This document shows, in pieces, positions 1 to 64,000 of a stretch of 64,000 nucleotides of DNA. Each line of letters starts with the position of its first letter. Position 1 is the first letter of the stretch. The notes below the pieces were generated by a model. The model was not told the DNA's origin and made no database searches. It saw only the letters and a program-made list of their open reading frames with translations. This DNA comes from Allacma fusca (taxonomy: Eukaryota > Arthropoda > Collembola > Symphypleona > Sminthuridae), in contig OX359250.1 in assembly GCA_947179485.1 (NCBI GenBank), positions 47,279,450-47,343,449 on the forward strand, given 5' to 3'. The translations under genes were made by a program, and so were the position numbers.

Positions 1-90
1 GCCCAGCTATAAATGCCCACATGCCCATTTGTGGGCACGCGGGCAGCTTTTGAAAGTGCCCTGATTTTGGGCAGGTCAATTTGGGCGTTT
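1..90. repeat. Edge fragment of a TGCCCA-word array
   Basis: The first 90 bases are built from degenerate copies of TGCCCA/TGGGCA in both orientations, so they resemble the subterminal word arrays seen in elements elsewhere in the window. The other end lies outside the window, so no terminal repeat or target duplication can be tested. Bases 91-384 after it show no gene or repeat that I recognise. Confidence 0.45.
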
Positions 91-392
91 TAGGAATTTT
101 TACGGCACCAAAATTGAATCACTAGTTTGGATTCAGAATTTCCAAATGTATAGGACATAGGAGCGCAGCGCAGGAAAAGTCATATATGTGAACATCTGGT
201 TACTCGCTTGTTCGCTAATTTTAATTACAGAAATATTGACAACAAAATCAGTTTAACCTCAATGACATGAGGTGATGTAATTTATTTCTCCTATGAAAAG
301 CGCTTTCAATCAGAGGATGATGGATATGGAGAATTAAAATAGAATCGATCCTAATTCATGGAAAAATTGCTCGAGTAAAAACCAATGTACAT

Positions 393-1244
393 TAGAGCTA
401 CTTTTGGGATCGGGATACACCCGGGAATTGGGTTCGGGATCGGGAACGGGTTCGAGTTCGGGTGTCTAATTAATGTTCCCAAATACTTTGGGACCAGGTT
501 CGAGAACATGCTCAGCAGACCCGGGATTTCGGGGTCGGGAACGGGTTTGGGAACGGGTTCAAGCTTGATAAAGGTATTTGTGTTCCCGTCGGGAACCGGG
601 AACATCTTCGTTCCCACACCCGTTACACGCTTCACGTTCCCGGGAACTACGCATCCATCTAGCGGAGAAAAAAATACAAAGCATGCACGGTTTCCCTCAT
701 TAAAGTGTTGAGATGAGATAATAACTTTACGTAAGCGACTTGAGCCGTTTCGCATATTGTCAGTTGGGATCGCATAGTAGTGATTTCCGCCCGCTCTGTA
801 AGATGAAAGTCATTGCAAAACTTATATTGGGAATCGTTTAAGCAGTCTTCCTGCAGCTTTTTCGGCAGCGCAGACCAGACGTTTAGTTTGATGGCCATTT
901 TTAATAGTGCTTAAATCTATTGTTGCATGGTACGCATGCATAATTATTACTAAATCAATAAAATGTAAAGAAAAAAATGATTTACACTAACTGCACTGGT
1001 CCCGGGAACGAGTCCGGGTTCAAGGGATTTGGGATCGGGATTGGGAGCAAATTCTATCTGATTTCGGGTTCGGGATCGGGTTTGAGATCAACGATTCAAG
1101 CAAATTTAATATCTGGGTTTTTGTGCACCCGATCCCAGTATTTCGGGAACGGGTTCGGGTGTGAGTCCGAAAATATTGATGACCCGATTTTCGGGATCGG
1201 GTTCGGGAATGGGATCAAACTTTTCGTTCCCACAAGTAGCTCTA
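393..1244. mobile_element. hAT-type MITE with GGGATCGGG word arrays
   Basis: The element is 852 bp. Its ends are inverted copies, TAGAGCTACTTTTGGGA at the left and the complement of TAGAGCTACTTGTGGGA at the right (16 of 17 match). It is flanked by a perfect 8-bp duplication ATGTACAT (385-392 and 1245-1252), which is itself a palindrome. A at position 2, G at position 5 and an 8-bp duplication are hAT hallmarks. Bases 400-650 and 1000-1230 are degenerate arrays of CGGGAACGGGTTCGGG/GGGATCGGG in the same orientation. The middle (660-1000) is non-repetitive AT-rich DNA. There is no transposase, so it is non-autonomous. Confidence 0.85.
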
Positions 1245-1505
1245 ATGTACATACATCCTCCATACAGGTCCCCCGAATATTGATTTTTTAGTTTACCAGT
1301 GTACACAAAAATGGGTTCAAAATTTAATAGAAAACATATCTCTGAACGCCTATCAGCAATATAACTACAAGTGCGTAGGGTATATGCACATTTTACAGGA
1401 TTCGGAAGTTTATTTTACGTTGATATATAACCCAAACCACAACCTGGAAAGGCATTTTTTAACACTTTTTCTCCAAAATGGCAAAGACATACAAAATTGT
1501 ATCAT

Positions 1506-1622
1506 AATTGTGACCAATATTGGTCAGTCTTAGGCAATGAGACCAATTGTGACCAATATTGGTCAGTCTAAGGCAATGAGACCAATTGTGGCCAATATTG
1601 ACCAATCTGAGGTCAGAAACCT
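1506..1622. repeat. 39-bp tandem repeat, about three copies
   Basis: Three imperfect 39-bp units, each holding the palindrome GACCAATATTGGTC followed by TTAGGCAATGAGACC. The third unit has drifted. No coding potential is evident, and 1253-1505 to its left is featureless. Confidence 0.8.
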
Positions 1623-1719
1623 AATTGGGACCAGTAATGGTCAACAAGGTAGCCAGAACCACGTATGATGAATGCATCCGTAAATGTGTCATTCATCGAA
1701 ATGGACTTTTGAAATTGAG

Positions 1720-1935
1720 AATTTAGGTTGGACAGGGGACCCTTTGCCCAAGAATTAGAATTTAAATCTTTAATCTCCCGCGCAAACGAGGGCGAGATGA
1801 CCCAAACTGTTGGTCTCCCTGGGACATTGGGCCAGGTACCTAAGCTCCCACAAAATTTCATTCCGATCCCGAGCGGGCATGGGGCGAGGGCTCCTTGTGA
1901 GGCGCGTGACCCCATGTCAATATTTTGACCTCTGC
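1720..1935. other. GC-rich islet of unknown nature
   Basis: A roughly 200-bp stretch clearly richer in G and C than its surroundings. A 152-codon open frame runs through it on the minus strand (1613-2071) and a shorter one on plus. The predicted peptides match no family I know and show no domain or signal. It could be an old transposon piece or a fragment of a foreign exon. Confidence 0.25.
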
Positions 1936-2071
1936 AGGTCACGGAAATTAAAATTTTGGTAAACGTAAAAGCAGTTTGTGGGCATATACACTCACTAAAA
2001 CCTAATCCGCCTTTCAAAGCAATCTGTTCAAAATTACGAGCTCGACATGTTATGCTCATATACTTGCTCAT

Positions 2072-3326
2072 ACAAGTTGACCCCGGCGGTGACCTATACT
2101 ACTTATGTTAAATTTTGACATTCTTAGAAGGGGTATTTAGATTATACACTGTCATTCGTGCTCATTTTGGGCACATGCACGAAATTTAAAAATTTAATCG
2201 TAATACAATATGTTCATGACCCCCTTCGTTGTATTAACATTGGCCAGTTTGTCCATACGTTAGGATGCTTCGTACCATCAAAAGCTCAGGAAGTATAGGG
2301 TTATTTCGAAACAGTTCGTTTCCGTATTTTTATCACGTAGTCAGTTTAGTAATAAAATAGTTTCTACAAAATTCATTTTGTTTGCCTCCATTTACATAGG
2401 ATTTAAAATGTGGGTTAAATCATTGTGGATTCATGAACTGCAATTTCGGAAACATTAAAAAATTAATTAAAATTTGGATGAAGGATAATTGATCATGATA
2501 ATAATAATAATAATGATAATTGAAGACTCTGGAATAATTGCAACTTGTGTCTCTGTGGTTTTCATTGATTTTAAGTCTTTAATTAGTATCAACACCATTC
2601 ATGTGGTAGCGTATAAATAATAATATGATATGAATATCCAGGTATTTGAACTTGGAATGAACATCTCTTCCCAATTCTATGTATGTACAAATTTTAACAA
2701 ACAAACTGAAAATGCGATAACAATGGGAATATTTTGAAAGTAAACTTGCACGGAACAATCTCAATAGAACAAATTGAAGTAAGTACTTAAGCATATAGTT
2801 CCGTGTACAACTCAAATGCTGCGAATATCATAGATATCATCAATAGAACAAGTAGGAAGCTCAGGGCATTCCAGCTCTGTTGTCCTCTTTCCTTCGAGAG
2901 AAACAGAGTTAAAAGTGTTAATTGTATTCATAAAAAAATATAGACCAAAACTGAAAACTGGTCATTCATTATTCAGACATACTTACATATGTATTGCATA
3001 TCAGATTGATTGAAATATTTGAATTTGTATAATAATTAAGCGGAAATGTCCTGAGTAAGGAAAATTCCGTGAATAGGGGGAATGAAGAGAGAAAATAATA
3101 ACTTGGCTGGACATAAGTCCAAAATAACTGAGAAACCCAAGTGATGCGACGAGGACTTAAGCAAGGACGCAATCACTTAAGGTAGAGCTAAAACAACCTT
3201 ACAAGTAACTTAGAATAAATAATACTGTCGTAAAACAGCTTCCTCATTAATTTAACAAACTAACAGCTACGACCTACAACATAAACAAATGAAAATTTTG
3301 GCAATTTTTGGATACAAGATTTAAAT
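2072..3326. other. No recognised feature (3' flank of the structural-protein gene)
   Basis: AT-rich intergenic DNA with short (TAA)n runs near 2500. No exon, RNA gene or repeat family is recognisable. Part of it may be the 3' untranslated region of the minus-strand gene that ends at 3327, but I could not place a convincing minus-strand poly(A) signal. Confidence 0.4.
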
Positions 3327-6300
3327 TTAAGAAGTCTTAGAGGTTGGCTCATTGGAAGGGTTTGTGAAAGATGGAGATGCACCACTAGCACCTGCTGAGG
3401 TCACGATCACCGAACTGTATGACACGGGAATAGAGCCCAAAGTTTTCTCGTTGGCAGTTGAGAGGAAAGTTGGGAGAACTTCGATTCGTGCGTGTAATTG
3501 CTGGGATTGTCCTCCTACAACTCCTGAACGGGATGACTGTTCTGAAACATATTCAGCGGATGGTATTGACAACTTATGAGCTTCATTCGAAGAAACCCCT
3601 TGATTCTCATGCTCTGCTTTGAGAGCTGATACTCCGGACAGAATTGTTTCATCCAGGATGTCACTTCGCCTCAAAATTTGGAATTGCTGACCCGCAGAAG
3701 TCAAGTCCGATATATATAAGGCAGGTTGCTGACCCGTCTGACCTTCCGATGCTTCTGGTAAGCTGTAGTTTGGGATCCAAATTGTTCTCGATGTTGCAAA
3801 CTGACCATTATTGTAGCGGGGGTCCACCAGGTTTCCCACTGAATAATTTAATATACAGTTGCAATCACTTATTTCAACACATCGCCCATTACAATATCAA
3901 CTAAGGTGCTGTATTCAAGAGAATAGACACGCACTACTTCGGTAGCAGTCCGCATTTGTTACAATTAGAAGACGTAATTTGAATGGTGTGTAGAAAAATG
4001 AGGAAGTTATCAAATATTACTGTTTTTATGGTAAATGAATGAAATACTTTAAAAAATTTTACCTTCAGGGGAGAGCCTCTGAATGCCGTAGGTTATATCA
4101 ACGTTATGAGCGGCGGGATTACCTGGAGCGTCAGTTCCCGCTACGTGGGCATGCTCCAACGAGATAGGTCCTTCGAGAACGAGAGAAGAGGAGACGGGCT
4201 CGGTCAGAGCAATGGGTGACCCAGTGTGATGATGCTGTTGAACAATTGTTGTTGTTGGAGCTGAAATTGGGCCACTCGCTATGTTCGTATTGTCATAGTC
4301 ACCGGCCGGTTTCTCGTAAACAGTCACAGGTGGTCTCACACCCTATAGTTCAGTAATAATTATGTGATTAATTATAACTTTCTACCAGCGTATTCTGTCA
4401 CCTAAACTTTGTATTAAGCATTAAGTTCACAAGCTCAATGGATTAATCAAATTATTTTACTTTTTATTACTCTCTTGCTGGTTCTGTATATACCTGATAA
4501 ATAATGATGGGCGGTTTGTTCCACCCTTTTGGAGCAACAACGTAGTTGGACTTTCCTTTGTGGGAAGATTTGGAGTGAGAATGGGAATGTCCATGACTGC
4601 TATGGCCGGCATGGATGGATGCCTTTAATGAGGGGAGAGAAGAATGAAAAGAGCTAAATGCTGATTTCAGTGAATTGTGAATGGAGCTATGAAGACTGTG
4701 CAGACCGTGTTCCCCCTTGGAATGGTGACCCTTATGCCCATGATCTCCTTTTTGAGAGCCATGACCCTTGCTTGAACCCTTTGACGACGAACCGTAGGAT
4801 GATTTTGTCGATGATGATTTGGGAGCGGACATGTATATTGGGGGCTGTTGGAAGATGTGAATGGGCTGAAACAATTTAAAACATTAGCGTGACTGGTCCC
4901 AATAATTTCTAAAGGGTACTAATTAAGACTGGCCAGACTGACCACAAGAAGACTATGAATAAAGCATACCGGGTGACCAGTGTAGATTATATGGGGCAAG
5001 GAAGCAGCTTTCTTAGGAGGACCGTATGAATCCTTAGGTGGGCCATAAGATGATTTTGTGGGGATAGAGTCGACAGCTCCTTTAGATGAACCAGACTGGA
5101 AGGAACTTGTGGAATGGCCGTAGGAAATTTGAGAAGGGATTTCGTAGGAAGATTGAGAAGGGGCTCCGTAAGAAGCTTGAGAAGGGATTTCGTAGGAAGG
5201 TTGAGAAGGGACTCCGTAAGAAGATGAAGATTGAGAAGGGACTCCGTAAGAAGATGAAGATTGAGAAGGGGCTCCGTAAGAAGATGAAGATTGAGAAGGG
5301 ACTCCGTAAGAAGCTTGAGAAGGGACACCATAAGAAGCTTGAGGTTGGATTGGAGCATCCGGAACTCCGTAGTCAGTTGATTGTGAGAATGAGGATCCGC
5401 CTGTTACAACTTTTCCTTCCGGAATACCATAGTCCACAACTGGTCCTGTATATTACAATACTCCATTCATATTAATTCCCTTATTTATTTTCTAATTGAC
5501 TAATTGTTACGTTTATATACTAAAGGGATTAGATGCGATGTGTACAGCTAAGAATAGTAACCTGAAGGGACACCGTAATCTCCACCTGGAGGACCGTACG
5601 AAGCCTGAGGAGGTTCTTGGGATATTACATTTCCTGGTGGGCTAACAACATGGATTGGAGCTGCGTAATGCAAACAATTTACAATGTTGAAAAATCAGGG
5701 GTAATATTGTTTCATTGGGGGGGGGGGTAATATTATACCAACTTACGATTAATGTCAGATTGGTAAATGAGGATTGGTAACTCGTGATGCGGCAGAGGGA
5801 CATATTTGATGGAATGAGATTTTGATCCTTTGCCTTTTCCTCCTTTGCCGTGACCACTCCCCTGAGATTCATTGATCAAATTTTATAAATAATTGCTCTC
5901 ATTTTAATATAATATAATTTATTTGTTGGTTTAAAGGATTTGGAGAGTCCTTGGAAATACCTTTCTTGGCTTTGGTGGGGGTGGGAAGTGAATTACAGGG
6001 GGTTTCTCGTTAGTATAAACAATTGGACCCGCATACTTGACACCCTTTCCTGCTGGGGTAGCCAAGATTTCGCCGTGGCCATGTCCTCCAGCCCCATCAC
6101 TGAACCCTCCAACTCCACTCAGACCATCATCATATCCAGTATTGCTAGATGAAACGCTGTAACCAGACGAGAAGGACTGACCGCCACTGTAACCACTTAA
6201 TCCGCCTACATCACCCCCTCCGATTCCTCCACCACCAATCAAACCACCAGCCCCTCCAGGAACTCCGTAAGAGGCATCGGGTCCTGCACTTGAGTATGAT

Positions 6301-9300
6301 CCATCTCCGACCCCAAGATCACCTAGACCAATGTTAATTGGAGGTTCTGCTTGCGATACCCCGACAATTGCGGTCACAAAAATTGCTACGAGAACCTGTT
6401 CAAATAAAATGTAATATCAATTAATTGAATTGAGTAATTCGTTCGAGGTAAGTATTGTGTTCCCGAAAAATTTGTTTTAATCAGGGTAATAAAGTACACC
6501 TATGATTAATCTTAGAATTTATCTTGGAACCATGCCTCTAAATGATTGATTTAATCCTCAGTTGTTTCGAAACATTTTTCATGTTAATGACTGAGTCTAA
6601 GCACATTTTGTGGTAATGAGGTAATTGGTACAAGTTGTCGGAAAGTTTTGACAAATAGTTTTTAATGTAATTTCTAAGTTCCTAAACTTCAAAAGATTTA
6701 TATTTTCCCTTTTTTGAATGATTTAATGTAGATTGAGTTGCGCCATTCATACACACTTGTTCTCATTAATTATTAATTACTGTTTTAAGTACTCCATCCT
6801 GCCCCTTCTCTACATGTCTTTCTCTTAGGATTTATCGTTAGTGGGATGGAAAGAGTTGACCATCTGTTTGTTTCCTTACACACATACATAATGAAATGTA
6901 AAGTATTCCGTGGATTCAATACATAGAATGACTTAAAATAATATTCACAAACTTTCCCATTCCACGCCGCATAAAAAAGCGAGTTCCTTTCGTTTTCGTG
7001 AGCTATGAATGAGGTCGCTAATATTGTTATTGCAGACAATAATGTTTTACTAGTATTTCCCTGCAACCTAGGAAGTTTACATGATGAGTACCTTGAAATA
7101 TAAATTGAAAACAAGTGTAATGAGTAATGACTGGATATTTACAAGAGGAAAAGAGGTTAGGACAAAGTTGCCCAACGACTTTGTCGACAACAGAGCTACA
7201 GGCAGTATGCATTCAGAGCAAGGGAAATACCTTATTCTTAGGAGTGAAATTGGAACGTGGGGGCGAAAGTAAGAGTTGTTAATCAAGTCATTATTAAGCT
7301 CTTCAAACCGTTCATAACTCCGTCAACACAATCAGTACAGATCCGTGTTATAGCGGGGGGAAGAAGATCCAATTAAAAAGATTAATGCCTTGTTCAATGT
7401 CTTGTACTTAAAACGTTACCTTTTAACGTGCCATTAAAACGTTTTGTAGGAGTCAATTTGAAACTTATTCTTTCGCATCAACTTCAAAATTAGTGCTCAA
7501 AACTTTGATATTGATGTAAATTTGGGGTAGAAATGAGTGGAAAGGAAAGAAGACTGCGTTTGCAAGAGCATTAGACTTGACCATGCTGAAAGAAGACTCG
7601 TTACCTATCCTTACAATTTATTAGACTTAAAGGGTGGAAGAAATGCGGAAGAGTTGCGTAGGCAAACCGGTTTCCCTAACCTCATGACCAAGTTTGCCCC
7701 GCGGGTTCGATGAGAACCTAGTCAAGAGCTCCACTCAATCTCGTCTTATCTCTTATGAGTGACTCTTTGAAGTGTGCACTCATAATTTATTGAGTTTAAG
7801 TTCAGACTCTGACTCATCAATCCGGTTTTCCGTCCTTCCAACACAACCGTATTGATCAGATCCTCAACAGTTATTACTCTTACCTTCAACTTGCTTGGAT
7901 TGCCCTTATGACCAATAATAATAATTATTGTTAACAGCTTTCTTGGTGTTACTTTTTTTTTTGAAGCATACAGAGTTTTCAACGACTACTTGTACCGTAC
8001 TTATGTAACTAGCTCAGCTAGAATTTGTGTCTGCACGCTGCACAATTTAACTGGTGTAGACGATAGATAATGGTTCCAGTTGTGTTAGCATTAAAGGACA
8101 GGATAATAATAGTTTGTGCTATCTGTGCTTTGCGAGTAAAATCTTAATATGAGGGATCGGTTTACAAGAGAACTCGCGTTACAAGGGACGCATTCTCTGG
8201 GTGCCGTCCTCCACTCACAAAATTTTTAAGAAACTTATAAAGGATATTTGTATCAAGGACAAAATCTCCGTTCCCTGAATATCCCCTCTCAACGAGGTTG
8301 TGGCTTAAAATAACGCTATCTAATTTATTATTATTCATCGCTCCCACTTGGCCGAATTCAGCTCATTGGAAAAGAAAAAAATTATAAATTATTATTACTG
8401 TCAATTTGCTCGAAATATATTTCCTGGAAAACTAGTGATATTTAAGCACGAAAACAAATTGTTAGTTTGTGCAAGGATTCTGATTGGAGTGCCTGATAAT
8501 CTGGCACGATGATATTCGTCAATAATATACACCAATGACATTGATTGAAATATGCAATAGAGAAACTGTTGGGAAGAAGGTATATTATCAATATATAAAA
8601 TAGTTTGAATGGTTTAAAATGGTTTGGCGAATAGAAGCTATGGGAGATTCCATTGCCGTTAGCGGAATAGTGGGATTCTTTACAGAATATGATAATATAC
8701 TGAGAGGTGTTTGAAAACTGCAAGAAACCGAAAAGAAAGCCTTAGCCTTCCAAAACTTGTTTCAGAAACCATATTGGAGTTCCTTGTGTTAATTGTGTAG
8801 AGACTCAAAATTCCAATTATTTGTTGGAACACTGACAGTATCAAAAATCAGGTAATCAATTAATAGACAATGAACTTGGTAATAGTCTAGAGTAAACTTT
8901 GTATCTGCAGTAATGTCAAAAGTTTGTACTACATATATGTTCTGAACAGCAATGAAGTAAATCCAATGTATACTAGGATCCTACAATTCATTTTTATGTC
9001 CCCACCACAGGTTGCCCGTACAACTGACAATTGTTTACAAATATTTTTGCCTAGCCATTTTAAAGTAATTTCGAACAAGCATCGCCTGAGGCTTCTAGGC
9101 TCAGACATAGGAAGGAAACGTGTGACAAAAGGTTTGCCGGTATATAATAAATAAAATAATCTATATAATCTAAATAAGCTAATCTATATAAAACCATAAA
9201 ACATATTAAAAAACTATTAAGTCAGTTTTTACTCTTTCTACAGCTTACAGATTATAGCACGCTCTGACTAAGGGCTTCCCTGTTAAGTACACCCGGAGCA

Positions 9301-9980
9301 AAAGTTTTGAAAACATGCAATTGTTGCAAATTATATCCTATACGTGCAATAAAGGGATTTATCAAATTTGAGTTTAAAAAATTAAATACTCCAAGTCTTG
9401 ATTAAAATAACTGAGCTTTCCACATTTTCCTTTAATACTATATCGGGAGGTTTTAGGCTTGTTGAACGAAACAAATTTTGCAAACTGTGGAAGAAGATTC
9501 TGGGAATAAAGTAATTTGTAACCACGGTATTTTCGACGGGAGGGAGAAAATATTTTTTGACACTGTGTGTTGCCACCACATGCCACGATAAGAATGCAGT
9601 AAAAATGAATATAGTTTAAAAAAATACAATTTAAAATAATTTGCAGCGGATATTTGGGGCTACTCAATCTCGTAAAAAATATATCCTAGAGTTAAAGGCA
9701 CGGGCCTCTTGTCGGAATGATTTTGTCACTACGAGTGAAAACATGGTCCAATGAGTTGTTTTCGACATTGCGATCCAATTCCCATGCTCACACTTTTTTC
9801 TGTTCGTTTATCAAAAATCAGCTTACTGAACTGCACAATTTAAAGGGAACAAGTGTAAAGTTGGAACTTGAATGAAAATGTCTGGAGAATATTTCTAGGA
9901 AAAATAATTTTGTCTCGGAATTTGAAAATAAAAAAGAATATTGTTTTGAAGAAACAGGAGGAAACACTTACGCTAGGCAT
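3327..9980 (-). CDS. Secreted SYGVPSQ-repeat structural protein (cuticle/resilin-like), 8 exons
   Basis: Predicted exons on minus: 9980-9972, 6395-5961, 5861-5747, 5660-5562, 5445-4970, 4865-4494, 4342-4063 and 3838-3327. They sum to 2298 nt, giving 765 residues with all phases agreeing. The first exon encodes only Met-Pro-Ser. The rest of a signal peptide follows (residues 4-19, cleavage expected after Ser-Gln-Ala), and an intron inside the signal peptide is typical of arthropod cuticle genes. Exon 2 (4-148) is Gly-rich. Exon 5 (220-378) carries about eight repeats such as SSSSYGVPSQ. Exon 6 (379-502) is Ser/His/Lys-rich. Exon 8 is Ser-rich and ends in Lys-Thr-Ser. Proline-plus-aliphatic stretches (PPVIHF, LPILIYQ, PHIIYTGHP, PPIIIYQ) recur at exon edges. 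There are no cysteine-rich or chitin-binding (Rebers-Riddiford) motifs. By family resemblance it is an extracellular elastomer or cuticle component, but no exact orthologue is recognised. Confidence 0.8.
5118..5352 (-). repeat. In-frame 18/30-bp repeats encoding S(SSS)YGVPSQ
   Basis: Tandem coding repeats inside exon 5 of the structural-protein gene. The 30-bp unit encodes SSSSYGVPSQ and the 18-bp unit SYGVPSQ-type variants (SYGAPSQ, SYEIPSQ). Length variation by slippage would stay in frame. Tyr-Gly-Val/Ala-Pro repeats are characteristic of resilin-like elastic cuticle proteins. Confidence 0.9.
6396..9971 (-). other. 3.6-kb first intron of the structural-protein gene
   Basis: Bounded by donor GTAAGT at 9971 and acceptor AACAG ending at 6396. 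It is AT-rich with no exon I can support and no terminal-repeat element recognised. Short open stretches on both strands (for example near 7081-7290 and 8442-8723) are below what would be convincing. Regulatory elements may be present but none can be named. Confidence 0.6.
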
Positions 9981-10024
9981 GATTCCTATGCACAGCCTGC
10001 GAACGAATAGATGATTAAAAGATG

Positions 10025-10063
10025 GACTGACATTAAATTGGTAAGTCTGCTCTGGCTTTTATA
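10025..10063 (-). promoter_or_regulatory. TATA box and TCAGT initiator of the structural-protein gene
   Basis: On minus, TATAAAAG lies at 10063-10056 and TCAGTC at 10030-10025, about 33 bp downstream, which matches the arthropod TATA/initiator spacing. The start codon at 9980 follows about 48 bases later. The arrangement supports the choice of the tiny first coding exon. Confidence 0.7.
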
Positions 10064-12609
10064 AGAGAATGGATTTGAAGTGGGAGACGACACGTGAGGA
10101 TGAAATGGAAAACGCCAAAGCCAAAGGCTAACCATCTGAACCGGTGTCCGGTACCTCGACAGGTAGGGTCACTTGCACTTTGCCTTCTACAATAGCAACA
10201 ACATTATATTTCGCATAAAAGCACTCATTCACCCCTGCCTTGCCTTCTTTGGTGTTAATTTCGCATTTTCAGTGGGGATGCTTGAAGGAAGAAAATTAGC
10301 CCAGGAAATAGAAAGATGCCATAAGCTCATACGGATATAATCATATGTATATTACTGAAAGTATCAAAAATGAAAGTTGTTTGGGCTTGATTCAAGTTTC
10401 CCGAGTACCGTATGGCTCAAACTGAATTCCTCTCTCTTTACCTGTTCCTCTCACTCAACTTCTCTCTCCCTCCTGAAACGTGTATTGCGTCCAATAACTC
10501 TATATGCTCACAGTCTGAGGTACATACATCAAAAGTCTCCTGTGTTTCTCTGCGCCTCTCAGGTAAGCCCACAATCTATATAGGACTTAATTGTAAGTTC
10601 ACATATATGTTTGTATGTGTTTGATACAAAACAACTTCATAGAAAGGTTTGTTACTTATTCCAGTTTATAAGCTCATCGCTGCATATAAACATTTTGCTG
10701 AGCCAGGGTTATAAGGGTAAGTAGTAAGTAAATACGACCATCAAAATGTATTAGCAACATGGAAGACGGCAATGGCAATAGCTAGACTTCATAAGAAGCT
10801 TAGAGAAATGCATATATGTACATACGTACACATTGTCTGCATCTGCATCAACCCTTGAGTGCTAATGATGGGAAGGGACAGAGATATAAAGTTGATTTAC
10901 AAGATTTCCGAGCAAGTAAATCCATGTAATGATAGGTAAGTTCATTGCTATGTTGCATTTGTGGAGGGAAAGTAAGCGTGAGGAAACTGCGGGCGACCCA
11001 CATAACTTCCAGTTTTTCATTGCCAAGGTTCGTCAGAGAAAGTCAGAGCTGAAAGACAAAGAGCGGAAGAAAATGAGGACACTACTACACAGTATGTAAT
11101 TAGGTATGCAGGTGCGTACTTCTCCCTTCTCATCTATGCAACTCATTCTATTTTTCTAACTTTATCAAGCCTCCCAAATCAACCGTCTCAATTTTCCCAC
11201 CATTCTTTAAAAGTTTCAGCATTCAAAAAAATTGTCGACTGCCTACTAAACTTGTATCTCAATGTCTTAAAAACATATAGCATAACAGACCATGTATGAA
11301 CAAATTTAAACAAAAAATAGAATAGCTGAAAAAAAAAACAAAAATGAAGACGGCTTTAAAAATAATACAAAACTCTAGGTAGGAAATGTTTCCCAGCTTT
11401 CATTAGGTAAAAGAATACCTAAAAATGTAAAATCATCTTGCGATACATGGAAATTCATAAAACTACGGAACGGTATATTATATATATACATATATATATA
11501 TACAATTATTTCCCTTAAAAGTAAATAGACAACATAACAAATTCTTTATAAAAAAAATGGTTTCTTTGTATTTCATGTAAAAACATAATGACTGGGGTTG
11601 GAGAAGAATCAAATCGTGGGAAGGCCAATTTTGATCCGCTATTATTAACCATTGCACATTTACGCAGTATAGGGTTCCCAGAGGTCCTGATATGAAACAG
11701 GCATACCTGATGATCCTGCAATTAACCCTGATTTCATAGAAACGTGTTCTACTCGTTCTTTTTACGGCAATTGAGGCAAAGTGACTCAAATAACTCATTA
11801 TTTATGGAAAACTTCTTCTTGTGGTTATCCTGGAGTACTACTAATCATTTTGGTGGTTTCTTTGAGGTGAATAGTTAATATAAAATCATAGTCTTGTCTA
11901 AAAATAGTTGCCTTTTCAATGTGTTGTGGGAAAAAGGGTTTTTGGGATATCTAGCAAAACTTTTAGACAAACGGTTCTGGTGTAATTCATGTGGATTTTA
12001 ATAACATGAATGGTAGAAAGCACACATTACAACAAAAATGATTTAAAAAACTCTATTATATAAAATAATTGATGTAAAATATGTTTTATCTAGTATTTTA
12101 CATTCGTTCAATTATGTAAGTGATGAAAAACTAGCAGTGACAGAAGTTATACTGGCTTATCACGGGGCGTCCACATTGCAACTGGTTCCGTGCTGCAAAT
12201 CTGGGCGGATTCCAAACTAGCAGCCTCAATTGTATTAGGGCAAACGAAAGTAGCCACTCCTGCTCAAAACGCTCTGGTACTATTTTCTCTGGAAGCGTTA
12301 ATGAACATGATAAAGTCGGAGTAGTGTTACTTTAAATTAAATAAGACAATTTGTAGATAAGTAGCTTTAGAGTAAGTTACAACCGGTAGCTCCTCTTATG
12401 TATGCATGCATATTACATTATTGTCTAAAACACAGATGTACGATGTGTATGCAAAATAGAAAATTAGGATTTTCCGGTCAAAATATTTTTACCGCAGTTT
12501 GGAGTCGTGGGGGGTTATTCTCAAACAAAATTTACGATATTGCAAGTTAATATCGTAAGTTGATAATTCCGTAAACACCGAGTGGACACTGACAAGGTAA
12601 GATTGACAT
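10064..12609. other. Intergenic DNA, no gene recognised
   Basis: AT-rich, with an (AT)n microsatellite at about 11476-11503 and a C/T-rich stretch at 10425-10480. Short open frames at 10377-10624 owe their hydrophobic look to the C/T bias. Bases 11478-11798 have an open frame on minus without any recognisable domain. Confidence 0.5.
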
Positions 12610-12874
12610 GTCCAGCCTTCGATGGCTAGCCTTCAATGAAGGCGGAAGATCAATTTTCCAGAGAGTTGGGAAGGGAAGGCTAAATTAATTCGGGAAGGCT
12701 GAATAAAGGCTTCCTAATATTTTCAGAAAAAGGTATGCGAAGGAAGGACTCCCGTAACGTAAAGTAGCCCTCTGCTATTTAAAAGGCTTCGCGCGTACAA
12801 TTAACGACAATAGATCGTCAGAAATAAAACAATGAGAGTGCAACTGAAAACACTGCAAATGCATAATGTACATA

Positions 12875-14302
12875 CACTGGGGTGCAATGCTGTTGGAACA
12901 ACGTAAACTGTGAGACTCAGGGTCTAAATAATCGTAGAGTTTAGTACTTATTTATAGTGCTTTTTCTTGCTTTTATTCAGTTTTTTAAGCTGATTGTAGA
13001 TCTGCAAAAAAAAATTGTAAAAAAAATTGTTATATGAAAAAACGAGCAAGTACGAAAAAGCATCCAATTATTTTGGATGCTTGGGTGAATTCGGGGGGTA
13101 TGTTGTCCCACCTCTCCTTAATTCGGGTTTTCGGGCGTTTGTACCCGGTAATGTGAAATTTCGTCAGCTCCCGACCTATGTGATAACACGTATGTGCGAT
13201 ACGGGTGATATCCGTACTTTGGGGGGTCCAGTCCAGAACTGGTATCTTGTTTTTTTAAATCGGCCCACGTGGACTTCGCCGTGTGCTGGGGGTCATTGCC
13301 CTGTTGATACACAAATCGGCGTCCAAGTCGCAGGTGTTGGGCTAATTGTTTAACGTTTCGGTTGAATATGGATTGGTAGTAGTGTTGGTTCATACTTCCT
13401 TCCATAAAATCAATGGTTCCCACCCAATATACACTGATGCAGACCCAAACCATAACACAACCACCACGATGTTTTACAGACAAGACACTAAATTTGCTCT
13501 CACCGGACCACAAAACGCGACTCCAAAACGTTACATACTTGCTTTTGTGTTTCCGGCACCACAGAGTCCTCTTTCTCCTGTTTTTAGCATTGATATAAGG
13601 CCCTTACTTGGCTCGAAGCAAGTTCCTTCCTCTCAGATACAGGATTCTTTTGATCGTGGTCCGATGGGCAATGATTTCTATCTCAAAATGCGCCTGTGAG
13701 AGGATCTTAGATGTGGTGAGTCTTGAGTGTATCTTGACCTTGCGGGGGTGACAATGCGGTCTTTACCCCTGCCGGGCAGGTTTTCGACGATAGTAGTCGT
13801 CTTGTATTTTTTTATAATAATAAAGACTGCCGAGGGTCTTAGGCGGACCTCTTTGGCAATCTGCCTAAACGTTGGAGGCTTTTTCTCGTCATTCCTCCAC
13901 TTCTCGATCACTTACTCTCTCGCCGGTATAGGAATCTCCTTTCTTCGTGGCTCCATCTTAACCTAAACGTGTCAAAATGCATCAAGGAATTCTAGAAGAC
14001 ACTAAAGTGTGTTTGTGATTCATTTTGTTTAAAATAAAATTACGTGCCTTCAGTTATCCGGCTCAGATTGTACCGTAGTCAGTCGTGTTCCAACATTAAT
14101 GCACACGAATAATTGGATGCTTTTTTGTACTTGCTCGTTTTTTCATATAACAATTTTTTTCCCCATTTTTTTTGCAGATCTACAATCAGCATAAAAAACA
14201 ATAAAAGCAAGAAAAAGCACTATAGATTAGTACTAAACTCCAAGATTATTTAGACCCTGAATCTCAGAGCTTACGTTGTTCCAACAGCATTGCACACCAG
14301 TG
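12875..14302 (-). mobile_element. Tc1-type transposon with long (~200 bp) inverted repeats
   Basis: A 1428-bp element beginning CACTGGGGTGCAATGC and ending with GCATTGCACACCAGTG, flanked by TA on both sides (12873-12874, 14303-14304). The inverted repeats extend about 200 bp (12875-13080 against 14110-14302), an IR/DR-like layout known from Tc1-family elements. It encodes a degenerate transposase on minus. It sits inside the GGAAGGCT element, and the paralogous sequence near 54795 lacks it and preserves the empty TA site. Confidence 0.92.
13118..13956 (-). pseudogene. Tc1-family transposase, inactivated
   Basis: Translation starts at an ATG at 13956 and meets a TAA after 14 codons. It continues in frame through a helix-turn-helix region (residues like RQIAKEVRLRPSAV and the linker motif GRGKDR), then loses frame near 13680. 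A second block (13513-13118) has the DDE/D core: WSGESKFSV, where the expected first Asp after WS is Gly, then GGCVMVW, then QQGNDPQHTAKS with the second catalytic Asp kept. The third acidic-residue region (LDPPKYG) is scrambled. At least one stop, one frameshift and a catalytic substitution mean it is dead. Confidence 0.9.
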
Positions 14303-14659
14303 TATAGTTATATGCACGATAAGAACCGTAACCTCTTTTTGATTACTCATGGAATTTATGTTTCGGACGAACTTGAGTAGTTTGTTTAATAAAAAATACC
14401 TGGGAATCATGCAATTTTGAATAGTATTGCTGATTTTAAGGTGATTGACCTGCAAACGGGTGGTTCAAATGTATTGCTATGGTATTTCGCGTTATGAAGG
14501 CTGATTGTTTTTGAAGGCTGGAGGCTTTAAATTAATAAGCGAAATAAGGTTGAGGGAAGGCATTATATTTTAAAGGCTTCATTTAAAAGAAGGAATGCGA
14601 ATTTTCAAAAAATTACCTTCAAAGGTTTGAAGGAAGGCTATTTCGTTTGGACATCTCTG

Positions 14660-15080
14660 AATTATTTAGATTACATGTATTATACAGTACAGTTGTAGTT
14701 TCTTCGACTTTTGACTACCATGGTTAAGCACATGTGCAATGTTGCTGATATTTACCACAACAGTGTAGCTGCACAATGTTAAGCGTTCCCATTTATGTCA
14801 TACTATTAGCACTAGTGTTTGATGGATGCCAGTGTCAGATAGCTTGATGAATGTTAACGTTCTTATTTTTAAGATAGAAGAAAAAATCATAATTTTGTAT
14901 ATTTATTGTATTACACTACAGCCTACTTGAACAATTGATATACAACACAAGTGATGATCACAAACAATAGATACAATTTAGACTGTACATCAATTAAAAT
15001 TTTTATGCAGTCATTGTAGATATTTAATTATCGAGCTATCAATTGTCAAAGTTGAAGATAAGTACTATTTCTTTTGCTTG
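14660..15080. other. No recognised feature
   Basis: AT-rich spacer between the hAT-like element and the MITE in front of the desaturase gene. No coding, RNA or terminal-repeat signature is seen. Confidence 0.4.
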
Positions 15081-15555
15081 GGGAGCGTTCATAAATTATG
15101 TCATGTGCTTGGAACGGTGGGGGGGGGCTGAAAATATTTGGCAAAAAATGATGAGGGGGAATGGGGGCTGATGAAAACATGATGTCAGCAACAATTTCTT
15201 GCTGGAAGTGAGAATCAACTAGCTTCGTCAAAATTTTGGAAAACTGATTGTGAGTAGTTTTCTTCAACAGATAATAGTACCAATGTCACCTTTCGATTCG
15301 CAATCAAATTAATACTATTCCGGCTCATGTAGAGGACATTATGAAACTATAAATAAATACCGCACAGAAATCTTCAGTCAATATGATAACCGCGACCTCA
15401 AATACGTTACCACTGTATATACATACCTAAGATGGCTTCCGCAACAAATGACGTTATGTTGGAGGGGAGGTTATGAGCAAATTTGATTGTATGTGATTTA
15501 GGGGGAGGGGTCAGAAATCTTCAAAATTTGACTGACGTAATTTATGAACTCTCCC
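15081..15555. mobile_element. Harbinger-like MITE at the desaturase promoter
   Basis: A 475-bp element with inverted termini: GGGAGCGTTCATAAATTATG at 15081-15100, and the complement of that pattern ending at 15555, with three differences over about 23 bp. It is flanked by TTG on the left and TTA on the right, consistent with a 3-bp TWA duplication of the PIF/Harbinger type after one substitution. Poly-G runs lie just inside both ends. No coding sequence. Superfamily is inferred from the duplication length only. Confidence 0.65.
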
Positions 15556-15556
15556 T

Positions 15557-15565
15557 TATATAAAA
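15557..15565 (+). promoter_or_regulatory. TATA box of the desaturase gene
   Basis: TATATAAAA starts one base after the MITE's right terminus and overlaps its 3-bp flank. It lies about 245 bases upstream of the ATG, which leaves room for a 5' leader of roughly 200 nt. The assignment rests on the motif and orientation only. Confidence 0.5.
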
Positions 15566-15801
15566 TAGAAGCTAGCTGTCGGCAGCAAAAAAGCAGGAGC
15601 TTTCATTACATTTGAGTTATGTCAATTTTTAGGTTTCAGTGGTTTGACTAACATTTTATCCGTTCTTCTCAATTGCAACAATTAGCAGTGCCTGTATTTT
15701 TTATGAACTTTTGAAGTAATTTCCTCTTTCGGATTTAAGTTGTTCCGAGCATATCGTAGAAGAGGAGCGAACATTCATCGCAGTCCCATTCTTTTACCGA
15801 G

Positions 15802-17266
15802 ATGGCTGTAAATTCTGAGCTTGTAGAAATCCCAAAGTACCAAGGAAGTATTTTAAGTCCTAAAAAAACTAATATTCGTCTGGAAAAAACTTTCGAAGAA
15901 TCTGATCGAGTAAATTGGGTGCTCACGACTCTGCTAATTGTGTTGCATGCAGTCTCTGCTTACGCCATTACAAAAATCATAACTGGCCAGACTTCTTGGA
16001 AAATATTGTTATTTTGTAAGTATTTACATTACGCATTATTTAAAATAAGCAAGTTTTCTTTAAAAAAGCAGATAATATTGTTTTCAGATTTTGCTTTCAT
16101 GCAGTTATTAGGCATCACTACCTCCGCAGGAGCTCATCGGTTATGGTCACACAGAACTTACAAAGCTAAATTACCACTTCGGATCTTCTTGATGATATTT
16201 TCGACAATGTCGTTTCAAGTGAGTTCGAAACTAATTTTGCGGTATAATTTTACAACTTATTGAATTCAGGTAATTGTTTCCAAGACTTTTCTCGCTTGTC
16301 CTGAATGTAAATAATTAAATAGTAACATAATTAATGAAAAGTGTCTAATTTGAACTCGAGCTTTATTGCAATATGTTTACAAGGGTCCAATTCACCTTTG
16401 GGCACGATGGCATAGACTACACCATAAATTCTCAGACACGGCTGGGGATCCTCATAATCCCACACGAGGGTTCTTCTTTTCCCATATGGGATGGATTTGT
16501 ATGTACGACCACCAAAAATTTCTGAACAATTCCCAGAAAATTATTGTAACAGACGATTTGGACAGAGACGAAGTTGTCATGTTCCAGTACAGGTACAAAA
16601 TCCGGAGTTCTTCATCAAATTGTTTCATTTGAAATTCCTTGTTAATGACATTTATTAAATTGATATCAGAACCAAGAGTAGTTTTATTGAAGGTATGAAA
16701 CACCATTATATGAATGATGTAAACACTTATTTTCATCTTTGCAGAAATTACTACTGGCTCGTTCCACTGACTACTTCATTGCCGACATTAATTCCCTGGC
16801 TCTTGGGTTGGGATCTTATACTTAATACATTTGCGATGACAATACTCTCTATCGTCTATGTAATACATTTGGTGGGGTTCATTAACAGTTTTGCACATAG
16901 CTCCTGGGGCTCAAAACCATACGATAAGTAATCTACAAACGCTTGTATTAGATTGGTAGGAGAATAATTAGAATATCTTTAGTTATTTCCTTCATGGGTG
17001 TCCAAACTGCTCTTAGATACTTGACTGCATCAGGAATTAAAGTGATCACTCTACTTACTAGTGGCGAGGGAGACCACAACTACCACCACACATTCCCCTG
17101 GGACTACAGGTCTGCTGAAAAAGCAACAATTTGGAATACTTCAAAGTTTGCCATTGATTTTTTCTACTGGGCTCGCTTAGCGTGTGATTTGAAGTCGGCT
17201 TCACCTGAACTAATTGCCCAACGAGCGAAGAGGACTGGAGATGGCTCTTTTCATACGGAGTATTAA
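15802..17266 (+). CDS. Delta-9 acyl-CoA desaturase, 5 exons
   Basis: Exons 15802-16015, 16088-16218, 16384-16592, 16745-16927 and 17017-17266 join to 987 nt, 328 residues, with consistent GT-AG introns. The enzyme introduces a cis double bond at C9 of saturated acyl-CoA in the ER membrane, using cytochrome b5. All ten expected metal ligands are present: box 1 HRLWSH (His88, His93), box 2 HRLHH (125, 128, 129), the NSFAH box (Asn232, His236) and box 3 HNYHH (266, 269, 270). Hydrophobic spans fit the usual four membrane helices. Length is slightly below the usual ~350. The third box reads EGDHNYHH, where EGWHNYHH or EGFHNYHH is usual, and may affect substrate choice. Arthropod paralogues make membrane lipids, hydrocarbons or pheromone precursors, and the sequence does not say which. 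A poly(A) signal AATAAA lies at 17455-17460. Confidence 0.93.
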
Positions 17267-17859
17267 TAGTTTTTAAAAATAAGGATAACATTTTTACGAG
17301 AGTTGTTTTGTTCAATGTAAACACTTTCTAATTATGCCCATGTTTTTGGAAAATTTTCGAATTATTTTATTTACTATCTGATATTTTGAGGGAATTATTG
17401 GGATAACTGCTGCTTACATTTAATTTTTATGTGAGATTTTGAACTACAAATTACAATAAATTATATCCAGCTGTGAGGTAAAGGGATACAAATCATTTTC
17501 AGGTGTACTGCACTGATAGGGCTCCCAGACGTCCCGGAATGCCCGGGACAGTCCCGGAATGACCATCTTTGTTCCGTGTCCCGGAAGGGTGTATTTCGGG
17601 ACACGTAAATGTCCCAGAAACGTCAAGCTCAAAAAGTTATGAAAACTATTAGAATTTTTAAGAAAATACTAAAATATTTACTTCTAGAGGAACTCGATTC
17701 AAACCAGAGTATCATGTGACATCTACATAAAGCTAATAAAACTATAAAACTGCGATTAAAAACGTAACAAAAACGCTCAAGCAGCAGATAATCAAAATTT
17801 TCTAAAATTTGGATGGGCGCTAAATCAACATCAATTTTCAAAAATGTTCTGGGACCTGC

Positions 17860-20030
17860 AGCTCAGAAAATATTGTTAAATAATTTAAATGCTTCTGCCT
17901 ATTTTGGCGTTTATTCAGATGCTTCTAATAAAGGAGAGATTTTTGGTATATTTATACATTGATTTTCATAAATTTTTGAATCAATCTAAAAGCCAGTACA
18001 AATCATTCCTGTATCGGTATAATATGAGTTGTAATTATAATTATTAAAAACGTAAAATATTATAGGTATAACTACTGTAATTGGTAATCAATTAATTGTC
18101 TGTATTAAATTAATTCAGCTCTCATGAAATATCAAAATGTATACTTATGAGCTCCAGTATTTTGATAAAGTCAATGTAATATCTCAGGGGATCCTAGATA
18201 TTTGTAAAGACACAAATGAATCCAGCAAAGATATTATCAAACAAATCCAAAACATGACTGATAAGAATGGATTAAAAATTCAAAATATTAGCTGTCACAG
18301 CGCGAGCAAGGCGAACGTAAATAAAGGTCACAAAATTCTGTTTCATAAACTCCAGGAAGAAAATCCATAAATTGTTTTGTCCTACCAATTGTAAATATCA
18401 CATTATACACAAAGATGTGAAAAATACATGCTACAAATTTTCAATTGGTGTTGAATAGTGCATCGCATGGGTTCAAAACAGTCGAACCTGTACCTGAACC
18501 TGGACCCAAACTTTGGGTACCTCAAAAGCGTGAACCTGTACCTGAAAATGTACCCATTTCACAGGTTCAAATTTTTCGATCCTGAACCTGACCCAATTGC
18601 GTTTTTGTAGTACCCGCACCTGATTAGTACCTGAACCCGAAAAAGTACCCAAAAGACGACCTGAACCCGGGTATTTTTGGACCGGACCTGAATATGTTTG
18701 GGTACTTGAGAATCCAAACTTTTTTAAATTTTATCTTGTATTAAAAGTACAATTGGGTATTTGTAGTACAAAATATATTTAAAATGCATAAGAATGAAAG
18801 TTCACTGGTTCCTGGGACACCCTGCCATTGCTTTTGCGATGGAAATCATTTGGGAAGCTTGAATTCTCCGGCCTTTAACTTTCAATCAATGAACCCAAAC
18901 ATTTCAGGTCTTTTGCGATCAGGTTCAGGTCTTTTATGTGTTGCACCTGGTCCTGACAGGTAAAATCAAACCAGGTTTTTCTCTGTACCTGGTCCTGAAC
19001 CTGAACCTGTACCCAATTTTACGGGTATAAAATATTGTACCCAGAAAGGACCCAAAATTATTGGGTCCAAAATAAATGAACCCATACTGAACCTGAACCT
19101 GGACCTGAACCCAAATACCCGGGTGCGACCTGAACCCATGCGATGCACTAGTGTTGAAGGCTTATTTTTGAACTTTTTAATCAAACTTAATATGCGCAGA
19201 GACTGAACTCTTTAAGCCAGTTTTGTGAATTTGTAGATGTGGCTGTACTTAGTTCCAGCACTGGATAGATTCCTTTCTAATAGGTCAGCTTTGAAGTCTT
19301 TTTTTGAAGGAATAAGTGACTGCCCTTTTTTATTCGCAAGGTTGTATGTTATAACAGCCTTGACGATGATGCGAAAGTAGAATCTACCCGAATGTTACCT
19401 ATATATTGTGAACAACATTTAAGGCTATTATGAAATCTCTTCTGGAAAGTTGTGTAAACTGATACAATGATACATTTTACGGAAGTAGCACTAAAGGAAT
19501 TGTGAAAAATTTACCACGGGAACAAAATAGCACTTTCGAAAGCAAGCTTTGAATTTTTTGATACCACTGGAGACATATTTAAGTAGACATTTTGCTTTAA
19601 TATGTCTCATTACTAATATATGATAATATTTTTTTTGAAAATGGAACTGTTAGATTTGAAATCAAAGAAATTCTTAGTATCCATGGCTTATTTATTAAAT
19701 CTTGCACCGGCACTTGTTATAAAACTAAACGAGGACCAGCTGTACAATTATGTTTGTTTATTTCGTTACGAGTTTTTGATTGTCATTAGGTCGGTCGGTG
19801 CAAAGTGGTCTGAGTTTTTTAAGAACGAACAATGTCCTGAACTATTCAAGCTTGTATAGTTAGTGCTGTCAATTCCTGTTAACAACGCTTTGCAGAAAGG
19901 TATTTCAGCCTAATGAACAAAGTTTGGACAGCCGAGAAAAACTTAATGTCAACGGAACTTGTTAAGGCAGAGCTTCAAATCAGGCTTAATGTGCCCTTTT
20001 CATGTTGTGATTTTTGTTATTTGTTGAAAA
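17860..20030 (+). pseudogene. hAT-family transposase remnants
   Basis: Recognisable blocks in order. About 17888-17962: YFGVYSDASNKG, matching the first catalytic-Asp region of hAT proteins. 18137-18370: ends in ISCHSASKANVNKGHKIL, matching the later catalytic block but with the expected Asp lost. About 19205-19270: SQFCEFVDVAVLSSSTG. About 19890-20000: ERYFSLMNKVWTAEKNLMST followed by ELVKAELQIRLN, the C-terminal dimerisation region. Frames are broken by stops, shifts and the nested MITE. The enzyme is dead, but the blocks identify the superfamily firmly. Confidence 0.85.
18456..19150. mobile_element. hAT-type MITE with CCTGAACC word arrays
   Basis: 695 bp with perfect 19-bp inverted ends TAGTGCATCGCATGGGTTC and a perfect 8-bp duplication GTGTTGAA (18448-18455, 19151-19158). 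Both subterminal zones (18480-18720 and 18900-19130) are degenerate arrays of CCTGAACCTG/GTACCTGAACC. The centre is non-repetitive. No coding sequence. It is inserted in the dead hAT element, so it is younger than that insertion. Diverged relatives of its right end lie at 26760-26917 and 49575-49717. Confidence 0.92.
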
Positions 20031-20529
20031 AACAAAAAACCGGAAAAAAAGAAAATGTTATTACATGCCATATAGGTTGAAAAATACAACTAGAAATCAT
20101 GTATCCATAAAACAATTTTAAAATTATTTTGTCCCGGAATGACGTTTCAAAAAGTGGGAACCCCACTTGCACTGAATGCAATAATTTTGTTAAAATATTA
20201 ATGCAGTTATTAATTCTCTCTAGAGCTCTGCTAAATTCGTGCTCCAGTCTGTTTTCAGCAATCCCAGTATATTTTAGTTGCTTAATGCACTTAAAATGGG
20301 TAATTGGACAAAGTTCATTTTACTTCACGTAGGTGGAGTACTATCTGACATTGAGGTGAAGAAACTAAAAATGTCAGATTTGTTCAATTTTCCGATTTTG
20401 TTTTGTTTGATATTGTTAGAACCATAAATGGGTTTTTGGTTTGCGTTTTCCGATCAAAAACTGTAGGCTTATATTCTCCTTTAATACCGTTATCTGATTT
20501 CTTAGTGACAGTGAATCTCTGTTGACAAA

Positions 20530-20756
20530 AGTTTCCTATCATAAGTTTTCATTAATAAAAATCCGTGCAAAAAGGGTCTAAATTTTTGAGAATCCCTATT
20601 TAGAAAAAAATCGACTTAAAAGATATCTGTGCTAAAAATGATCAACCAAATTTCCAAATCCCTGATCATCACAAAAAATTCCCTTCTCTTTGAAAATTTC
20701 CACATCTGATTGTTTCCTTTGCTAGAAATTTCTTTTCCCTGAAATGAAATCCCACC
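20530..20756. repeat. AAATTTCCCT-word array with a CAGAGGTGGG end
   Basis: Degenerate repeats of AAATTTCC/AATCCCTG run up to CCCACCTCTG, whose complement CAGAGGTGGG is a hAT-like terminus. The other end is not found, so this is a solo end or truncated copy. Confidence 0.5.
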
Positions 20757-22295
20757 TCTGATATAGGGTATCTGTTTTCAAGGAATTTATGGGCTAGTCG
20801 ATTATCATTTCAGTAATTTTCGGCATAAATGTTTTCCACCCCACTATAAACCACAGTGAAATTATTTTAGAAGTGCTTACATCTCAAAAGAACCTTTGCT
20901 CCAAATTTACCAAGGGTCAATACTTCTAGTTGGTTACGTAGTGCTGGCCAGTAATGGTAGGGAGCTAGAATTTCGCTAATTTTAAAGAACGCTTAAAAGA
21001 AAATTTAATGAGATGCTATATAGTGACTGTCCAATTGTGAATGTCATAAAACCAAACATTCATAGTTTGTCCAACAAATATTTTAAATTGTCTTTCTGGA
21101 AAATATTATCTCGATTAATTTTGTGTCACAAAAAAGAGGTCTTTCATGTTGACGGCTCTGAACCTTCGTCGGACTCTGCTAGAGGAAGTGCTGGAGTGTA
21201 AATAGTGTAAATTACAGAAATTCTAGCATTCTTTTTATTATAGTCACCTCTTCGAACCTAACTTTAAAAGATCTTGGGGGAAAATTGACTTGCTTCTACC
21301 CAAGCAAAGAAAGCTCTATTGTCATGTAATTACTTCGTAAGTAGCAAAAAATATATTCAGCCGATGCAAATAAGAAACCACATGTTTATTTTATTTTTTG
21401 TAATTTTCCTGTGGCTATACAGTAAGAGTACTTGTTTTATGTTTTTTGGAAACTTCCCTACCAATTTTATTGTAAATCAGCGAATCAAGGGTATTTAGTT
21501 TGGCAACATAAGTTTTCATACAAACAAAAATTACCTTTGAAAAATGACGTGCAGTGGTTGCTGTGTCAGTATTATGCAGGAAATTCCGCAGTCCGAAAAT
21601 AAGTTTTATTGAAAAAGAATTTCTGAGTTGACTTCCTTAATAGTTTTACTTTCACTATAACTTCCATTTCTGTCTGCATACTAATCATTGTTTTTTTGAT
21701 ACTCTCTGATTCGTTTTAGAAAAATATGACTTATTTCTTAAGGGATTTTTCTCCTTAAAATGCCCGGATGAGTAAACTGGTTTTGAGTTTGTCTTTTTGG
21801 AGTAACAAAAGGTAACCTCGTTCGCATTGATAGATTCAATCTCAAGCGTGGGTATTTCTAAACAATAATTATTAATTTCGTTTTGTCATCAGTATGGATC
21901 TATGTATGTACATGAATTTTTGTGCTAATGTAAACCAATTAACTCGTATGCCGAGGAAACGGAAGTGAGTAGCATTATGAATTATTATTCCTAAATAGGT
22001 ATCGCATTTGCCAAAAAATACTAATATTGCAAAAACGTTTTTTAAGTAAATTATAACAAAGTATAACTATAAGTAACTGTTCTGATCCGCTGTGATTTTA
22101 GATTTTAAATGAACGTTGTGTTGAGTAACTACGTTTGCAAAGGAATGACAAAAAATTTATGGTATAAGGACAAAAAAAGTTCAACATTTTAATTGTCACT
22201 TTGGGTAAGTTTCAAAAAATTTCTTAACATGTCATTCAATACGAATCAGGTCTCTTTTGCTGGATAAACCATCACGGTCTTCTCCATATTTTCTT
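20757..22295. other. No recognised feature
   Basis: AT-rich DNA between repeats and the desaturase pseudogene. A 62-codon open frame at 21013-21201 has no features of interest. No terminal-repeat element recognised. Confidence 0.4.
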
Positions 22296-23148
22296 TTAGA
22301 ATTGATTTATCCCCCAGCCCCAAGGCCTGCTTTCAAAATGGCGGAGATCCCCACTTCTGGCTACTCTTTTCATGACGGCTTCCTTCAAAACATCCTTCAA
22401 GTCATAAGCTAATCCAGCCCAGGCGAAAAAATCAATTAGGGCTGTCGACAAATTCCATCTGTAAAACCCCAATTCGGATGTTTTGTAGTCCCATGGAAAG
22501 ACATGGTGGTAGTTGTGCCAGCCTTCACCAAGGGCGAAGATGGAAACAATTAAGCTATCCACTGGTCTAATTGATCTGTGCTAGGAAATTTATGATTATA
22601 TTTTACTTTCTTCAACGTACGAAGACTGTATGGGAACCTGGAAAAAAATGTTTTATGAACCACAGGGAAAAATAAACTTATGTGTCACAAGGTTTATCTC
22701 CCCACATGCTGGCGGCGATGTTGACAAAAAACGTTCCATGGGACGTCCAAACAGTCCTTAGGCAGCTTGCAACGCAGAAGGTCGTGAAAAGTGACTCGCC
22801 AAAAAAATACCATGAAATCACAGTTGGCAGAATGAAAATGAATATTAAATGAATAAGGGTCATGAAACTGCTGAACGTGGAAACCGCTTAGTTTAGGCAA
22901 TATTCGAAACGATGCAATCTCATTTAATGTATTTATCATGCCTTTTGTTAAATATAATAATAGGCTCTTGCTCCAAATCCGACATATCATTTTTACGTAG
23001 ACTTTTCAGAAACTTTTGATGGTCGTAGTTGAGGAGCCATCCGACAGGAGTAAGAAAAACCTCCACTGGAGTCGTGAGGGTCCTCGTCGGTATCTACACA
23101 CTTGTGATGAATCCGATGCCATGCACACCACGACCAAATGAAGTTCTG
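22296..23148 (-). pseudogene. Delta-9 desaturase pseudogene, exons 3-5 only
   Basis: Minus-strand exons equivalent to exons 3 (23148-22942), 4 (22867-22679) and 5 (22575-22296) of the intact gene, at the same phases. Box 2 (HRIHH) and box 3 (EGWHNYHH) survive. Damage: a frameshift after GGFSYS, the exon-3 donor is GC, exon 4 ends in an in-frame TAA instead of a donor, and the NSAAH box reads NIAAS, so its metal-ligand His is Ser. Exons 1-2, including box 1, are missing. A 1.5-kb Harbinger-like element begins about 200 bp upstream. It is opposite in orientation to the intact gene and too diverged to be a recent copy. Confidence 0.88.
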
Positions 23149-23356
23149 CTGGAAAATGCGTTGTTTAATATGGACCACATGGCAAAATATGTTCAGCATG
23201 TTTAATTCCTGCTGCTACCTGTCCCCTGTTTTAAGAAGTAACCCACGGCCAGCAAAGTTTTAATGCTGCTGTAGCTTTGAATGTTCAATGGGAAAATAGT
23301 CTATGTCACCCAATGGTCATCGATAACAACGATATTTCCGCCAAAATGAGAGCTAA

Positions 23357-24834
23357 GGGAGTGTGCACATATTACGTTTCATTTTTTCACGATTTTTGGA
23401 CCCTACCCCTCCTATCGTCATCCTAAAGTCATTTTTCTGTGAACCCCCCCTCCCCTGTAAACATCATCAAAGTAAAAATCCAGAAAAAAACTACTTGACC
23501 TATTTCTTTAAAAATATTTGTTATTGTTTAGGTTGAAAACTCGTAGGAGTTAGTTACTGATTGAAATCGGTCGGCGTGTTTGTGCGAAAAAAATAAATTT
23601 TGAAGGAAGAAAAAGATAAATAATAAAGAAGACCAACAAATGATTACCGGTGGGAAAACTTGGGATCGCGGCCATATTATTTTGGTTTCCCGTTCGCGAA
23701 AAAACGCAAAATAGCGTTTTTTCCTAGAGCCTATTATTATTAAAAAATAAAGTTTTAACGTCAGTAATATGGGTAAATTCGGTCTGATTCCAGTCAGCCA
23801 TATTTCCAACAACTTCCATCGGTGATTCCGACGAATGCTCCGCTACATATGCTGTTTAAAACTACATTTGGTACCTTTGAGCAACATTCAATGCTTTTCG
23901 AGAGGTTTTCTAACGAACTTCTATAAGCAGCTCTTTTGTGGGATTCAAATGCAATTTTGCTAATAAAATAATGCATATACGGTAGGTTTGGGTTTCAATG
24001 TTGTCTTGAATGCTCGGGAGTAGTGGAAATAGGGGATAGTTTTCAGAAATTTAGCATGACAAACGGCCAAAGTAGGCAAATGAATCAATGGTTACAAATT
24101 AGAACTCCAGAAACATCCTACTTAAAGAGCAAAGGAGCCGAGAGAAAATTCAGTATTAAAATTTTGACCAAGTTGCTTTGGCTACAGCAACTGGGATGGA
24201 AACGAATTGTTTGCAAAACATCTTGAGGTTTTGTACTGCAGGCCAAATTTATGTTGGCCAACAGTTTGTCTAAAATATATTTTGACGCCATTCTTGACTA
24301 ATGTTTTGAGGATTTCCAGGATCACAAGTTTGATATGATTATTGTGCTTACAGGAAGAATAAATTCTAAAATATATGACACATGCTGGCTTCTTTTATTT
24401 CAACACTACCTGTAATGTTACCAGCATGTTCACATGTGACACCGTCAGCGCTTGTAGAATTGTTAGGACCAAGGGCGACAGTAACTGGGATCGTGAGAAC
24501 GAATTATTTGCAAAACATACTGAGATTGACGGACCTGATTTTGTAGCCATTCCTGCGTAAGCCAAGAGTTTTCGGAATGCTCATGGTTGTCAGAAATTTG
24601 AACTAATGTATGACTTACGTATGTTTATAAAATGTATCAGTGGTCTTTCAGCAGTAAACGTTTGCTACGAAAACGAGTCCAACAATTATCGCCATTTATT
24701 CCCTAAATTTTTGTGAGAATAGGTGAAACGTCATCAGCAAGGTTACCCCCACCCCCCGCTTGGTATACACAAAATCATCAGCTTCAAGACGCCCTCCCTC
24801 CCCCAAAAATGAAACGTAATATGTGCACACTCCC
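23357..24834. mobile_element. Harbinger-like element with perfect 30-bp inverted repeats
   Basis: 1478 bp. Positions 23357-23386 and 24805-24834 are exact inverted complements beginning GGGAGTGTGCACATATTACG, flanked by TAA on both sides. GGGAG ends plus a 3-bp TAA duplication fit PIF/Harbinger. Two related coding-like stretches lie inside (about 24178-24290 and 24470-24558), both reading SNWD..NELFAKH on plus, so a short duplicated coding remnant is present. No transposase is recognised. Confidence 0.75.
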
Positions 24835-24837
24835 TAA

Positions 24838-25952
24838 GACATATTATAAGGTTAATTTAAAACGTTATCTTATAAGAAGTGTTATCTGCATCGAGGTACA
24901 ACACAAATTCATGCATTAAAGGTGAAACAATTTTACTTCACGCTAGTTAGGAGGAAGTTTTGGAAAACATTCTTTATCACATTAAATTTCAGAAACGCCT
25001 TAAATTGTTCTTTTTTAAAAGTCTTTGAAAACAAAGCAAAATGTTGTTTGTATTGCCACAGGAACACATAATAAAATAAAATACGAATTTACACATTACT
25101 AAAAATTACAGTTGGGAGCAGGACCTCACCCTGACATAGTTGTAAGACTCCTATTATTCCAAAAACATGTATAAGTTAGATTAGGTTAGAATTGAAAAAA
25201 AAAATCGCCAACTATAATCAGGAATAATGAAGTTTCACTTTTGACTTCCCACATACGAACTAACAAAATTGCTGTCCCCAATCCCTGTCCCAATTGAGCA
25301 AATGTTTCTATCAACTACCGTTAACAGAGGCAGAGGTAGAACCCACCTCATAACCGATACAATTATTTTCGCGTAAAGTTATTGAAAGAACATGAACCAA
25401 CTCCACTAAAATTGACAAAGTATTTCGAAAAATGAATGTTCATAATTGAAAAAATGATTTTTATGAATACAGAATAAATTTTTTAATTGAATTTTGATTA
25501 AATTTGAATTTTATGAAAAAATAAATTTTCGTGAATACCATTTTTTTTAATTGACAAAAAATACCTCTGGTTCCGTGAACAACAATAATTACTTTTAAGA
25601 ATCAAAAAAGGCTTGTCAAGTAAGGCAAAACAATTGACAAAACAAGGCGGCAGCTTTCTTACAAACGGCTGCAAATCATTCCCAGTGATTTACAAAACTA
25701 TTTCGAAATCGGAGACAAATTGTTCGAATTTACAGGACTGCTAAATTATTCGGTCTCAAATAGGAGTAATTCCAATGTAACTTCTGAAGTAGATACTAGT
25801 CCGATTTCCACAAAATCATTTCCAACTGAATAAAATTGTCGACCTGTGGTCGCACAAATCGATTCACCTCATGATTTCCCTCTCTATTAAAAATACACGC
25901 ACTTTGAAAATTCTCTGCCTCAAGTGGGGAAATTCCATATTTGCTAAATAAC
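24838..25952. other. No recognised feature
   Basis: AT-rich DNA without recognisable exon or element ends. I searched it by eye for the missing first two exons of the desaturase pseudogene and did not find them. Confidence 0.35.
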
Positions 25953-26234
25953 TTAATTTTGTGATAAATTCCTAAACTACGCAATGTTAATTTTGTGATA
26001 AATTCCTATACTACGTAATGTTAATTTTGTGATAAATTCATATACAGAACAATGTTAATTTTGTGATAAATTCCTATACAGAACAATGTTAATTTTGTGA
26101 TAAATTCCTATACAGAACAATGTTAATTTTGTGATAAATTCCTATACAGAACAATGTTAATTTTGTGATAAATTCCTATACAGAACAATGTTAATTTTGT
26201 GATAAATTCCCATACAGAACAATGTTAATTTTTT
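25953..26234. repeat. 34-bp tandem repeat, about 8.4 copies
   Basis: Units start near 25953, 25987, 26021, 26055, 26089, 26123, 26157 and 26191, with a partial at 26225. The core is TTAATTTTGTGATAAATTC followed by CTATACAGAACAATG. The middle copies are almost identical. Two further copies lie at 26369-26420, followed by the same CTTATTTTTCC flank, so a larger block was duplicated. Confidence 0.93.
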
Positions 26235-26759
26235 TATCTTATTTTTCCCGCGCGATTTCCTTTGCAAGTATTCGTAAGGAATCAAACAGCCGAATTAACT
26301 ACCGGAGGTCCAGTAACTTATCTATCAGGTTTTTTTGCGCATAATTTATTTGAGGTTTTCAAATTAACTTAATTTTGTGATAAATTTCCATACAGCACAA
26401 TGTTAATTTTGTGATAAATCTTATTTTTCCGGCCCGAACTCCTACAAACAAATTGGACACAGTATTTCTGAATTAACATTATTATCTTACACACACACAT
26501 CTTTCGGAATTTGATCCAATAAAATATATTGCAGGACAATACGGCCTTTCCCGTCACGACTCTTCTACACAAAAGTTGTTCCAGAAAAGATAAAATTATT
26601 TGAAATTTTTTCGGAGGTTTCCGGCTTGAACGTTTGCACTCATCATAAACTGGAAGAACAAATAAAAACTTAGCTGCAAGCTAAGTACATGAGCTTTGGA
26701 GTGGTCCTGTTCCTAGCCAAGCCATGCCATTGCTTTGGTGGGGTCAACTGAACTGTTCG

Positions 26760-26917
26760 AACGGTACAGGTACTCCTGATTTAGTTTGAGTACAGGTACA
26801 GGTTTAGGAAAATTGAACCCAGGTATTCAGGTACAGGTACGGGTTCAAAAAATCCATGTACCCATGATTCAGGTACAGGTCCAGGTACAACATTTTTGTG
26901 TCCATGCGTTGCACTAA
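26760..26917. repeat. Truncated relative of the CCTGAACC-word MITE
   Basis: Words GTACAGGTACAGG lead to the right terminus TCCATGCGTTGCACTA, which differs by few bases from the terminus at 19135-19150. No matching left end. Bases 26421-26759 hold nothing recognisable. Confidence 0.65.
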
Positions 26918-27035
26918 TCATGAGACGTAAAGTGCTCCGAGAATTCAGCGTATGGCTCACTTGGGTCAGATCTTCCTTAGAATGGCTTCAAATGTTTCCA
27001 TGTTCTTTTCTTGGCCATGCTGAGTAAAAAGCGGG

Positions 27036-27155
27036 TTACAAATCATAACATGACTTCAGATTGACCTAATTGGGTAGCAATAATTCTCATGACCTCATAT
27101 TCACCTCATTGGGTAACAAGTGGTTCTATGACTTTAGTTTGACCGTAAATCAAAT
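27036..27155. repeat. ~39-bp imperfect tandem repeat, three copies
   Basis: Three diverged units of the form ATGACTTCAGATTGACCT then ATTGGGTA. Following bases 27156-28379 are AT-rich with nothing recognised. Confidence 0.55.
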
Positions 27156-28379
27156 TTATTTATTTAATTTCAATTGTTGCATTTATGAGGCTGATTTTGT
27201 AATTTCGAACTAAACCTTGCCCTTTTGAGGCCTTTTGTCGAAACTACTAAATGAGCTCCAAGCTTTATTTTGAGAAAATATTTAACTAATTTTCAGAAAA
27301 AAAAACAAAACAAGTTGACCACGTACAAGGAGTAAGTAAAAAATGCTTTCAAGAGTATTACGAACTGATAAAAAATTATTTTGAATAATTTACACAAAAT
27401 TTGGTCAATCATTTGGGACCTAAACAAAATAATTGACCAACTTCCTTGAAATTGATTAAAATACCGTGAAAATAACCCTGAGAGAAAATACCTTAAGAGC
27501 ACAAAAATATTTTATAATTTTTTTTTATTTTTTATAATTTTGGAAAATTCCAGGAGTCTACACAAATATTTTGCAAGCTACCTTACATTAGTTATAATTT
27601 ACAAAATAGTTTGCCAACTTGCTCTAATTAAAGAAAACAATTCAAATAACTACCTAAAGGATTGAAATGAAATTGCGTCAAATTCCCACGAATTTACAAA
27701 GCTAATAATTACCAGCATCTCCACGAAGTGACAAAAATATTTCGCAAGATACCGTATAATGGATCAAAAGATTTAGCCAAAGTGAAAATGTGAAAAAGTT
27801 TCAGACAATTTTGTTTACATTATTGCCAAAAATATCAAGCCGAACCCCCACAATATAATTAAATTTTGGCAATTTTTCCAGGATTTAAGAAAAATCTGTT
27901 TTATTTAATCTCCAAGGATTGGTGACAAGGTTACAGAATTAACTTGTTTCTTCGGTTTTATTTTGTCTCCCATTATCCGTTCCAGTAAATAGTATATTGA
28001 ACTTAGAATGATGGTATTAGACTCAAATGTTTACCCATAAAGTTTGCTACGAATGCACAGCTGAAAAATATTATTCTCAAAGACCAACCATCTATTCCAA
28101 GAAACAATAGTTAGCTGAAAAACCCTCCTTTTCCCACAGTCATACCCAAAATTATCAACGACGTTGAGAATACAGGCATAATTGCGACAAATATATTTAA
28201 AATAAAAATACTAGTCCACAAAATATGAGCGACTTCAGACGATACACATTTACATGTGAAAACACCACAGTCTTGTATTAATTCATTTCCGTTATTTTAA
28301 ATAAAAATGTTTTTATATTTTGTTTTTATATCCAGATTTTTAATAAACAGGGTTGTTTGGAATATCAAACATCAATTTC

Positions 28380-28461
28380 AAGTACTGTCGAGGCATTTGG
28401 AAATGACACTTGGTCAATTAAGGACAGGTGTGTTACGTACGCCTCTCTTGCCTCCGATAGT
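28380..28461 (+). repeat. Inverted partial copy of a candidate exon
   Basis: This stretch is the inverted complement of 28634-28715 with only a handful of differences, all transitions in the part I aligned. Read on plus it is open (VLSRHLEMTLGQLRTG) and homology stops exactly where the other copy has a predicted splice donor. Confidence 0.8.
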
Positions 28462-28631
28462 CTTATGCTTGTTACCGTAGAGTGACTGTCAACCATTGAT
28501 TGACTCCTTACTGTATTTGTAATGAGTGAGTCAACCATCGAGTTTCAATTTCTTAATCATGTTGCAAGAGATTTACATTGCATCTGCATACATGCTTTTA
28601 TTTCGCGGTGAAGAGCATGAAAATCATCGAC

Positions 28632-28799
28632 CTATCGGAGGCAAGAGAGACGTGCGTAACACACCCGTCCTTAATTGGCCAAATGTCATTTCCAAATGCC
28701 TCGACAGTACACATGCCACTGCATCCCTCTCATTAAACTTCACAAATGATGTTGGAAACTCTTGATAGTCAATTTTCTCAGTCCGGAATTTTACAATGT
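28632..28799 (-). CDS. Candidate coding exon, unidentified gene
   Basis: A 168-nt (56-codon, symmetric phase 1-1) open exon on minus between acceptor TTTTCCAG (ending 28800) and donor GTCGATG (28631). The peptide includes DIVKFRTEKIDYQEFP and VLSRHLEMTFGQLRTG, reads like globular protein, and matches no family I can name. Neighbouring exons were not found, so it may be an orphan exon of a broken host gene or a transposon gene. Most differences from its inverted copy at 28380-28461 are synonymous, which supports a coding history. Confidence 0.4.
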
Positions 28800-29778
28800 C
28801 TGGAAAAGTTGGCAATAAAATGAATAAAAGAATTAGGATTTAAAAAACCCCGACTTCTCTTAATCTTTATTAACCCTGTGACCTCAATTTTGACGCACGT
28901 GAATGATTAGAAAATCCGGAACTAAACTTGTTACAAATAAAATATTTTGTGAATCATTCCTCTGCAGGTGGGTTATGACGGATTAATGGAATTAAGGTCA
29001 CACGATAGCCGGTGTCAAAAAACATTTGTATCCCCCACAATTCCTTAGAAGGGGCAGGCAGGGGTAAAAATATAATGCATTTCCCCATCTTATAGCAAAT
29101 GTTCTGGTAAATCCTGGGGAAATTGAGCAATGGCATTTTTGGGAAAAACTAAAATTTTGAATGTTTTTGAATTTTCACTCGAAATGTTAAAACATTTATA
29201 CAATAAAATGTGGAACTTGTACGAAATTTTAAGGTCCAAATATACTACAAATGAGCGGTATTAAACTACTCTTTAATTTAAAAATGTGAGGAAAAGTTCA
29301 AAACCAAAAAATTCTTCACCAAAATATTCCGTCAACTTCTCAGGAATAGTCAAATCTGTCAATTCAAAAATCGACTTTACGAACGATCGTTACAGGTTTG
29401 AAAAATACTTGACATTAAATATTATGACCCGCCATTCCTAGTTCCTACAACGTCAGGATACTCCTAAAAGTAAATCTAGTTTTGGTAGCTGGGGTAACTG
29501 CAATCATTTTTTATGTTCACAGTAGGATCCACCAGGCCCCACAAAGTACTTCGTTAATCCCGTGGTTAGTGAAATAAATTTAAAATTTCACACTCCAACT
29601 TTTAATACGCAATAAAAATATACGTAGCGAATTTCTTAAATTATACAGGCTTAAGTATATTCGATTACTTGTTAATTCATGATTTTTAATTCATGATTCA
29701 ATGGTTTCCCAAGCTCATTAACTATCCAAAGACGATTTCACCGCTCTATTCTATATTAAATAAAGTCCATATCAGAGG
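28800..29778. other. No recognised feature
   Basis: AT-rich DNA with no supported exon or element termini. Confidence 0.35.
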
Positions 29779-30779
29779 CATAGATGGACATTTTCTTTCG
29801 CACTCGCACTCCACTCGCACTCAATACAAATTGAGTGAACTGCACTCATACTCACACTGATATGTTAAAAATGGTCAAGCCTGCACTCACACTCGTCCTC
29901 ATGTGGACAGAAGACTATAGTCTTATTATATAGAGATATATATATATAGATATAGATATATATCTTATTATATATTATTATATAGAATTTGATCCTCGCA
30001 CTCGCACTCATGAGGGCATTTGATACATACATGTGATGCATACCTGACTTATCCATTTGAAATACATTCAAATGATTTTGTTCCGTGTTTATTTTTACAT
30101 GTAATTTTATTATGTTAATACGCAAATAAACTATATGTATCACTTTCAAAATGCTTTTTCAAGTTGGAATATTTTTACGAACAGAAAATGATCAGTTTGA
30201 AATTATTAACACACATGAGTAAATAACAAATGCTTGCAATGCCTACGAAGACCATAAAGGCTAAATGCTGCAAATGGTTATTTATATTGGTTCAGAAAAT
30301 CACGGTAACACAAAATATTTTCAATTGCAGACCATTTAAACCTTGATCGTTTTTATGTAAAGAAAGTCTCCATGGTTTTAAAAATAGTTTTTCACTTTTT
30401 TCTTTACATTGATCTCACTCATTTTGGAAATCATAAGATTGACACAAGATTATTATGACTGAAATATTAATGGATGCAATTCGCAATGATACTCACTGAA
30501 CGATTTTGTTTCGTTTTTTGCGTAATTGTACAAGCCTAAAAATAAATTACATTTTTGCACTAGAGTGCAGAGTACTGCATTTTTTAAAAAACGAGTATGT
30601 TTTTGTGTTCTCGTCCTCGCACTCATTAATAAACATATCTGTGGTATGTACTCGCACTCATGATTCTGAGTGCACGGTTGTAATAACATGTACTCGTCCT
30701 CAAAGTAAACTCGTGAGTACAATGAGTGCGAGGTGAGTGCGAGTGCTGCACTCTGTCCTCATGAGGATGTGCATCTATG
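29779..30779. mobile_element. MITE with GCACTCGCACTC word arrays
   Basis: 1001 bp, ending in inverted CATAGATGGACAT (left) and complement CATAGATGCACAT (right). Words CACTCGCACTC fill 29800-29900, 29995-30020 and 30600-30770. A (TATAGA)n run lies near 29930-29980. The same CATAGATG terminus occurs in the element at 41136-41975, which has an 8-bp duplication. Here no flanking duplication is visible (ATCAGAGG against GTTCCAAT), so the site has decayed or the ends recombined. Confidence 0.7.
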
Positions 30780-31549
30780 GTTCCAATATAAATTACGAAT
30801 CAAGAGAATCGTTTTGAAACCATCCCTAATTTTGGAGATTTGTGATTCAATACGTTGTGTGCGGATTTGCCGCATGAGAGCTTCGAGGAATATATATCGA
30901 AATAAAAATGGTATTGATCAGGTTTTTTTCACAAATTTAACATCGCGCTATGCAAGAATTTATCACAAAATTAATATTTTCCAGTATAGGTAATGATAGC
31001 AAAATTATTATCGTCGAGTATAGAAAACGTTAACAACATTAAAATTTTGTAATAATTACAATTAATTTTTGCAAGAAGTGGAAAACCAGTTTTTCTCGAC
31101 TCCATCCTATTTCACTCAATGTTAATTTTTGAACTCCTTTCTATTCCTCACATTGTTAATTTTCTGACGACTTCTCTTCTTGCTGTTCTTTGTCACGACA
31201 AAAATACTCTGCAATGGAAGTTATAACCTCAAAAGTGAGAACAAATTCACATGACATTTTATGGCGTGCTCAATGAAATTGTTATCTCGAAACCTCCTCC
31301 TCCTCCCTCCCTCATATTTGTTCAAACTTGTTGGGATTTTTCGAGTTTTCAGAACACGCAAAACCTCATTTCTTGAAAGTACAGATACCAGTACAGACGA
31401 CCAGTGGATGCGGATTTTTAAACTTTATATTTATTCAAAAAATTCAGGAAATGACAGTGTTCTTTTTCTTTAGAAAAATCTGAATTTCCTATAGTCGAGA
31501 TTTTGGAGCCATATTCATATTCAATAATTATACTAAATTCTCGCCACTT
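30780..31549. other. No recognised gene; scattered TTAATTTT motifs
   Basis: Near 30958-31160 several TTATCACAAAATTAAT and ATGTTAATTTT motifs resemble, partly in inverted orientation, the 34-bp repeat at 25953. This could mean both belong to one large old element, but termini were not found. Confidence 0.3.
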
Positions 31550-33333
31550 CCCAGTCGGAAGAAATTCGGGTGGCTACAGAAAAACTATGCATGCCCGACT
31601 ACACGTAAATAATATAAGCCGTGGGACGGCCTGCGTGTCAGAATTGTATCAGTGGGCGCTTGTGCGCTCCAGCATTGCCGGGTTAGCAGCACAAAGTTTA
31701 TTCATGAGGAGTCCCTCTGTAGTGGCGCTATCATTACTACGTCGCCTTCAATATACGAAATTAATAGCGCCCTTGATCCGCCGTATATATGTGAGCGCTT
31801 CCCAAATTAATATCAGGCGCATCATTTATGATGTATGCCTTATGATGCGGCGGCGATGGTTATACTAATTTGCCCATATTATTGATATGTAGTTATTACT
31901 TCTTTTATTTAAGCAATCAACAACCATAAGAATACACAACATCGCCCATAACATTTAAAGGAAAAAATACACATTTCCGAATTATTGAAATTGAATATAA
32001 TAAATACACTTGAAACATGGCTAGCTTGAACAATATAGACAGGCAATACGAAACTTGAGAGCGGTTCAACATACCATGGTCGAATACTTAAATATTTAGC
32101 TAAATTTTTCCTCCGATGTGCTGTCCGAGCACCAGCATCCCTCGTTTCTACATAGGGAAGCTCTCTAGTTTCCGGAAGATGTGTAAATATTATCTGACTT
32201 CCTTCTTGCAACGTAACGTGAGGCTCCTATCCTAAAAAACGTTCAAGTAAAATGCAATCTGACCCTGATCCTATATCCAAATCCCATGTGATGATCGGAG
32301 TCGGAATATGAGGATAGTTTGGAGGATTCAAAAATGTATCTGTAAAACACAATACACGTTATATTTTGACATTGTATAGGAATTACGTGGTACTCAAAAA
32401 TGTCTAGTGTCCGGAAATAAATTCTACAAAATCTAATATCGAAAATACCTTGCAAGATTTCTTGTTCTAGTGTTAATTAAGCCAAGTTGCTACAATGATT
32501 AGTAGTTTCTCTCTCTTCGGAGTCGCTTCTTTTAGATTCCTTCTGACAAGATTGTTTTCGTCTTTACCTGGTCCTCCCTATACTCAGAACCTCATTGTCA
32601 GTGTCGCTTTCTACAGTAGACGTTTCCAAAGCATTTTCCTCAGCTTTACGAGCAGATTTGAGAGTCCCTGAAAAAATGCCAGTGTGGTGAAAATAAAATG
32701 ATAAAATGAATTGAATTGATTTCACCGTATTACATTATGCTAGTTGTAATAAAAAATCAAAGTAAAACTTACAGTATTTTCCTTCGGCTTCAACGCTGTG
32801 GAGTTTCCAAGTACTTTTCGGAACGGAATTTGGATTGGTCATTAACTTTATCAATGAGGGTCCACTAACATTTGGCCAATGACAGTTTAATCTTTGCGGT
32901 GTGAACTATGTTATTGGAACCACCGCTCTCTTTCGTATAGAAGCAGACAACTGCAAAACATTTCGTGTTAACTATTCCCGGAGCTAACATGTTGTTGCCT
33001 CGACGTTCGCAGAATTAAACTGACAAAGAAAAATTCAGCATGCCCGGCACGCACCGTTTTGATACCATATAGAAATGTATTGCCGATTTAGCTGAGTTTA
33101 CTCAAAGGCGTTTGATCATATTTCAAGCATTGGGCATATTATGAGATGATGACACTAACCACTGTCGTTTCTACATCAAATCAATGTAGCCGGGCGTCGC
33201 TAGATTTTATTCGCCACTTCGTGTTGTTACGACAGCGCCGTTACCTTCCTAGCTTACCAGTAGGCTATGGCATACCCTAAAATGACAGGCACCTAAAAAA
33301 TTACTTCCGAGCGCTTTTAGTTTTCCGACTGGG
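31550..33333 (-). mobile_element. TIR element CCCAGTCGGAA carrying a decayed gene
   Basis: Perfect 11-bp inverted ends CCCAGTCGGAA (31550-31560) and TTCCGACTGGG (33323-33333), 1784 bp apart. GGCGCT-like words cluster inside both ends (31640-31810, 33230-33320). No convincing target duplication (CTT against TTA). It contains a broken minus-strand gene with a DUF4806-associated N-terminal pattern. Superfamily unassigned. Confidence 0.55.
31909..32970 (-). pseudogene. Decayed gene with DUF4806-associated N-terminal module
   Basis: Predicted minus exons: about 32960-32773, 32667-32568 and 32339 downward. Exon 1 reads VVPIT, a TAG where Trp is expected, then CHWPNVSGPS and STWKLHSVEAEGKY. Exon 2 continues W-T-LKSARKAEENALETS and an acidic stretch ESDTDNE. 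This VVP..W...C.WP / W...V...GKY.T...AR.KAEE pattern is one I recall from the N-termini of DUF4806 proteins common in arthropods and cnidarians. The downstream frame (RELPYVETRDAGARTAHRRK) is interrupted by another TAG. Splice phases agree between exons 1 and 2. The function of the family is unknown to me. Confidence 0.5.
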
Positions 33334-34882
33334 TTATGTACCTGGCTCAGAAGGAATCATTTGAGAATTAGCCCTTGGCCCTCCGAACAAATTGTCTTTC
33401 CAAGTTTTTCAATAAATTTTAAAAAACTATAATAATTATGTTTAATCGTCATCAGAATTTCAAAAAAGGACATTTTCAAAGTGTTTTTGAATTTCCAAAA
33501 ATTGCAGTGCATTTTGATCTAGATGTATCATCCGGGTCAATAATATCTGGGTAAAAAGGTTTGAAAAATCGCATTAAAATGAAATAATAATAAAGAATAT
33601 AATAACGATTTCAAAATCCTGGTCAAAATTTGGTATATAGGTGCATTCAATTTCACGGATTTTTTACCTATCTCCAGAAGAAATTATCTGACACTTGGGA
33701 ATCCTCACATGATAATTGCTACCTCTGCATATTTGCTGCAAGTCTTTGTGATCTGGGGGTTCGTCATATTCTTAATTACTTCTTTGTACTTATAGTGTTG
33801 TCTTTTTGTTTGCCTGGGACGCCTTGATGTTGATACTATCGAAAAATCCAAATATGTAGCATTTGAATGAGATGCTGTACTTCGACCGCTGATTTACCTA
33901 ATTTAAAAGCTACTTACATGCTCTAAATGTTACAAAAAATGCCAACGAAATTTCAAAATACTAGTCGAAACTTAGCCACCCTCATGTGAAGTCATTTAAA
34001 AAAAATTGGACTACAACAAATTTTGGAAAATTTATATCGTAGTTAAATTTTTGCTGATTAGAAAATAGGCGTCTGGACTTTTCGAACAATCTGAAGTGTG
34101 ATGGTTGGCTCTGATGTAGAAAACAAGTTTGTTTTTGTTAAATCTGGTTTCGTTTTTTGTTTTCCACCTTTTTTTCATTTTTAAGCAATAATTCAGAATT
34201 GTTTTTAGGAATTTGCCCTAAAGACCATTTCAATCACTGAATATGTGCTTTTCCTATAACCATTTCTGTCTATTCCGGAGCAGTGGCCAAAATATGTTCG
34301 TTGTGCAGAGACAGTATCAAAAGAAAGCTCTTAGAAAAATTGAAGGCGAACGAAATGTGCCGCTGAAATCAACGAATTGGGGGAATAATATCTAGAACAG
34401 TTGTAAAACATTGCTTGTAAGCAGTGTTTTTAAAAATATCTTAACATAATTCCCAGGGATTCGCAAAATATTTGTGCCCACTTCATTGAAATAGAGACAC
34501 GAATTGGGCAACTTGCTTGATATAATCAAAATAATGGGCGGAATTTTTAGAAAATAACAAGACGCATTTGTACGCTGCCTATAATTCACACACATAAGTA
34601 TTTGGTTAAGTTCACAGAAATTGATAAAAATAATTTTCCGAATTAAGTGTAATTTTGTTTTTTATGGTTATGATTCCTCAATTAGCTGCTGAAATTGAAC
34701 TTGAATGTGTTGATATGATTTAATCCCGCTTATTGTTAGACGGATCTCTTGTTTTTCCGATCTCTAAATAAATTATTCAGCCCAGGTATTTGGCCAACCA
34801 TTTCTACAAGCAAATCAGCAAATCTTTATATACACAATTTTTGAAAAAACTGTAGATTTTTATCTCTTTTACTATTTTACTA
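33334..34882. other. No recognised feature
   Basis: AT-rich DNA. A 65-codon plus-strand open frame at 33630-33827 and a minus-strand one at 34392-34595 lack splice or domain support. Confidence 0.35.
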
Positions 34883-35340
34883 GGAGCACTGCACAGCCAG
34901 CAATTGCTGGCTCAGCGAGGCAAATGTAAATAGGGGAGGCAGTAAATAGTTGTATACATACAATAGCATAATATTAGCACAACCCTAGTAAGAGTGTAGA
35001 CTAACGTACGGTAAAATGATTTTTTAATCTAATTTTGCTTTAATAATTTATTTAAATAATTATTATTCTCTCTATTAATTTGAAAGAGTGGACCGTCTTG
35101 GTGGTAGGCGGCTACCCGTGGCTATGTCGCCGCCCTTGCTACTGCATAATGCTTTAATTTTTTTTAATTTAGAAAAAATAATTTTAATATATTTTTTTTA
35201 ATTTAAGAAAAAGAGAATTTAATAATTTATTTAGCCAGTTATTGCTGGCTCAGCCAATAAAAAACAGCGCGCGGAAATTTGAATCTCAAATTCGTATTAC
35301 ACCAAGACGAAGACGAAGACGGCCCACTCTTTCAACTTAG
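34883..35340. mobile_element. TA-target MITE, GCACTGCACAGCCAGCA family, copy 1
   Basis: Preceded by TA. The terminus GGAGCACTGCACAGCC is followed by the small palindrome CCAGCAATTGCTGG. An internal second copy of that palindrome lies at about 35225-35240, and the right-end signature CACTCTTTCAACTTAG is shared with the copies near 40967, 46003 and 54838. AT-rich middle. Confidence 0.6.
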
Positions 35341-37003
35341 TAGATAGGATGGTCTTTCCACCCAAAATCAGTCACTGCATTAAGAACTGTAGAGTTCATC
35401 GCAAAGTTACAGAAACGATGATAGAGTAAAATGAGAAAAGTGTGGAGGAGTAGGTTTCTGAGATAAAATTTTATTCTATAAGCTTTAGATAAGACAAAAA
35501 AATCAAAATCTTGAAACAAATGCACTCTTGAATAATTCTTATATTAACAATTATTGTATTCACTATTTTTCATGAACATAGGTCAGAAAAAACACCTGCA
35601 AAAGTGAGTTGTGGAAGGAAATTAATTATGTGAAGATATTGTTTGATGTTAATATTTTGAAAACCCTTTTTCCTGCTCCTACAATTTTTAATAAAGCTCG
35701 AGAAGGAAAGAGAAGAAATAAATGTAGGATTTTCCACTGGTCAAGAATTTAGATTCTTTTTGTGTTAGCAAAATCTTACACGCAATTTCATGATAAAAGG
35801 CCACAGTTTTCAAGGTGGACAAATGTTTTTCAAAATATTTTTGGTCACTTTAATTCGCAACTTTTTTTTTTTTTCATTTCTTGATTTCATGGACTTTGAG
35901 GGACCTGTCACAAAACTCATTCCGTTGAGAATGGTTGACACGATGCACGTTTAAACGAGAGGAAGGTTTCAATAAAAAATACCAAGGAAATTTATTTCAT
36001 GCCAAGATCACCTCAACAATTCAAAAGTGGGGGTCTCGGGAACTGAACATGTGAGGCAAGGCTTTCAAAAACTAAATATTGATTTCTTTATTGAACTGTT
36101 GATTTACATTTTGATTTCACCAGAGGGCAGATTTTGAAAACTTAAATTTTCCAATGTTAAATCCCATAAGGAAGCTTCATTTTCTTTCACAAAAAAATTA
36201 AAATTGCTAAAAATATGTAAAAGCTCTTTAACATCCCTTATCCTCCCCGAGAGTGCCGTCACAATCATCAATAACGTGATGCAGAAGCAAATAATGTTTT
36301 GTTCCCAGTCAGAATTTTTCCTCAGATATCTTTTGAGGCGGGCTTGTAGAAACATCCATAGGCTTTCAGAGGAGCTATTCAGCATGTATCTACGTTGCAT
36401 TGTGGTCATGACCGTTAGAGGTAAGTAATTTCATTAAGATGTTTAATAGCTTTAAAACTTCAAATCATTTCGGACGAAATCTCGAAATACTAGTTGATAG
36501 AGGGGCGGATGGGTATTCGAATTCACCGATTTTTTAACCAAAGTTTCTCCTTTTTTACCGACTAGAGTTCAACTGAGATTTGGCCACCCTTAGTTTACAA
36601 GTGGTCAGTGAAGAGCTCATTTTCAAGAATTAAAATTACAAAATAATACAGATCCTGTCGCCCTAAAATTTTGGCGGGGTATTTAAAAAAAATTGGCGGC
36701 ATAAAATATTGGCTGGATTTTCAAATTCGCTGAGTTACATGGGCGCCCTAACGAGGGATTGAGAGATTGCTCTCACAAACTGCGAGAGTGATGGTGAGTA
36801 CATGTTGATTTTACTCGCCCTCAAAGATGCTAAACTGATTTTGCCTATCCTACATCCTACCTATACATTTAGTTTAGGAGGGGCATTCCGTCTCGCCTAT
36901 TTGTGCAATTGCTAGGGCCTATATCCTTGCCTACAAGTAGACATTTGCCGCTGCCTACATTTCTGTCTATATAGGGAAACCGAAAGTAGTAGCCCCTTCC
37001 TAC
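35341..37003. other. No confirmed feature
   Basis: A segment at 36104-36428 is open on both strands: 101 codons on minus and 74 on plus, the latter ending at a strong donor GTAAGT at 36420. No acceptor or domain lets me choose a strand. The rest is AT-rich without features. Confidence 0.35.
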
Positions 37004-37471
37004 CAGAGCTATGCAGTATTTTCAAGTACAGTATTTTAAAATACGTATTTTCAGACCACGAAGTATTTTGTATTTTAAAGTTAGCAAGCAGTGGGCAAGT
37101 ATTTTGTACTGAGTATTTGAAGGGCCTGTAAGTACAAAAGTATTTTGTATTTGAGTCTGTTTTTTGAAAGCGGCCACCGTGAAAATCACTATTTTTTGAA
37201 ACACTTTTAGAGGTGCCCAACGGATGCACAATAAGATGAAAAAAATTCCAAGAAATTTTTTTCCTCTAAATCTCAATAGGAAGGTCAAAAACCCGAAAAA
37301 TACTCTAATTTATTACAGCCTTACCAATTTGAATATTCAAAAACGGGCTATCTCGAATATGTTGCACAACTAACTCCTACACTCATGATTTTTTTCCGCA
37401 TCGTAGCATCAAAATTTCGATTTTTTTTGAAAAATCACATGGACATTTTTGAAATTTCGGATTTTTTTTTT

Positions 37472-37580
37472 ACTGCCGGCAGACGCAAAAAAACGCTTTT
37501 TTAAAACTCTAAACTCAAGAAAAGCATAATAATAGTAGTGCAAAATTTTGAAAAAGCGTTTTTTTGCGTCTGCCGGCAGT
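37472..37580. repeat. Perfect 30-bp inverted repeat
   Basis: Bases 37472-37501 (ACTGCCGGCAGACGC then an A-rich and CGC part) are the exact inverted complement of 37551-37580, with a 49-base loop. A transcript would form a strong hairpin. It lies directly upstream of the Cys-rich exon candidate. Confidence 0.92.
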
Positions 37581-37628
37581 CAAAACGGGGAAAATCCGAA
37601 GCGGGTAATTTATATACATATCTGCTTA

Positions 37629-37802
37629 AGGCGTCGTGCACATAATTGCGTCCCCAAATATGACTGTAACCCTGCGCAATCTCAATGGATTTATGTACAA
37701 ATAAATCAGTATGACCCATGCGGTGAACAATGGTGTTACAAAGGTCAATGTCAGCCCCCACTAAAATGGGTGGGGTACAACCATGTAATGTGTACCCCCT
37801 GA
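37629..37802 (+). CDS. Candidate terminal exon of a Cys-rich secreted peptide
   Basis: An open frame on plus ending at a stop at 37800-37802, with a poly(A) signal AATAAA at 37830-37835, 28 bases later. The C-terminal 50 residues hold six cysteines spaced C-x5-C-x17-C-x4-C-x4-C-x13-C, with local motifs CVPKYDC and CGEQWCYKGQC. An even number of cysteines plus a nearby poly(A) signal suggests a disulfide-rich extracellular domain. No signal-peptide exon was found upstream, and the start given is a possible acceptor (CTTAAG). It sits between repeat blocks, so it may be the orphan 3' exon of a broken gene. No family assigned. Confidence 0.4.
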   Translation, partial: RRRAHNCVPKYDCNPAQSQWIYVQINQYDPCGEQWCYKGQCQPPLKWVGYNHVMCTP

Positions 37803-37994
37803 ATTTTGTAAAGCAACAAATAATTTTGTAATAAAACAGCGAGGAAAAAATAAGCCGCTAACCGACAGCCTACTACAATAGATGAGAGTGGCAGGCGGCA
37901 TGCTCGTCTAGATCCATAGCGCATGGATTGTATACGTATACATACAGCCAGCATTGCTTGCTGTAGTAGACGAGGAGAGGAGGTTCCTCCCTAC

Positions 37995-38932
37995 CAGAGG
38001 TATGGAATATTTTGAAATATTGTATTTGAAATAGTATTTGAAATACATTTAGTATTTCGTATTTGGTATTTTTCTAGCCGTAAATTGTTTCAGGTATTTT
38101 GTATTTCGTATTTTGTCAGCACCGACATGTCTACTGTATTTTATATTTCGTATTTTGTAGATTACAAAATTTATAGTATTTTGTATTTATTTATCTTCTC
38201 AAATTTACTCAGTCAGTATTCCAAATACAAAATATAGTTTTAAAATACATGACTCTGGCAATTGTTAAGGTCGTCTCTAAAACATGCTCAAATAAATATT
38301 TTAAATGTAAAAGCACTAATTTAAAACATTTTTAAACCAGTTTTCGAAACCTGTTGAATGGATTTGAAGAAATTACTGTAAAAATACATAAAATTCAATG
38401 TATCTGAGAACTATAAAGCTAGCTAAATTAGTGACGCGAATATAAATACATTACCCAGGAGTTATAAGATTATTTGTTTAAAGGAAAAATATTCTGTACC
38501 TACGGCCATGTTAATTTACTTTGATACACACAAATGCACAACTCTAAAGTCTAATAACATGCAATTACCTTTATTAAGTTGATTTATTTTTTAATATCGT
38601 ATTATTTGGCCGAATTATACAAAATACTTTGATAGAATATACTTTGGATACACATCAGATATGTAATTACTTTGAGATAAATATGAGAGTATTTTCAGTA
38701 TGTATTTCGTATTTCAAATACGGTATTTTTATTTCATATTTTGTCTTTTTGTTGGAAGGAAAGTATTTTATTTTGTATCTTGCCCAAATGACTCTGGATA
38801 TTTGTATTTTATATTGTATCTTAACTAAGTTACACCTGGTATTTGTAGTTTATATTTGTATTTTAACTGTTCTGAAAATGTATTTGTATTTTGTATTTCA
38901 ATAATAAATTTCATGTATTTTCCACACCTCTG
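37995..38932. mobile_element. hAT-type MITE with GTATTTTG words
   Basis: 938 bp between ends CAGAGGTATGGAATATT and complement CAGAGGTGTGGAAAATA, flanked by a perfect 8-bp duplication CTCCCTAC (37987-37994, 38933-38940). Subterminal zones (38000-38240, 38680-38925) are GTATTTTG/GTATTTCG arrays and the centre is ordinary AT-rich DNA. The flanks (CCAGCATTGCTTGCTG near 37945, CACTCTTTGG near 38990) look like an older GCACTGCACAG-family repeat, so this is a nested insertion. Confidence 0.9.
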
Positions 38933-40205
38933 CTCCCTACGTAATACACGGACAGCGCCTTCCATGTAAATAGAAGGCCACATCACGCTCCACTCTTTGG
39001 TGCCGTGCCGCAGCTCAAATAGTCCCATTTTATTTTCTTAATAATTTCGGATTGGTTAGCTACAGCCCTTTCATATTTGGACTCAATATCATACACATTA
39101 TTGAAAATGTGTGTATGTACTTTATAAGTACATAGCTAAAAAAAATGTTTCACTATGGGAATGGCCGTCTTCAAAAAAACAGACTCATTTGCTTACTTTC
39201 AAGGGCCTGGAAAATGTATTTCAAATAAAGTATTTGGCTCAAAATACTTTTCACCAGCATCATTACTAACTTTTACGTTGTTTGTAGTTTGAAAGATGCT
39301 CAATATCTGTAAGAACTCCATTTTAGCCATGCAATAACATACGGCGGAATGAATCATTTTTACTAGACACATCAAACATGTTCAGGTTCTCGATATTCAG
39401 TATTACATATCGTCTCTGAATAGGCAAAATAGATTACGCTCGTATCCGTTTGTACATCACTTACATTTAGTCCAATATTAACAACAATATTTAAGATCCG
39501 CCGAGGACACAATTTAATTTTCAAATACTAACTCGGATACTAAAAATATCATAATAATCTACATTACTTAATAAACAACCAAAATAGCTGATTTTCTTTA
39601 GTCCAGGTAATTATAACTTATGGACTGACCAATTCAATAAAAGTTGAATCATTTGTTGCTACACAAGTTTTATATGCAGTCCTTGAAGTGATTACTTGAT
39701 TAGTTATGTAATTGTTTTAATAAAATGTTGCCTTTCAAAGCTGATTGAGTCCTGAACTGAAAATGGTGATCATTATTTGGGTATTTTAAGAAACGTATTG
39801 TATTTAAAATACAGTATTTTGTATTTGAGTATTTTAAATTACCAACCATGTATTGTATTTTTATTTGTATTTTAGTAATGTAACCTGAGGTATTTTACTT
39901 TGTATTTTCTATATTTTACTTCAGGTATTTTATTTTGTGTTTTGTCACCTCAGACCAAGTATTTTGCATAGCTCTTGTTATTTCACAAATTTACTCTGAA
40001 CCACAATGTGCATAGCACGTCCATTAGTTCCCTATCTGTATGTACTGATGATTACAAAACATTTGAATGAAAGTGGGGATGACCTCCAGTGTTTCAAAAT
40101 GTTTTTTGAGACCTCAAATAATTTTTATTTTCAGTACCTCAACAACTGGCCATGTATTTTGTATTTAGTATTTTAAAAGACTGAAAATGTAAAACTATTT
40201 TGTAT

Positions 40206-40966
40206 TACTTACGTTGAACGTCTATCAAAAAGTCTCAACAATATTCTTGAAGTAAAACATTTTGCTCAAAATCCTCACTTAAATAATTACATCTTTGATA
40301 ATCTAATTACTTGCTAGCTTCAGTACGAAAATGGAACCATATACACAGTAAATCAGACTTTCTTGCACTTCCGTGTTTCTGCATTTCATTGTGTATTAAC
40401 CTACATGGGACCCTATACTGTAGAATTAAATTATATTTTTATTCAAATTCGGAATTACATTTTGTTGTTTTAATTTTAGCTAAATTATTTTAGACATAAG
40501 TATAACATTAGTTTAGAAAAAAATTGGGCTTTCCCTCGTATACAACGTTTATTCAGCAAACACTCGCAATTGTTTGTTACTAACATTTGTATCATATTTT
40601 TAAACAAACTGATTGTGAGTGCTTCTTCAAAATTAATGTTACTCATGCAATATGTGAATTGAAAACTGTGTATTGATCGGTCGTATTGTACGTTACAGGT
40701 AAGCCTGGTGGCCTAAGTACAAGCCATCGAGCAATCACATACAATATATTTATATGTAGATACTTAGTTATGTATGTATATTATTTTGAATGGAAAATCT
40801 CAGATGTCCCTGCAGTACCCTGATATTCCAACGTTTAAAAATCGTTTTGGTTTGCATTGAGATAAAACTTCCATAACGTGACAATAGTTATGTATGTATA
40901 TACATCCTATAAATTTGCCCTCATACAAGCAAGCGTGTTCTCGTGCTGCCTACATATATGCCTATA
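40206..40966. other. No recognised feature
   Basis: AT-rich DNA without supported exon or element ends. Confidence 0.35.
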
Positions 40967-42110
40967 CGAGCACTGCACAGCCAGCATTTGCTGGCTCAGA
41001 AAAGCAGATGTAAATAGGGAAGGCAGTAAGTAAGTAAGTAGTTCAATGCAATAGCTAGCTGCGCATAGCTATGGTCGTCTATACAGAGAGAGCGCGCGAA
41101 TATTTGATTCTTACCATCACCTTTACTATCACTATCATAGATGTAGGTTTTTTCCCACTCGCACTCACACTCGCACTCCCATAGAGAAAAAATCCACCAC
41201 TCCTACTCTTGCACACTCGTAGTCTTACTGAGAATGTAAAACTCCTACTCTCAGCACTAACTTCAAATCTCACAACTACTCACCACTCGTGAGTCATAGA
41301 TGTAGGTTTTTTCCCACTCGCGCTCACAATCGCATTTCCATAAAGAAAAATCCACCACTCCTACTCGTGCCCAGTGTCTGAGAATGTAAAACTCCTACTC
41401 CTACTCTCAGCGCTAACTTCAAATCTCACCACTCCTACTCACCACTCGTGAGTTACTCAATGTTTTCATCGAAATATTAAGACAAGTTTTCCTTATCATT
41501 AGAAAAGCGAATATTGAGCAAAAAATCGTTCTATATAATTTTAAAGTCAAACTCAATGGCAAATCACGACCGACGAAGCTTACAATAATTGCAACAGCGC
41601 CTGGAACCTAGAAGCATGTTCAAGATTTCGTTTTAATCTGTGACATATTTTGTCTTCCAATGCATGACTTGTACATACATAAGTCGGCATTCCATACGAT
41701 TGTTTGTAGGAAATTATGAAATATTTGGCAATAACCGCCAATCTTTTAATCGTGGCAGTGCTAGCTTTATGCGGTTAATACAATGGTAAGAGAAATAGTG
41801 AGTGGCAAAGCATGCTACTACTACTCCTACTCTTTTTCTATGCTTTTATTTATACCACTCCACCTCACCAAGTTTTTGGCGCCTTCACTCGTACTCTTTA
41901 CCTTGCTACTCTCCTGTGAGTGTGAGTAGGAGTGTGTTGAGTGCACTCGTCACTCGTGAGTAGCCCCCATGTATGATCACTATCCACTCCTTCAAATTAG
42001 AAGAGAGGATAGATATGTGCAGCTAGCTATTGCATTGAACTACTTACTTACTGCCTTCCCTATTTACATCTGCTTTTCTGAGCCAGCAAATGCTGGCTGT
42101 GCAGTGCTCG
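40967..42110. mobile_element. Foldback TA-target element, GCACTGCACAGCCAGCA family
   Basis: TA flanks both ends (40965-40966, 42111-42112). The ends are near-identical inverted repeats about 95 bp long (40967-41061 against 42016-42110), starting CGAGCACTGCACAGCC and containing the palindrome CCAGCATTTGCTGG. They differ mainly by one AGTA slippage unit. Its centre has been split by the 840-bp element at 41136-41975. Without it the original element was about 300 bp, nearly all foldback. Tc1/mariner-type integration is inferred from the TA target. Confidence 0.85.
41136..41975. mobile_element. hAT-type MITE with CACTCCTACTC words
   Basis: Perfect 8-bp duplication ATCACTAT (41128-41135, 41976-41983). 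Ends CATAGATGTAGG and complement CATACATGGGGG (9 of 12). Words CACTCGCACTC, CACTCCTACTC and CACTCGTGAGT occupy most of 41150-41460 and 41820-41960. The left 160 bp, terminus included, is tandemly duplicated (41133-41290 and 41293-41450). Nested in the foldback element. Confidence 0.88.
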
Positions 42111-42189
42111 TACATCTCTATATTACTGGACGAAAACTGCTGTTATGTGTTAATTTAAAGCTTGGCGCGCTCATTTCACTATAAAGCCA

Positions 42190-42410
42190 GCCACTAAGTA
42201 TGTAGTATACTATTTCACTATATAGCCAATCAAGCCGGTGGTATACACACAACAAGCAAGCCGAGAAGCACAGTGAGCTGAGCGAGCTGAAAAAGCTCTC
42301 CTCTGCGACAGAGTTTCAGCTCGCTGTGTTTCTCGGTTATACACCATCTGCTGCCAATCTAATGGAAGATCAACAGAGCGTACAATATTAAGCAATTTTA
42401 GATTATAATT
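42190..42410. repeat. GCGAGCTGA repeat, inverted partner of 44935-45085
   Basis: ACAAGCAAGCCGAGAAGCAC, then GAGCTGA words and TTTCAGCTCGCTGTG form a stem-loop here, and the whole segment reappears inverted near 44945-45080. A separate 12-bp inverted pair AGAGCGTACAAT/ATTGTACGCTCT sits at about 42374-42430. Confidence 0.6.
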
Positions 42411-42438
42411 CCTTACTATTGTACGCTCTATTGAGCTT

Positions 42439-43885
42439 TCAGTGTAGGGTTTCTGTTCGGGACGGGATCGGGACAGTTTCGGGGCAACATTTTTGTCTCC
42501 ATGTTATTTCGGGAATGAATCGGGACGAACGTTTTTGTCCAAAAGATTTCGGGACGTAACGGAACAGTAGATCGGGAGAGAAAAAAGTACCTGTACAGTA
42601 TACAATTGCTGTAAAAATGAACATGTATGGGAATTAGAGCTTCCTTCGGGTTTCCGAAATCCCGAAGTTCCGTGTTCGGAAACGGAACGGAACAATTTCG
42701 GAACATTCTTTTTGTTCCGTCATTGAATCGGGACAAAACCGGAACATGAGCACTTGTACCGATAATATTGGGACCGGGACGGTTCAGAGCATCGGTACGA
42801 AAAATGTCCCATATAATTTACGTCATCGGAAAGCGGAATCGTTCTGTTCCGTTCCGAACCGATCCCGGTACAATTTCTGAAGTGTCGCGCCATCCTTCAA
42901 CTAGAATGGAAACACATTTCTTATCGCACTGGCTTGTAAGCAGTTTTTGCCAAAATAACGAAATTGGATGAACAAAGATTTAATTTACGCAAATGCTTAT
43001 ATGTAATGCGAGTATCGTTTTCCATGAAAATCAACAGAATAACTAATTTTGTTTAATAAACAAGGGCATGGGCGATTTTTCTCGAAATGAAAATTCTGAA
43101 ATCGAAATTATTAGCAGCAATGAAGCAAGCTTGCAGGAAATTAACACTGTTAGGCCATTGAAATCCACACGCTAGAAATATTTATTGCTAAAAAATAATT
43201 AATAATAATTATATAATACTGCACAGTAGTTCTTTTTATATGGCCTAATTATTATTAAATAGTATTTTATATAATTAAATAATAGCAATCCCTAGCATTC
43301 AATCTATTAAAAGTATATCATGTATATTAAGTTGCCAGTAATTTGTATACGCATTTCACGTATATGTTGTGAACAATTCCGGGATATTTCGGAACGGAAC
43401 GGGTTCGGAACGGAAAAACTGGCATAATACGGAACGGAACACAACCTGTAACGGAAAAAATACTTTACTCCTTTGTTCCGAACGGTGTCAGTTCAAATGT
43501 TCCGATGTCCCGACAGCCGGAACGGAACCGGGACCAATATTATTTGTAGGTTTCGGAACGGAACGGAATTTCCTACGGAACAAAAATGTTGAACACATTG
43601 GAAGCTGTAATGGGAATCGCTGCGTTTAAAATGTGTTTTTCGTTGTTATGTGAATACTTTTAAAAGTAAACATGCGCTATTATTGGAGGTATTCTTATGG
43701 AAATAGTGGAATTTGGATCATTTCTTTTAAGACTGGGATTATAATCTAGGTGACCCGAGGTTTTCGGAACGGGACCGGGATCGGGACAGTTTCGGGACCA
43801 AAGTTTTGTCCCCATGTTATTTCGGACTGAATCGGAACGAAATTATTTGACCCGAGGATTGTGGGACGGGACCGTAGCACCATAT
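42439..43885. repeat. CGGGACGGGA/GGAACGGAAC word-array region
   Basis: Arrays at 42450-42880, 43378-43575 and 43745-43870. The first and last share a long homologous stretch in direct orientation, including TTTTGTC.CCATGTTATTTCGG. Candidate hAT-like ends CAGTGTAGGG (42439) and complement CACTATATGG (about 43893) are weakly alike and lack a matching duplication, so one element or two cannot be decided. Confidence 0.5.
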
Positions 43886-44127
43886 AGTGATGCAACAGCA
43901 AGATTTAATAACAATGGAATGTTGGTATTAAATTGACCAAGCGATTAGTTAAAATCCACGTGTAGTGCGAAATATTGAGTTTGGGAGAGAACTTTGGTGG
44001 GTCGGAGAATTTTACCATAATTTTTTGATGATGTAATGTCAACCAGCTCCATGAAACGAATTGTTAGTCTTGCAATTAATAGTTCACATGCCTTATATGA
44101 GATTGCTTTTCCCGGCGAAGCGGGCTA

Positions 44128-44810
44128 CAGTGCACTCTCTCTATAAGAGCACCCCTAAAAGCACTCCAAAAGCGCTCTTATAACGGTATGCTCTTATAAG
44201 GAATATGCATATGAATATATTACAGTACTGGCTATACATTATCAAGAATTTGCGCTAACATAATTACGCTAATACATTAAGAAGTGCTCTAAATAAGACA
44301 TCACTAAAGAATAAGTAAGATTCCAGCGTAAACCAATTTTTATTTATAAATAATCTGTTATTATACCATTCATTTTTGGTTGGAATGAAGTAGTAATTTG
44401 GGTCTGTACAGAAATCATTGCAAAATTTTTGCCAACAATATTTTTATTTGCATCCAAATAATCGATTAATGCATGTTCATATGAATCTTTATTACAAATT
44501 AGCCTCTTTTGCTTTTGATACATATAAGAGGTTGTGTATAATACTTCGTCGTCACCAACTCCACTACACTATAGGCAGTGATGCTGTTGGTGTTTTTGTG
44601 CAAACGTTTCTATGTCTGCTCATATGCTCTTATAAAGGATTTGTTTTAACGTGAGGAAGTAAAATGCCAGCTCTTACATCGAAAAAGCTCTTATAAACGG
44701 TGCTCTTATAGGGAACACTTACAGCACTACAATCCCATTGGGAGGACCCGTGAGTGCTCTTATACAGAACATGCTCTTATACGGAGGCCTCTTATAGCGA
44801 GAGTACACTG
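44128..44810. mobile_element. pogo/Tigger-like MITE with GCTCTTATA words
   Basis: 683 bp, TA at both flanks. Ends CAGTGCACTCTCTCTATAAG and complement CAGTGTACTCTCGCTATAAG. Termini of the form CAGT..ACTCTCG.TATAA with a TA target are known from pogo/Tigger-group elements. Words GCTCTTATAA crowd both subterminal regions (44140-44200, 44690-44790). No coding sequence. Confidence 0.75.
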
Positions 44811-44934
44811 TATTAACATTAAGTCTTCTCGCCAGGCCTTGATATGGGGTCTATGGCCTTTTAAGGTAGGTCTTAAGTTTGTGTACTCTCACAATTCTCA
44901 AGTACTTGTCCCTGTGAAGCACAGGGCTTTTACT

Positions 44935-45085
44935 AGTTATATATATACAGCGAAGAGCAGAAGCACAGCGAACTGAACTTAAACTCTCAAACTCTGTTGC
45001 AGAGGCGAGCTTTTCCTTTCCAATTCCAGCTCGCTCGCTGTACTTCTCGTTCTCGGCTTGCTTACTTCCTTGCTTGCTGCATATA
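44935..45085. repeat. GCGAGCTGA repeat, inverted copy
   Basis: Contains GAAGCACAGCGAACTGAAC, CTCTGTTGCAGAGGCGAGCT and CTTCTCG.TCTCGGCTTGCT, the inverted equivalent of 42250-42335. The two could be the remains of one element's ends, 2.7 kb apart, or independent copies. Confidence 0.55.
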
Positions 45086-45087
45086 TA

Positions 45088-45871
45088 AAGCTGCCAGATT
45101 CAAATAAGCAAAATAGTAGGCTTTTAATTTTATCTCAAAATTTCGTTGTATAAAAACAATGTATCTATTCTATCGTTAGCATTTTCTTAAACCGATTTAG
45201 CAACCATTCTCTGAAAATAACTACGGTACATTGCTTACTGGCAGGTACTTCTGCTGTGTGTAAATAGTAGTAACTAATACTTGTCCTAGGAATCGAATTT
45301 GTATTTCGGATTCCTGGAAGGGAATGTAAGTACTCAACTAGGAGTGTCATATTCTCGCAGCAGATTCTGCGATGCTACTAAATACTTTTAGATACTTTTT
45401 TATAGCCCATCGTTTAAAGCACAATCTCCTCTCATTTTAATTTTATCAGGTCAAATAATAGCACACGGAGTACTTACATTGAAATAAAAGCAACTATTCA
45501 GTACTAACGGACAGAATAAAAATATTTAGTGATGATTTCCACTTCATTTTCATTTTATGATTTCTGCTACTTCACATTAATGCACCACTGCAGTATTCAA
45601 CAGGAATGAAACAATGAGCAGAATTTGAGTTCAAATTATAGACCTACTTTTACATGGAAAGACGTTAATGATTCGATAATTTACACGTACCAAGTTCTAA
45701 AATGTCGGATAAGTGTCGCTGGATAGTGCTCACATTTTAGGCTAATGTAAAAAAGTAGAGTTTAGAAGCTTTTTCAATCAAATAGTAGACTTTGTAGATC
45801 TCATGATTTTTTAGTAAAATGCCTTCCCAAATAGTAGCTAGTCTACTAAAAAAGTAGGCATCTGGCAGCTT
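45088..45871. mobile_element. TA-target MITE with AAATAGTAG words
   Basis: Ends AAGCTGCCAGAT (left) and ATCTGGCAGCTT (right) are perfect 12-bp inverted repeats, flanked by TA. Words AAATAGTAG/AAAAAGTAG occur inside both ends (45105-45120, 45750-45860). No coding sequence. Confidence 0.6.
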
Positions 45872-46002
45872 TATGTATGACTGAACTGACTGCACTACAC
45901 TACGTATAAAAAGTCAGTCAGTTCTGCTGTTGACTTTAGTAAGTCTTGTGACGCGGGCGGAGGGAAATATAAAGTTTATGGCACGGCCAAATTATTGTAT
46001 TA

Positions 46003-46225
46003 CGAGCACTGCACAGCCAGCATTTACTGGCTCAGAAAGGCAAATGTAAATAGCGAAGGCAGTAAATAGTTGTATGCAATAGCTAGCTGCACAGCGCTAT
46101 GGTCGTCGACATTCAATGCATCTAGCGCGCGCGAAAATTTGATTCTTACCTTCACGGTCACTATCAACTCTTTCAACTTAGAAGAGAGGACTAGACGGGA
46201 AAGCCAGCAACATTGCTGGCAACAG
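46003..46225. mobile_element. GCACTGCACAGCCAGCA family, copy 3 (solo half)
   Basis: After TA: CGAGCACTGCACAGCC, the palindrome CCAGCATTTACTGG (now imperfect), then the shared body TTGATTCTTACC ... TTTCAACTTAGAAGAGAGGA and a second palindrome GCCAGCAACATTGCTGGC. Sequence 45872-46002 before it is undefined. Confidence 0.65.
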
Positions 46226-46259
46226 AGGGCAGCATAATGTTTGATCACTAATAATATTT

Positions 46260-46500
46260 ACACACAGTATTAATAGTACAGACAATTAACTGTGTGCATA
46301 CCATTGCCTTCACCATGTATCTGGCCTTGATCCCCAATATTTTCCACAAATACTTTAACATTTTCTTGAGAAGTGGCTCTAGAAAATGTTACATACAGTT
46401 GTCCATAAGTAAAAACAGGTTTTGATAACCAATTGCCTACGTTATTAAAACTTTGACCCTGTGACTTGTTTATGGTCATGGAGAGGCTTAACTGGACATA
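46260..46500 (-). pseudogene. Helitron/PIF1-type helicase C-terminal fragment
   Basis: Minus-strand translation gives [15 protein letters not shown] and GQLYVTFSRATSQENVKVFV, matching helicase motifs V and VI of the SF1 PIF1 family as found at the C-terminus of Helitron Rep-helicases. The frame continues only to about 46270. No Rep domain and no Helitron 3' hairpin with CTRR end was identified nearby. It is a remnant. Confidence 0.75.
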
Positions 46501-46503
46501 ATC

Positions 46504-46620
46504 GTCTTATTTCGTGCTTCTTCTGATCTATTGTGATCCTGAAATTTCGCAAAAAGCCTGCAGTGGATATGTTTTTTATGAAATTTCAGGATCACAATAA
46601 TTCAAAGCACGAAATAAGAC
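46504..46620. repeat. ~41-45 bp inverted repeat (hairpin)
   Basis: Left arm 46504-46548 (GTCTTATTTCGTGCTT ... GATCCTGAAATTTC) and right arm 46580-46620 are complementary apart from a few bases in the middle. The loop is about 31 nt. A second, weaker stem (ATGGTTTC..GGAAATT against AATTTCC..GAAACCAT) follows at 46696-46752. Confidence 0.8.
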
Positions 46621-46785
46621 AATATAATACTGACGGAAGTTCTACCTCCCCAACAAAAAACCAGGAACTGTGAGAGAGCGAGTGAGGTGTTGGGCATGGT
46701 TTCACATTGGAAATTAACATCGTCCAAGGCGTGAATTTCCTATGCGAAACCATTCCCAAGCGCGATCGTCTCACTCAATGACTTA

Positions 46786-46911
46786 CAGTCAACTCTCGCT
46801 ATAAAGGATGCTCAAGGTATCGGCAATATACATTGTTTAAATGTGAATCGGGACTGCAAATCCGAATCCCTTATTAGGGTATCCCTTATAGTGGGAGTCC
46901 ACCAGAGCTGC
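46786..46911. mobile_element. Short pogo/Tigger-like element, right end lost
   Basis: After TA: CAGTCAACTCTCGCTATAAA. The right side reads CCCTTATAGTGGGAGTCCAC, the expected inverted terminus cut short where a CTTGAA-word array begins. This indicates that the array element inserted into or recombined at the terminus. Confidence 0.65.
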
Positions 46912-47165
46912 GTTCAAGTCAAGTTATTTGAGACAACGTGACTTGAACTTGACTTGAACTTGAAAAAATTGTCTAAGCGAGGTATCCGCACTTGTACTTG
47001 ATGAATCAAGTTTCTCAAGCAACTTGAGTATTCAAGTACTCGATTTTCAAGTTCATTTTATTGAACTTGAATTTGATCATAGTTTGACGTTCAAGTTGGG
47101 CACATAACTTGACTTGAACGTGAACTTGTACTTGAACTTGATTATTCAAGTAATTTTTTCGTAAA
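46912..47165. repeat. CTTGAACTTGACTTGAA word array
   Basis: Begins CAGAGCTGCGTTCAAG, a hAT-like start, then dense CAAGTT/AACTTG words to about 47150 in both orientations. A right terminus was not recognised. 47166-47469 holds nothing else apart from a TACTTGATCAAGTA palindrome near 47291. Confidence 0.5.
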
Positions 47166-47469
47166 CGAATAAACATTACTAAAAATTTCGTCCACAACTA
47201 ATATAGCTAATAATGGCTAGGTTGTGATTAGGATAAACTAAACGGCATGCACTTGATATTCTTTACTTTAAAATTGCTAAAAAATTTAAAATACTTGATC
47301 AAGTAACTGTAAACATTGTAGTCAAATCTAATTAACTAATTTTCACTATTAAGAGTTTAGAAATCACATTACTGGCCTGTTCACAATGGTGTTGCACTAA
47401 TCTGTTGAGTGTAACCAGCAGTTATAATCATAAATATTTGTCGTTAATTTTATTTAACCCATGTTGATT

Positions 47470-47700
47470 TATAAGGTTGTTCGACATACAAGCAGCATAC
47501 AGTTGACCATGCGAAAAAACGGGTTTTGGCAAATAAATACCAACTTTGTCAAAACTTTGTCCTTGAGATTTGTTAATGGTCATAGCAAAGCTTACTCTAA
47601 TAGGAAACTGTCTTCTCTTTCATACAAAAGGGTATTCACCATCACTTGAGGTAAGTGTGATCCGTGGAATACACAATGCTTCTCCAGCAGCAATCTATAA
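47470..47700 (-). pseudogene. Second Helitron/PIF1-type helicase fragment
   Basis: Minus strand reads AAGEALCIPRI, then SSDGEYPFV, a stop, [20 protein letters not shown] and [14 protein letters not shown]. The IPRI ... [17 protein letters not shown]...GQLY series is the standard end of Helitron helicases. One in-frame stop and truncation after GQLY show it is dead. It is not a duplicate of 46260-46500, because residues differ throughout. Confidence 0.8.
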
Positions 47701-47729
47701 CGCGCGTTTAGGAGAGTGTTGTGAGCTGG

Positions 47730-47870
47730 TCATGATGTCCCTGTTTGAATTTCCCCCAACAAATTCAGAAATCCCTGCGGAAAAAAAGATCATCAAATTT
47801 GAAAATCCCTGCTTGCAATCCCGTTTGAAAATTTCCCTGCTGAATTTTTTTTCCCCTGGGAAGATTCTTC
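47730..47870. repeat. AAATCCCTGC word array
   Basis: Degenerate repeats of AAATCCCTGC/TTTGAAAAT, ending in TTCCCGCATAAAT. Related in style and partly in word to 20530-20756. Termini not found. Confidence 0.45.
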
Positions 47871-47949
47871 CCGTCTTCCCGCATAAATCCGACCCCTGCC
47901 ATATGGCAATGTGTACTCGCAAACCTAAAAAGTGCGCATAGGAGAGAGC

Positions 47950-48680
47950 GAAGTTTTAAAATGTCTCTCTCATCCTCATCTTCAAATTATAGTATTTAGA
48001 TTGATGATCGCCTGCATGGAGGCGTGCATTTCCTATTTTATAGGAATATTTTCTGCGACAACCAGCGCACCCTATTTTGCCTATATTTTTTCTGAAAATA
48101 GCTCGCACCCCATAAATAGGCCTACAAGTAGGCCTACATGTAGATATGCTAGTATCTTTGGGCGCCCTCATAATGTTAGGGAAATCCCTCTTCTTACAAT
48201 CCCAATCCCTATCCAATCTCGATACCTCATTTCACACTCCGTCCCAATCACTCTATGTACCATAGAGAAAACTCCCAATCCCTCTGATGCACACACACAC
48301 TCCTGATAGTCAATCCCACTCAATCTCACGCGCTGCGCGCGCATACGTACATACCGCGCCAATTTTAAAAAGCGCCTCTATATAATTTAATTAAATTAAA
48401 TTAACTAAATTAATTAAGTTAATGTGGTATAATTTCTGATCATCAATCCCACTCAGTTTTCTACATATTTGCGTCAATCCCACTCCGTCTCAATCCCTCT
48501 GTACATTCAAATAGTCAATCCCAATCCCACTCCCAATCCGTCCGGACTGATGTTTTTGTCAGTCCGTCCTGTGAGCTACTCGGGATTTCCCTAACATTAC
48601 GCCCTCATAAACATGAGAGAGGACCTATGGAGAGGATGTGAACGAAAGAGGGAGAGGCAGAGTACTATAAGCTCTCATGA
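47950..48680. repeat. Fragment of the TATGTAGGC-word family (interrupted)
   Basis: 48040-48160 is an inverted homologue of 51765-51860 (shared GGTGC..GCTATTTTCAG, ATAGGCAAAATAGGGTGC and GTAGGCCTA words). It is split by the element at 48171-48599 and continues after it. No termini resolved. Confidence 0.5.
48171..48599. mobile_element. hAT-type MITE with CAATCCCACTC words
   Basis: 429 bp with perfect 18-bp inverted ends TAATGTTAGGGAAATCCC and a perfect 8-bp duplication CGCCCTCA (48163-48170, 48600-48607). The interior is almost entirely CAATCCCACTC/CAATCCCTATC words plus a short AT-rich core (48370-48440). It is the most compact of these elements and may be recent, given unmutated ends. Confidence 0.93.
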
Positions 48681-49473
48681 CTTTATCTTATCGGAACCTT
48701 TATGCAAAAATATTACAAACATTTTTCAGTAGACAAACTCCATAACGCCAACTTTATTCACAGTAAAATAAAAAAGTAACCGTACCCCCATTCCCCATTT
48801 GATAGGATGCCATTTTATGCGAGCTTAGGTACATGGCCTATGGCCCGGCGCAAAAATCCAAAGTTTTAAATTTAAAAAGGTAAAAGGTCCCGTTTATTTT
48901 CAAATTTCGCATGTTAAACTCCAGAATCAATTTTCATTTTAGGATGTTGGTCAGACTTGGTAATTTGTAACCAAGGACTCAACCTGAGTTTTATATTTGA
49001 TTAGTGCTTTTTTGATATTTAATATTACTCTTCTGTGGTTAAGCTACTTGTGACTAATATGTGCTAATCTGAAGCTGAGAAAATAGCTTCGATCAATAAT
49101 AGTCATTTTCGAAGCCGCTGAACCGATTAAAATTAAAAATTATTGTAAAGAATTACCAAAGTTGTCTTTTATCACAAAATATGGTAGTTCGGCTGCTGAA
49201 AATTTGCCATTTCGCCGAAACTCAAAATTTAAGGAAGACAATAACTTTTCCCCAATGAATTAGAATTTTTGAACTTCCACAATATTTCCAGGGAAGACCA
49301 TAAATAAATCGAAAAAAACATTGTCAATTTTTCATTGTTTTTATACTTTTAAAAATTATGACAACCCTAAAAAATACTATCATGGAACGAAAAACTGCAT
49401 AGCTCAATTTTTTATAACTATACTTTGCGTTCAGGTAGTTATTTACCCAGTGAGTACCTATATATATATATAT
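48681..49473. other. No recognised feature
   Basis: AT-rich DNA with no supported exon, RNA gene or element ends. Confidence 0.35.
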
Positions 49474-49571
49474 AGGTACAAGGACAAATATTTTGGATGT
49501 AACCCATCAGGCACATATATATATATATATATGCCTGATGGGTTACATCCAAAATATTTGTCTTTGTACCT
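49474..49571. repeat. 40-bp-arm inverted repeat around an (AT)n loop
   Basis: AGGTACAAGGACAAATATTT then TGGATGTAACCCATCAGGCA is followed by (AT)n and then its inverted complement, with a single mismatch. The (AT)n centre is self-complementary, so the whole stretch can extrude as a cruciform. Confidence 0.92.
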
Positions 49572-49574
49572 GTA

Positions 49575-49717
49575 CATTCATTTTAACTGAACTATAATTT
49601 TCAGGTAACTATTTGAACCTGTACCCAGACCCAATGGGTACAAAACATGTGTATACCCAATACGCACCTGTACCTGTACCCAAATTCCCGGGTAAAACCT
49701 GTATCAATGAGGGGCAC
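49575..49717. repeat. Diverged right end of the CCTGAACC-word family
   Basis: Words CACCTGTACCTGTACCC lead into AAATTCCCGGGTAAAACCTG and a GGGGCACT end, aligning with 19107-19149 of the intact copy. Left end not found. 49718-50141 has nothing recognised. Confidence 0.5.
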
Positions 49718-50149
49718 TCTTTGAATACAGTAGTTGTTTGTTTCCACATCAAACTTTTTCCAAATTAATTTTGAACACCAAGGAAATTTTATACACTTTC
49801 TAAGTTATCCAAAAGTTCCTTAGGCACCTTAGGGTTAGAATTGGGGGTATGTATAGTAAGAACGGAGAGCAACGTTAAGAAAATTTACATCAGGAGCAAA
49901 AACATTAACGGGGAGACATTCTGATCTTGCCTCTTTTTCAAGAGGGCTGAAGATTCGTTAGTATGTAAATAACAGGCTATTTAGCCGCCCGCTACAGCGA
50001 GATTAGCATATAAAGTATTTACCAAATCTGTCTGGTATTGTTACATGGTCGTCAAATTTTGAATTGATTTTCGACGAAGTACAGAAATTTCCGTATATTA
50101 AGGAGAATTGACATGTGCAATTTCAGCTGTCAGGGCATAGTTTGGGTAC

Positions 50150-51021
50150 CAGGGATGGATACCGTTATTCATAGCGTTTTGAATAACTTTATTATCTGAA
50201 AAAAAGAGAAAACGGTTTACAGTAAAGAAAACGAAACGGAATATATGCGATAACTTTCAACTAAATCTAACCCATAGGTTGAATGTGCAAAACCAAAAAC
50301 GTAAACCAGAACCAAAAATATAAACGTTATTTTCCGTTTTTACAAATCCCATGCATTGCCATATGTAAGCTCCAGAAAAGTATAAGCCTGATCTCAAATG
50401 AGACACGTAAACCGCTTCTATTTCGTTTCACTTCAACTAATTCTTTCAACGCGTGCTCTCCTGATGACATATATAGAAATGCATAGAAACTGCAGAAAGT
50501 CATTCCTTAGCCATTTACATTAGGTAATTATTTACACATCAGAAAGTAACGGTCATCATTGTTAGTGTTCATTTGATGAAACAAACAAAACCAAATAGCG
50601 AAAGCAATGGAACGAAAAAAGACGAGCGCAGTGTCCGATTTTTTCCAATACAATCTTTGAGTAGACAATAAATTACCGGTGTTTAGTAGAAGGCTGTAAT
50701 TCAATAACACGGGTGAGCTTTGCACCACATTTTACTACAATTTCAGTTGTTGTCAATTGTGATTTAAAAAATGAGCCACTATTCTATCATTGTGTGCTGT
50801 ATAATAATATTAAAAATTTTTAATGATTGCAAAAATTGAGGATAAAGAATTCTTATAACCGTTTTTAACCGTTTAACTGTATGTCATGGAAGCAAGAATG
50901 CCTTAAGTTTTTATCAATAACCGTTTCTCCAGATATCGTAAACTATAACGTTAGCGTAAATAATTCTGGCAGAAACGTTAAGGTATTAACCAAAACTATA
51001 TTTTTCGGTTTTCCATCTCTG
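50150..51021. mobile_element. hAT-type MITE with ACCGTTTT words
   Basis: 872 bp. Ends CAGGGATGGATACCG and complement CAGAGATGGAAAACCG. Flanks TTGGGTAC and GGGGTTAC match at 5 of 8, consistent with a decayed 8-bp duplication. Words AACCGTTT/AAACGGT/AAACGTTA occur at 50160-50340 and 50850-50990. The middle is non-repetitive, with an open frame on minus (50528-50728) of no recognised type. Confidence 0.7.
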
Positions 51022-51029
51022 GGGGTTAC

Positions 51030-51529
51030 TATTGCAATGTAATATTAAAATTTGAGAGATTGAGTCTTGCAGTAGCAGCTGACATTATGTGAACTCAAGT
51101 GCAAGAATAAACAGTGACCCTAATGGGCCCACCATCGCCGGAAAGTTGAGATTTCGCGACCACAGGGCAAGGAACTCCCTCGAACTTGTACAAACTTTAG
51201 TTCGGGTATCGACATTGTGCCTAAAACCTGTCAGTACTTAAATTTTAATTATTAATTACAGAAAAAGGAAGCAAAGTAAAATGTGTCTCGTTATTTCTAA
51301 ATTAACAATTATTTACTCCCTCTCCACTTACAAAGTATCTAGTTTGCAATCGCTTGTAGAGACTTGATTGGGCTTTTCAGATAGCTATGTAATACACTCC
51401 AAGCTCCAAGAGTGTGGCCAGGACCAAACAAGAAGCCAATCAAATTTGAAGCAACTCTGCTTCCGTGAAAACGTTATTTGAAAGCTTAGGCATTGTAGGA
51501 AATTGTAGGGGGGGGGGGGGTTTAGTCAC
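51030..51529. other. No recognised feature
   Basis: AT-rich DNA ending in a G13 run near 51508-51521. Confidence 0.35.
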
Positions 51530-51711
51530 GTGTAACATAAAATAACGAGGGCGAGGGAGAGTGGTGTATTTTAAAATTAACATCTACGAGGGTGAGGACG
51601 AGGACAATTCGTAACGTGTCGCTCGATTGATGACGAGGGAGAGTACGAGTATAGGCTTTATTGCATCTCTCGTTCTACAAAGCAGAGGGAGAGAAAAATA
51701 CCCATCTATGA
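51530..51711. repeat. CGAGGGAGAG word array with CATAGATGG end
   Basis: Words ACGAGGG(A/C)GAG run to CCCATCTATG at about 51702-51711, whose complement CATAGATGGG is the terminus type of the elements at 29779 and 41136. Only the right end is present. Confidence 0.5.
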
Positions 51712-51741
51712 TTCCACCAAAACTTACAATTAGCCATACAC

Positions 51742-52692
51742 CAAAGGTGTCCGCCTATCCTACATATAGGCCTATTTGTAGGCTATTCATAGGGTGCAAG
51801 GATTTTACTGAATATGCTTATAGGCAAAATAGGGTGCAAGAGTTTACGCTAAAAGCCTAGCCTACAAAATAGGTAGGCTCAGCCGTCGTGAAATTACATG
51901 CATATATGTATAAGCTACTGAAGCACATAATTTTCAATTAATGGCATATGGGACGGGTAACAAAAAAATTAAAGAATAATCTGCCAGCTGTGCAGATTGT
52001 ATGTTTTCTGGTGTGTACCCAGAGTGAAAATTTTGTTCCACTTCGCCTTGATATTCGCTGAAACCTCACCGAAATTAAGTTCGAAATATTCAATAAAGTA
52101 GAAAAGCTGTGAATATTTACGTTTGAACAAAATTCGAATTTCAAACAGGATTTCCTACGAGATATGTTGTCAGTCAGCTAATACCTTTCCGTTGTCGCAA
52201 TTGAGTTGTTTTGCTCACATTGGAAAATGTTTCTTGTGATATTTAATTTGTGAAATCTCAAGTGCAGCATCCCTTTTCAACAGAGTTATAAAACTTCGGC
52301 ACGTTTTCCAGCACAAACCAAGCCGAGATCGACAAACTGTTTTGATCTTAGAAACTTTGGCCAAGGTAGATAAACTCAAACTATTTTATTCCAATCCCGT
52401 TGACTTGAGGCAGGGGTTTTAATTAGAAAACCACAGAATGCCCTCAAATAACCTGTCGCTAACGAAAAGTATATAACATGTAGGAAGAGTAAAATACATT
52501 AAGCTTATTTTTCGATAAAATGTAGGCTTATATGTAGGCCTGGTATAGTGGTGGTCCTATATTCCCCATATAGGAAGGATATAGGATAGGCTGATCTATT
52601 CGGCAGTTTAAATGTAGGCATATATGTAGGCTCGGTCCCAATATTAAATATAGGAAGGATATAGGGTAGGCTGAGTCATTTGGACACCTTTG
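51742..52692. mobile_element. hAT-type MITE with TATGTAGGC words
   Basis: 951 bp with perfect 11-bp inverted ends CAAAGGTGTCC and a perfect 8-bp duplication CCATACAC (51734-51741, 52693-52700). Words TAGGCCTA, TGTAGGC and ATATAGGA fill 51750-51890 and 52520-52680, where an 85-bp unit is duplicated. The middle is non-repetitive. A relative lies at 47950-48680. Confidence 0.92.
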
Positions 52693-52857
52693 CCATACAC
52701 CTTTTGTCATCCTGTTCGTTTATTATCGCACAAATAAAAATAATAATAAATAATTGCACACATTTTCATTAACTACAAACATTTACATCAATCTCAATCT
52801 AATATTGATTAAATTTAAAATTGCTTACGAATACCGCTAGAAACTCCTCAATTACAC

Positions 52858-54367
52858 AGTCATATAAAAATAAATATCTCAAATCGGTACAGCTGCGTTT
52901 TGTAAATGCGTGCTCCAATGTTCAGCCGAATACCGGAACATTTGTGGCGGTCGTGGCCACGGTGCCCAGATTATTCGAATCTCAAATCAGGACTTCTAAG
53001 TGAGTTTAAAAAAATCAAAAACTAAAGGTATTTCAAACAATTTAACTTTGTATTTTGCTGGCATGTGATAAAAACTATTTCATTCTGGTTTAAAAATTTT
53101 CAATGACAAGCAAAGTAAACCTCATTTTTCCGGATCTTCAGAAATATCTGGCAAAGTATCTGAATGCATGTGAAAAAATTGTTTGTTGAGTCTAAATATA
53201 TAAAAATTAACGTTCCTGAGATATTATATCGTTTATCCTTGAGTAAAAATGGAGCTATACAATTTTGAATTATAGCTACAACTTTGGTTTTTCCAAAAGT
53301 TAATGAAACCTATTTTATAATTTGTAAATGTTTGTCTCACAAAACTAGAATGACAATCCGAACTTTAGAAACATTGGTGATGTTTTACTCCTTGATACAT
53401 TTGTCAGCTGTAGTTTTATTATCACTGTTTTTTAAATGCGTGAAGTATTTGTTTTACTCATGCACTTAGTTTGTTTTATGATTTTCTGTCAAAGTATGAT
53501 TTTTAAAATCGGTCAGGCCACCATTTGTAAAACTTGCATAAAATCTATAGTTGTGGGATCCAAAATATTTGTCTTCTTTGCTGCTACACTTAATAAAATA
53601 ACATTACAAACATTTTTACCGATCTTTCCTTGATTTTAAGTTCAAAAATATAATTCTGGCCCATACATTTTAATAAAAATCCACCATTTACTAACTCTCC
53701 AATTAATTTTAATTTCTTTTATGCGATTGGAAAACACGCGTAGTTTCCTAAAGCGTATTTTTTAAGTATATCTGCGGAAACCGTTAGTTTTCGATTCAGT
53801 TCAATTCAATTTAAAATTTGACCAACTGAATTGGTTTTTACTGAGCTGAATTGTACCATTTCCACCACTACATGTACCTGTGAGACATCATAAATTGGTA
53901 ATTGTAAGTAAAGACTACAAAACTGTTCCGTACAACAGCAGCGTCGATCATGATGAAATTAAGCCGATCAAAATTAAACAATTAAAACCATTTTACATAT
54001 TGGGCACATTTAGGCTCATGTGTATATTGTTAATGTTAGTATTATGATGGACGTTATGATCAGTAATTGCAACGTTTCTTCACTTTACCTCAAAGTGCTA
54101 CAAAGTCATATTTTTGGTAGCTACTTTGAAATCAGGACTAAATTCAAGCTCATCAGGTCATCAGGTGACCCTACGTCAAATCAGGACAGACCTGATCAAA
54201 TCAGGACTTCTGGGCACCCTGGTCGTGGCTGCTGTGGAAGTTCTGATGTGCTTGATTTATTTTTCGTCTGAAGATCAAGTCGATTTTCCAAACCTGGATG
54301 GATCTGATTGGTCTTTTTATTCAAGACTTCACAAATTCCATTCCTGGTATTTTCCTTTCCATTCGTA
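52858..54367 (+). pseudogene. Unidentified exon split by a hAT-type MITE
   Basis: Left part: after a possible acceptor GGTACAG (ending 52890), a frame reads LRFVNACSNVQPNTGTFVAV up to the insertion at 52958. Right part: from 54222 the frame continues as VEVLMCLIYFSSEDQVDFPN and on to a stop at 54365-54367. With one copy of the target duplication the two parts are in the same frame, about 70 codons, with a hydrophobic stretch at the junction that would suit a membrane segment. Family not recognised. Either the exon is destroyed or the insertion is removed as part of an intron. Confidence 0.5.
52958..54221. mobile_element. hAT-type MITE with AAATCAGGACTTCT words
   Basis: 1264 bp. Ends CACGGTGCCCAGA and complement CAGGGTGCCCAGA, flanked by a perfect 8-bp duplication GTCGTGGC (52950-52957, 54222-54229). 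Words AAATCAGGAC/GACCTGATC lie near both ends (52970-53000, 54125-54210). The long middle is plain AT-rich DNA. Confidence 0.92.
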
Positions 54368-54539
54368 GCCACAATGAAGACCTCAATGTAGAGAGTCCAG
54401 ATTTTCCTTGGAACCAATTTCCAAAATTTAATCTATGGTCAGAGTAATATTGCAACCCGGCCAACATGGAGTATATACTTCATCCTAGATTCACGTAGTG
54501 CCGTAATAATTATTGTACTAATGGAATTGTTAAAATTGT

Positions 54540-55316
54540 TTCATAACCTTCAACCTGGAAGGCGGAAGATTAATTTTTCAGAGAGTTGGGAAGGCAAGGC
54601 AGGTTGGCTCAATTACTTCGTGAAGACTGAATAAAGGTTTCCTAATATTAACAGAAAACGGTAGGCAAAGGAAGGACGTCTGTAAAGTTGCCCTCTGCTA
54701 TTTAAAAGGCTTCGCACGTACATTTTACCACAATAGAACGTCACAAATAAAACAATGAGAGTGGTACTGAAAACACTGAAAATGCATGATGTGTATAGTT
54801 ATATAATAAGATACCGTAACCGCTTATTGATATACTAACACTGCACAGCCAACTATTGTTGGCTAAGCAAGGCAAATGTAAGTTTATGGTACATATAATG
54901 CTAGCGGCGCAGTGCTATGGTCATGGATGCATCAAGAGCGCGCGAATATTTGATTCTTACGGAGACTATCCACTCTTTCAACTTAGAAGAGAGGACTCAT
55001 GGAATTTATACTTCGAACGAACTTGAGTATGTTTGTTTAAAGAAAAATACCTGGGACATGTAATTTTGAATTGTATTGCTGATTTTAAGGTGTTTGACCT
55101 GCAAAAGGGTTGCTTAAATGCAATATTATTGTATTTCATGTTTTGAAGACTGAGTGGGGATGAAGGCTAGACGCAGGAGGCGCTAAATTAATAAGCGAAA
55201 AAAGACTGAGGGAAGGCATTATATTTTAAAGGCTTTATTTAAAAGAAGAATGAAGGAATGCGTTTTTCCAAAAAATTGCCTTCGAAGGTTTGAAGGAAGG
55301 TTATTTCTCATCCCTG
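54540..55316. mobile_element. hAT-like GGAAGGCT-word element, copy 2
   Basis: Homologous to 12608-14659 without the Tc1 insertion. Right end complement CAGGGATGAG. AAGGCT words at both sides. It contains a nested GCACTGCACAG-family MITE at 54838-54995, absent from copy 1. The left terminus is truncated at ATAACCTTC. Confidence 0.75.
54838..54995. mobile_element. GCACTGCACAGCCAGCA family, copy 4 (nested)
   Basis: Preceded by TA. Starts ACACTGCACAGCC, then the palindrome region CCAACTATTGTTGG, the shared body, and CACTCTTTCAACTTAGAAG followed by AGAGGA. Copy 1 of the host repeat reads straight through (TTGATTACTCATGG near 14340), giving the empty site. Confidence 0.75.
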
Positions 55317-55657
55317 GTTTGATCCAGATCTTCAAAAATTTGATATCATTGACCCAGGGCGGTTATTTGGTGTCGCAAGACCTAAAATGTAGCGCAAAGA
55401 CTGATTTTTAAGGATTGTTTAATAATTTTATGCATACCCAAATATCTGTCTAAAATTACTTTCGGGAGCCTTTTGTGGAGAAAAAAGCTATTTAATAGGT
55501 ATGTATATAAGATGCAAATTGTGCCATAACAATTGTTGCCACGAAATGGAGGAATCAATTATTTTAGGAGTGATTCTATTCTGTGAGCTAGAAAAGGCAA
55601 TCGTTTGTAGTCATCCTGTGAATAATTGTTAGTTCGTACCTTTGAACGTAATACCAT
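55317..55657. other. No recognised feature
   Basis: Spacer between the hAT-like repeat and the tnp2-type transposon. Confidence 0.35.
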
Positions 55658-56003
55658 CCTGGGCGCGTGGAAACCATAGGATCCTATGTGGGCAAACTAT
55701 AGGAAAAATGTATCGGATATGCGGACGGTATCCCAACACGTTATCTCACAGGATCCTATGATTTCCTATAGTTCAAATTCCTGCGTCTGATTGGGATATA
55801 CACACCCATCTTCTGTAGGAAATTGTGTTTCAAGTTCGTATAGGAGCTAACCTACAGTTACACTTAAGTAAAGGAATCCCATGGGAATGATTATGAAAAC
55901 AGTTAAATTGCATTTGCAAGTGAAATGATCAAATTTATTTAAAATTGCATAAGAATAATTCATTCAATAGAATCTGTAACAACAATTCATGAAACCTAAC
56001 TCG

Positions 56004-56829
56004 CTAATCGCTGATAATTGTTTCTTCGGTTCTTAAGACCTGCTTCTTCAAACGCTTCCGAGCGTCCGAACAAATTCCTCGAACGCTTAATTCAAATTTT
56101 ATAAAAGAAGCCGATCCCCGACAAAGTCCAGTCTCATGCACCACGTAATCTAAAATACAAGCAGCCAACGCAATTACGCAATATAAAAACTTGAATTCAA
56201 TTGTCATTTAGAGTTTACAAATAATTTTTCGTTCGACTATTAAAAAATAGGTCAGACCTACCTTTCAATGAGATGAACTTTTGAGGAAGAGCATTTCGGA
56301 GGTTTTCAGGGGAAGACGATTACTTTCTGCCATAAACAGAGTGCTTTGAAATCTCCTCCAAAGTGAACACACCAGTCTGCTCCATCAACGCTCTTAGGAA
56401 TATAAAGCCAACATGTTTTAGTAACAATCTGAGTACATATCTGGAACTTATTACTCATTTACGGAAATTGCAATAAATTATTTTCTAATTAAGTACCGTT
56501 TGAAATTCATCGTCATCCACCTGTTTTGGTAATCTGTTAGCTTCGTTCAAGTCGCTTCTTTCTCAACAAATGATTGTTCACATGCTTTTTTGCAAGTTCA
56601 GCAGCCAGTCGAGCCATATCAGACTTCCTTACTAGAAGAAACAATAATAATAATTATTAGTCTTATTCCAATGCATGACCTATATTAACCTTTTGCAATA
56701 ATGGACTACCTATAAAAAATAATTGTAGCCTGGTATTCTTCTCCTGTATCATCCCACACGACCGGAAGCTCCGATCCAATCGTATCACAAACAGTCGGAA
56801 ATTGTTTAGTGTCGAAAGCTATTTTTGGG
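56004..56829 (-). CDS. Candidate second gene of the tnp2-type transposon
   Basis: Minus-strand coding-like segments: 56829-56710 (includes PTVCDTIGSELPVVWDDTGE and ATIIFYR, ending at donor GTAGTC), spliced in phase to 56627-56537 (KSDMARLAAELAKKHVNNHL, then a stop), followed by further open pieces near 56440-56320 (ALMEQTGVFTLEEISKHSV) and 56207-56004 (DYVVHETGLCRGSASF, stop at 56004-56006). A minus-strand AATAAA lies near 55935. Divergent from the transposase gene, so a shared promoter near 56850-57240 is likely. No known domain. Exon joining beyond the first two is a guess, and at least one stop suggests decay. Confidence 0.35.
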
Positions 56830-57242
56830 CTTTTACAGAAGAATAACTTTTATCAACAATGTAGTAAATACAAGCGTAGACCTGTTGTTTTTTAATTTTA
56901 ATAATTACTCCCAAGTGGTTCAAAAATTTTAATTATATCTTAAAAGGCACGTATCAAATCGAATAATGAGACCACTTGACTGAACTAATGGGGTCGGAGA
57001 ACGTGGGCCGTTAGATACGTATTTACCTACTCACACAATAGTTTACTTTGCCTCGCGCGGGTTAAACGCAAATTGCAGAACAGTACAGCTAAACGTGATT
57101 ATAGGCTGGGAAATTCGAACTTTTCGGTCAGAATTTCTGAATGCAACACGGTCATATTTTTATTCAGAATCGGAAACTAAATCCTTCGTCGATCGCATGA
57201 ATGTTTGTTAATTACTTTCGGATTTTAAGCCGTTATTGAAAT

Positions 57243-59312
57243 ATGTCTAAAAGGTTGAAATTGATTGAGGCAAACTTTATGGAGTCGGAAAACAAGGGTA
57301 AGTGTTCTGTGCAAATATTAATTTTTTAGGCCCAGCCTGTCAATAATACAAGGCGATAATTTTGTTCGTATATATATAATAGGCCCACCGGCGACAATTA
57401 AATTTTCAGAAGGGTGTAACAGTGAATGAGCCAATTGATGATGGGTCAGTTTTGGTTGGAGGTAATTCAATTTAAACAATAAAATCGATTAATGTATGTA
57501 ATTAAACATTACACCGTTAATGGAGCTTTGTCCTAAAATTCACTGTGGTAGATCCGGAAAACTGGGAGCTATCCAATATCAGGTCACGGGAGGAAAGCGA
57601 ACTTGACGTTGATTCCTTCGATGAAAATTTTAATTATGACAATTCGTATGTAGGCACGAACTGGTTGCGGGAAAGCCATGATAAACATATTGCTCAAGAA
57701 TCAGACAAGGTTCAAACCCAAATATATTTGTTTTAATTAATATAAATACACCATTTAGTCGAATTTTAAGCAATCACTTGGTTTCAGATTTATGATGGTT
57801 GCTCATTAACGGTATCCAAAAGTGTTAGTTTGGTTTTCGCCACATCTACAAAACATAACTGGACCAATTCCGCTTTCCCGAAAGTGTATTGCAACTTCTC
57901 AAAATGCAGTTCCCCAAATCCTCGACATATCCAGCCACAATAGCCCAAGCAAACAAATATGTATCCTCAAAAACTGGTTGGATGAAAAAATGTTATTTTT
58001 GTAAAACCTGTTGCAAACTGCTCCAAAATTTTAAATGTCCCAAATGCCTAAGTTTGTACGACAATACCGAAGAGCGAAACGAAAATATGTTTTTGATTCT
58101 CGATTTTCGCAAGCAACTGGAACTGATCCTTACATCAACGAAGGCATGCTCCGCGTTAGAAAAGGGAATTCTTCAGAGACAGAACACTGGTGGGGAAAAA
58201 ATTAAAAAGCTTCGACTCCGAGAATATGACATTACACTGTGTGTAAATACGGATGGTGTGCCCCTTTTTCGATCGTCCGGAAATTCATTTTGGCCTGTGT
58301 TATTTGTGATAAATGAGTTGCCTTTTTATTTGAAGAAATCAAATGCCATTTTGGGAGCTGTGTGGATTGGTAAGAAAAAATTCGAACCATTTCTTGTTTT
58401 ACCCCAAGTAGTGAATGGATTAAATACGCTTCAAGAAATTCCCATCATATGGTACTCCAGGGGCAAAATGATGTCATCTTACATTGTTGTTACCAATCGT
58501 TCCGTTGACACCGTGGCACGATGCATTCTTCAGGGACACGCGCAATTTAATGGAAAAATTGGACGTACATTCTGCGAGCACGAAGGATTGGTTGTGAAAA
58601 GGGTGGTGGATACACACGAGTCTATAAGCATCAAGAAAATGTTCTTCGAAATCATTCATCGTATGTATCAAAAATAATGAATGCCGATTTTACAACTGGA
58701 ATACGGACAGCTTCGCCACTTTTATTGCTCAAAAATTTTGACATTTTTGACGGTTTTCGAGGTGAATACATGCATTGTGTAATGCTTGGGATTGTGAGAA
58801 CCTTTTTATTTACTTGGACAAAAAGTACTGGCAAACTTTACTATATCGGTAACAAGAAATCGGATATTGATGAGCGATATCTACATGTAAAAGTTCCCGA
58901 AGAAATATCCCGCCTTCAACGTTCTTTATTCGAAGCAAAATATTGGAAAGCATCCAAATTCAAGATATGGTTATTAGTACTCCCACTTATTCTTGAGGAT
59001 ATTCTGGAGGGAAAATATCTGAAGCATTTTACTATTCTCAGTAATTTTATGCACAAGTTACTTCAACCATTGGAAGCTGCTATTTCTCTTGCGTCTCTGC
59101 AGGAAGACTTGACCAATTTTATATCTCAGGTTGAAATTCTCTGCGGGGTCGAATATTGTGTTTATAATGTTCACCTGTTATCTCATATAATTAATTGTGC
59201 GCGTAATTGGGGCCCCAGTTATAATAATTCTTGTTTTGTGTTTGAGGATCTAAATGGGGTCATGAAAAAATGGGTGAAAAGTCCCAATTGCATTCGGAAT
59301 CCAAATTGCTAG
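57243..59312 (+). pseudogene. tnp2-type transposase, frameshifted
   Basis: Segments: a possible first exon at 57243-57298 (MSKRLKLIEANFMES); an acidic stretch at 57545-57709; an intron to 57787; then IYDGCSLTVSKSVSLVFATS. A frameshift near 57870 leads to a 260-codon frame with a zinc ribbon (CYFCKTCCKLL..FKCPKC, about 57990-58050), NTDGVPLFRSSGNSFWPVLF (58248-58307) and PFLVLP. A -1 shift at about 58595 (run AAAAGGG) opens the next frame, GYTRVYKHQENVLRNHSSYV, then SPLLLLKNFDIFDGF, GEYMHCVMLGI and NVHLLSHI ending with CFVFEDLNGVM (to 59312). The order matches animal tnp2/EnSpm-type transposases. At least two frameshifts make it inactive. Confidence 0.8.
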
Positions 59313-60265
59313 AAAATGTTTAATGCTTTTGGAATTTCAGAATTTCGAAGCAAATGTAGCACAAGCTAATGAGTGCCAATCCGGCAACACCAGACCAAGT
59401 TGTTTTTACCAAACTGAGCGTGAGAAGTATCAAGTATTGGGACCACCATTTTCAAACTGTGCCGAAAATTACAATTTTTGTAGTACAATTGTCAATCAAA
59501 ATCCCAAAATCCAATAAATTAAAAAAAGCTCTCAAGATCTTATTGATCATCATAAATTCAAGGCCTTCGACTCGATCAAACGCACCAACAGTATTGTTTT
59601 GGTTAAAACGTCTTCTAGGGAAAATTCTGTTTTTAAGGCAACTTGCACTTGTGCATTAAGCATTTGCACATGCACGCGTGAGTTTTTTTTGATTGAAACT
59701 TTTACAACAAAGCGGTTTAGTGGTACATGCTGCATATTTAAAAGGAGACAAAACGCTCAGAGCCAGATCTCATTGAGACTACTGGCAGAATTTAAATCAT
59801 TTAAATTAATGACAGTCAAACTGGGGGAATGTGAGTATGTCATACAACTACCTAATGTAATTGAGCAAAAATAATTATTTTGCTGATTAATAAATACATA
59901 CATCATTTTACCTGAAATTGTAAACGTATATTTTAAATATATTTTCACTGTCGTGTTCATTAAATTACTTTTTTACTATGAAAATAATCATCTGTAATAG
60001 TTAGTACATACGGACTGAAAAACAATTAACAAGTCCAAATGGTATTGTTCCACATAAATCCTGTTTTATTTTCTCATACGATGAACTCAAACGTTTCCCA
60101 TGCTACGAAATGTAATTTAAGATCCTAGTCTTTCATGGGATTTTTGTAACATATTCCCACTTAGCCGCATCCTATGGGCATCCCAGGCAATTGGTTTTGA
60201 CTGGGATCAACCAATTGTATTAGAATCAATTTTGTGTGTAGAAAGTTCTGTAATAAATTGTTGAT

Positions 60266-62900
60266 AACCAGGGACTTGCAATAATAAATGGTAGAACCAA
60301 AGGGGACGAAACAGGAAACTACACCTATATATCTCAGAGTGGGAACTCTATGATTGATCTGTGTTTAGCTGACAACGAAGCGATGAAAAGTATACTCGAC
60401 TTAAAGGTAATAGAAGCACATGAATCGGATCACAAGCCTATTCTTTTACACAGATAAGAAGAGCAAACCGCTGGATCAAATGAGTCTACTATAAAAAGAA
60501 TAAATTGGAACAAGGATTTCAAAAAGTCATTCACTCGTCAAATCTATACTGAACGTGAAGAAATCAGAACCCGCGTAAATGGAGATATTCAAGAATTATC
60601 GAAGGAGATGTACAAATATGCAAACCAAACAGGAATGAAAACAACCAGAAGGATAGGAGGAACCCGACATAATGCACCCGAATGGTTCGACCAAGAATGT
60701 CGAAAGCTAAAGAAAAAATAAAACGAAAGACTAAAAGTACTACGGTAAAACCCAGGAAACCAACAACAGACAATAGAATACATAAACGCAAGAAACCAAT
60801 ACAAGAAACACACCTCTAACTCCAAGCTCAAATACTACACGTCTTTAAGGAACACCATCATATTCTCAAAGAACTCGGCAGACTTCTGGAAAAGTCTAAA
60901 CATTTTCAGATGCAATAAAAGAAGAGTAGAAACTACAAATTTAATCCCTAATGAAGCATGGGAAAATCACTACAAAAACCTATTCGAAGGAGTGGACAGT
61001 ATGCCTCACCGACAGATACAGACAACACACCAACCATTTCATCTCGATGAACTGAATCAGGCACTCAGGAAATTATCAAACAATAAGAGCCCAGGTACAG
61101 ACGGCATTCCTAACGAAATTTGGAAATACTTACCACTGGAATTTTGCCCATGTTTATTAGAATGCCTAAATAAGTGCCTTTCGAATCCCATCCCTGATAC
61201 GTGGGGGAAATAATCATATCTCCCATATATAAGAATGGCGACAAAAACTCACCTTGTAACTACAGACCAATTTCTTTAGTCAACACAATAGTAAAGCTAT
61301 TTACAATGCTCTTGTCAAAGCGACTGCACACATGGATCGAGAAACATAAGGCGTTATCAGAATCCCAAGCGGCATACAGAAAGCACAGAAGCTGTTCAGA
61401 CCACTTGTTTGTATTAAACACTCTAATACAGAATGCGTTGGCAAACCAGAAGAAGTTGTACTGCTTATTCGTAGACCTGTCAAAGGCATTTGATTCTATT
61501 AAGAGGAAACGTCTATGGGATAGGCTAGAAACGCTGGGAGTACCTGCCTACATACTTCTGAAGATGCAAGAAATATACAGTCAAGCAAAGGCAAAAATCC
61601 AAACATCAGGGGGCTACACAAATTTCATGGACGTACTTAATGGAGTACTGCATGGGGAAACACTGAGTCCGACGTTGTTCTCGATATATATTGATGAAAT
61701 CACAGAATTGCTTGCCAAATCCAAAGTACGAGGAGCGAAACTGCTCACCAATGAAGTTACCATCCTACTTTACGCAGATCGTATTAGCAGCAGACTCTCC
61801 AGCAGATCTTCAAACCCAGATCGGAATTCTCAGCAGATTCTTTAGCAGAAACGATCTCAGCATAAACCTTTTTGGAAAAGGCCCAGTATCAACAAAGAAA
61901 AACAAAACTATGCCAATGGAATTCTTCTACAATGGAAATGTTATAGAAATAGCAAGTAGCTACAAATGTTTAGGAGTGGAGTTTCACCGAACCGGAAAAT
62001 TCCACTATCACCTCAAACAAACGATTTTGAAGACCAACGCTGCAGTCGAGTTACTTTTAAACACTACTGGGTCAACCAAACTGAGCGATATAGAAATCAT
62101 CATGAGGCTTTTCAACTCTTTAGTAACAAAAATCCCACTCTACGGATTCCCAATTTGGGGAATGGAGTTTGTTGATGAAATGGAAAAGATACAGACTAAA
62201 TTATTACGAAGAATTACTGGAGCCTGCAATCTCACTACTGGATACGTCCTGCGTCTGGAGACTGGAAGTAAATTAATTGCGAAAAGCATTATAACAACAA
62301 TGTACAACTCCATCTTCTCAGAAAATGCAACTGTTATGGCTTCAAAGTGCTACAGGCTGCTGGAAGCAAACGAGGGAGACATGAAATAATAAATGAAAAG
62401 TGAATACTTGAAAAAGAACAACAACAGTTTATGGAGAAAGATAGAAAGAAGATTCTACAAACACAGATATAGAAGATATGTTGAGAATTGAGAGCAGCCG
62501 GTACATCGGATTAAAAACCCACGTATGGAGGGAAGATTTCTACGAAAAGGGACACAGCTGGGCGCTTACTAAATTCATACAAAATCTCAGACTAGACAAA
62601 CCGAGAATAAATGTTCAATGCAGAAACATTAATCTAAAAGCCATGACTTACCGATGGAAACCGAAAAGCGGACCTATTGATGCATTATGTGCGTGCCTTA
62701 AAAGTGCAGAAGACCGCTTCCATATCATGTGCGAATGTGAAGTTTACGAAGACATCAGAGCAAAGCATATCCCTGAAGCCAATAAGCTAAGACAACAAGA
62801 CTTTATCCAATATTTCCTACAAACAGAAGATGACCAGAGCCGAACAAAACGAGCCTATCTATTCTGGAAGAACGCAATAAAAATAAGAAATGGAACTTGA
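60266..62900 (+). pseudogene. LINE endonuclease/reverse transcriptase remnant
   Basis: The endonuclease tail has IINGRTKGDETGNYTYIS, a NSMIDL motif and SDHKPI (to 60456). The linker has stops near 60457 and 60719. RT motifs follow: SPGTDGIPNEIWK (61090), NYRPISLVNTIVKLF (61259), FVDLSKAFDS (61470, catalytic Asp), GVLHGETLSPTLF (61640). At the YADD box (about 61770-61780) a 5-nt deletion leaves only YAD and shifts frame, removing the second catalytic Asp. The thumb/connection region continues in another frame (61830-62389). A C-terminal Cys/His motif CACLKSAEDRFHIMCECEVY lies at about 62690. APE-type LINE, with a jockey/I-like look, clade not fixed. Confidence 0.9.
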
Positions 62901-63493
62901 AACTAGAAAGGAATTAGAAACATAATCGAAGTACAGTTGAACCCTCCCATGAGATTGGTACAAACCATGTAAGCCGAAAGGAAGTGTACGAGTAGCAGCC
63001 CATCAATAGCCTTCGACAAATGGTACCAACCTCATGGGCGGGTACCAGACAAATAAGTAGGGATATCGTAAGGCTGGGGCTGTTGGCGGGCTGAAACACG
63101 TACAAAAATAATTCACGACCTGGAGGCACTAAGATATTTGTAAATCAATGTAAATGAACTTGTATATTCTCTCGCAGCTAATATATCTGATATATATGTA
63201 TTCTATAAATAATGATCTATAATGTCCTATCTGGAACTTGATGAATAAGTAGCACAATAATGAAGTGTAATTGAGAAAGACGTGTAGGTTTTTGACGGCC
63301 CTTATTATTGCAGGGAACCTTTTTCACCTACACCACAACACTTAGTAATGTTTTTCAAAATATTCTACTTCTTTAAATATTCACAATTCATTTACTCTTA
63401 TTAAAACTATACGATTTTTTGTAATTATTGCGATAATAAGCGGGTTATAAGGGCTGAGGCCAAATCGACCTTTAATAAATCTATCTAGCTATC
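60266..63493 (+). mobile_element. Non-LTR retrotransposon (LINE), 5'-truncated
   Basis: Flanked by a perfect 15-bp direct repeat TAATAAATTGTTGAT (60251-60265, 63494-63508), the mark of target-primed integration. The insert starts inside the endonuclease domain, so it was truncated on insertion. The 3' end is short repeats (TCTATCTAGCTATC), not poly(A). It carries a dead polyprotein ORF and a roughly 600-bp 3' untranslated region. Confidence 0.93.
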
Positions 63494-63548
63494 TAATAAA
63501 TTGTTGATGACTATCGGGCTCAACTCTATTGTCAATAAAAAATGTGTA

Positions 63549-63772
63549 ATGCCCCGTTCACATTGCCACTTCTGCAAGCAAAAAGTCGCCTCCGCATTTA
63601 CTTGCAGCGCTGCAAGTTCTGTTCATATTGGTCGCCTCTGCTAGCATTTTACTTGCAGAGTTGACTTGCAAAGGATCGATTTTACTTGCAGAGGCGAAGT
63701 AGAACTCGCTTCTGCTTTCCTCTGCAAGCAGAAGATCATGCTTGCATTTCCTATTCAGATCCTTGTAACTAG
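63549..63772. repeat. CTTGCAGAGGCG word array
   Basis: Begins GCCCCGTTCACATTGCC, similar in style to Harbinger-type termini, then TCTGCAAGC/CTTGCAGAGG words in both orientations. The other end is not visible. It directly follows the LINE. Confidence 0.5.
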
Positions 63773-63773
63773 T

Positions 63774-63945
63774 ACTCGGACCAGTTCAGTTCAAAACCGA
63801 AAAATTCCGATTAGGTTCAGTTCAGTTCAGTTTGATTCATTATAAATAGAGTTCAGTTCAGCTGTTGAACTGAACTGAACAGTTCGATTCAGTATTTGAA
63901 TCGAACTGAACCATGTAATGCAAACTGCAGTTCAAACGATTTGCA
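63774..63945. repeat. GTTCAGTTCAG word array with dyad centre
   Basis: GGTTCAGTTCAGTTCAG on one side and TTGAACTGAACTGAAC on the other form an imperfect palindrome around 63855-63885. It continues toward the window edge. A weaker relative (ATTCAGTTCAATTCAA) is at 53794-53850. Confidence 0.6.
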
Positions 63946-64000
63946 AACGGACTCCTTGCTGGAAATGTCACCACCAACGTACATTCGTATCTTTCATTCT

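Follow-up and report, generated by a model that had tools for sequence, protein, structure and literature searches.

The window analysed here, a stretch of 64,000 nucleotides of the Allacma fusca genome, contains short elements whose ends are filled with repeats of a short word that differs from one element to the next. The question raised by this locus is the nature of these word arrays, which could be parts of the transposition apparatus of hAT elements, passive repeats or the outcome of a particular route of MITE evolution. The evidence presented below favors, with a probability of about 0.85, the reading that these elements are non-autonomous hATs and that their arrays are transposase-bound subterminal zones, specific to each family and inherited from full-length elements.

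Complete elements and their mobility

The eight complete elements proposed in the initial annotation were all confirmed at their coordinates (Table 1). Seven of them are flanked by perfect 8-bp target-site duplications (TSDs) and the eighth (50150-51021) by a decayed one, the same numbers as those proposed. Their sequences are indeed unrelated by blastn, with the exception of a single 21-bp match (E 0.006). The A2/G5 signature attributed to all ends is present in 15 of the 16, the exception being 41136-41975, with CATAC at its right end.

Table 1. Elements of the window with their TSDs, ends and subterminal words. Word counts refer to the best 7-mer in the two arms.
Feature	Positions	Strand	TSD	Ends	Word (commonest spacing)	Words in arms (null mean)
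hAT MITE F393	393..1244	.	ATGTACAT	TAGAGCTACTT	CGGGATC/GGGWWC (6 bp)	25 (8.8)
GAAGGC-word hAT-like element (left border approximate)	12610..14659	.		right end GGACATCTCTG	GAAGGC	
hAT MITE F18456	18456..19150	.	GTGTTGAA	TAGTGCATCGCATGGGTTC	ACCTGA/GGACCTG (6 bp)	24 (7.7)
GCACTC-word element	29779..30779	.		CATAGATG at both ends	GCACTC	
hAT MITE F37995	37995..38932	.	CTCCCTAC	CAGAGGTRTGG	GTATTT (7 bp)	35 (12.9)
hAT MITE F41136	41136..41975	.	ATCACTAT	CATAGATG/CATACATG	CCCACTC/ACTCNC (6 bp)	18 (6.8)
Ninth complete element	42635..43609	.	ATGGGAAT	TAGAGCTTCC/TACAGCTTCC	CGGAAC	
Left part of CAAGTC/ACTTGA-word element	46903..47160	.		starts CAGAGCTG	CAAGTC/ACTTGA	
hAT MITE F48171	48171..48599	.	CGCCCTCA	TAATGTTAGGGAAATCCC	CAATCCC (6 bp)	16 (6.8)
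hAT MITE F50150	50150..51021	.	decayed, TTGGGTAC/GGGGTTAC	CAGRGATGG	AACCGTTT	13 (10.8; null maximum 13)
hAT MITE F51742	51742..52692	.	CCATACAC	CAAAGGTGTCC	ATATAGG/TAGGCT	18 (9.8)
hAT MITE F52958	52958..54221	.	GTCGTGGC	CASGGTGCCCAG		11 (10.0; null maximum 12)
Second GAAGGC-word copy, without Tc1-like insertion (left border approximate)	54550..55316	.			GAAGGC	

The window was also scanned for elements of up to 1.6 kb with a perfect 8-bp duplication and with YA..G ends that match at 8 or more of 10 bases, limits outside which 41136 and 50150 fall. Seven elements were returned, namely six of the known eight and a ninth at 42635-43609, whereas 17 of 20 shuffled sequences gave none and three gave one. 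The ninth element, absent from the list of the initial annotation, is nested in another array-bearing stretch (about 42460-43880).

These elements display the usual traits of MITEs: they are short, non-coding, homogeneous in length and present in many copies, about 40 or more each for F393, F18456, F37995 and F48171. Besides the window copies, 39 full-length or near full-length genomic matches were found for F393 (92-96% identity), 39 full-length ones for F18456 (99-100%) and 39 main ones for F37995 (87-95%, a few partial). The 18-bp end of F48171 occurs 114 times per strand (control 0), and of the first 100 ends listed, 43 form closed pairs, 38 of which measure 416-431 bp; the longest listed pair (1,862 bp) revealed no transposase, its middle 1 kb containing no stop-free frame above 105 aa. 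A Pfam search with six reading frames of the window gave no match. Divergence and variability are greater in F52958 and F50150.

The genomic copies demonstrate that the elements are mobile by insertion with an 8-bp duplication. In the five families read, perfect TSDs flank 51 of 62 copies, three of the 62 being window copies; a general lack of such duplications would have spoken against the initial annotation. With the window copy counted, they are found in 24 of 30 copies of F393, where three others have 6 bp instead of 8, in 8 of 8 copies of F18456 and in 4 of 4 end-complete copies of F52958, which are those of 30 fetched loci whose match reaches both ends. Among other copies, F48171 has 10 of 10 and F51742 5 of 10, with two more at 7/8. 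Adding two more window elements yields 53 perfect TSDs, 52 of them distinct. In these 52, the second base is T and the seventh is A in 56% of cases each (58/104 versus an expected 0.32, binomial p 5e-7), the full nTnnnnAn pattern being present in 14 and nnnTAnnn in 8. The target preference of Ac-type hATs is nTnnnnAn. The 8-bp TSDs differing by copy and the short terminal inverted repeats with A2/G5 place these elements in the hAT superfamily.

The same observations bear on the idea that unrelated transposon ends simply adjoin arrays that are satellites or simple repeats in their own right. Ordinary tandem repeats do exist in the window (25953-26232 and 5118-5343), but tip and array recur together as whole units with their own TSDs. 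A misassignment of satellites is excluded in the five families read (F393, F18456, F48171, F51742 and F52958) because 51 of the 62 copies have perfect, almost all different TSDs. As a general explanation of the arrays, it is extremely improbable.

Word arrays at the ends

The arrays were evaluated by counting the best 7-mer, with at most one mismatch, in two 250-bp arms (214 bp in 48171) against 15 shuffles, a test that took the place of an earlier count of the top exact 6-mers per arm. Long arrays had been attributed to all eight elements; six exceed the shuffles, whereas 50150 and 52958 are not above the null (Table 1), the sole cluster of the latter being a short one of AAATCAGGAC at the right end. 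The idea that words have the same orientation at both ends also stands in part. It is clear in 393 (11/2 and 10/2 in the two arms), 18456, 37995 and 48171, is a leaning only in 51742 (5/2 and 7/4) and fails in 41136 (12/0 and 2/4). About 15 different words were counted by hand in this one genome, some of which, for instance GGGAAC/CGGAAC or ACTCNC/GCACTC/CGCTCA, could be forms of a single word.

A scan of the window for 6-mer clusters (threshold 6, Markov null maximum 5) detected 28 clusters, of which 18 lie outside the eight elements. About ten further arrays had been announced. Two of the 18 clusters overlap the ninth element, and three or more belong to other repeats (1351-1750, 5051-5450 and 25851-26300). 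Several array-bearing stretches can be related to the 3' flanks of hAT domains described in the next section. The GAAGGC-word element at 12610-14659 is split by a Tc1/mariner-like element (12872-14305), and its right end aligns with one such flank (L097). The stretch at 46903-47160, where ACTTGA occurs 17 times within one 250-bp window, resembles by eye the right end (CAGCTCTG) and the words of flank L088. The element at 29779-30779, for which no matching TSD was found, is similar by eye to the right end of flanks L092/L098. The region 23370-24821 was considered as a hAT and rejected; its perfect 8-bp flanks belong to longer inverted ends.

Signs of array growth through tandem duplication of an end were observed in two families. 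In the window copy of F41136, the left end is present twice (41136 and 41295; 159-bp unit, 2.0 copies), and this duplication is private, since the 43 other match rows all start at query base 152 or later. Beside one copy of F37995, end segments of 103 bp are repeated, and segments of 100-134 bp beside another. These duplications, together with the word spacing of 6-7 bp, are in line with a passive origin, in which slippage and tandem duplication would fill MITE ends with microsatellite-like sequence and the words would have no role. Such an origin is nevertheless unlikely. The mid sections of 393 (1 in 352 bp), 18456 (0 in 195) and 51742 (0 in 451) contain hardly any words, even if these are not absent from those of 37995 (10 in 438) and 41136 (5 in 340), 48171 being practically devoid of a mid section; similar arrays are found behind hAT transposase domains; and word bases are retained longer than the other bases as sequences diverge. 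Indeed, between two diverged CGGATA ends, 79 of 88 word bases (90%) are identical versus 91 of 153 other bases (59%), or 66/75 versus 104/166 with the words marked on the other sequence, an excess that may be inflated by the aligner and that none of 225 circular shifts equals. The two GAAGGC copies of the window show no word conservation (29/33 versus 102/117). Signs of end duplication exist, yet nothing shows that MITE families arise in this way.

Arrays behind hAT transposase domains

The initial annotation suggested comparing the words with the hATs of the same genome. This comparison revealed arrays behind hAT domains and a full-length relative for F50150 only. In the genome, 150 matches to the hAT dimerisation domain PF05699 were scored out of 860 candidates; none was found in 14 control genomes. 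According to the 6-mer measure, arrays are present in 19 of 39 3' flanks of these domains, above all 60 shuffles, and in 7 of 30 control flanks (bases 1-700 of L009-L038), a modest contrast (Fisher p 0.045) for flanks that were hand-picked from the 150 matches with a preference for long open frames, high scores and multi-copy sets, and that are not independent, several being copies of one family (four CGGATA among the 19). At least three of the 19 (L086, L088 and L093) cross an array seemingly belonging to a neighbouring element, and the other 20 flanks have no array by this measure. Arrays are common in this genome, which accounts for the positive control flanks.

The right ends of four hAT families were located by the point where copies stop matching. 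Exact 6-mers per 250 bp reach 13-15 for CGGATA, 12 for CGAGTA and 10 for AGTAAG in the hAT flanks; the MITE clusters caught by the 6-mer scan in the six clear elements contain 7-15. The notion of hugely expanded arrays peculiar to MITEs is therefore not supported, given these flanks (19/39 versus 7/30) and counts of the same order as those published for Hermes.

One full-length element, L089, deserves a closer description. This 3,018-bp element contains hAT transposase frames (PF05699, E 2.6e-12), has a TSD matching by eye at 7/8 and resembles both ends of MITE 50150, whose bases 1-702, 700-742 and 708-872 match the ends of L089 at 82.7, 97.7 and 83.0%. As to an N-terminal BED zinc finger or Hermes DNA-binding domain, its score for PF10683 (18.8 bits) is below the cut-off of 20.5, and the 47-aa piece of the first exon that was scanned has no Pfam match; by eye, a split C..C / H..H pattern can be seen. 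From these alignments, MITE 50150 probably arose from a full-length hAT by internal deletion. A relative with a hAT domain and the same ends was found for one of the eight MITE families, F50150, represented by L089 and, by coordinates, two further copies; the Ds-type arrangement, in which both ends correspond to one full-length element and the middle is missing, was likewise observed for 50150 alone. A PF05699 match lies 1,990-1,991 bp away from 3 of 40 F50150 places, two of which, 16 kb apart and with identical scores, may represent one duplicated segment. For the seven other families (39-42 listed places each), the 150 matches scored from the 860 candidates include no PF05699 match less than 5 kb away from a listed place.

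These results also bear on the proposal of a new, lineage-specific route of MITE evolution, in which subterminal zones would expand once a MITE is separated from its full-length parent. The extra left end private to one 41136 copy fits this proposal, as do the strong arrays of F18456, F393 and F48171, for which no full-length relative was found. It is nonetheless not supported, and quite unlikely: arrays beside hAT domains equal those of MITEs in density, the arms of L089 contain more words than those of MITE 50150 (20 versus 13, the best words being different), and 50150 resembles a deletion derivative.

Proposed role of the words

What stands of the initial annotation is that several independent non-autonomous families of hAT type exist, each with subterminal words of its own. 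The specificity of these words, the similar arrays behind hAT domains, the full-length relative of 50150 and the conservation of words between diverged ends suggest that the words are probably transposase sites. The arrays would be the zone in which many copies of the family's own transposase bind, through their N-terminal BED zinc finger and the DNA-binding domain next to it, and the catalytic core would act on the short YANNG tip. With one word per hAT family, each MITE family would depend on the transposase reading that word, which would presumably decide which transposase mobilises it. The arrays of MITEs would be inherited from full-length elements through internal deletion, as is strongly indicated for 50150 and presumed for the others, and they would lengthen or shorten as segments of an end are duplicated in tandem.

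A more tentative extension of this reading is that each of the hAT families sharing similar tips (CAGNGRTG and relatives) has changed over to a dense word of its own, 5-7 bp long, BED finger and word co-evolving as a private address by which a family is shielded from the transposases of the others. If so, the pairs of transposase and word in this genome would amount to a code, open to reading, for recognition by BED fingers, and the turnover of words would be a driver of hAT diversification. More simply, provided that the arrays are transposase sites, looking at the ends of a hAT family is enough to propose its likely binding word. Since one assembly offers 150 scored hAT domains and about 15 words, the sequence of a BED finger could be linked computationally to a DNA word, and whether words keep MITE families apart could be tested in the same genome. 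This diversity of words is a useful natural data set in which BED-finger recognition is testable.

Comparison with known hAT systems

In maize Ac, the last 200 bp at each end contain repeats of a hexamer to which the transposase binds cooperatively (PMC3260210). The Allacma elements share with the Ac/Ds system, as described there, the 8-bp TSD, the short tips, the repeated words, and the existence of internal-deletion and shorter non-autonomous relatives. They differ by the presence of about 15 words by hand count, several in a near-tandem 6-bp phase, whereas that account of Ac deals with one word (AAACGG) in one family. The ends of Hermes are asymmetric and contain 17 and 14 subterminal motifs, read by BED domains (PMC10368747); the 16-35 words in the two arms of the six clear elements are of the same order. 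From that description, most Hermes words near the tips appear to share one strand at the two ends, a trait also seen in four of the present families. The Hermes motif (AAGY) differs in being only 4 bp long, and partly expected by chance, and in not being in tandem phase. Mutation of the subterminal repeats of Tol2 lowers excision (cited in PMC10368747), and a common subterminal motif of Herves is bound by its transposase (PMC3143072). Subterminal repeats bound by transposase are published for Ac, Hermes, Herves and Tol2, but the motifs differ, and Tol2 and Herves are reported there as single families.

A parallel for a diversity of words comes from the hAT-derived CGG-binding proteins, in which hAT BED and Hermes-type domains recognise a variety of motifs; four hAT-encoded proteins were tested, and for each of them the motif matches the subterminal regions of its own element (PMC8097297). 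As summarized there, that work concerns measured proteins from many genomes, whereas the present one concerns DNA words alone in one genome. The titles and abstract openings of the open-licence papers listed contain no account of a single genome in which many hAT families have different word arrays, which is weak evidence of absence. The elements described here represent a known hAT architecture in new families; what is unusual is the number of different words within one genome.

Elements of the window and their copies

The assembly searched comprises 393 Mb in 91 contigs, with the window at C9:47279450-47343449. The inverted ends attributed to the eight hAT MITEs are present in all of them, the 8-bp duplications are perfect in seven and decayed in 50150-51021, and the eight are indeed mutually dissimilar save for one 21-bp match. 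A strict scan of the window recovered six of the eight and a ninth element (42635-43609), the shuffle control giving one match in 3 of 20 shuffles and zero in 17. Window reading frames resemble cuticle proteins and a desaturase, which we take to be suggestive of an arthropod.

Families are named F followed by the start of the window element. Rough first-look candidate counts ranged from 165 (F48171) up to 1,275 (F18456), and the 40 best candidates per family were scored. This gave at least 39 additional full-length matches for F18456 (99-100% identity), at least 39 additional matches for F393 (92-96%), at least 39 other main matches for F37995 (87-95%), and at least 44 match rows for F48171, window copy counted, with full length in 43. 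Copies diverge more in F41136, F50150, F51742 and F52958. The 18-bp end of F48171 occurs 114 times per strand (control, 0); among the first 100 ends listed, 43 form pairs that close an element, with a length of 416-431 bp in 38 cases and of exactly 429 bp in 24.

The 8-bp target site duplication (TSD) is perfect in every copy read of F18456 (8/8), F48171 (10/10) and F52958 (4/4); it held in part for F393 (24 of 30 copies) and F51742 (5 of 10). The six deviating F393 copies comprise three with a perfect 6-bp repeat (see table), one matching at 7/8, one at 5/8 and one whose match starts inside the end, while the five imperfect F51742 duplications match at 7, 7, 6, 6 and 3 of 8 bases. T is preferred at position 2 and A at position 7 (53 perfect TSDs, 52 distinct, including two extra from the window).

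Features of the window and of other loci (L, locus; C, contig) in the assembly
Feature	Position or locus	Ends or words	Observation
AGAATAG right tip	L070, L091, L095	CCCATCACTG	6-mer repetition reached by 0, 0, 1 of 60 shuffles
CGGATA right tip	L081, L082, L096	GAACCTTA	0/60 shuffles
CGCTCA right tip	L092, L098	GCATCTATG	1 and 0 of 60 shuffles
AACCGT right tip	L087	CCAGGTCTG	Words by eye; 7/60 shuffles
Further tip	L102/L104	GAGCACTG; GAGTAAGT words	By eye
L089 element	C1:55871290-55875290 locus, minus strand	CAGGGATGG...CCATCGCTG	3,018 bp
F393 copies	L013, L016, L035		Perfect 6-bp instead of 8-bp duplication (3/30 copies)
Nested F18456 element	L005, C8:26459234-26459928	TSD GTTTGGGT	Inside another F18456 copy, whose bases 241-248 are this TSD; the TSD recurs at F393 copy L032
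F48171 copy pairs	C5:34155881/34156387, C12:50263470/50263981, C10:7423916/7424414		Three pairs, with about 70-85 bp between the end of one copy and the start of its partner
Stretch enclosing MITE 37995	window about 37004-39977	GTATTT arrays	About 3 kb, with an array at either end
Non-hAT element	window about 23353-24838	TGTGCACATATTACGTTTCATTTTT	Long inverted ends
Tc1/mariner-like element	window 12872-14305		Within a GAAGGC element; inverted arms 89-94% complementary
34-bp tandem repeat	window 25953-26292	TTAATTTTGTGATAAATTCCTATACAGAACAATG	
Inverted stretch	window 30886-31054		About 70% similar to the 34-bp repeat, 4.7 kb off
LINE-like frames	window 60749-62900		Fragmented

Among the other repeats, the element at about 23353-24838 was rejected as a hAT: its perfect 8-bp flanks belong to its inverted ends. 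The frame 13118-13603 (minus) resembles Tc1/mariner and gave zero Pfam matches. The LINE-like frames resemble a LINE reverse transcriptase; 60749-61213, the sole one scanned, gave zero Pfam matches.

Word arrays in the MITEs

Long arrays of a short family-specific word had been ascribed to all eight elements; six stand far above shuffles and two do not (best 7-mer, one mismatch allowed). The commonest spacing is 6 bp in four families and 7 bp in 37995. The same orientation of words in both arms was found in 393, 18456, 37995 and 48171, appears as a leaning in 51742, and is seen neither in 41136 nor in the L089 element, which is full-length. The first 158 bases of 41136 form a second left end. 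All of the other 43 match rows start at base 152 or later, so the end of the window copy has probably been duplicated in tandem. One 37995 copy has its terminal 103 bp repeated twice more alongside, and another has repeated end pieces. The stretch enclosing MITE 37995 may be an older element that uses the same word but ends in different tips (CAGAGCTATGC); inspection by eye showed no TSD around it.

A full-length relative and arrays near hAT transposase domains

MITE 50150 has a full-length relative in the L089 element, with whose two ends it aligns in blocks 1-702 (82.7%), 700-742 (97.7%) and 708-872 (83.0%). This element is flanked by GTGCGTAG and ATGCGTAG (by eye), and its two stop-to-stop frames, 143 and 493 aa long, give a sub-threshold Hermes DNA-binding match and a hAT dimerisation domain (PF05699). 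By coordinates, L089 and two more F50150 copies have the domain at a distance of 1,990-1,991 bp from the match to the left part; two of these three score identically and are separated by 16 kb, and may represent a single duplicated segment. In a genome search with the PF05699 profile, 150 matches were scored among 860 candidates, each of them exceeding the curated cut-off. For the other seven families, zero of these matches came within 5 kb of a listed place.

When 39 flanks 3' of PF05699 domains were set against 30 ordinary flanks, 6-mer repetition exceeded all 60 shuffles in 19/39 versus 7/30 (Fisher p 0.045). This contrast is modest because arrays occur at many places in the genome. Nor can the 19 be counted as independent, since they include four CGGATA copies, and the L086, L088 and L093 flanks seem to run through a neighbouring element's array. 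The anatomy of the ends is more telling. In four hAT families, with two or three copies each, the sequence extends to the tip where copies cease matching (see table). The window GAAGGC elements (12610-14659 and 54550-55316) can be aligned with hAT flank L097; by eye, the CAAGTC element (46903-47160) is similar to L088, and the CATAGATG element to L092/L098.

Words are better kept than their surroundings between diverged CGGATA right ends. For L096 versus L108, 79/88 word bases are kept against 91/153 others with the mask taken from L096, and 66/75 against 104/166 with that from L108; 0/225 circular shifts of the mask give as large a difference, and without the last 45 columns the values are 67/76 and 64/120. 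The same direction is seen for L097 versus the window GAAGGC end (50/60 and 63/112), L097 versus L073 (46/60 and 74/134) and AACCGT ends (29/30 and 111/136). The two window GAAGGC copies show no word conservation (29/33 and 102/117). Alignment bias may lie behind the conservation, above all in the gapped GAAGGC pairs.

Comparison with known hAT systems

The initial annotation regarded these arrays as a novel route of MITE evolution, a view that the published accounts do not sustain. In Ac, the terminal 200 bp contain a hexamer in many copies, to which transposase binds cooperatively (PMC3260210). In Hermes, BED domains read 17 and 14 AAGY motifs; according to the authors of that study, most hAT transposons have tip-proximal repeats of this kind (PMC10368747). 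A common subterminal motif is described for Herves (PMC3143072) and a repeated hexamer for the Kat1 element (PMC4763223); hAT-derived proteins bind a variety of motifs, and for four proteins encoded by hAT elements the motif matches subterminal regions of the protein's own element (PMC8097297). The BuT2 MITEs of Drosophila are regarded as internal-deletion derivatives (PMC3942097). The anatomy of the ends and the origin of the MITEs thus already have published precedents. More striking is how many different words, roughly 15 when counted by hand, occur together in a single genome.
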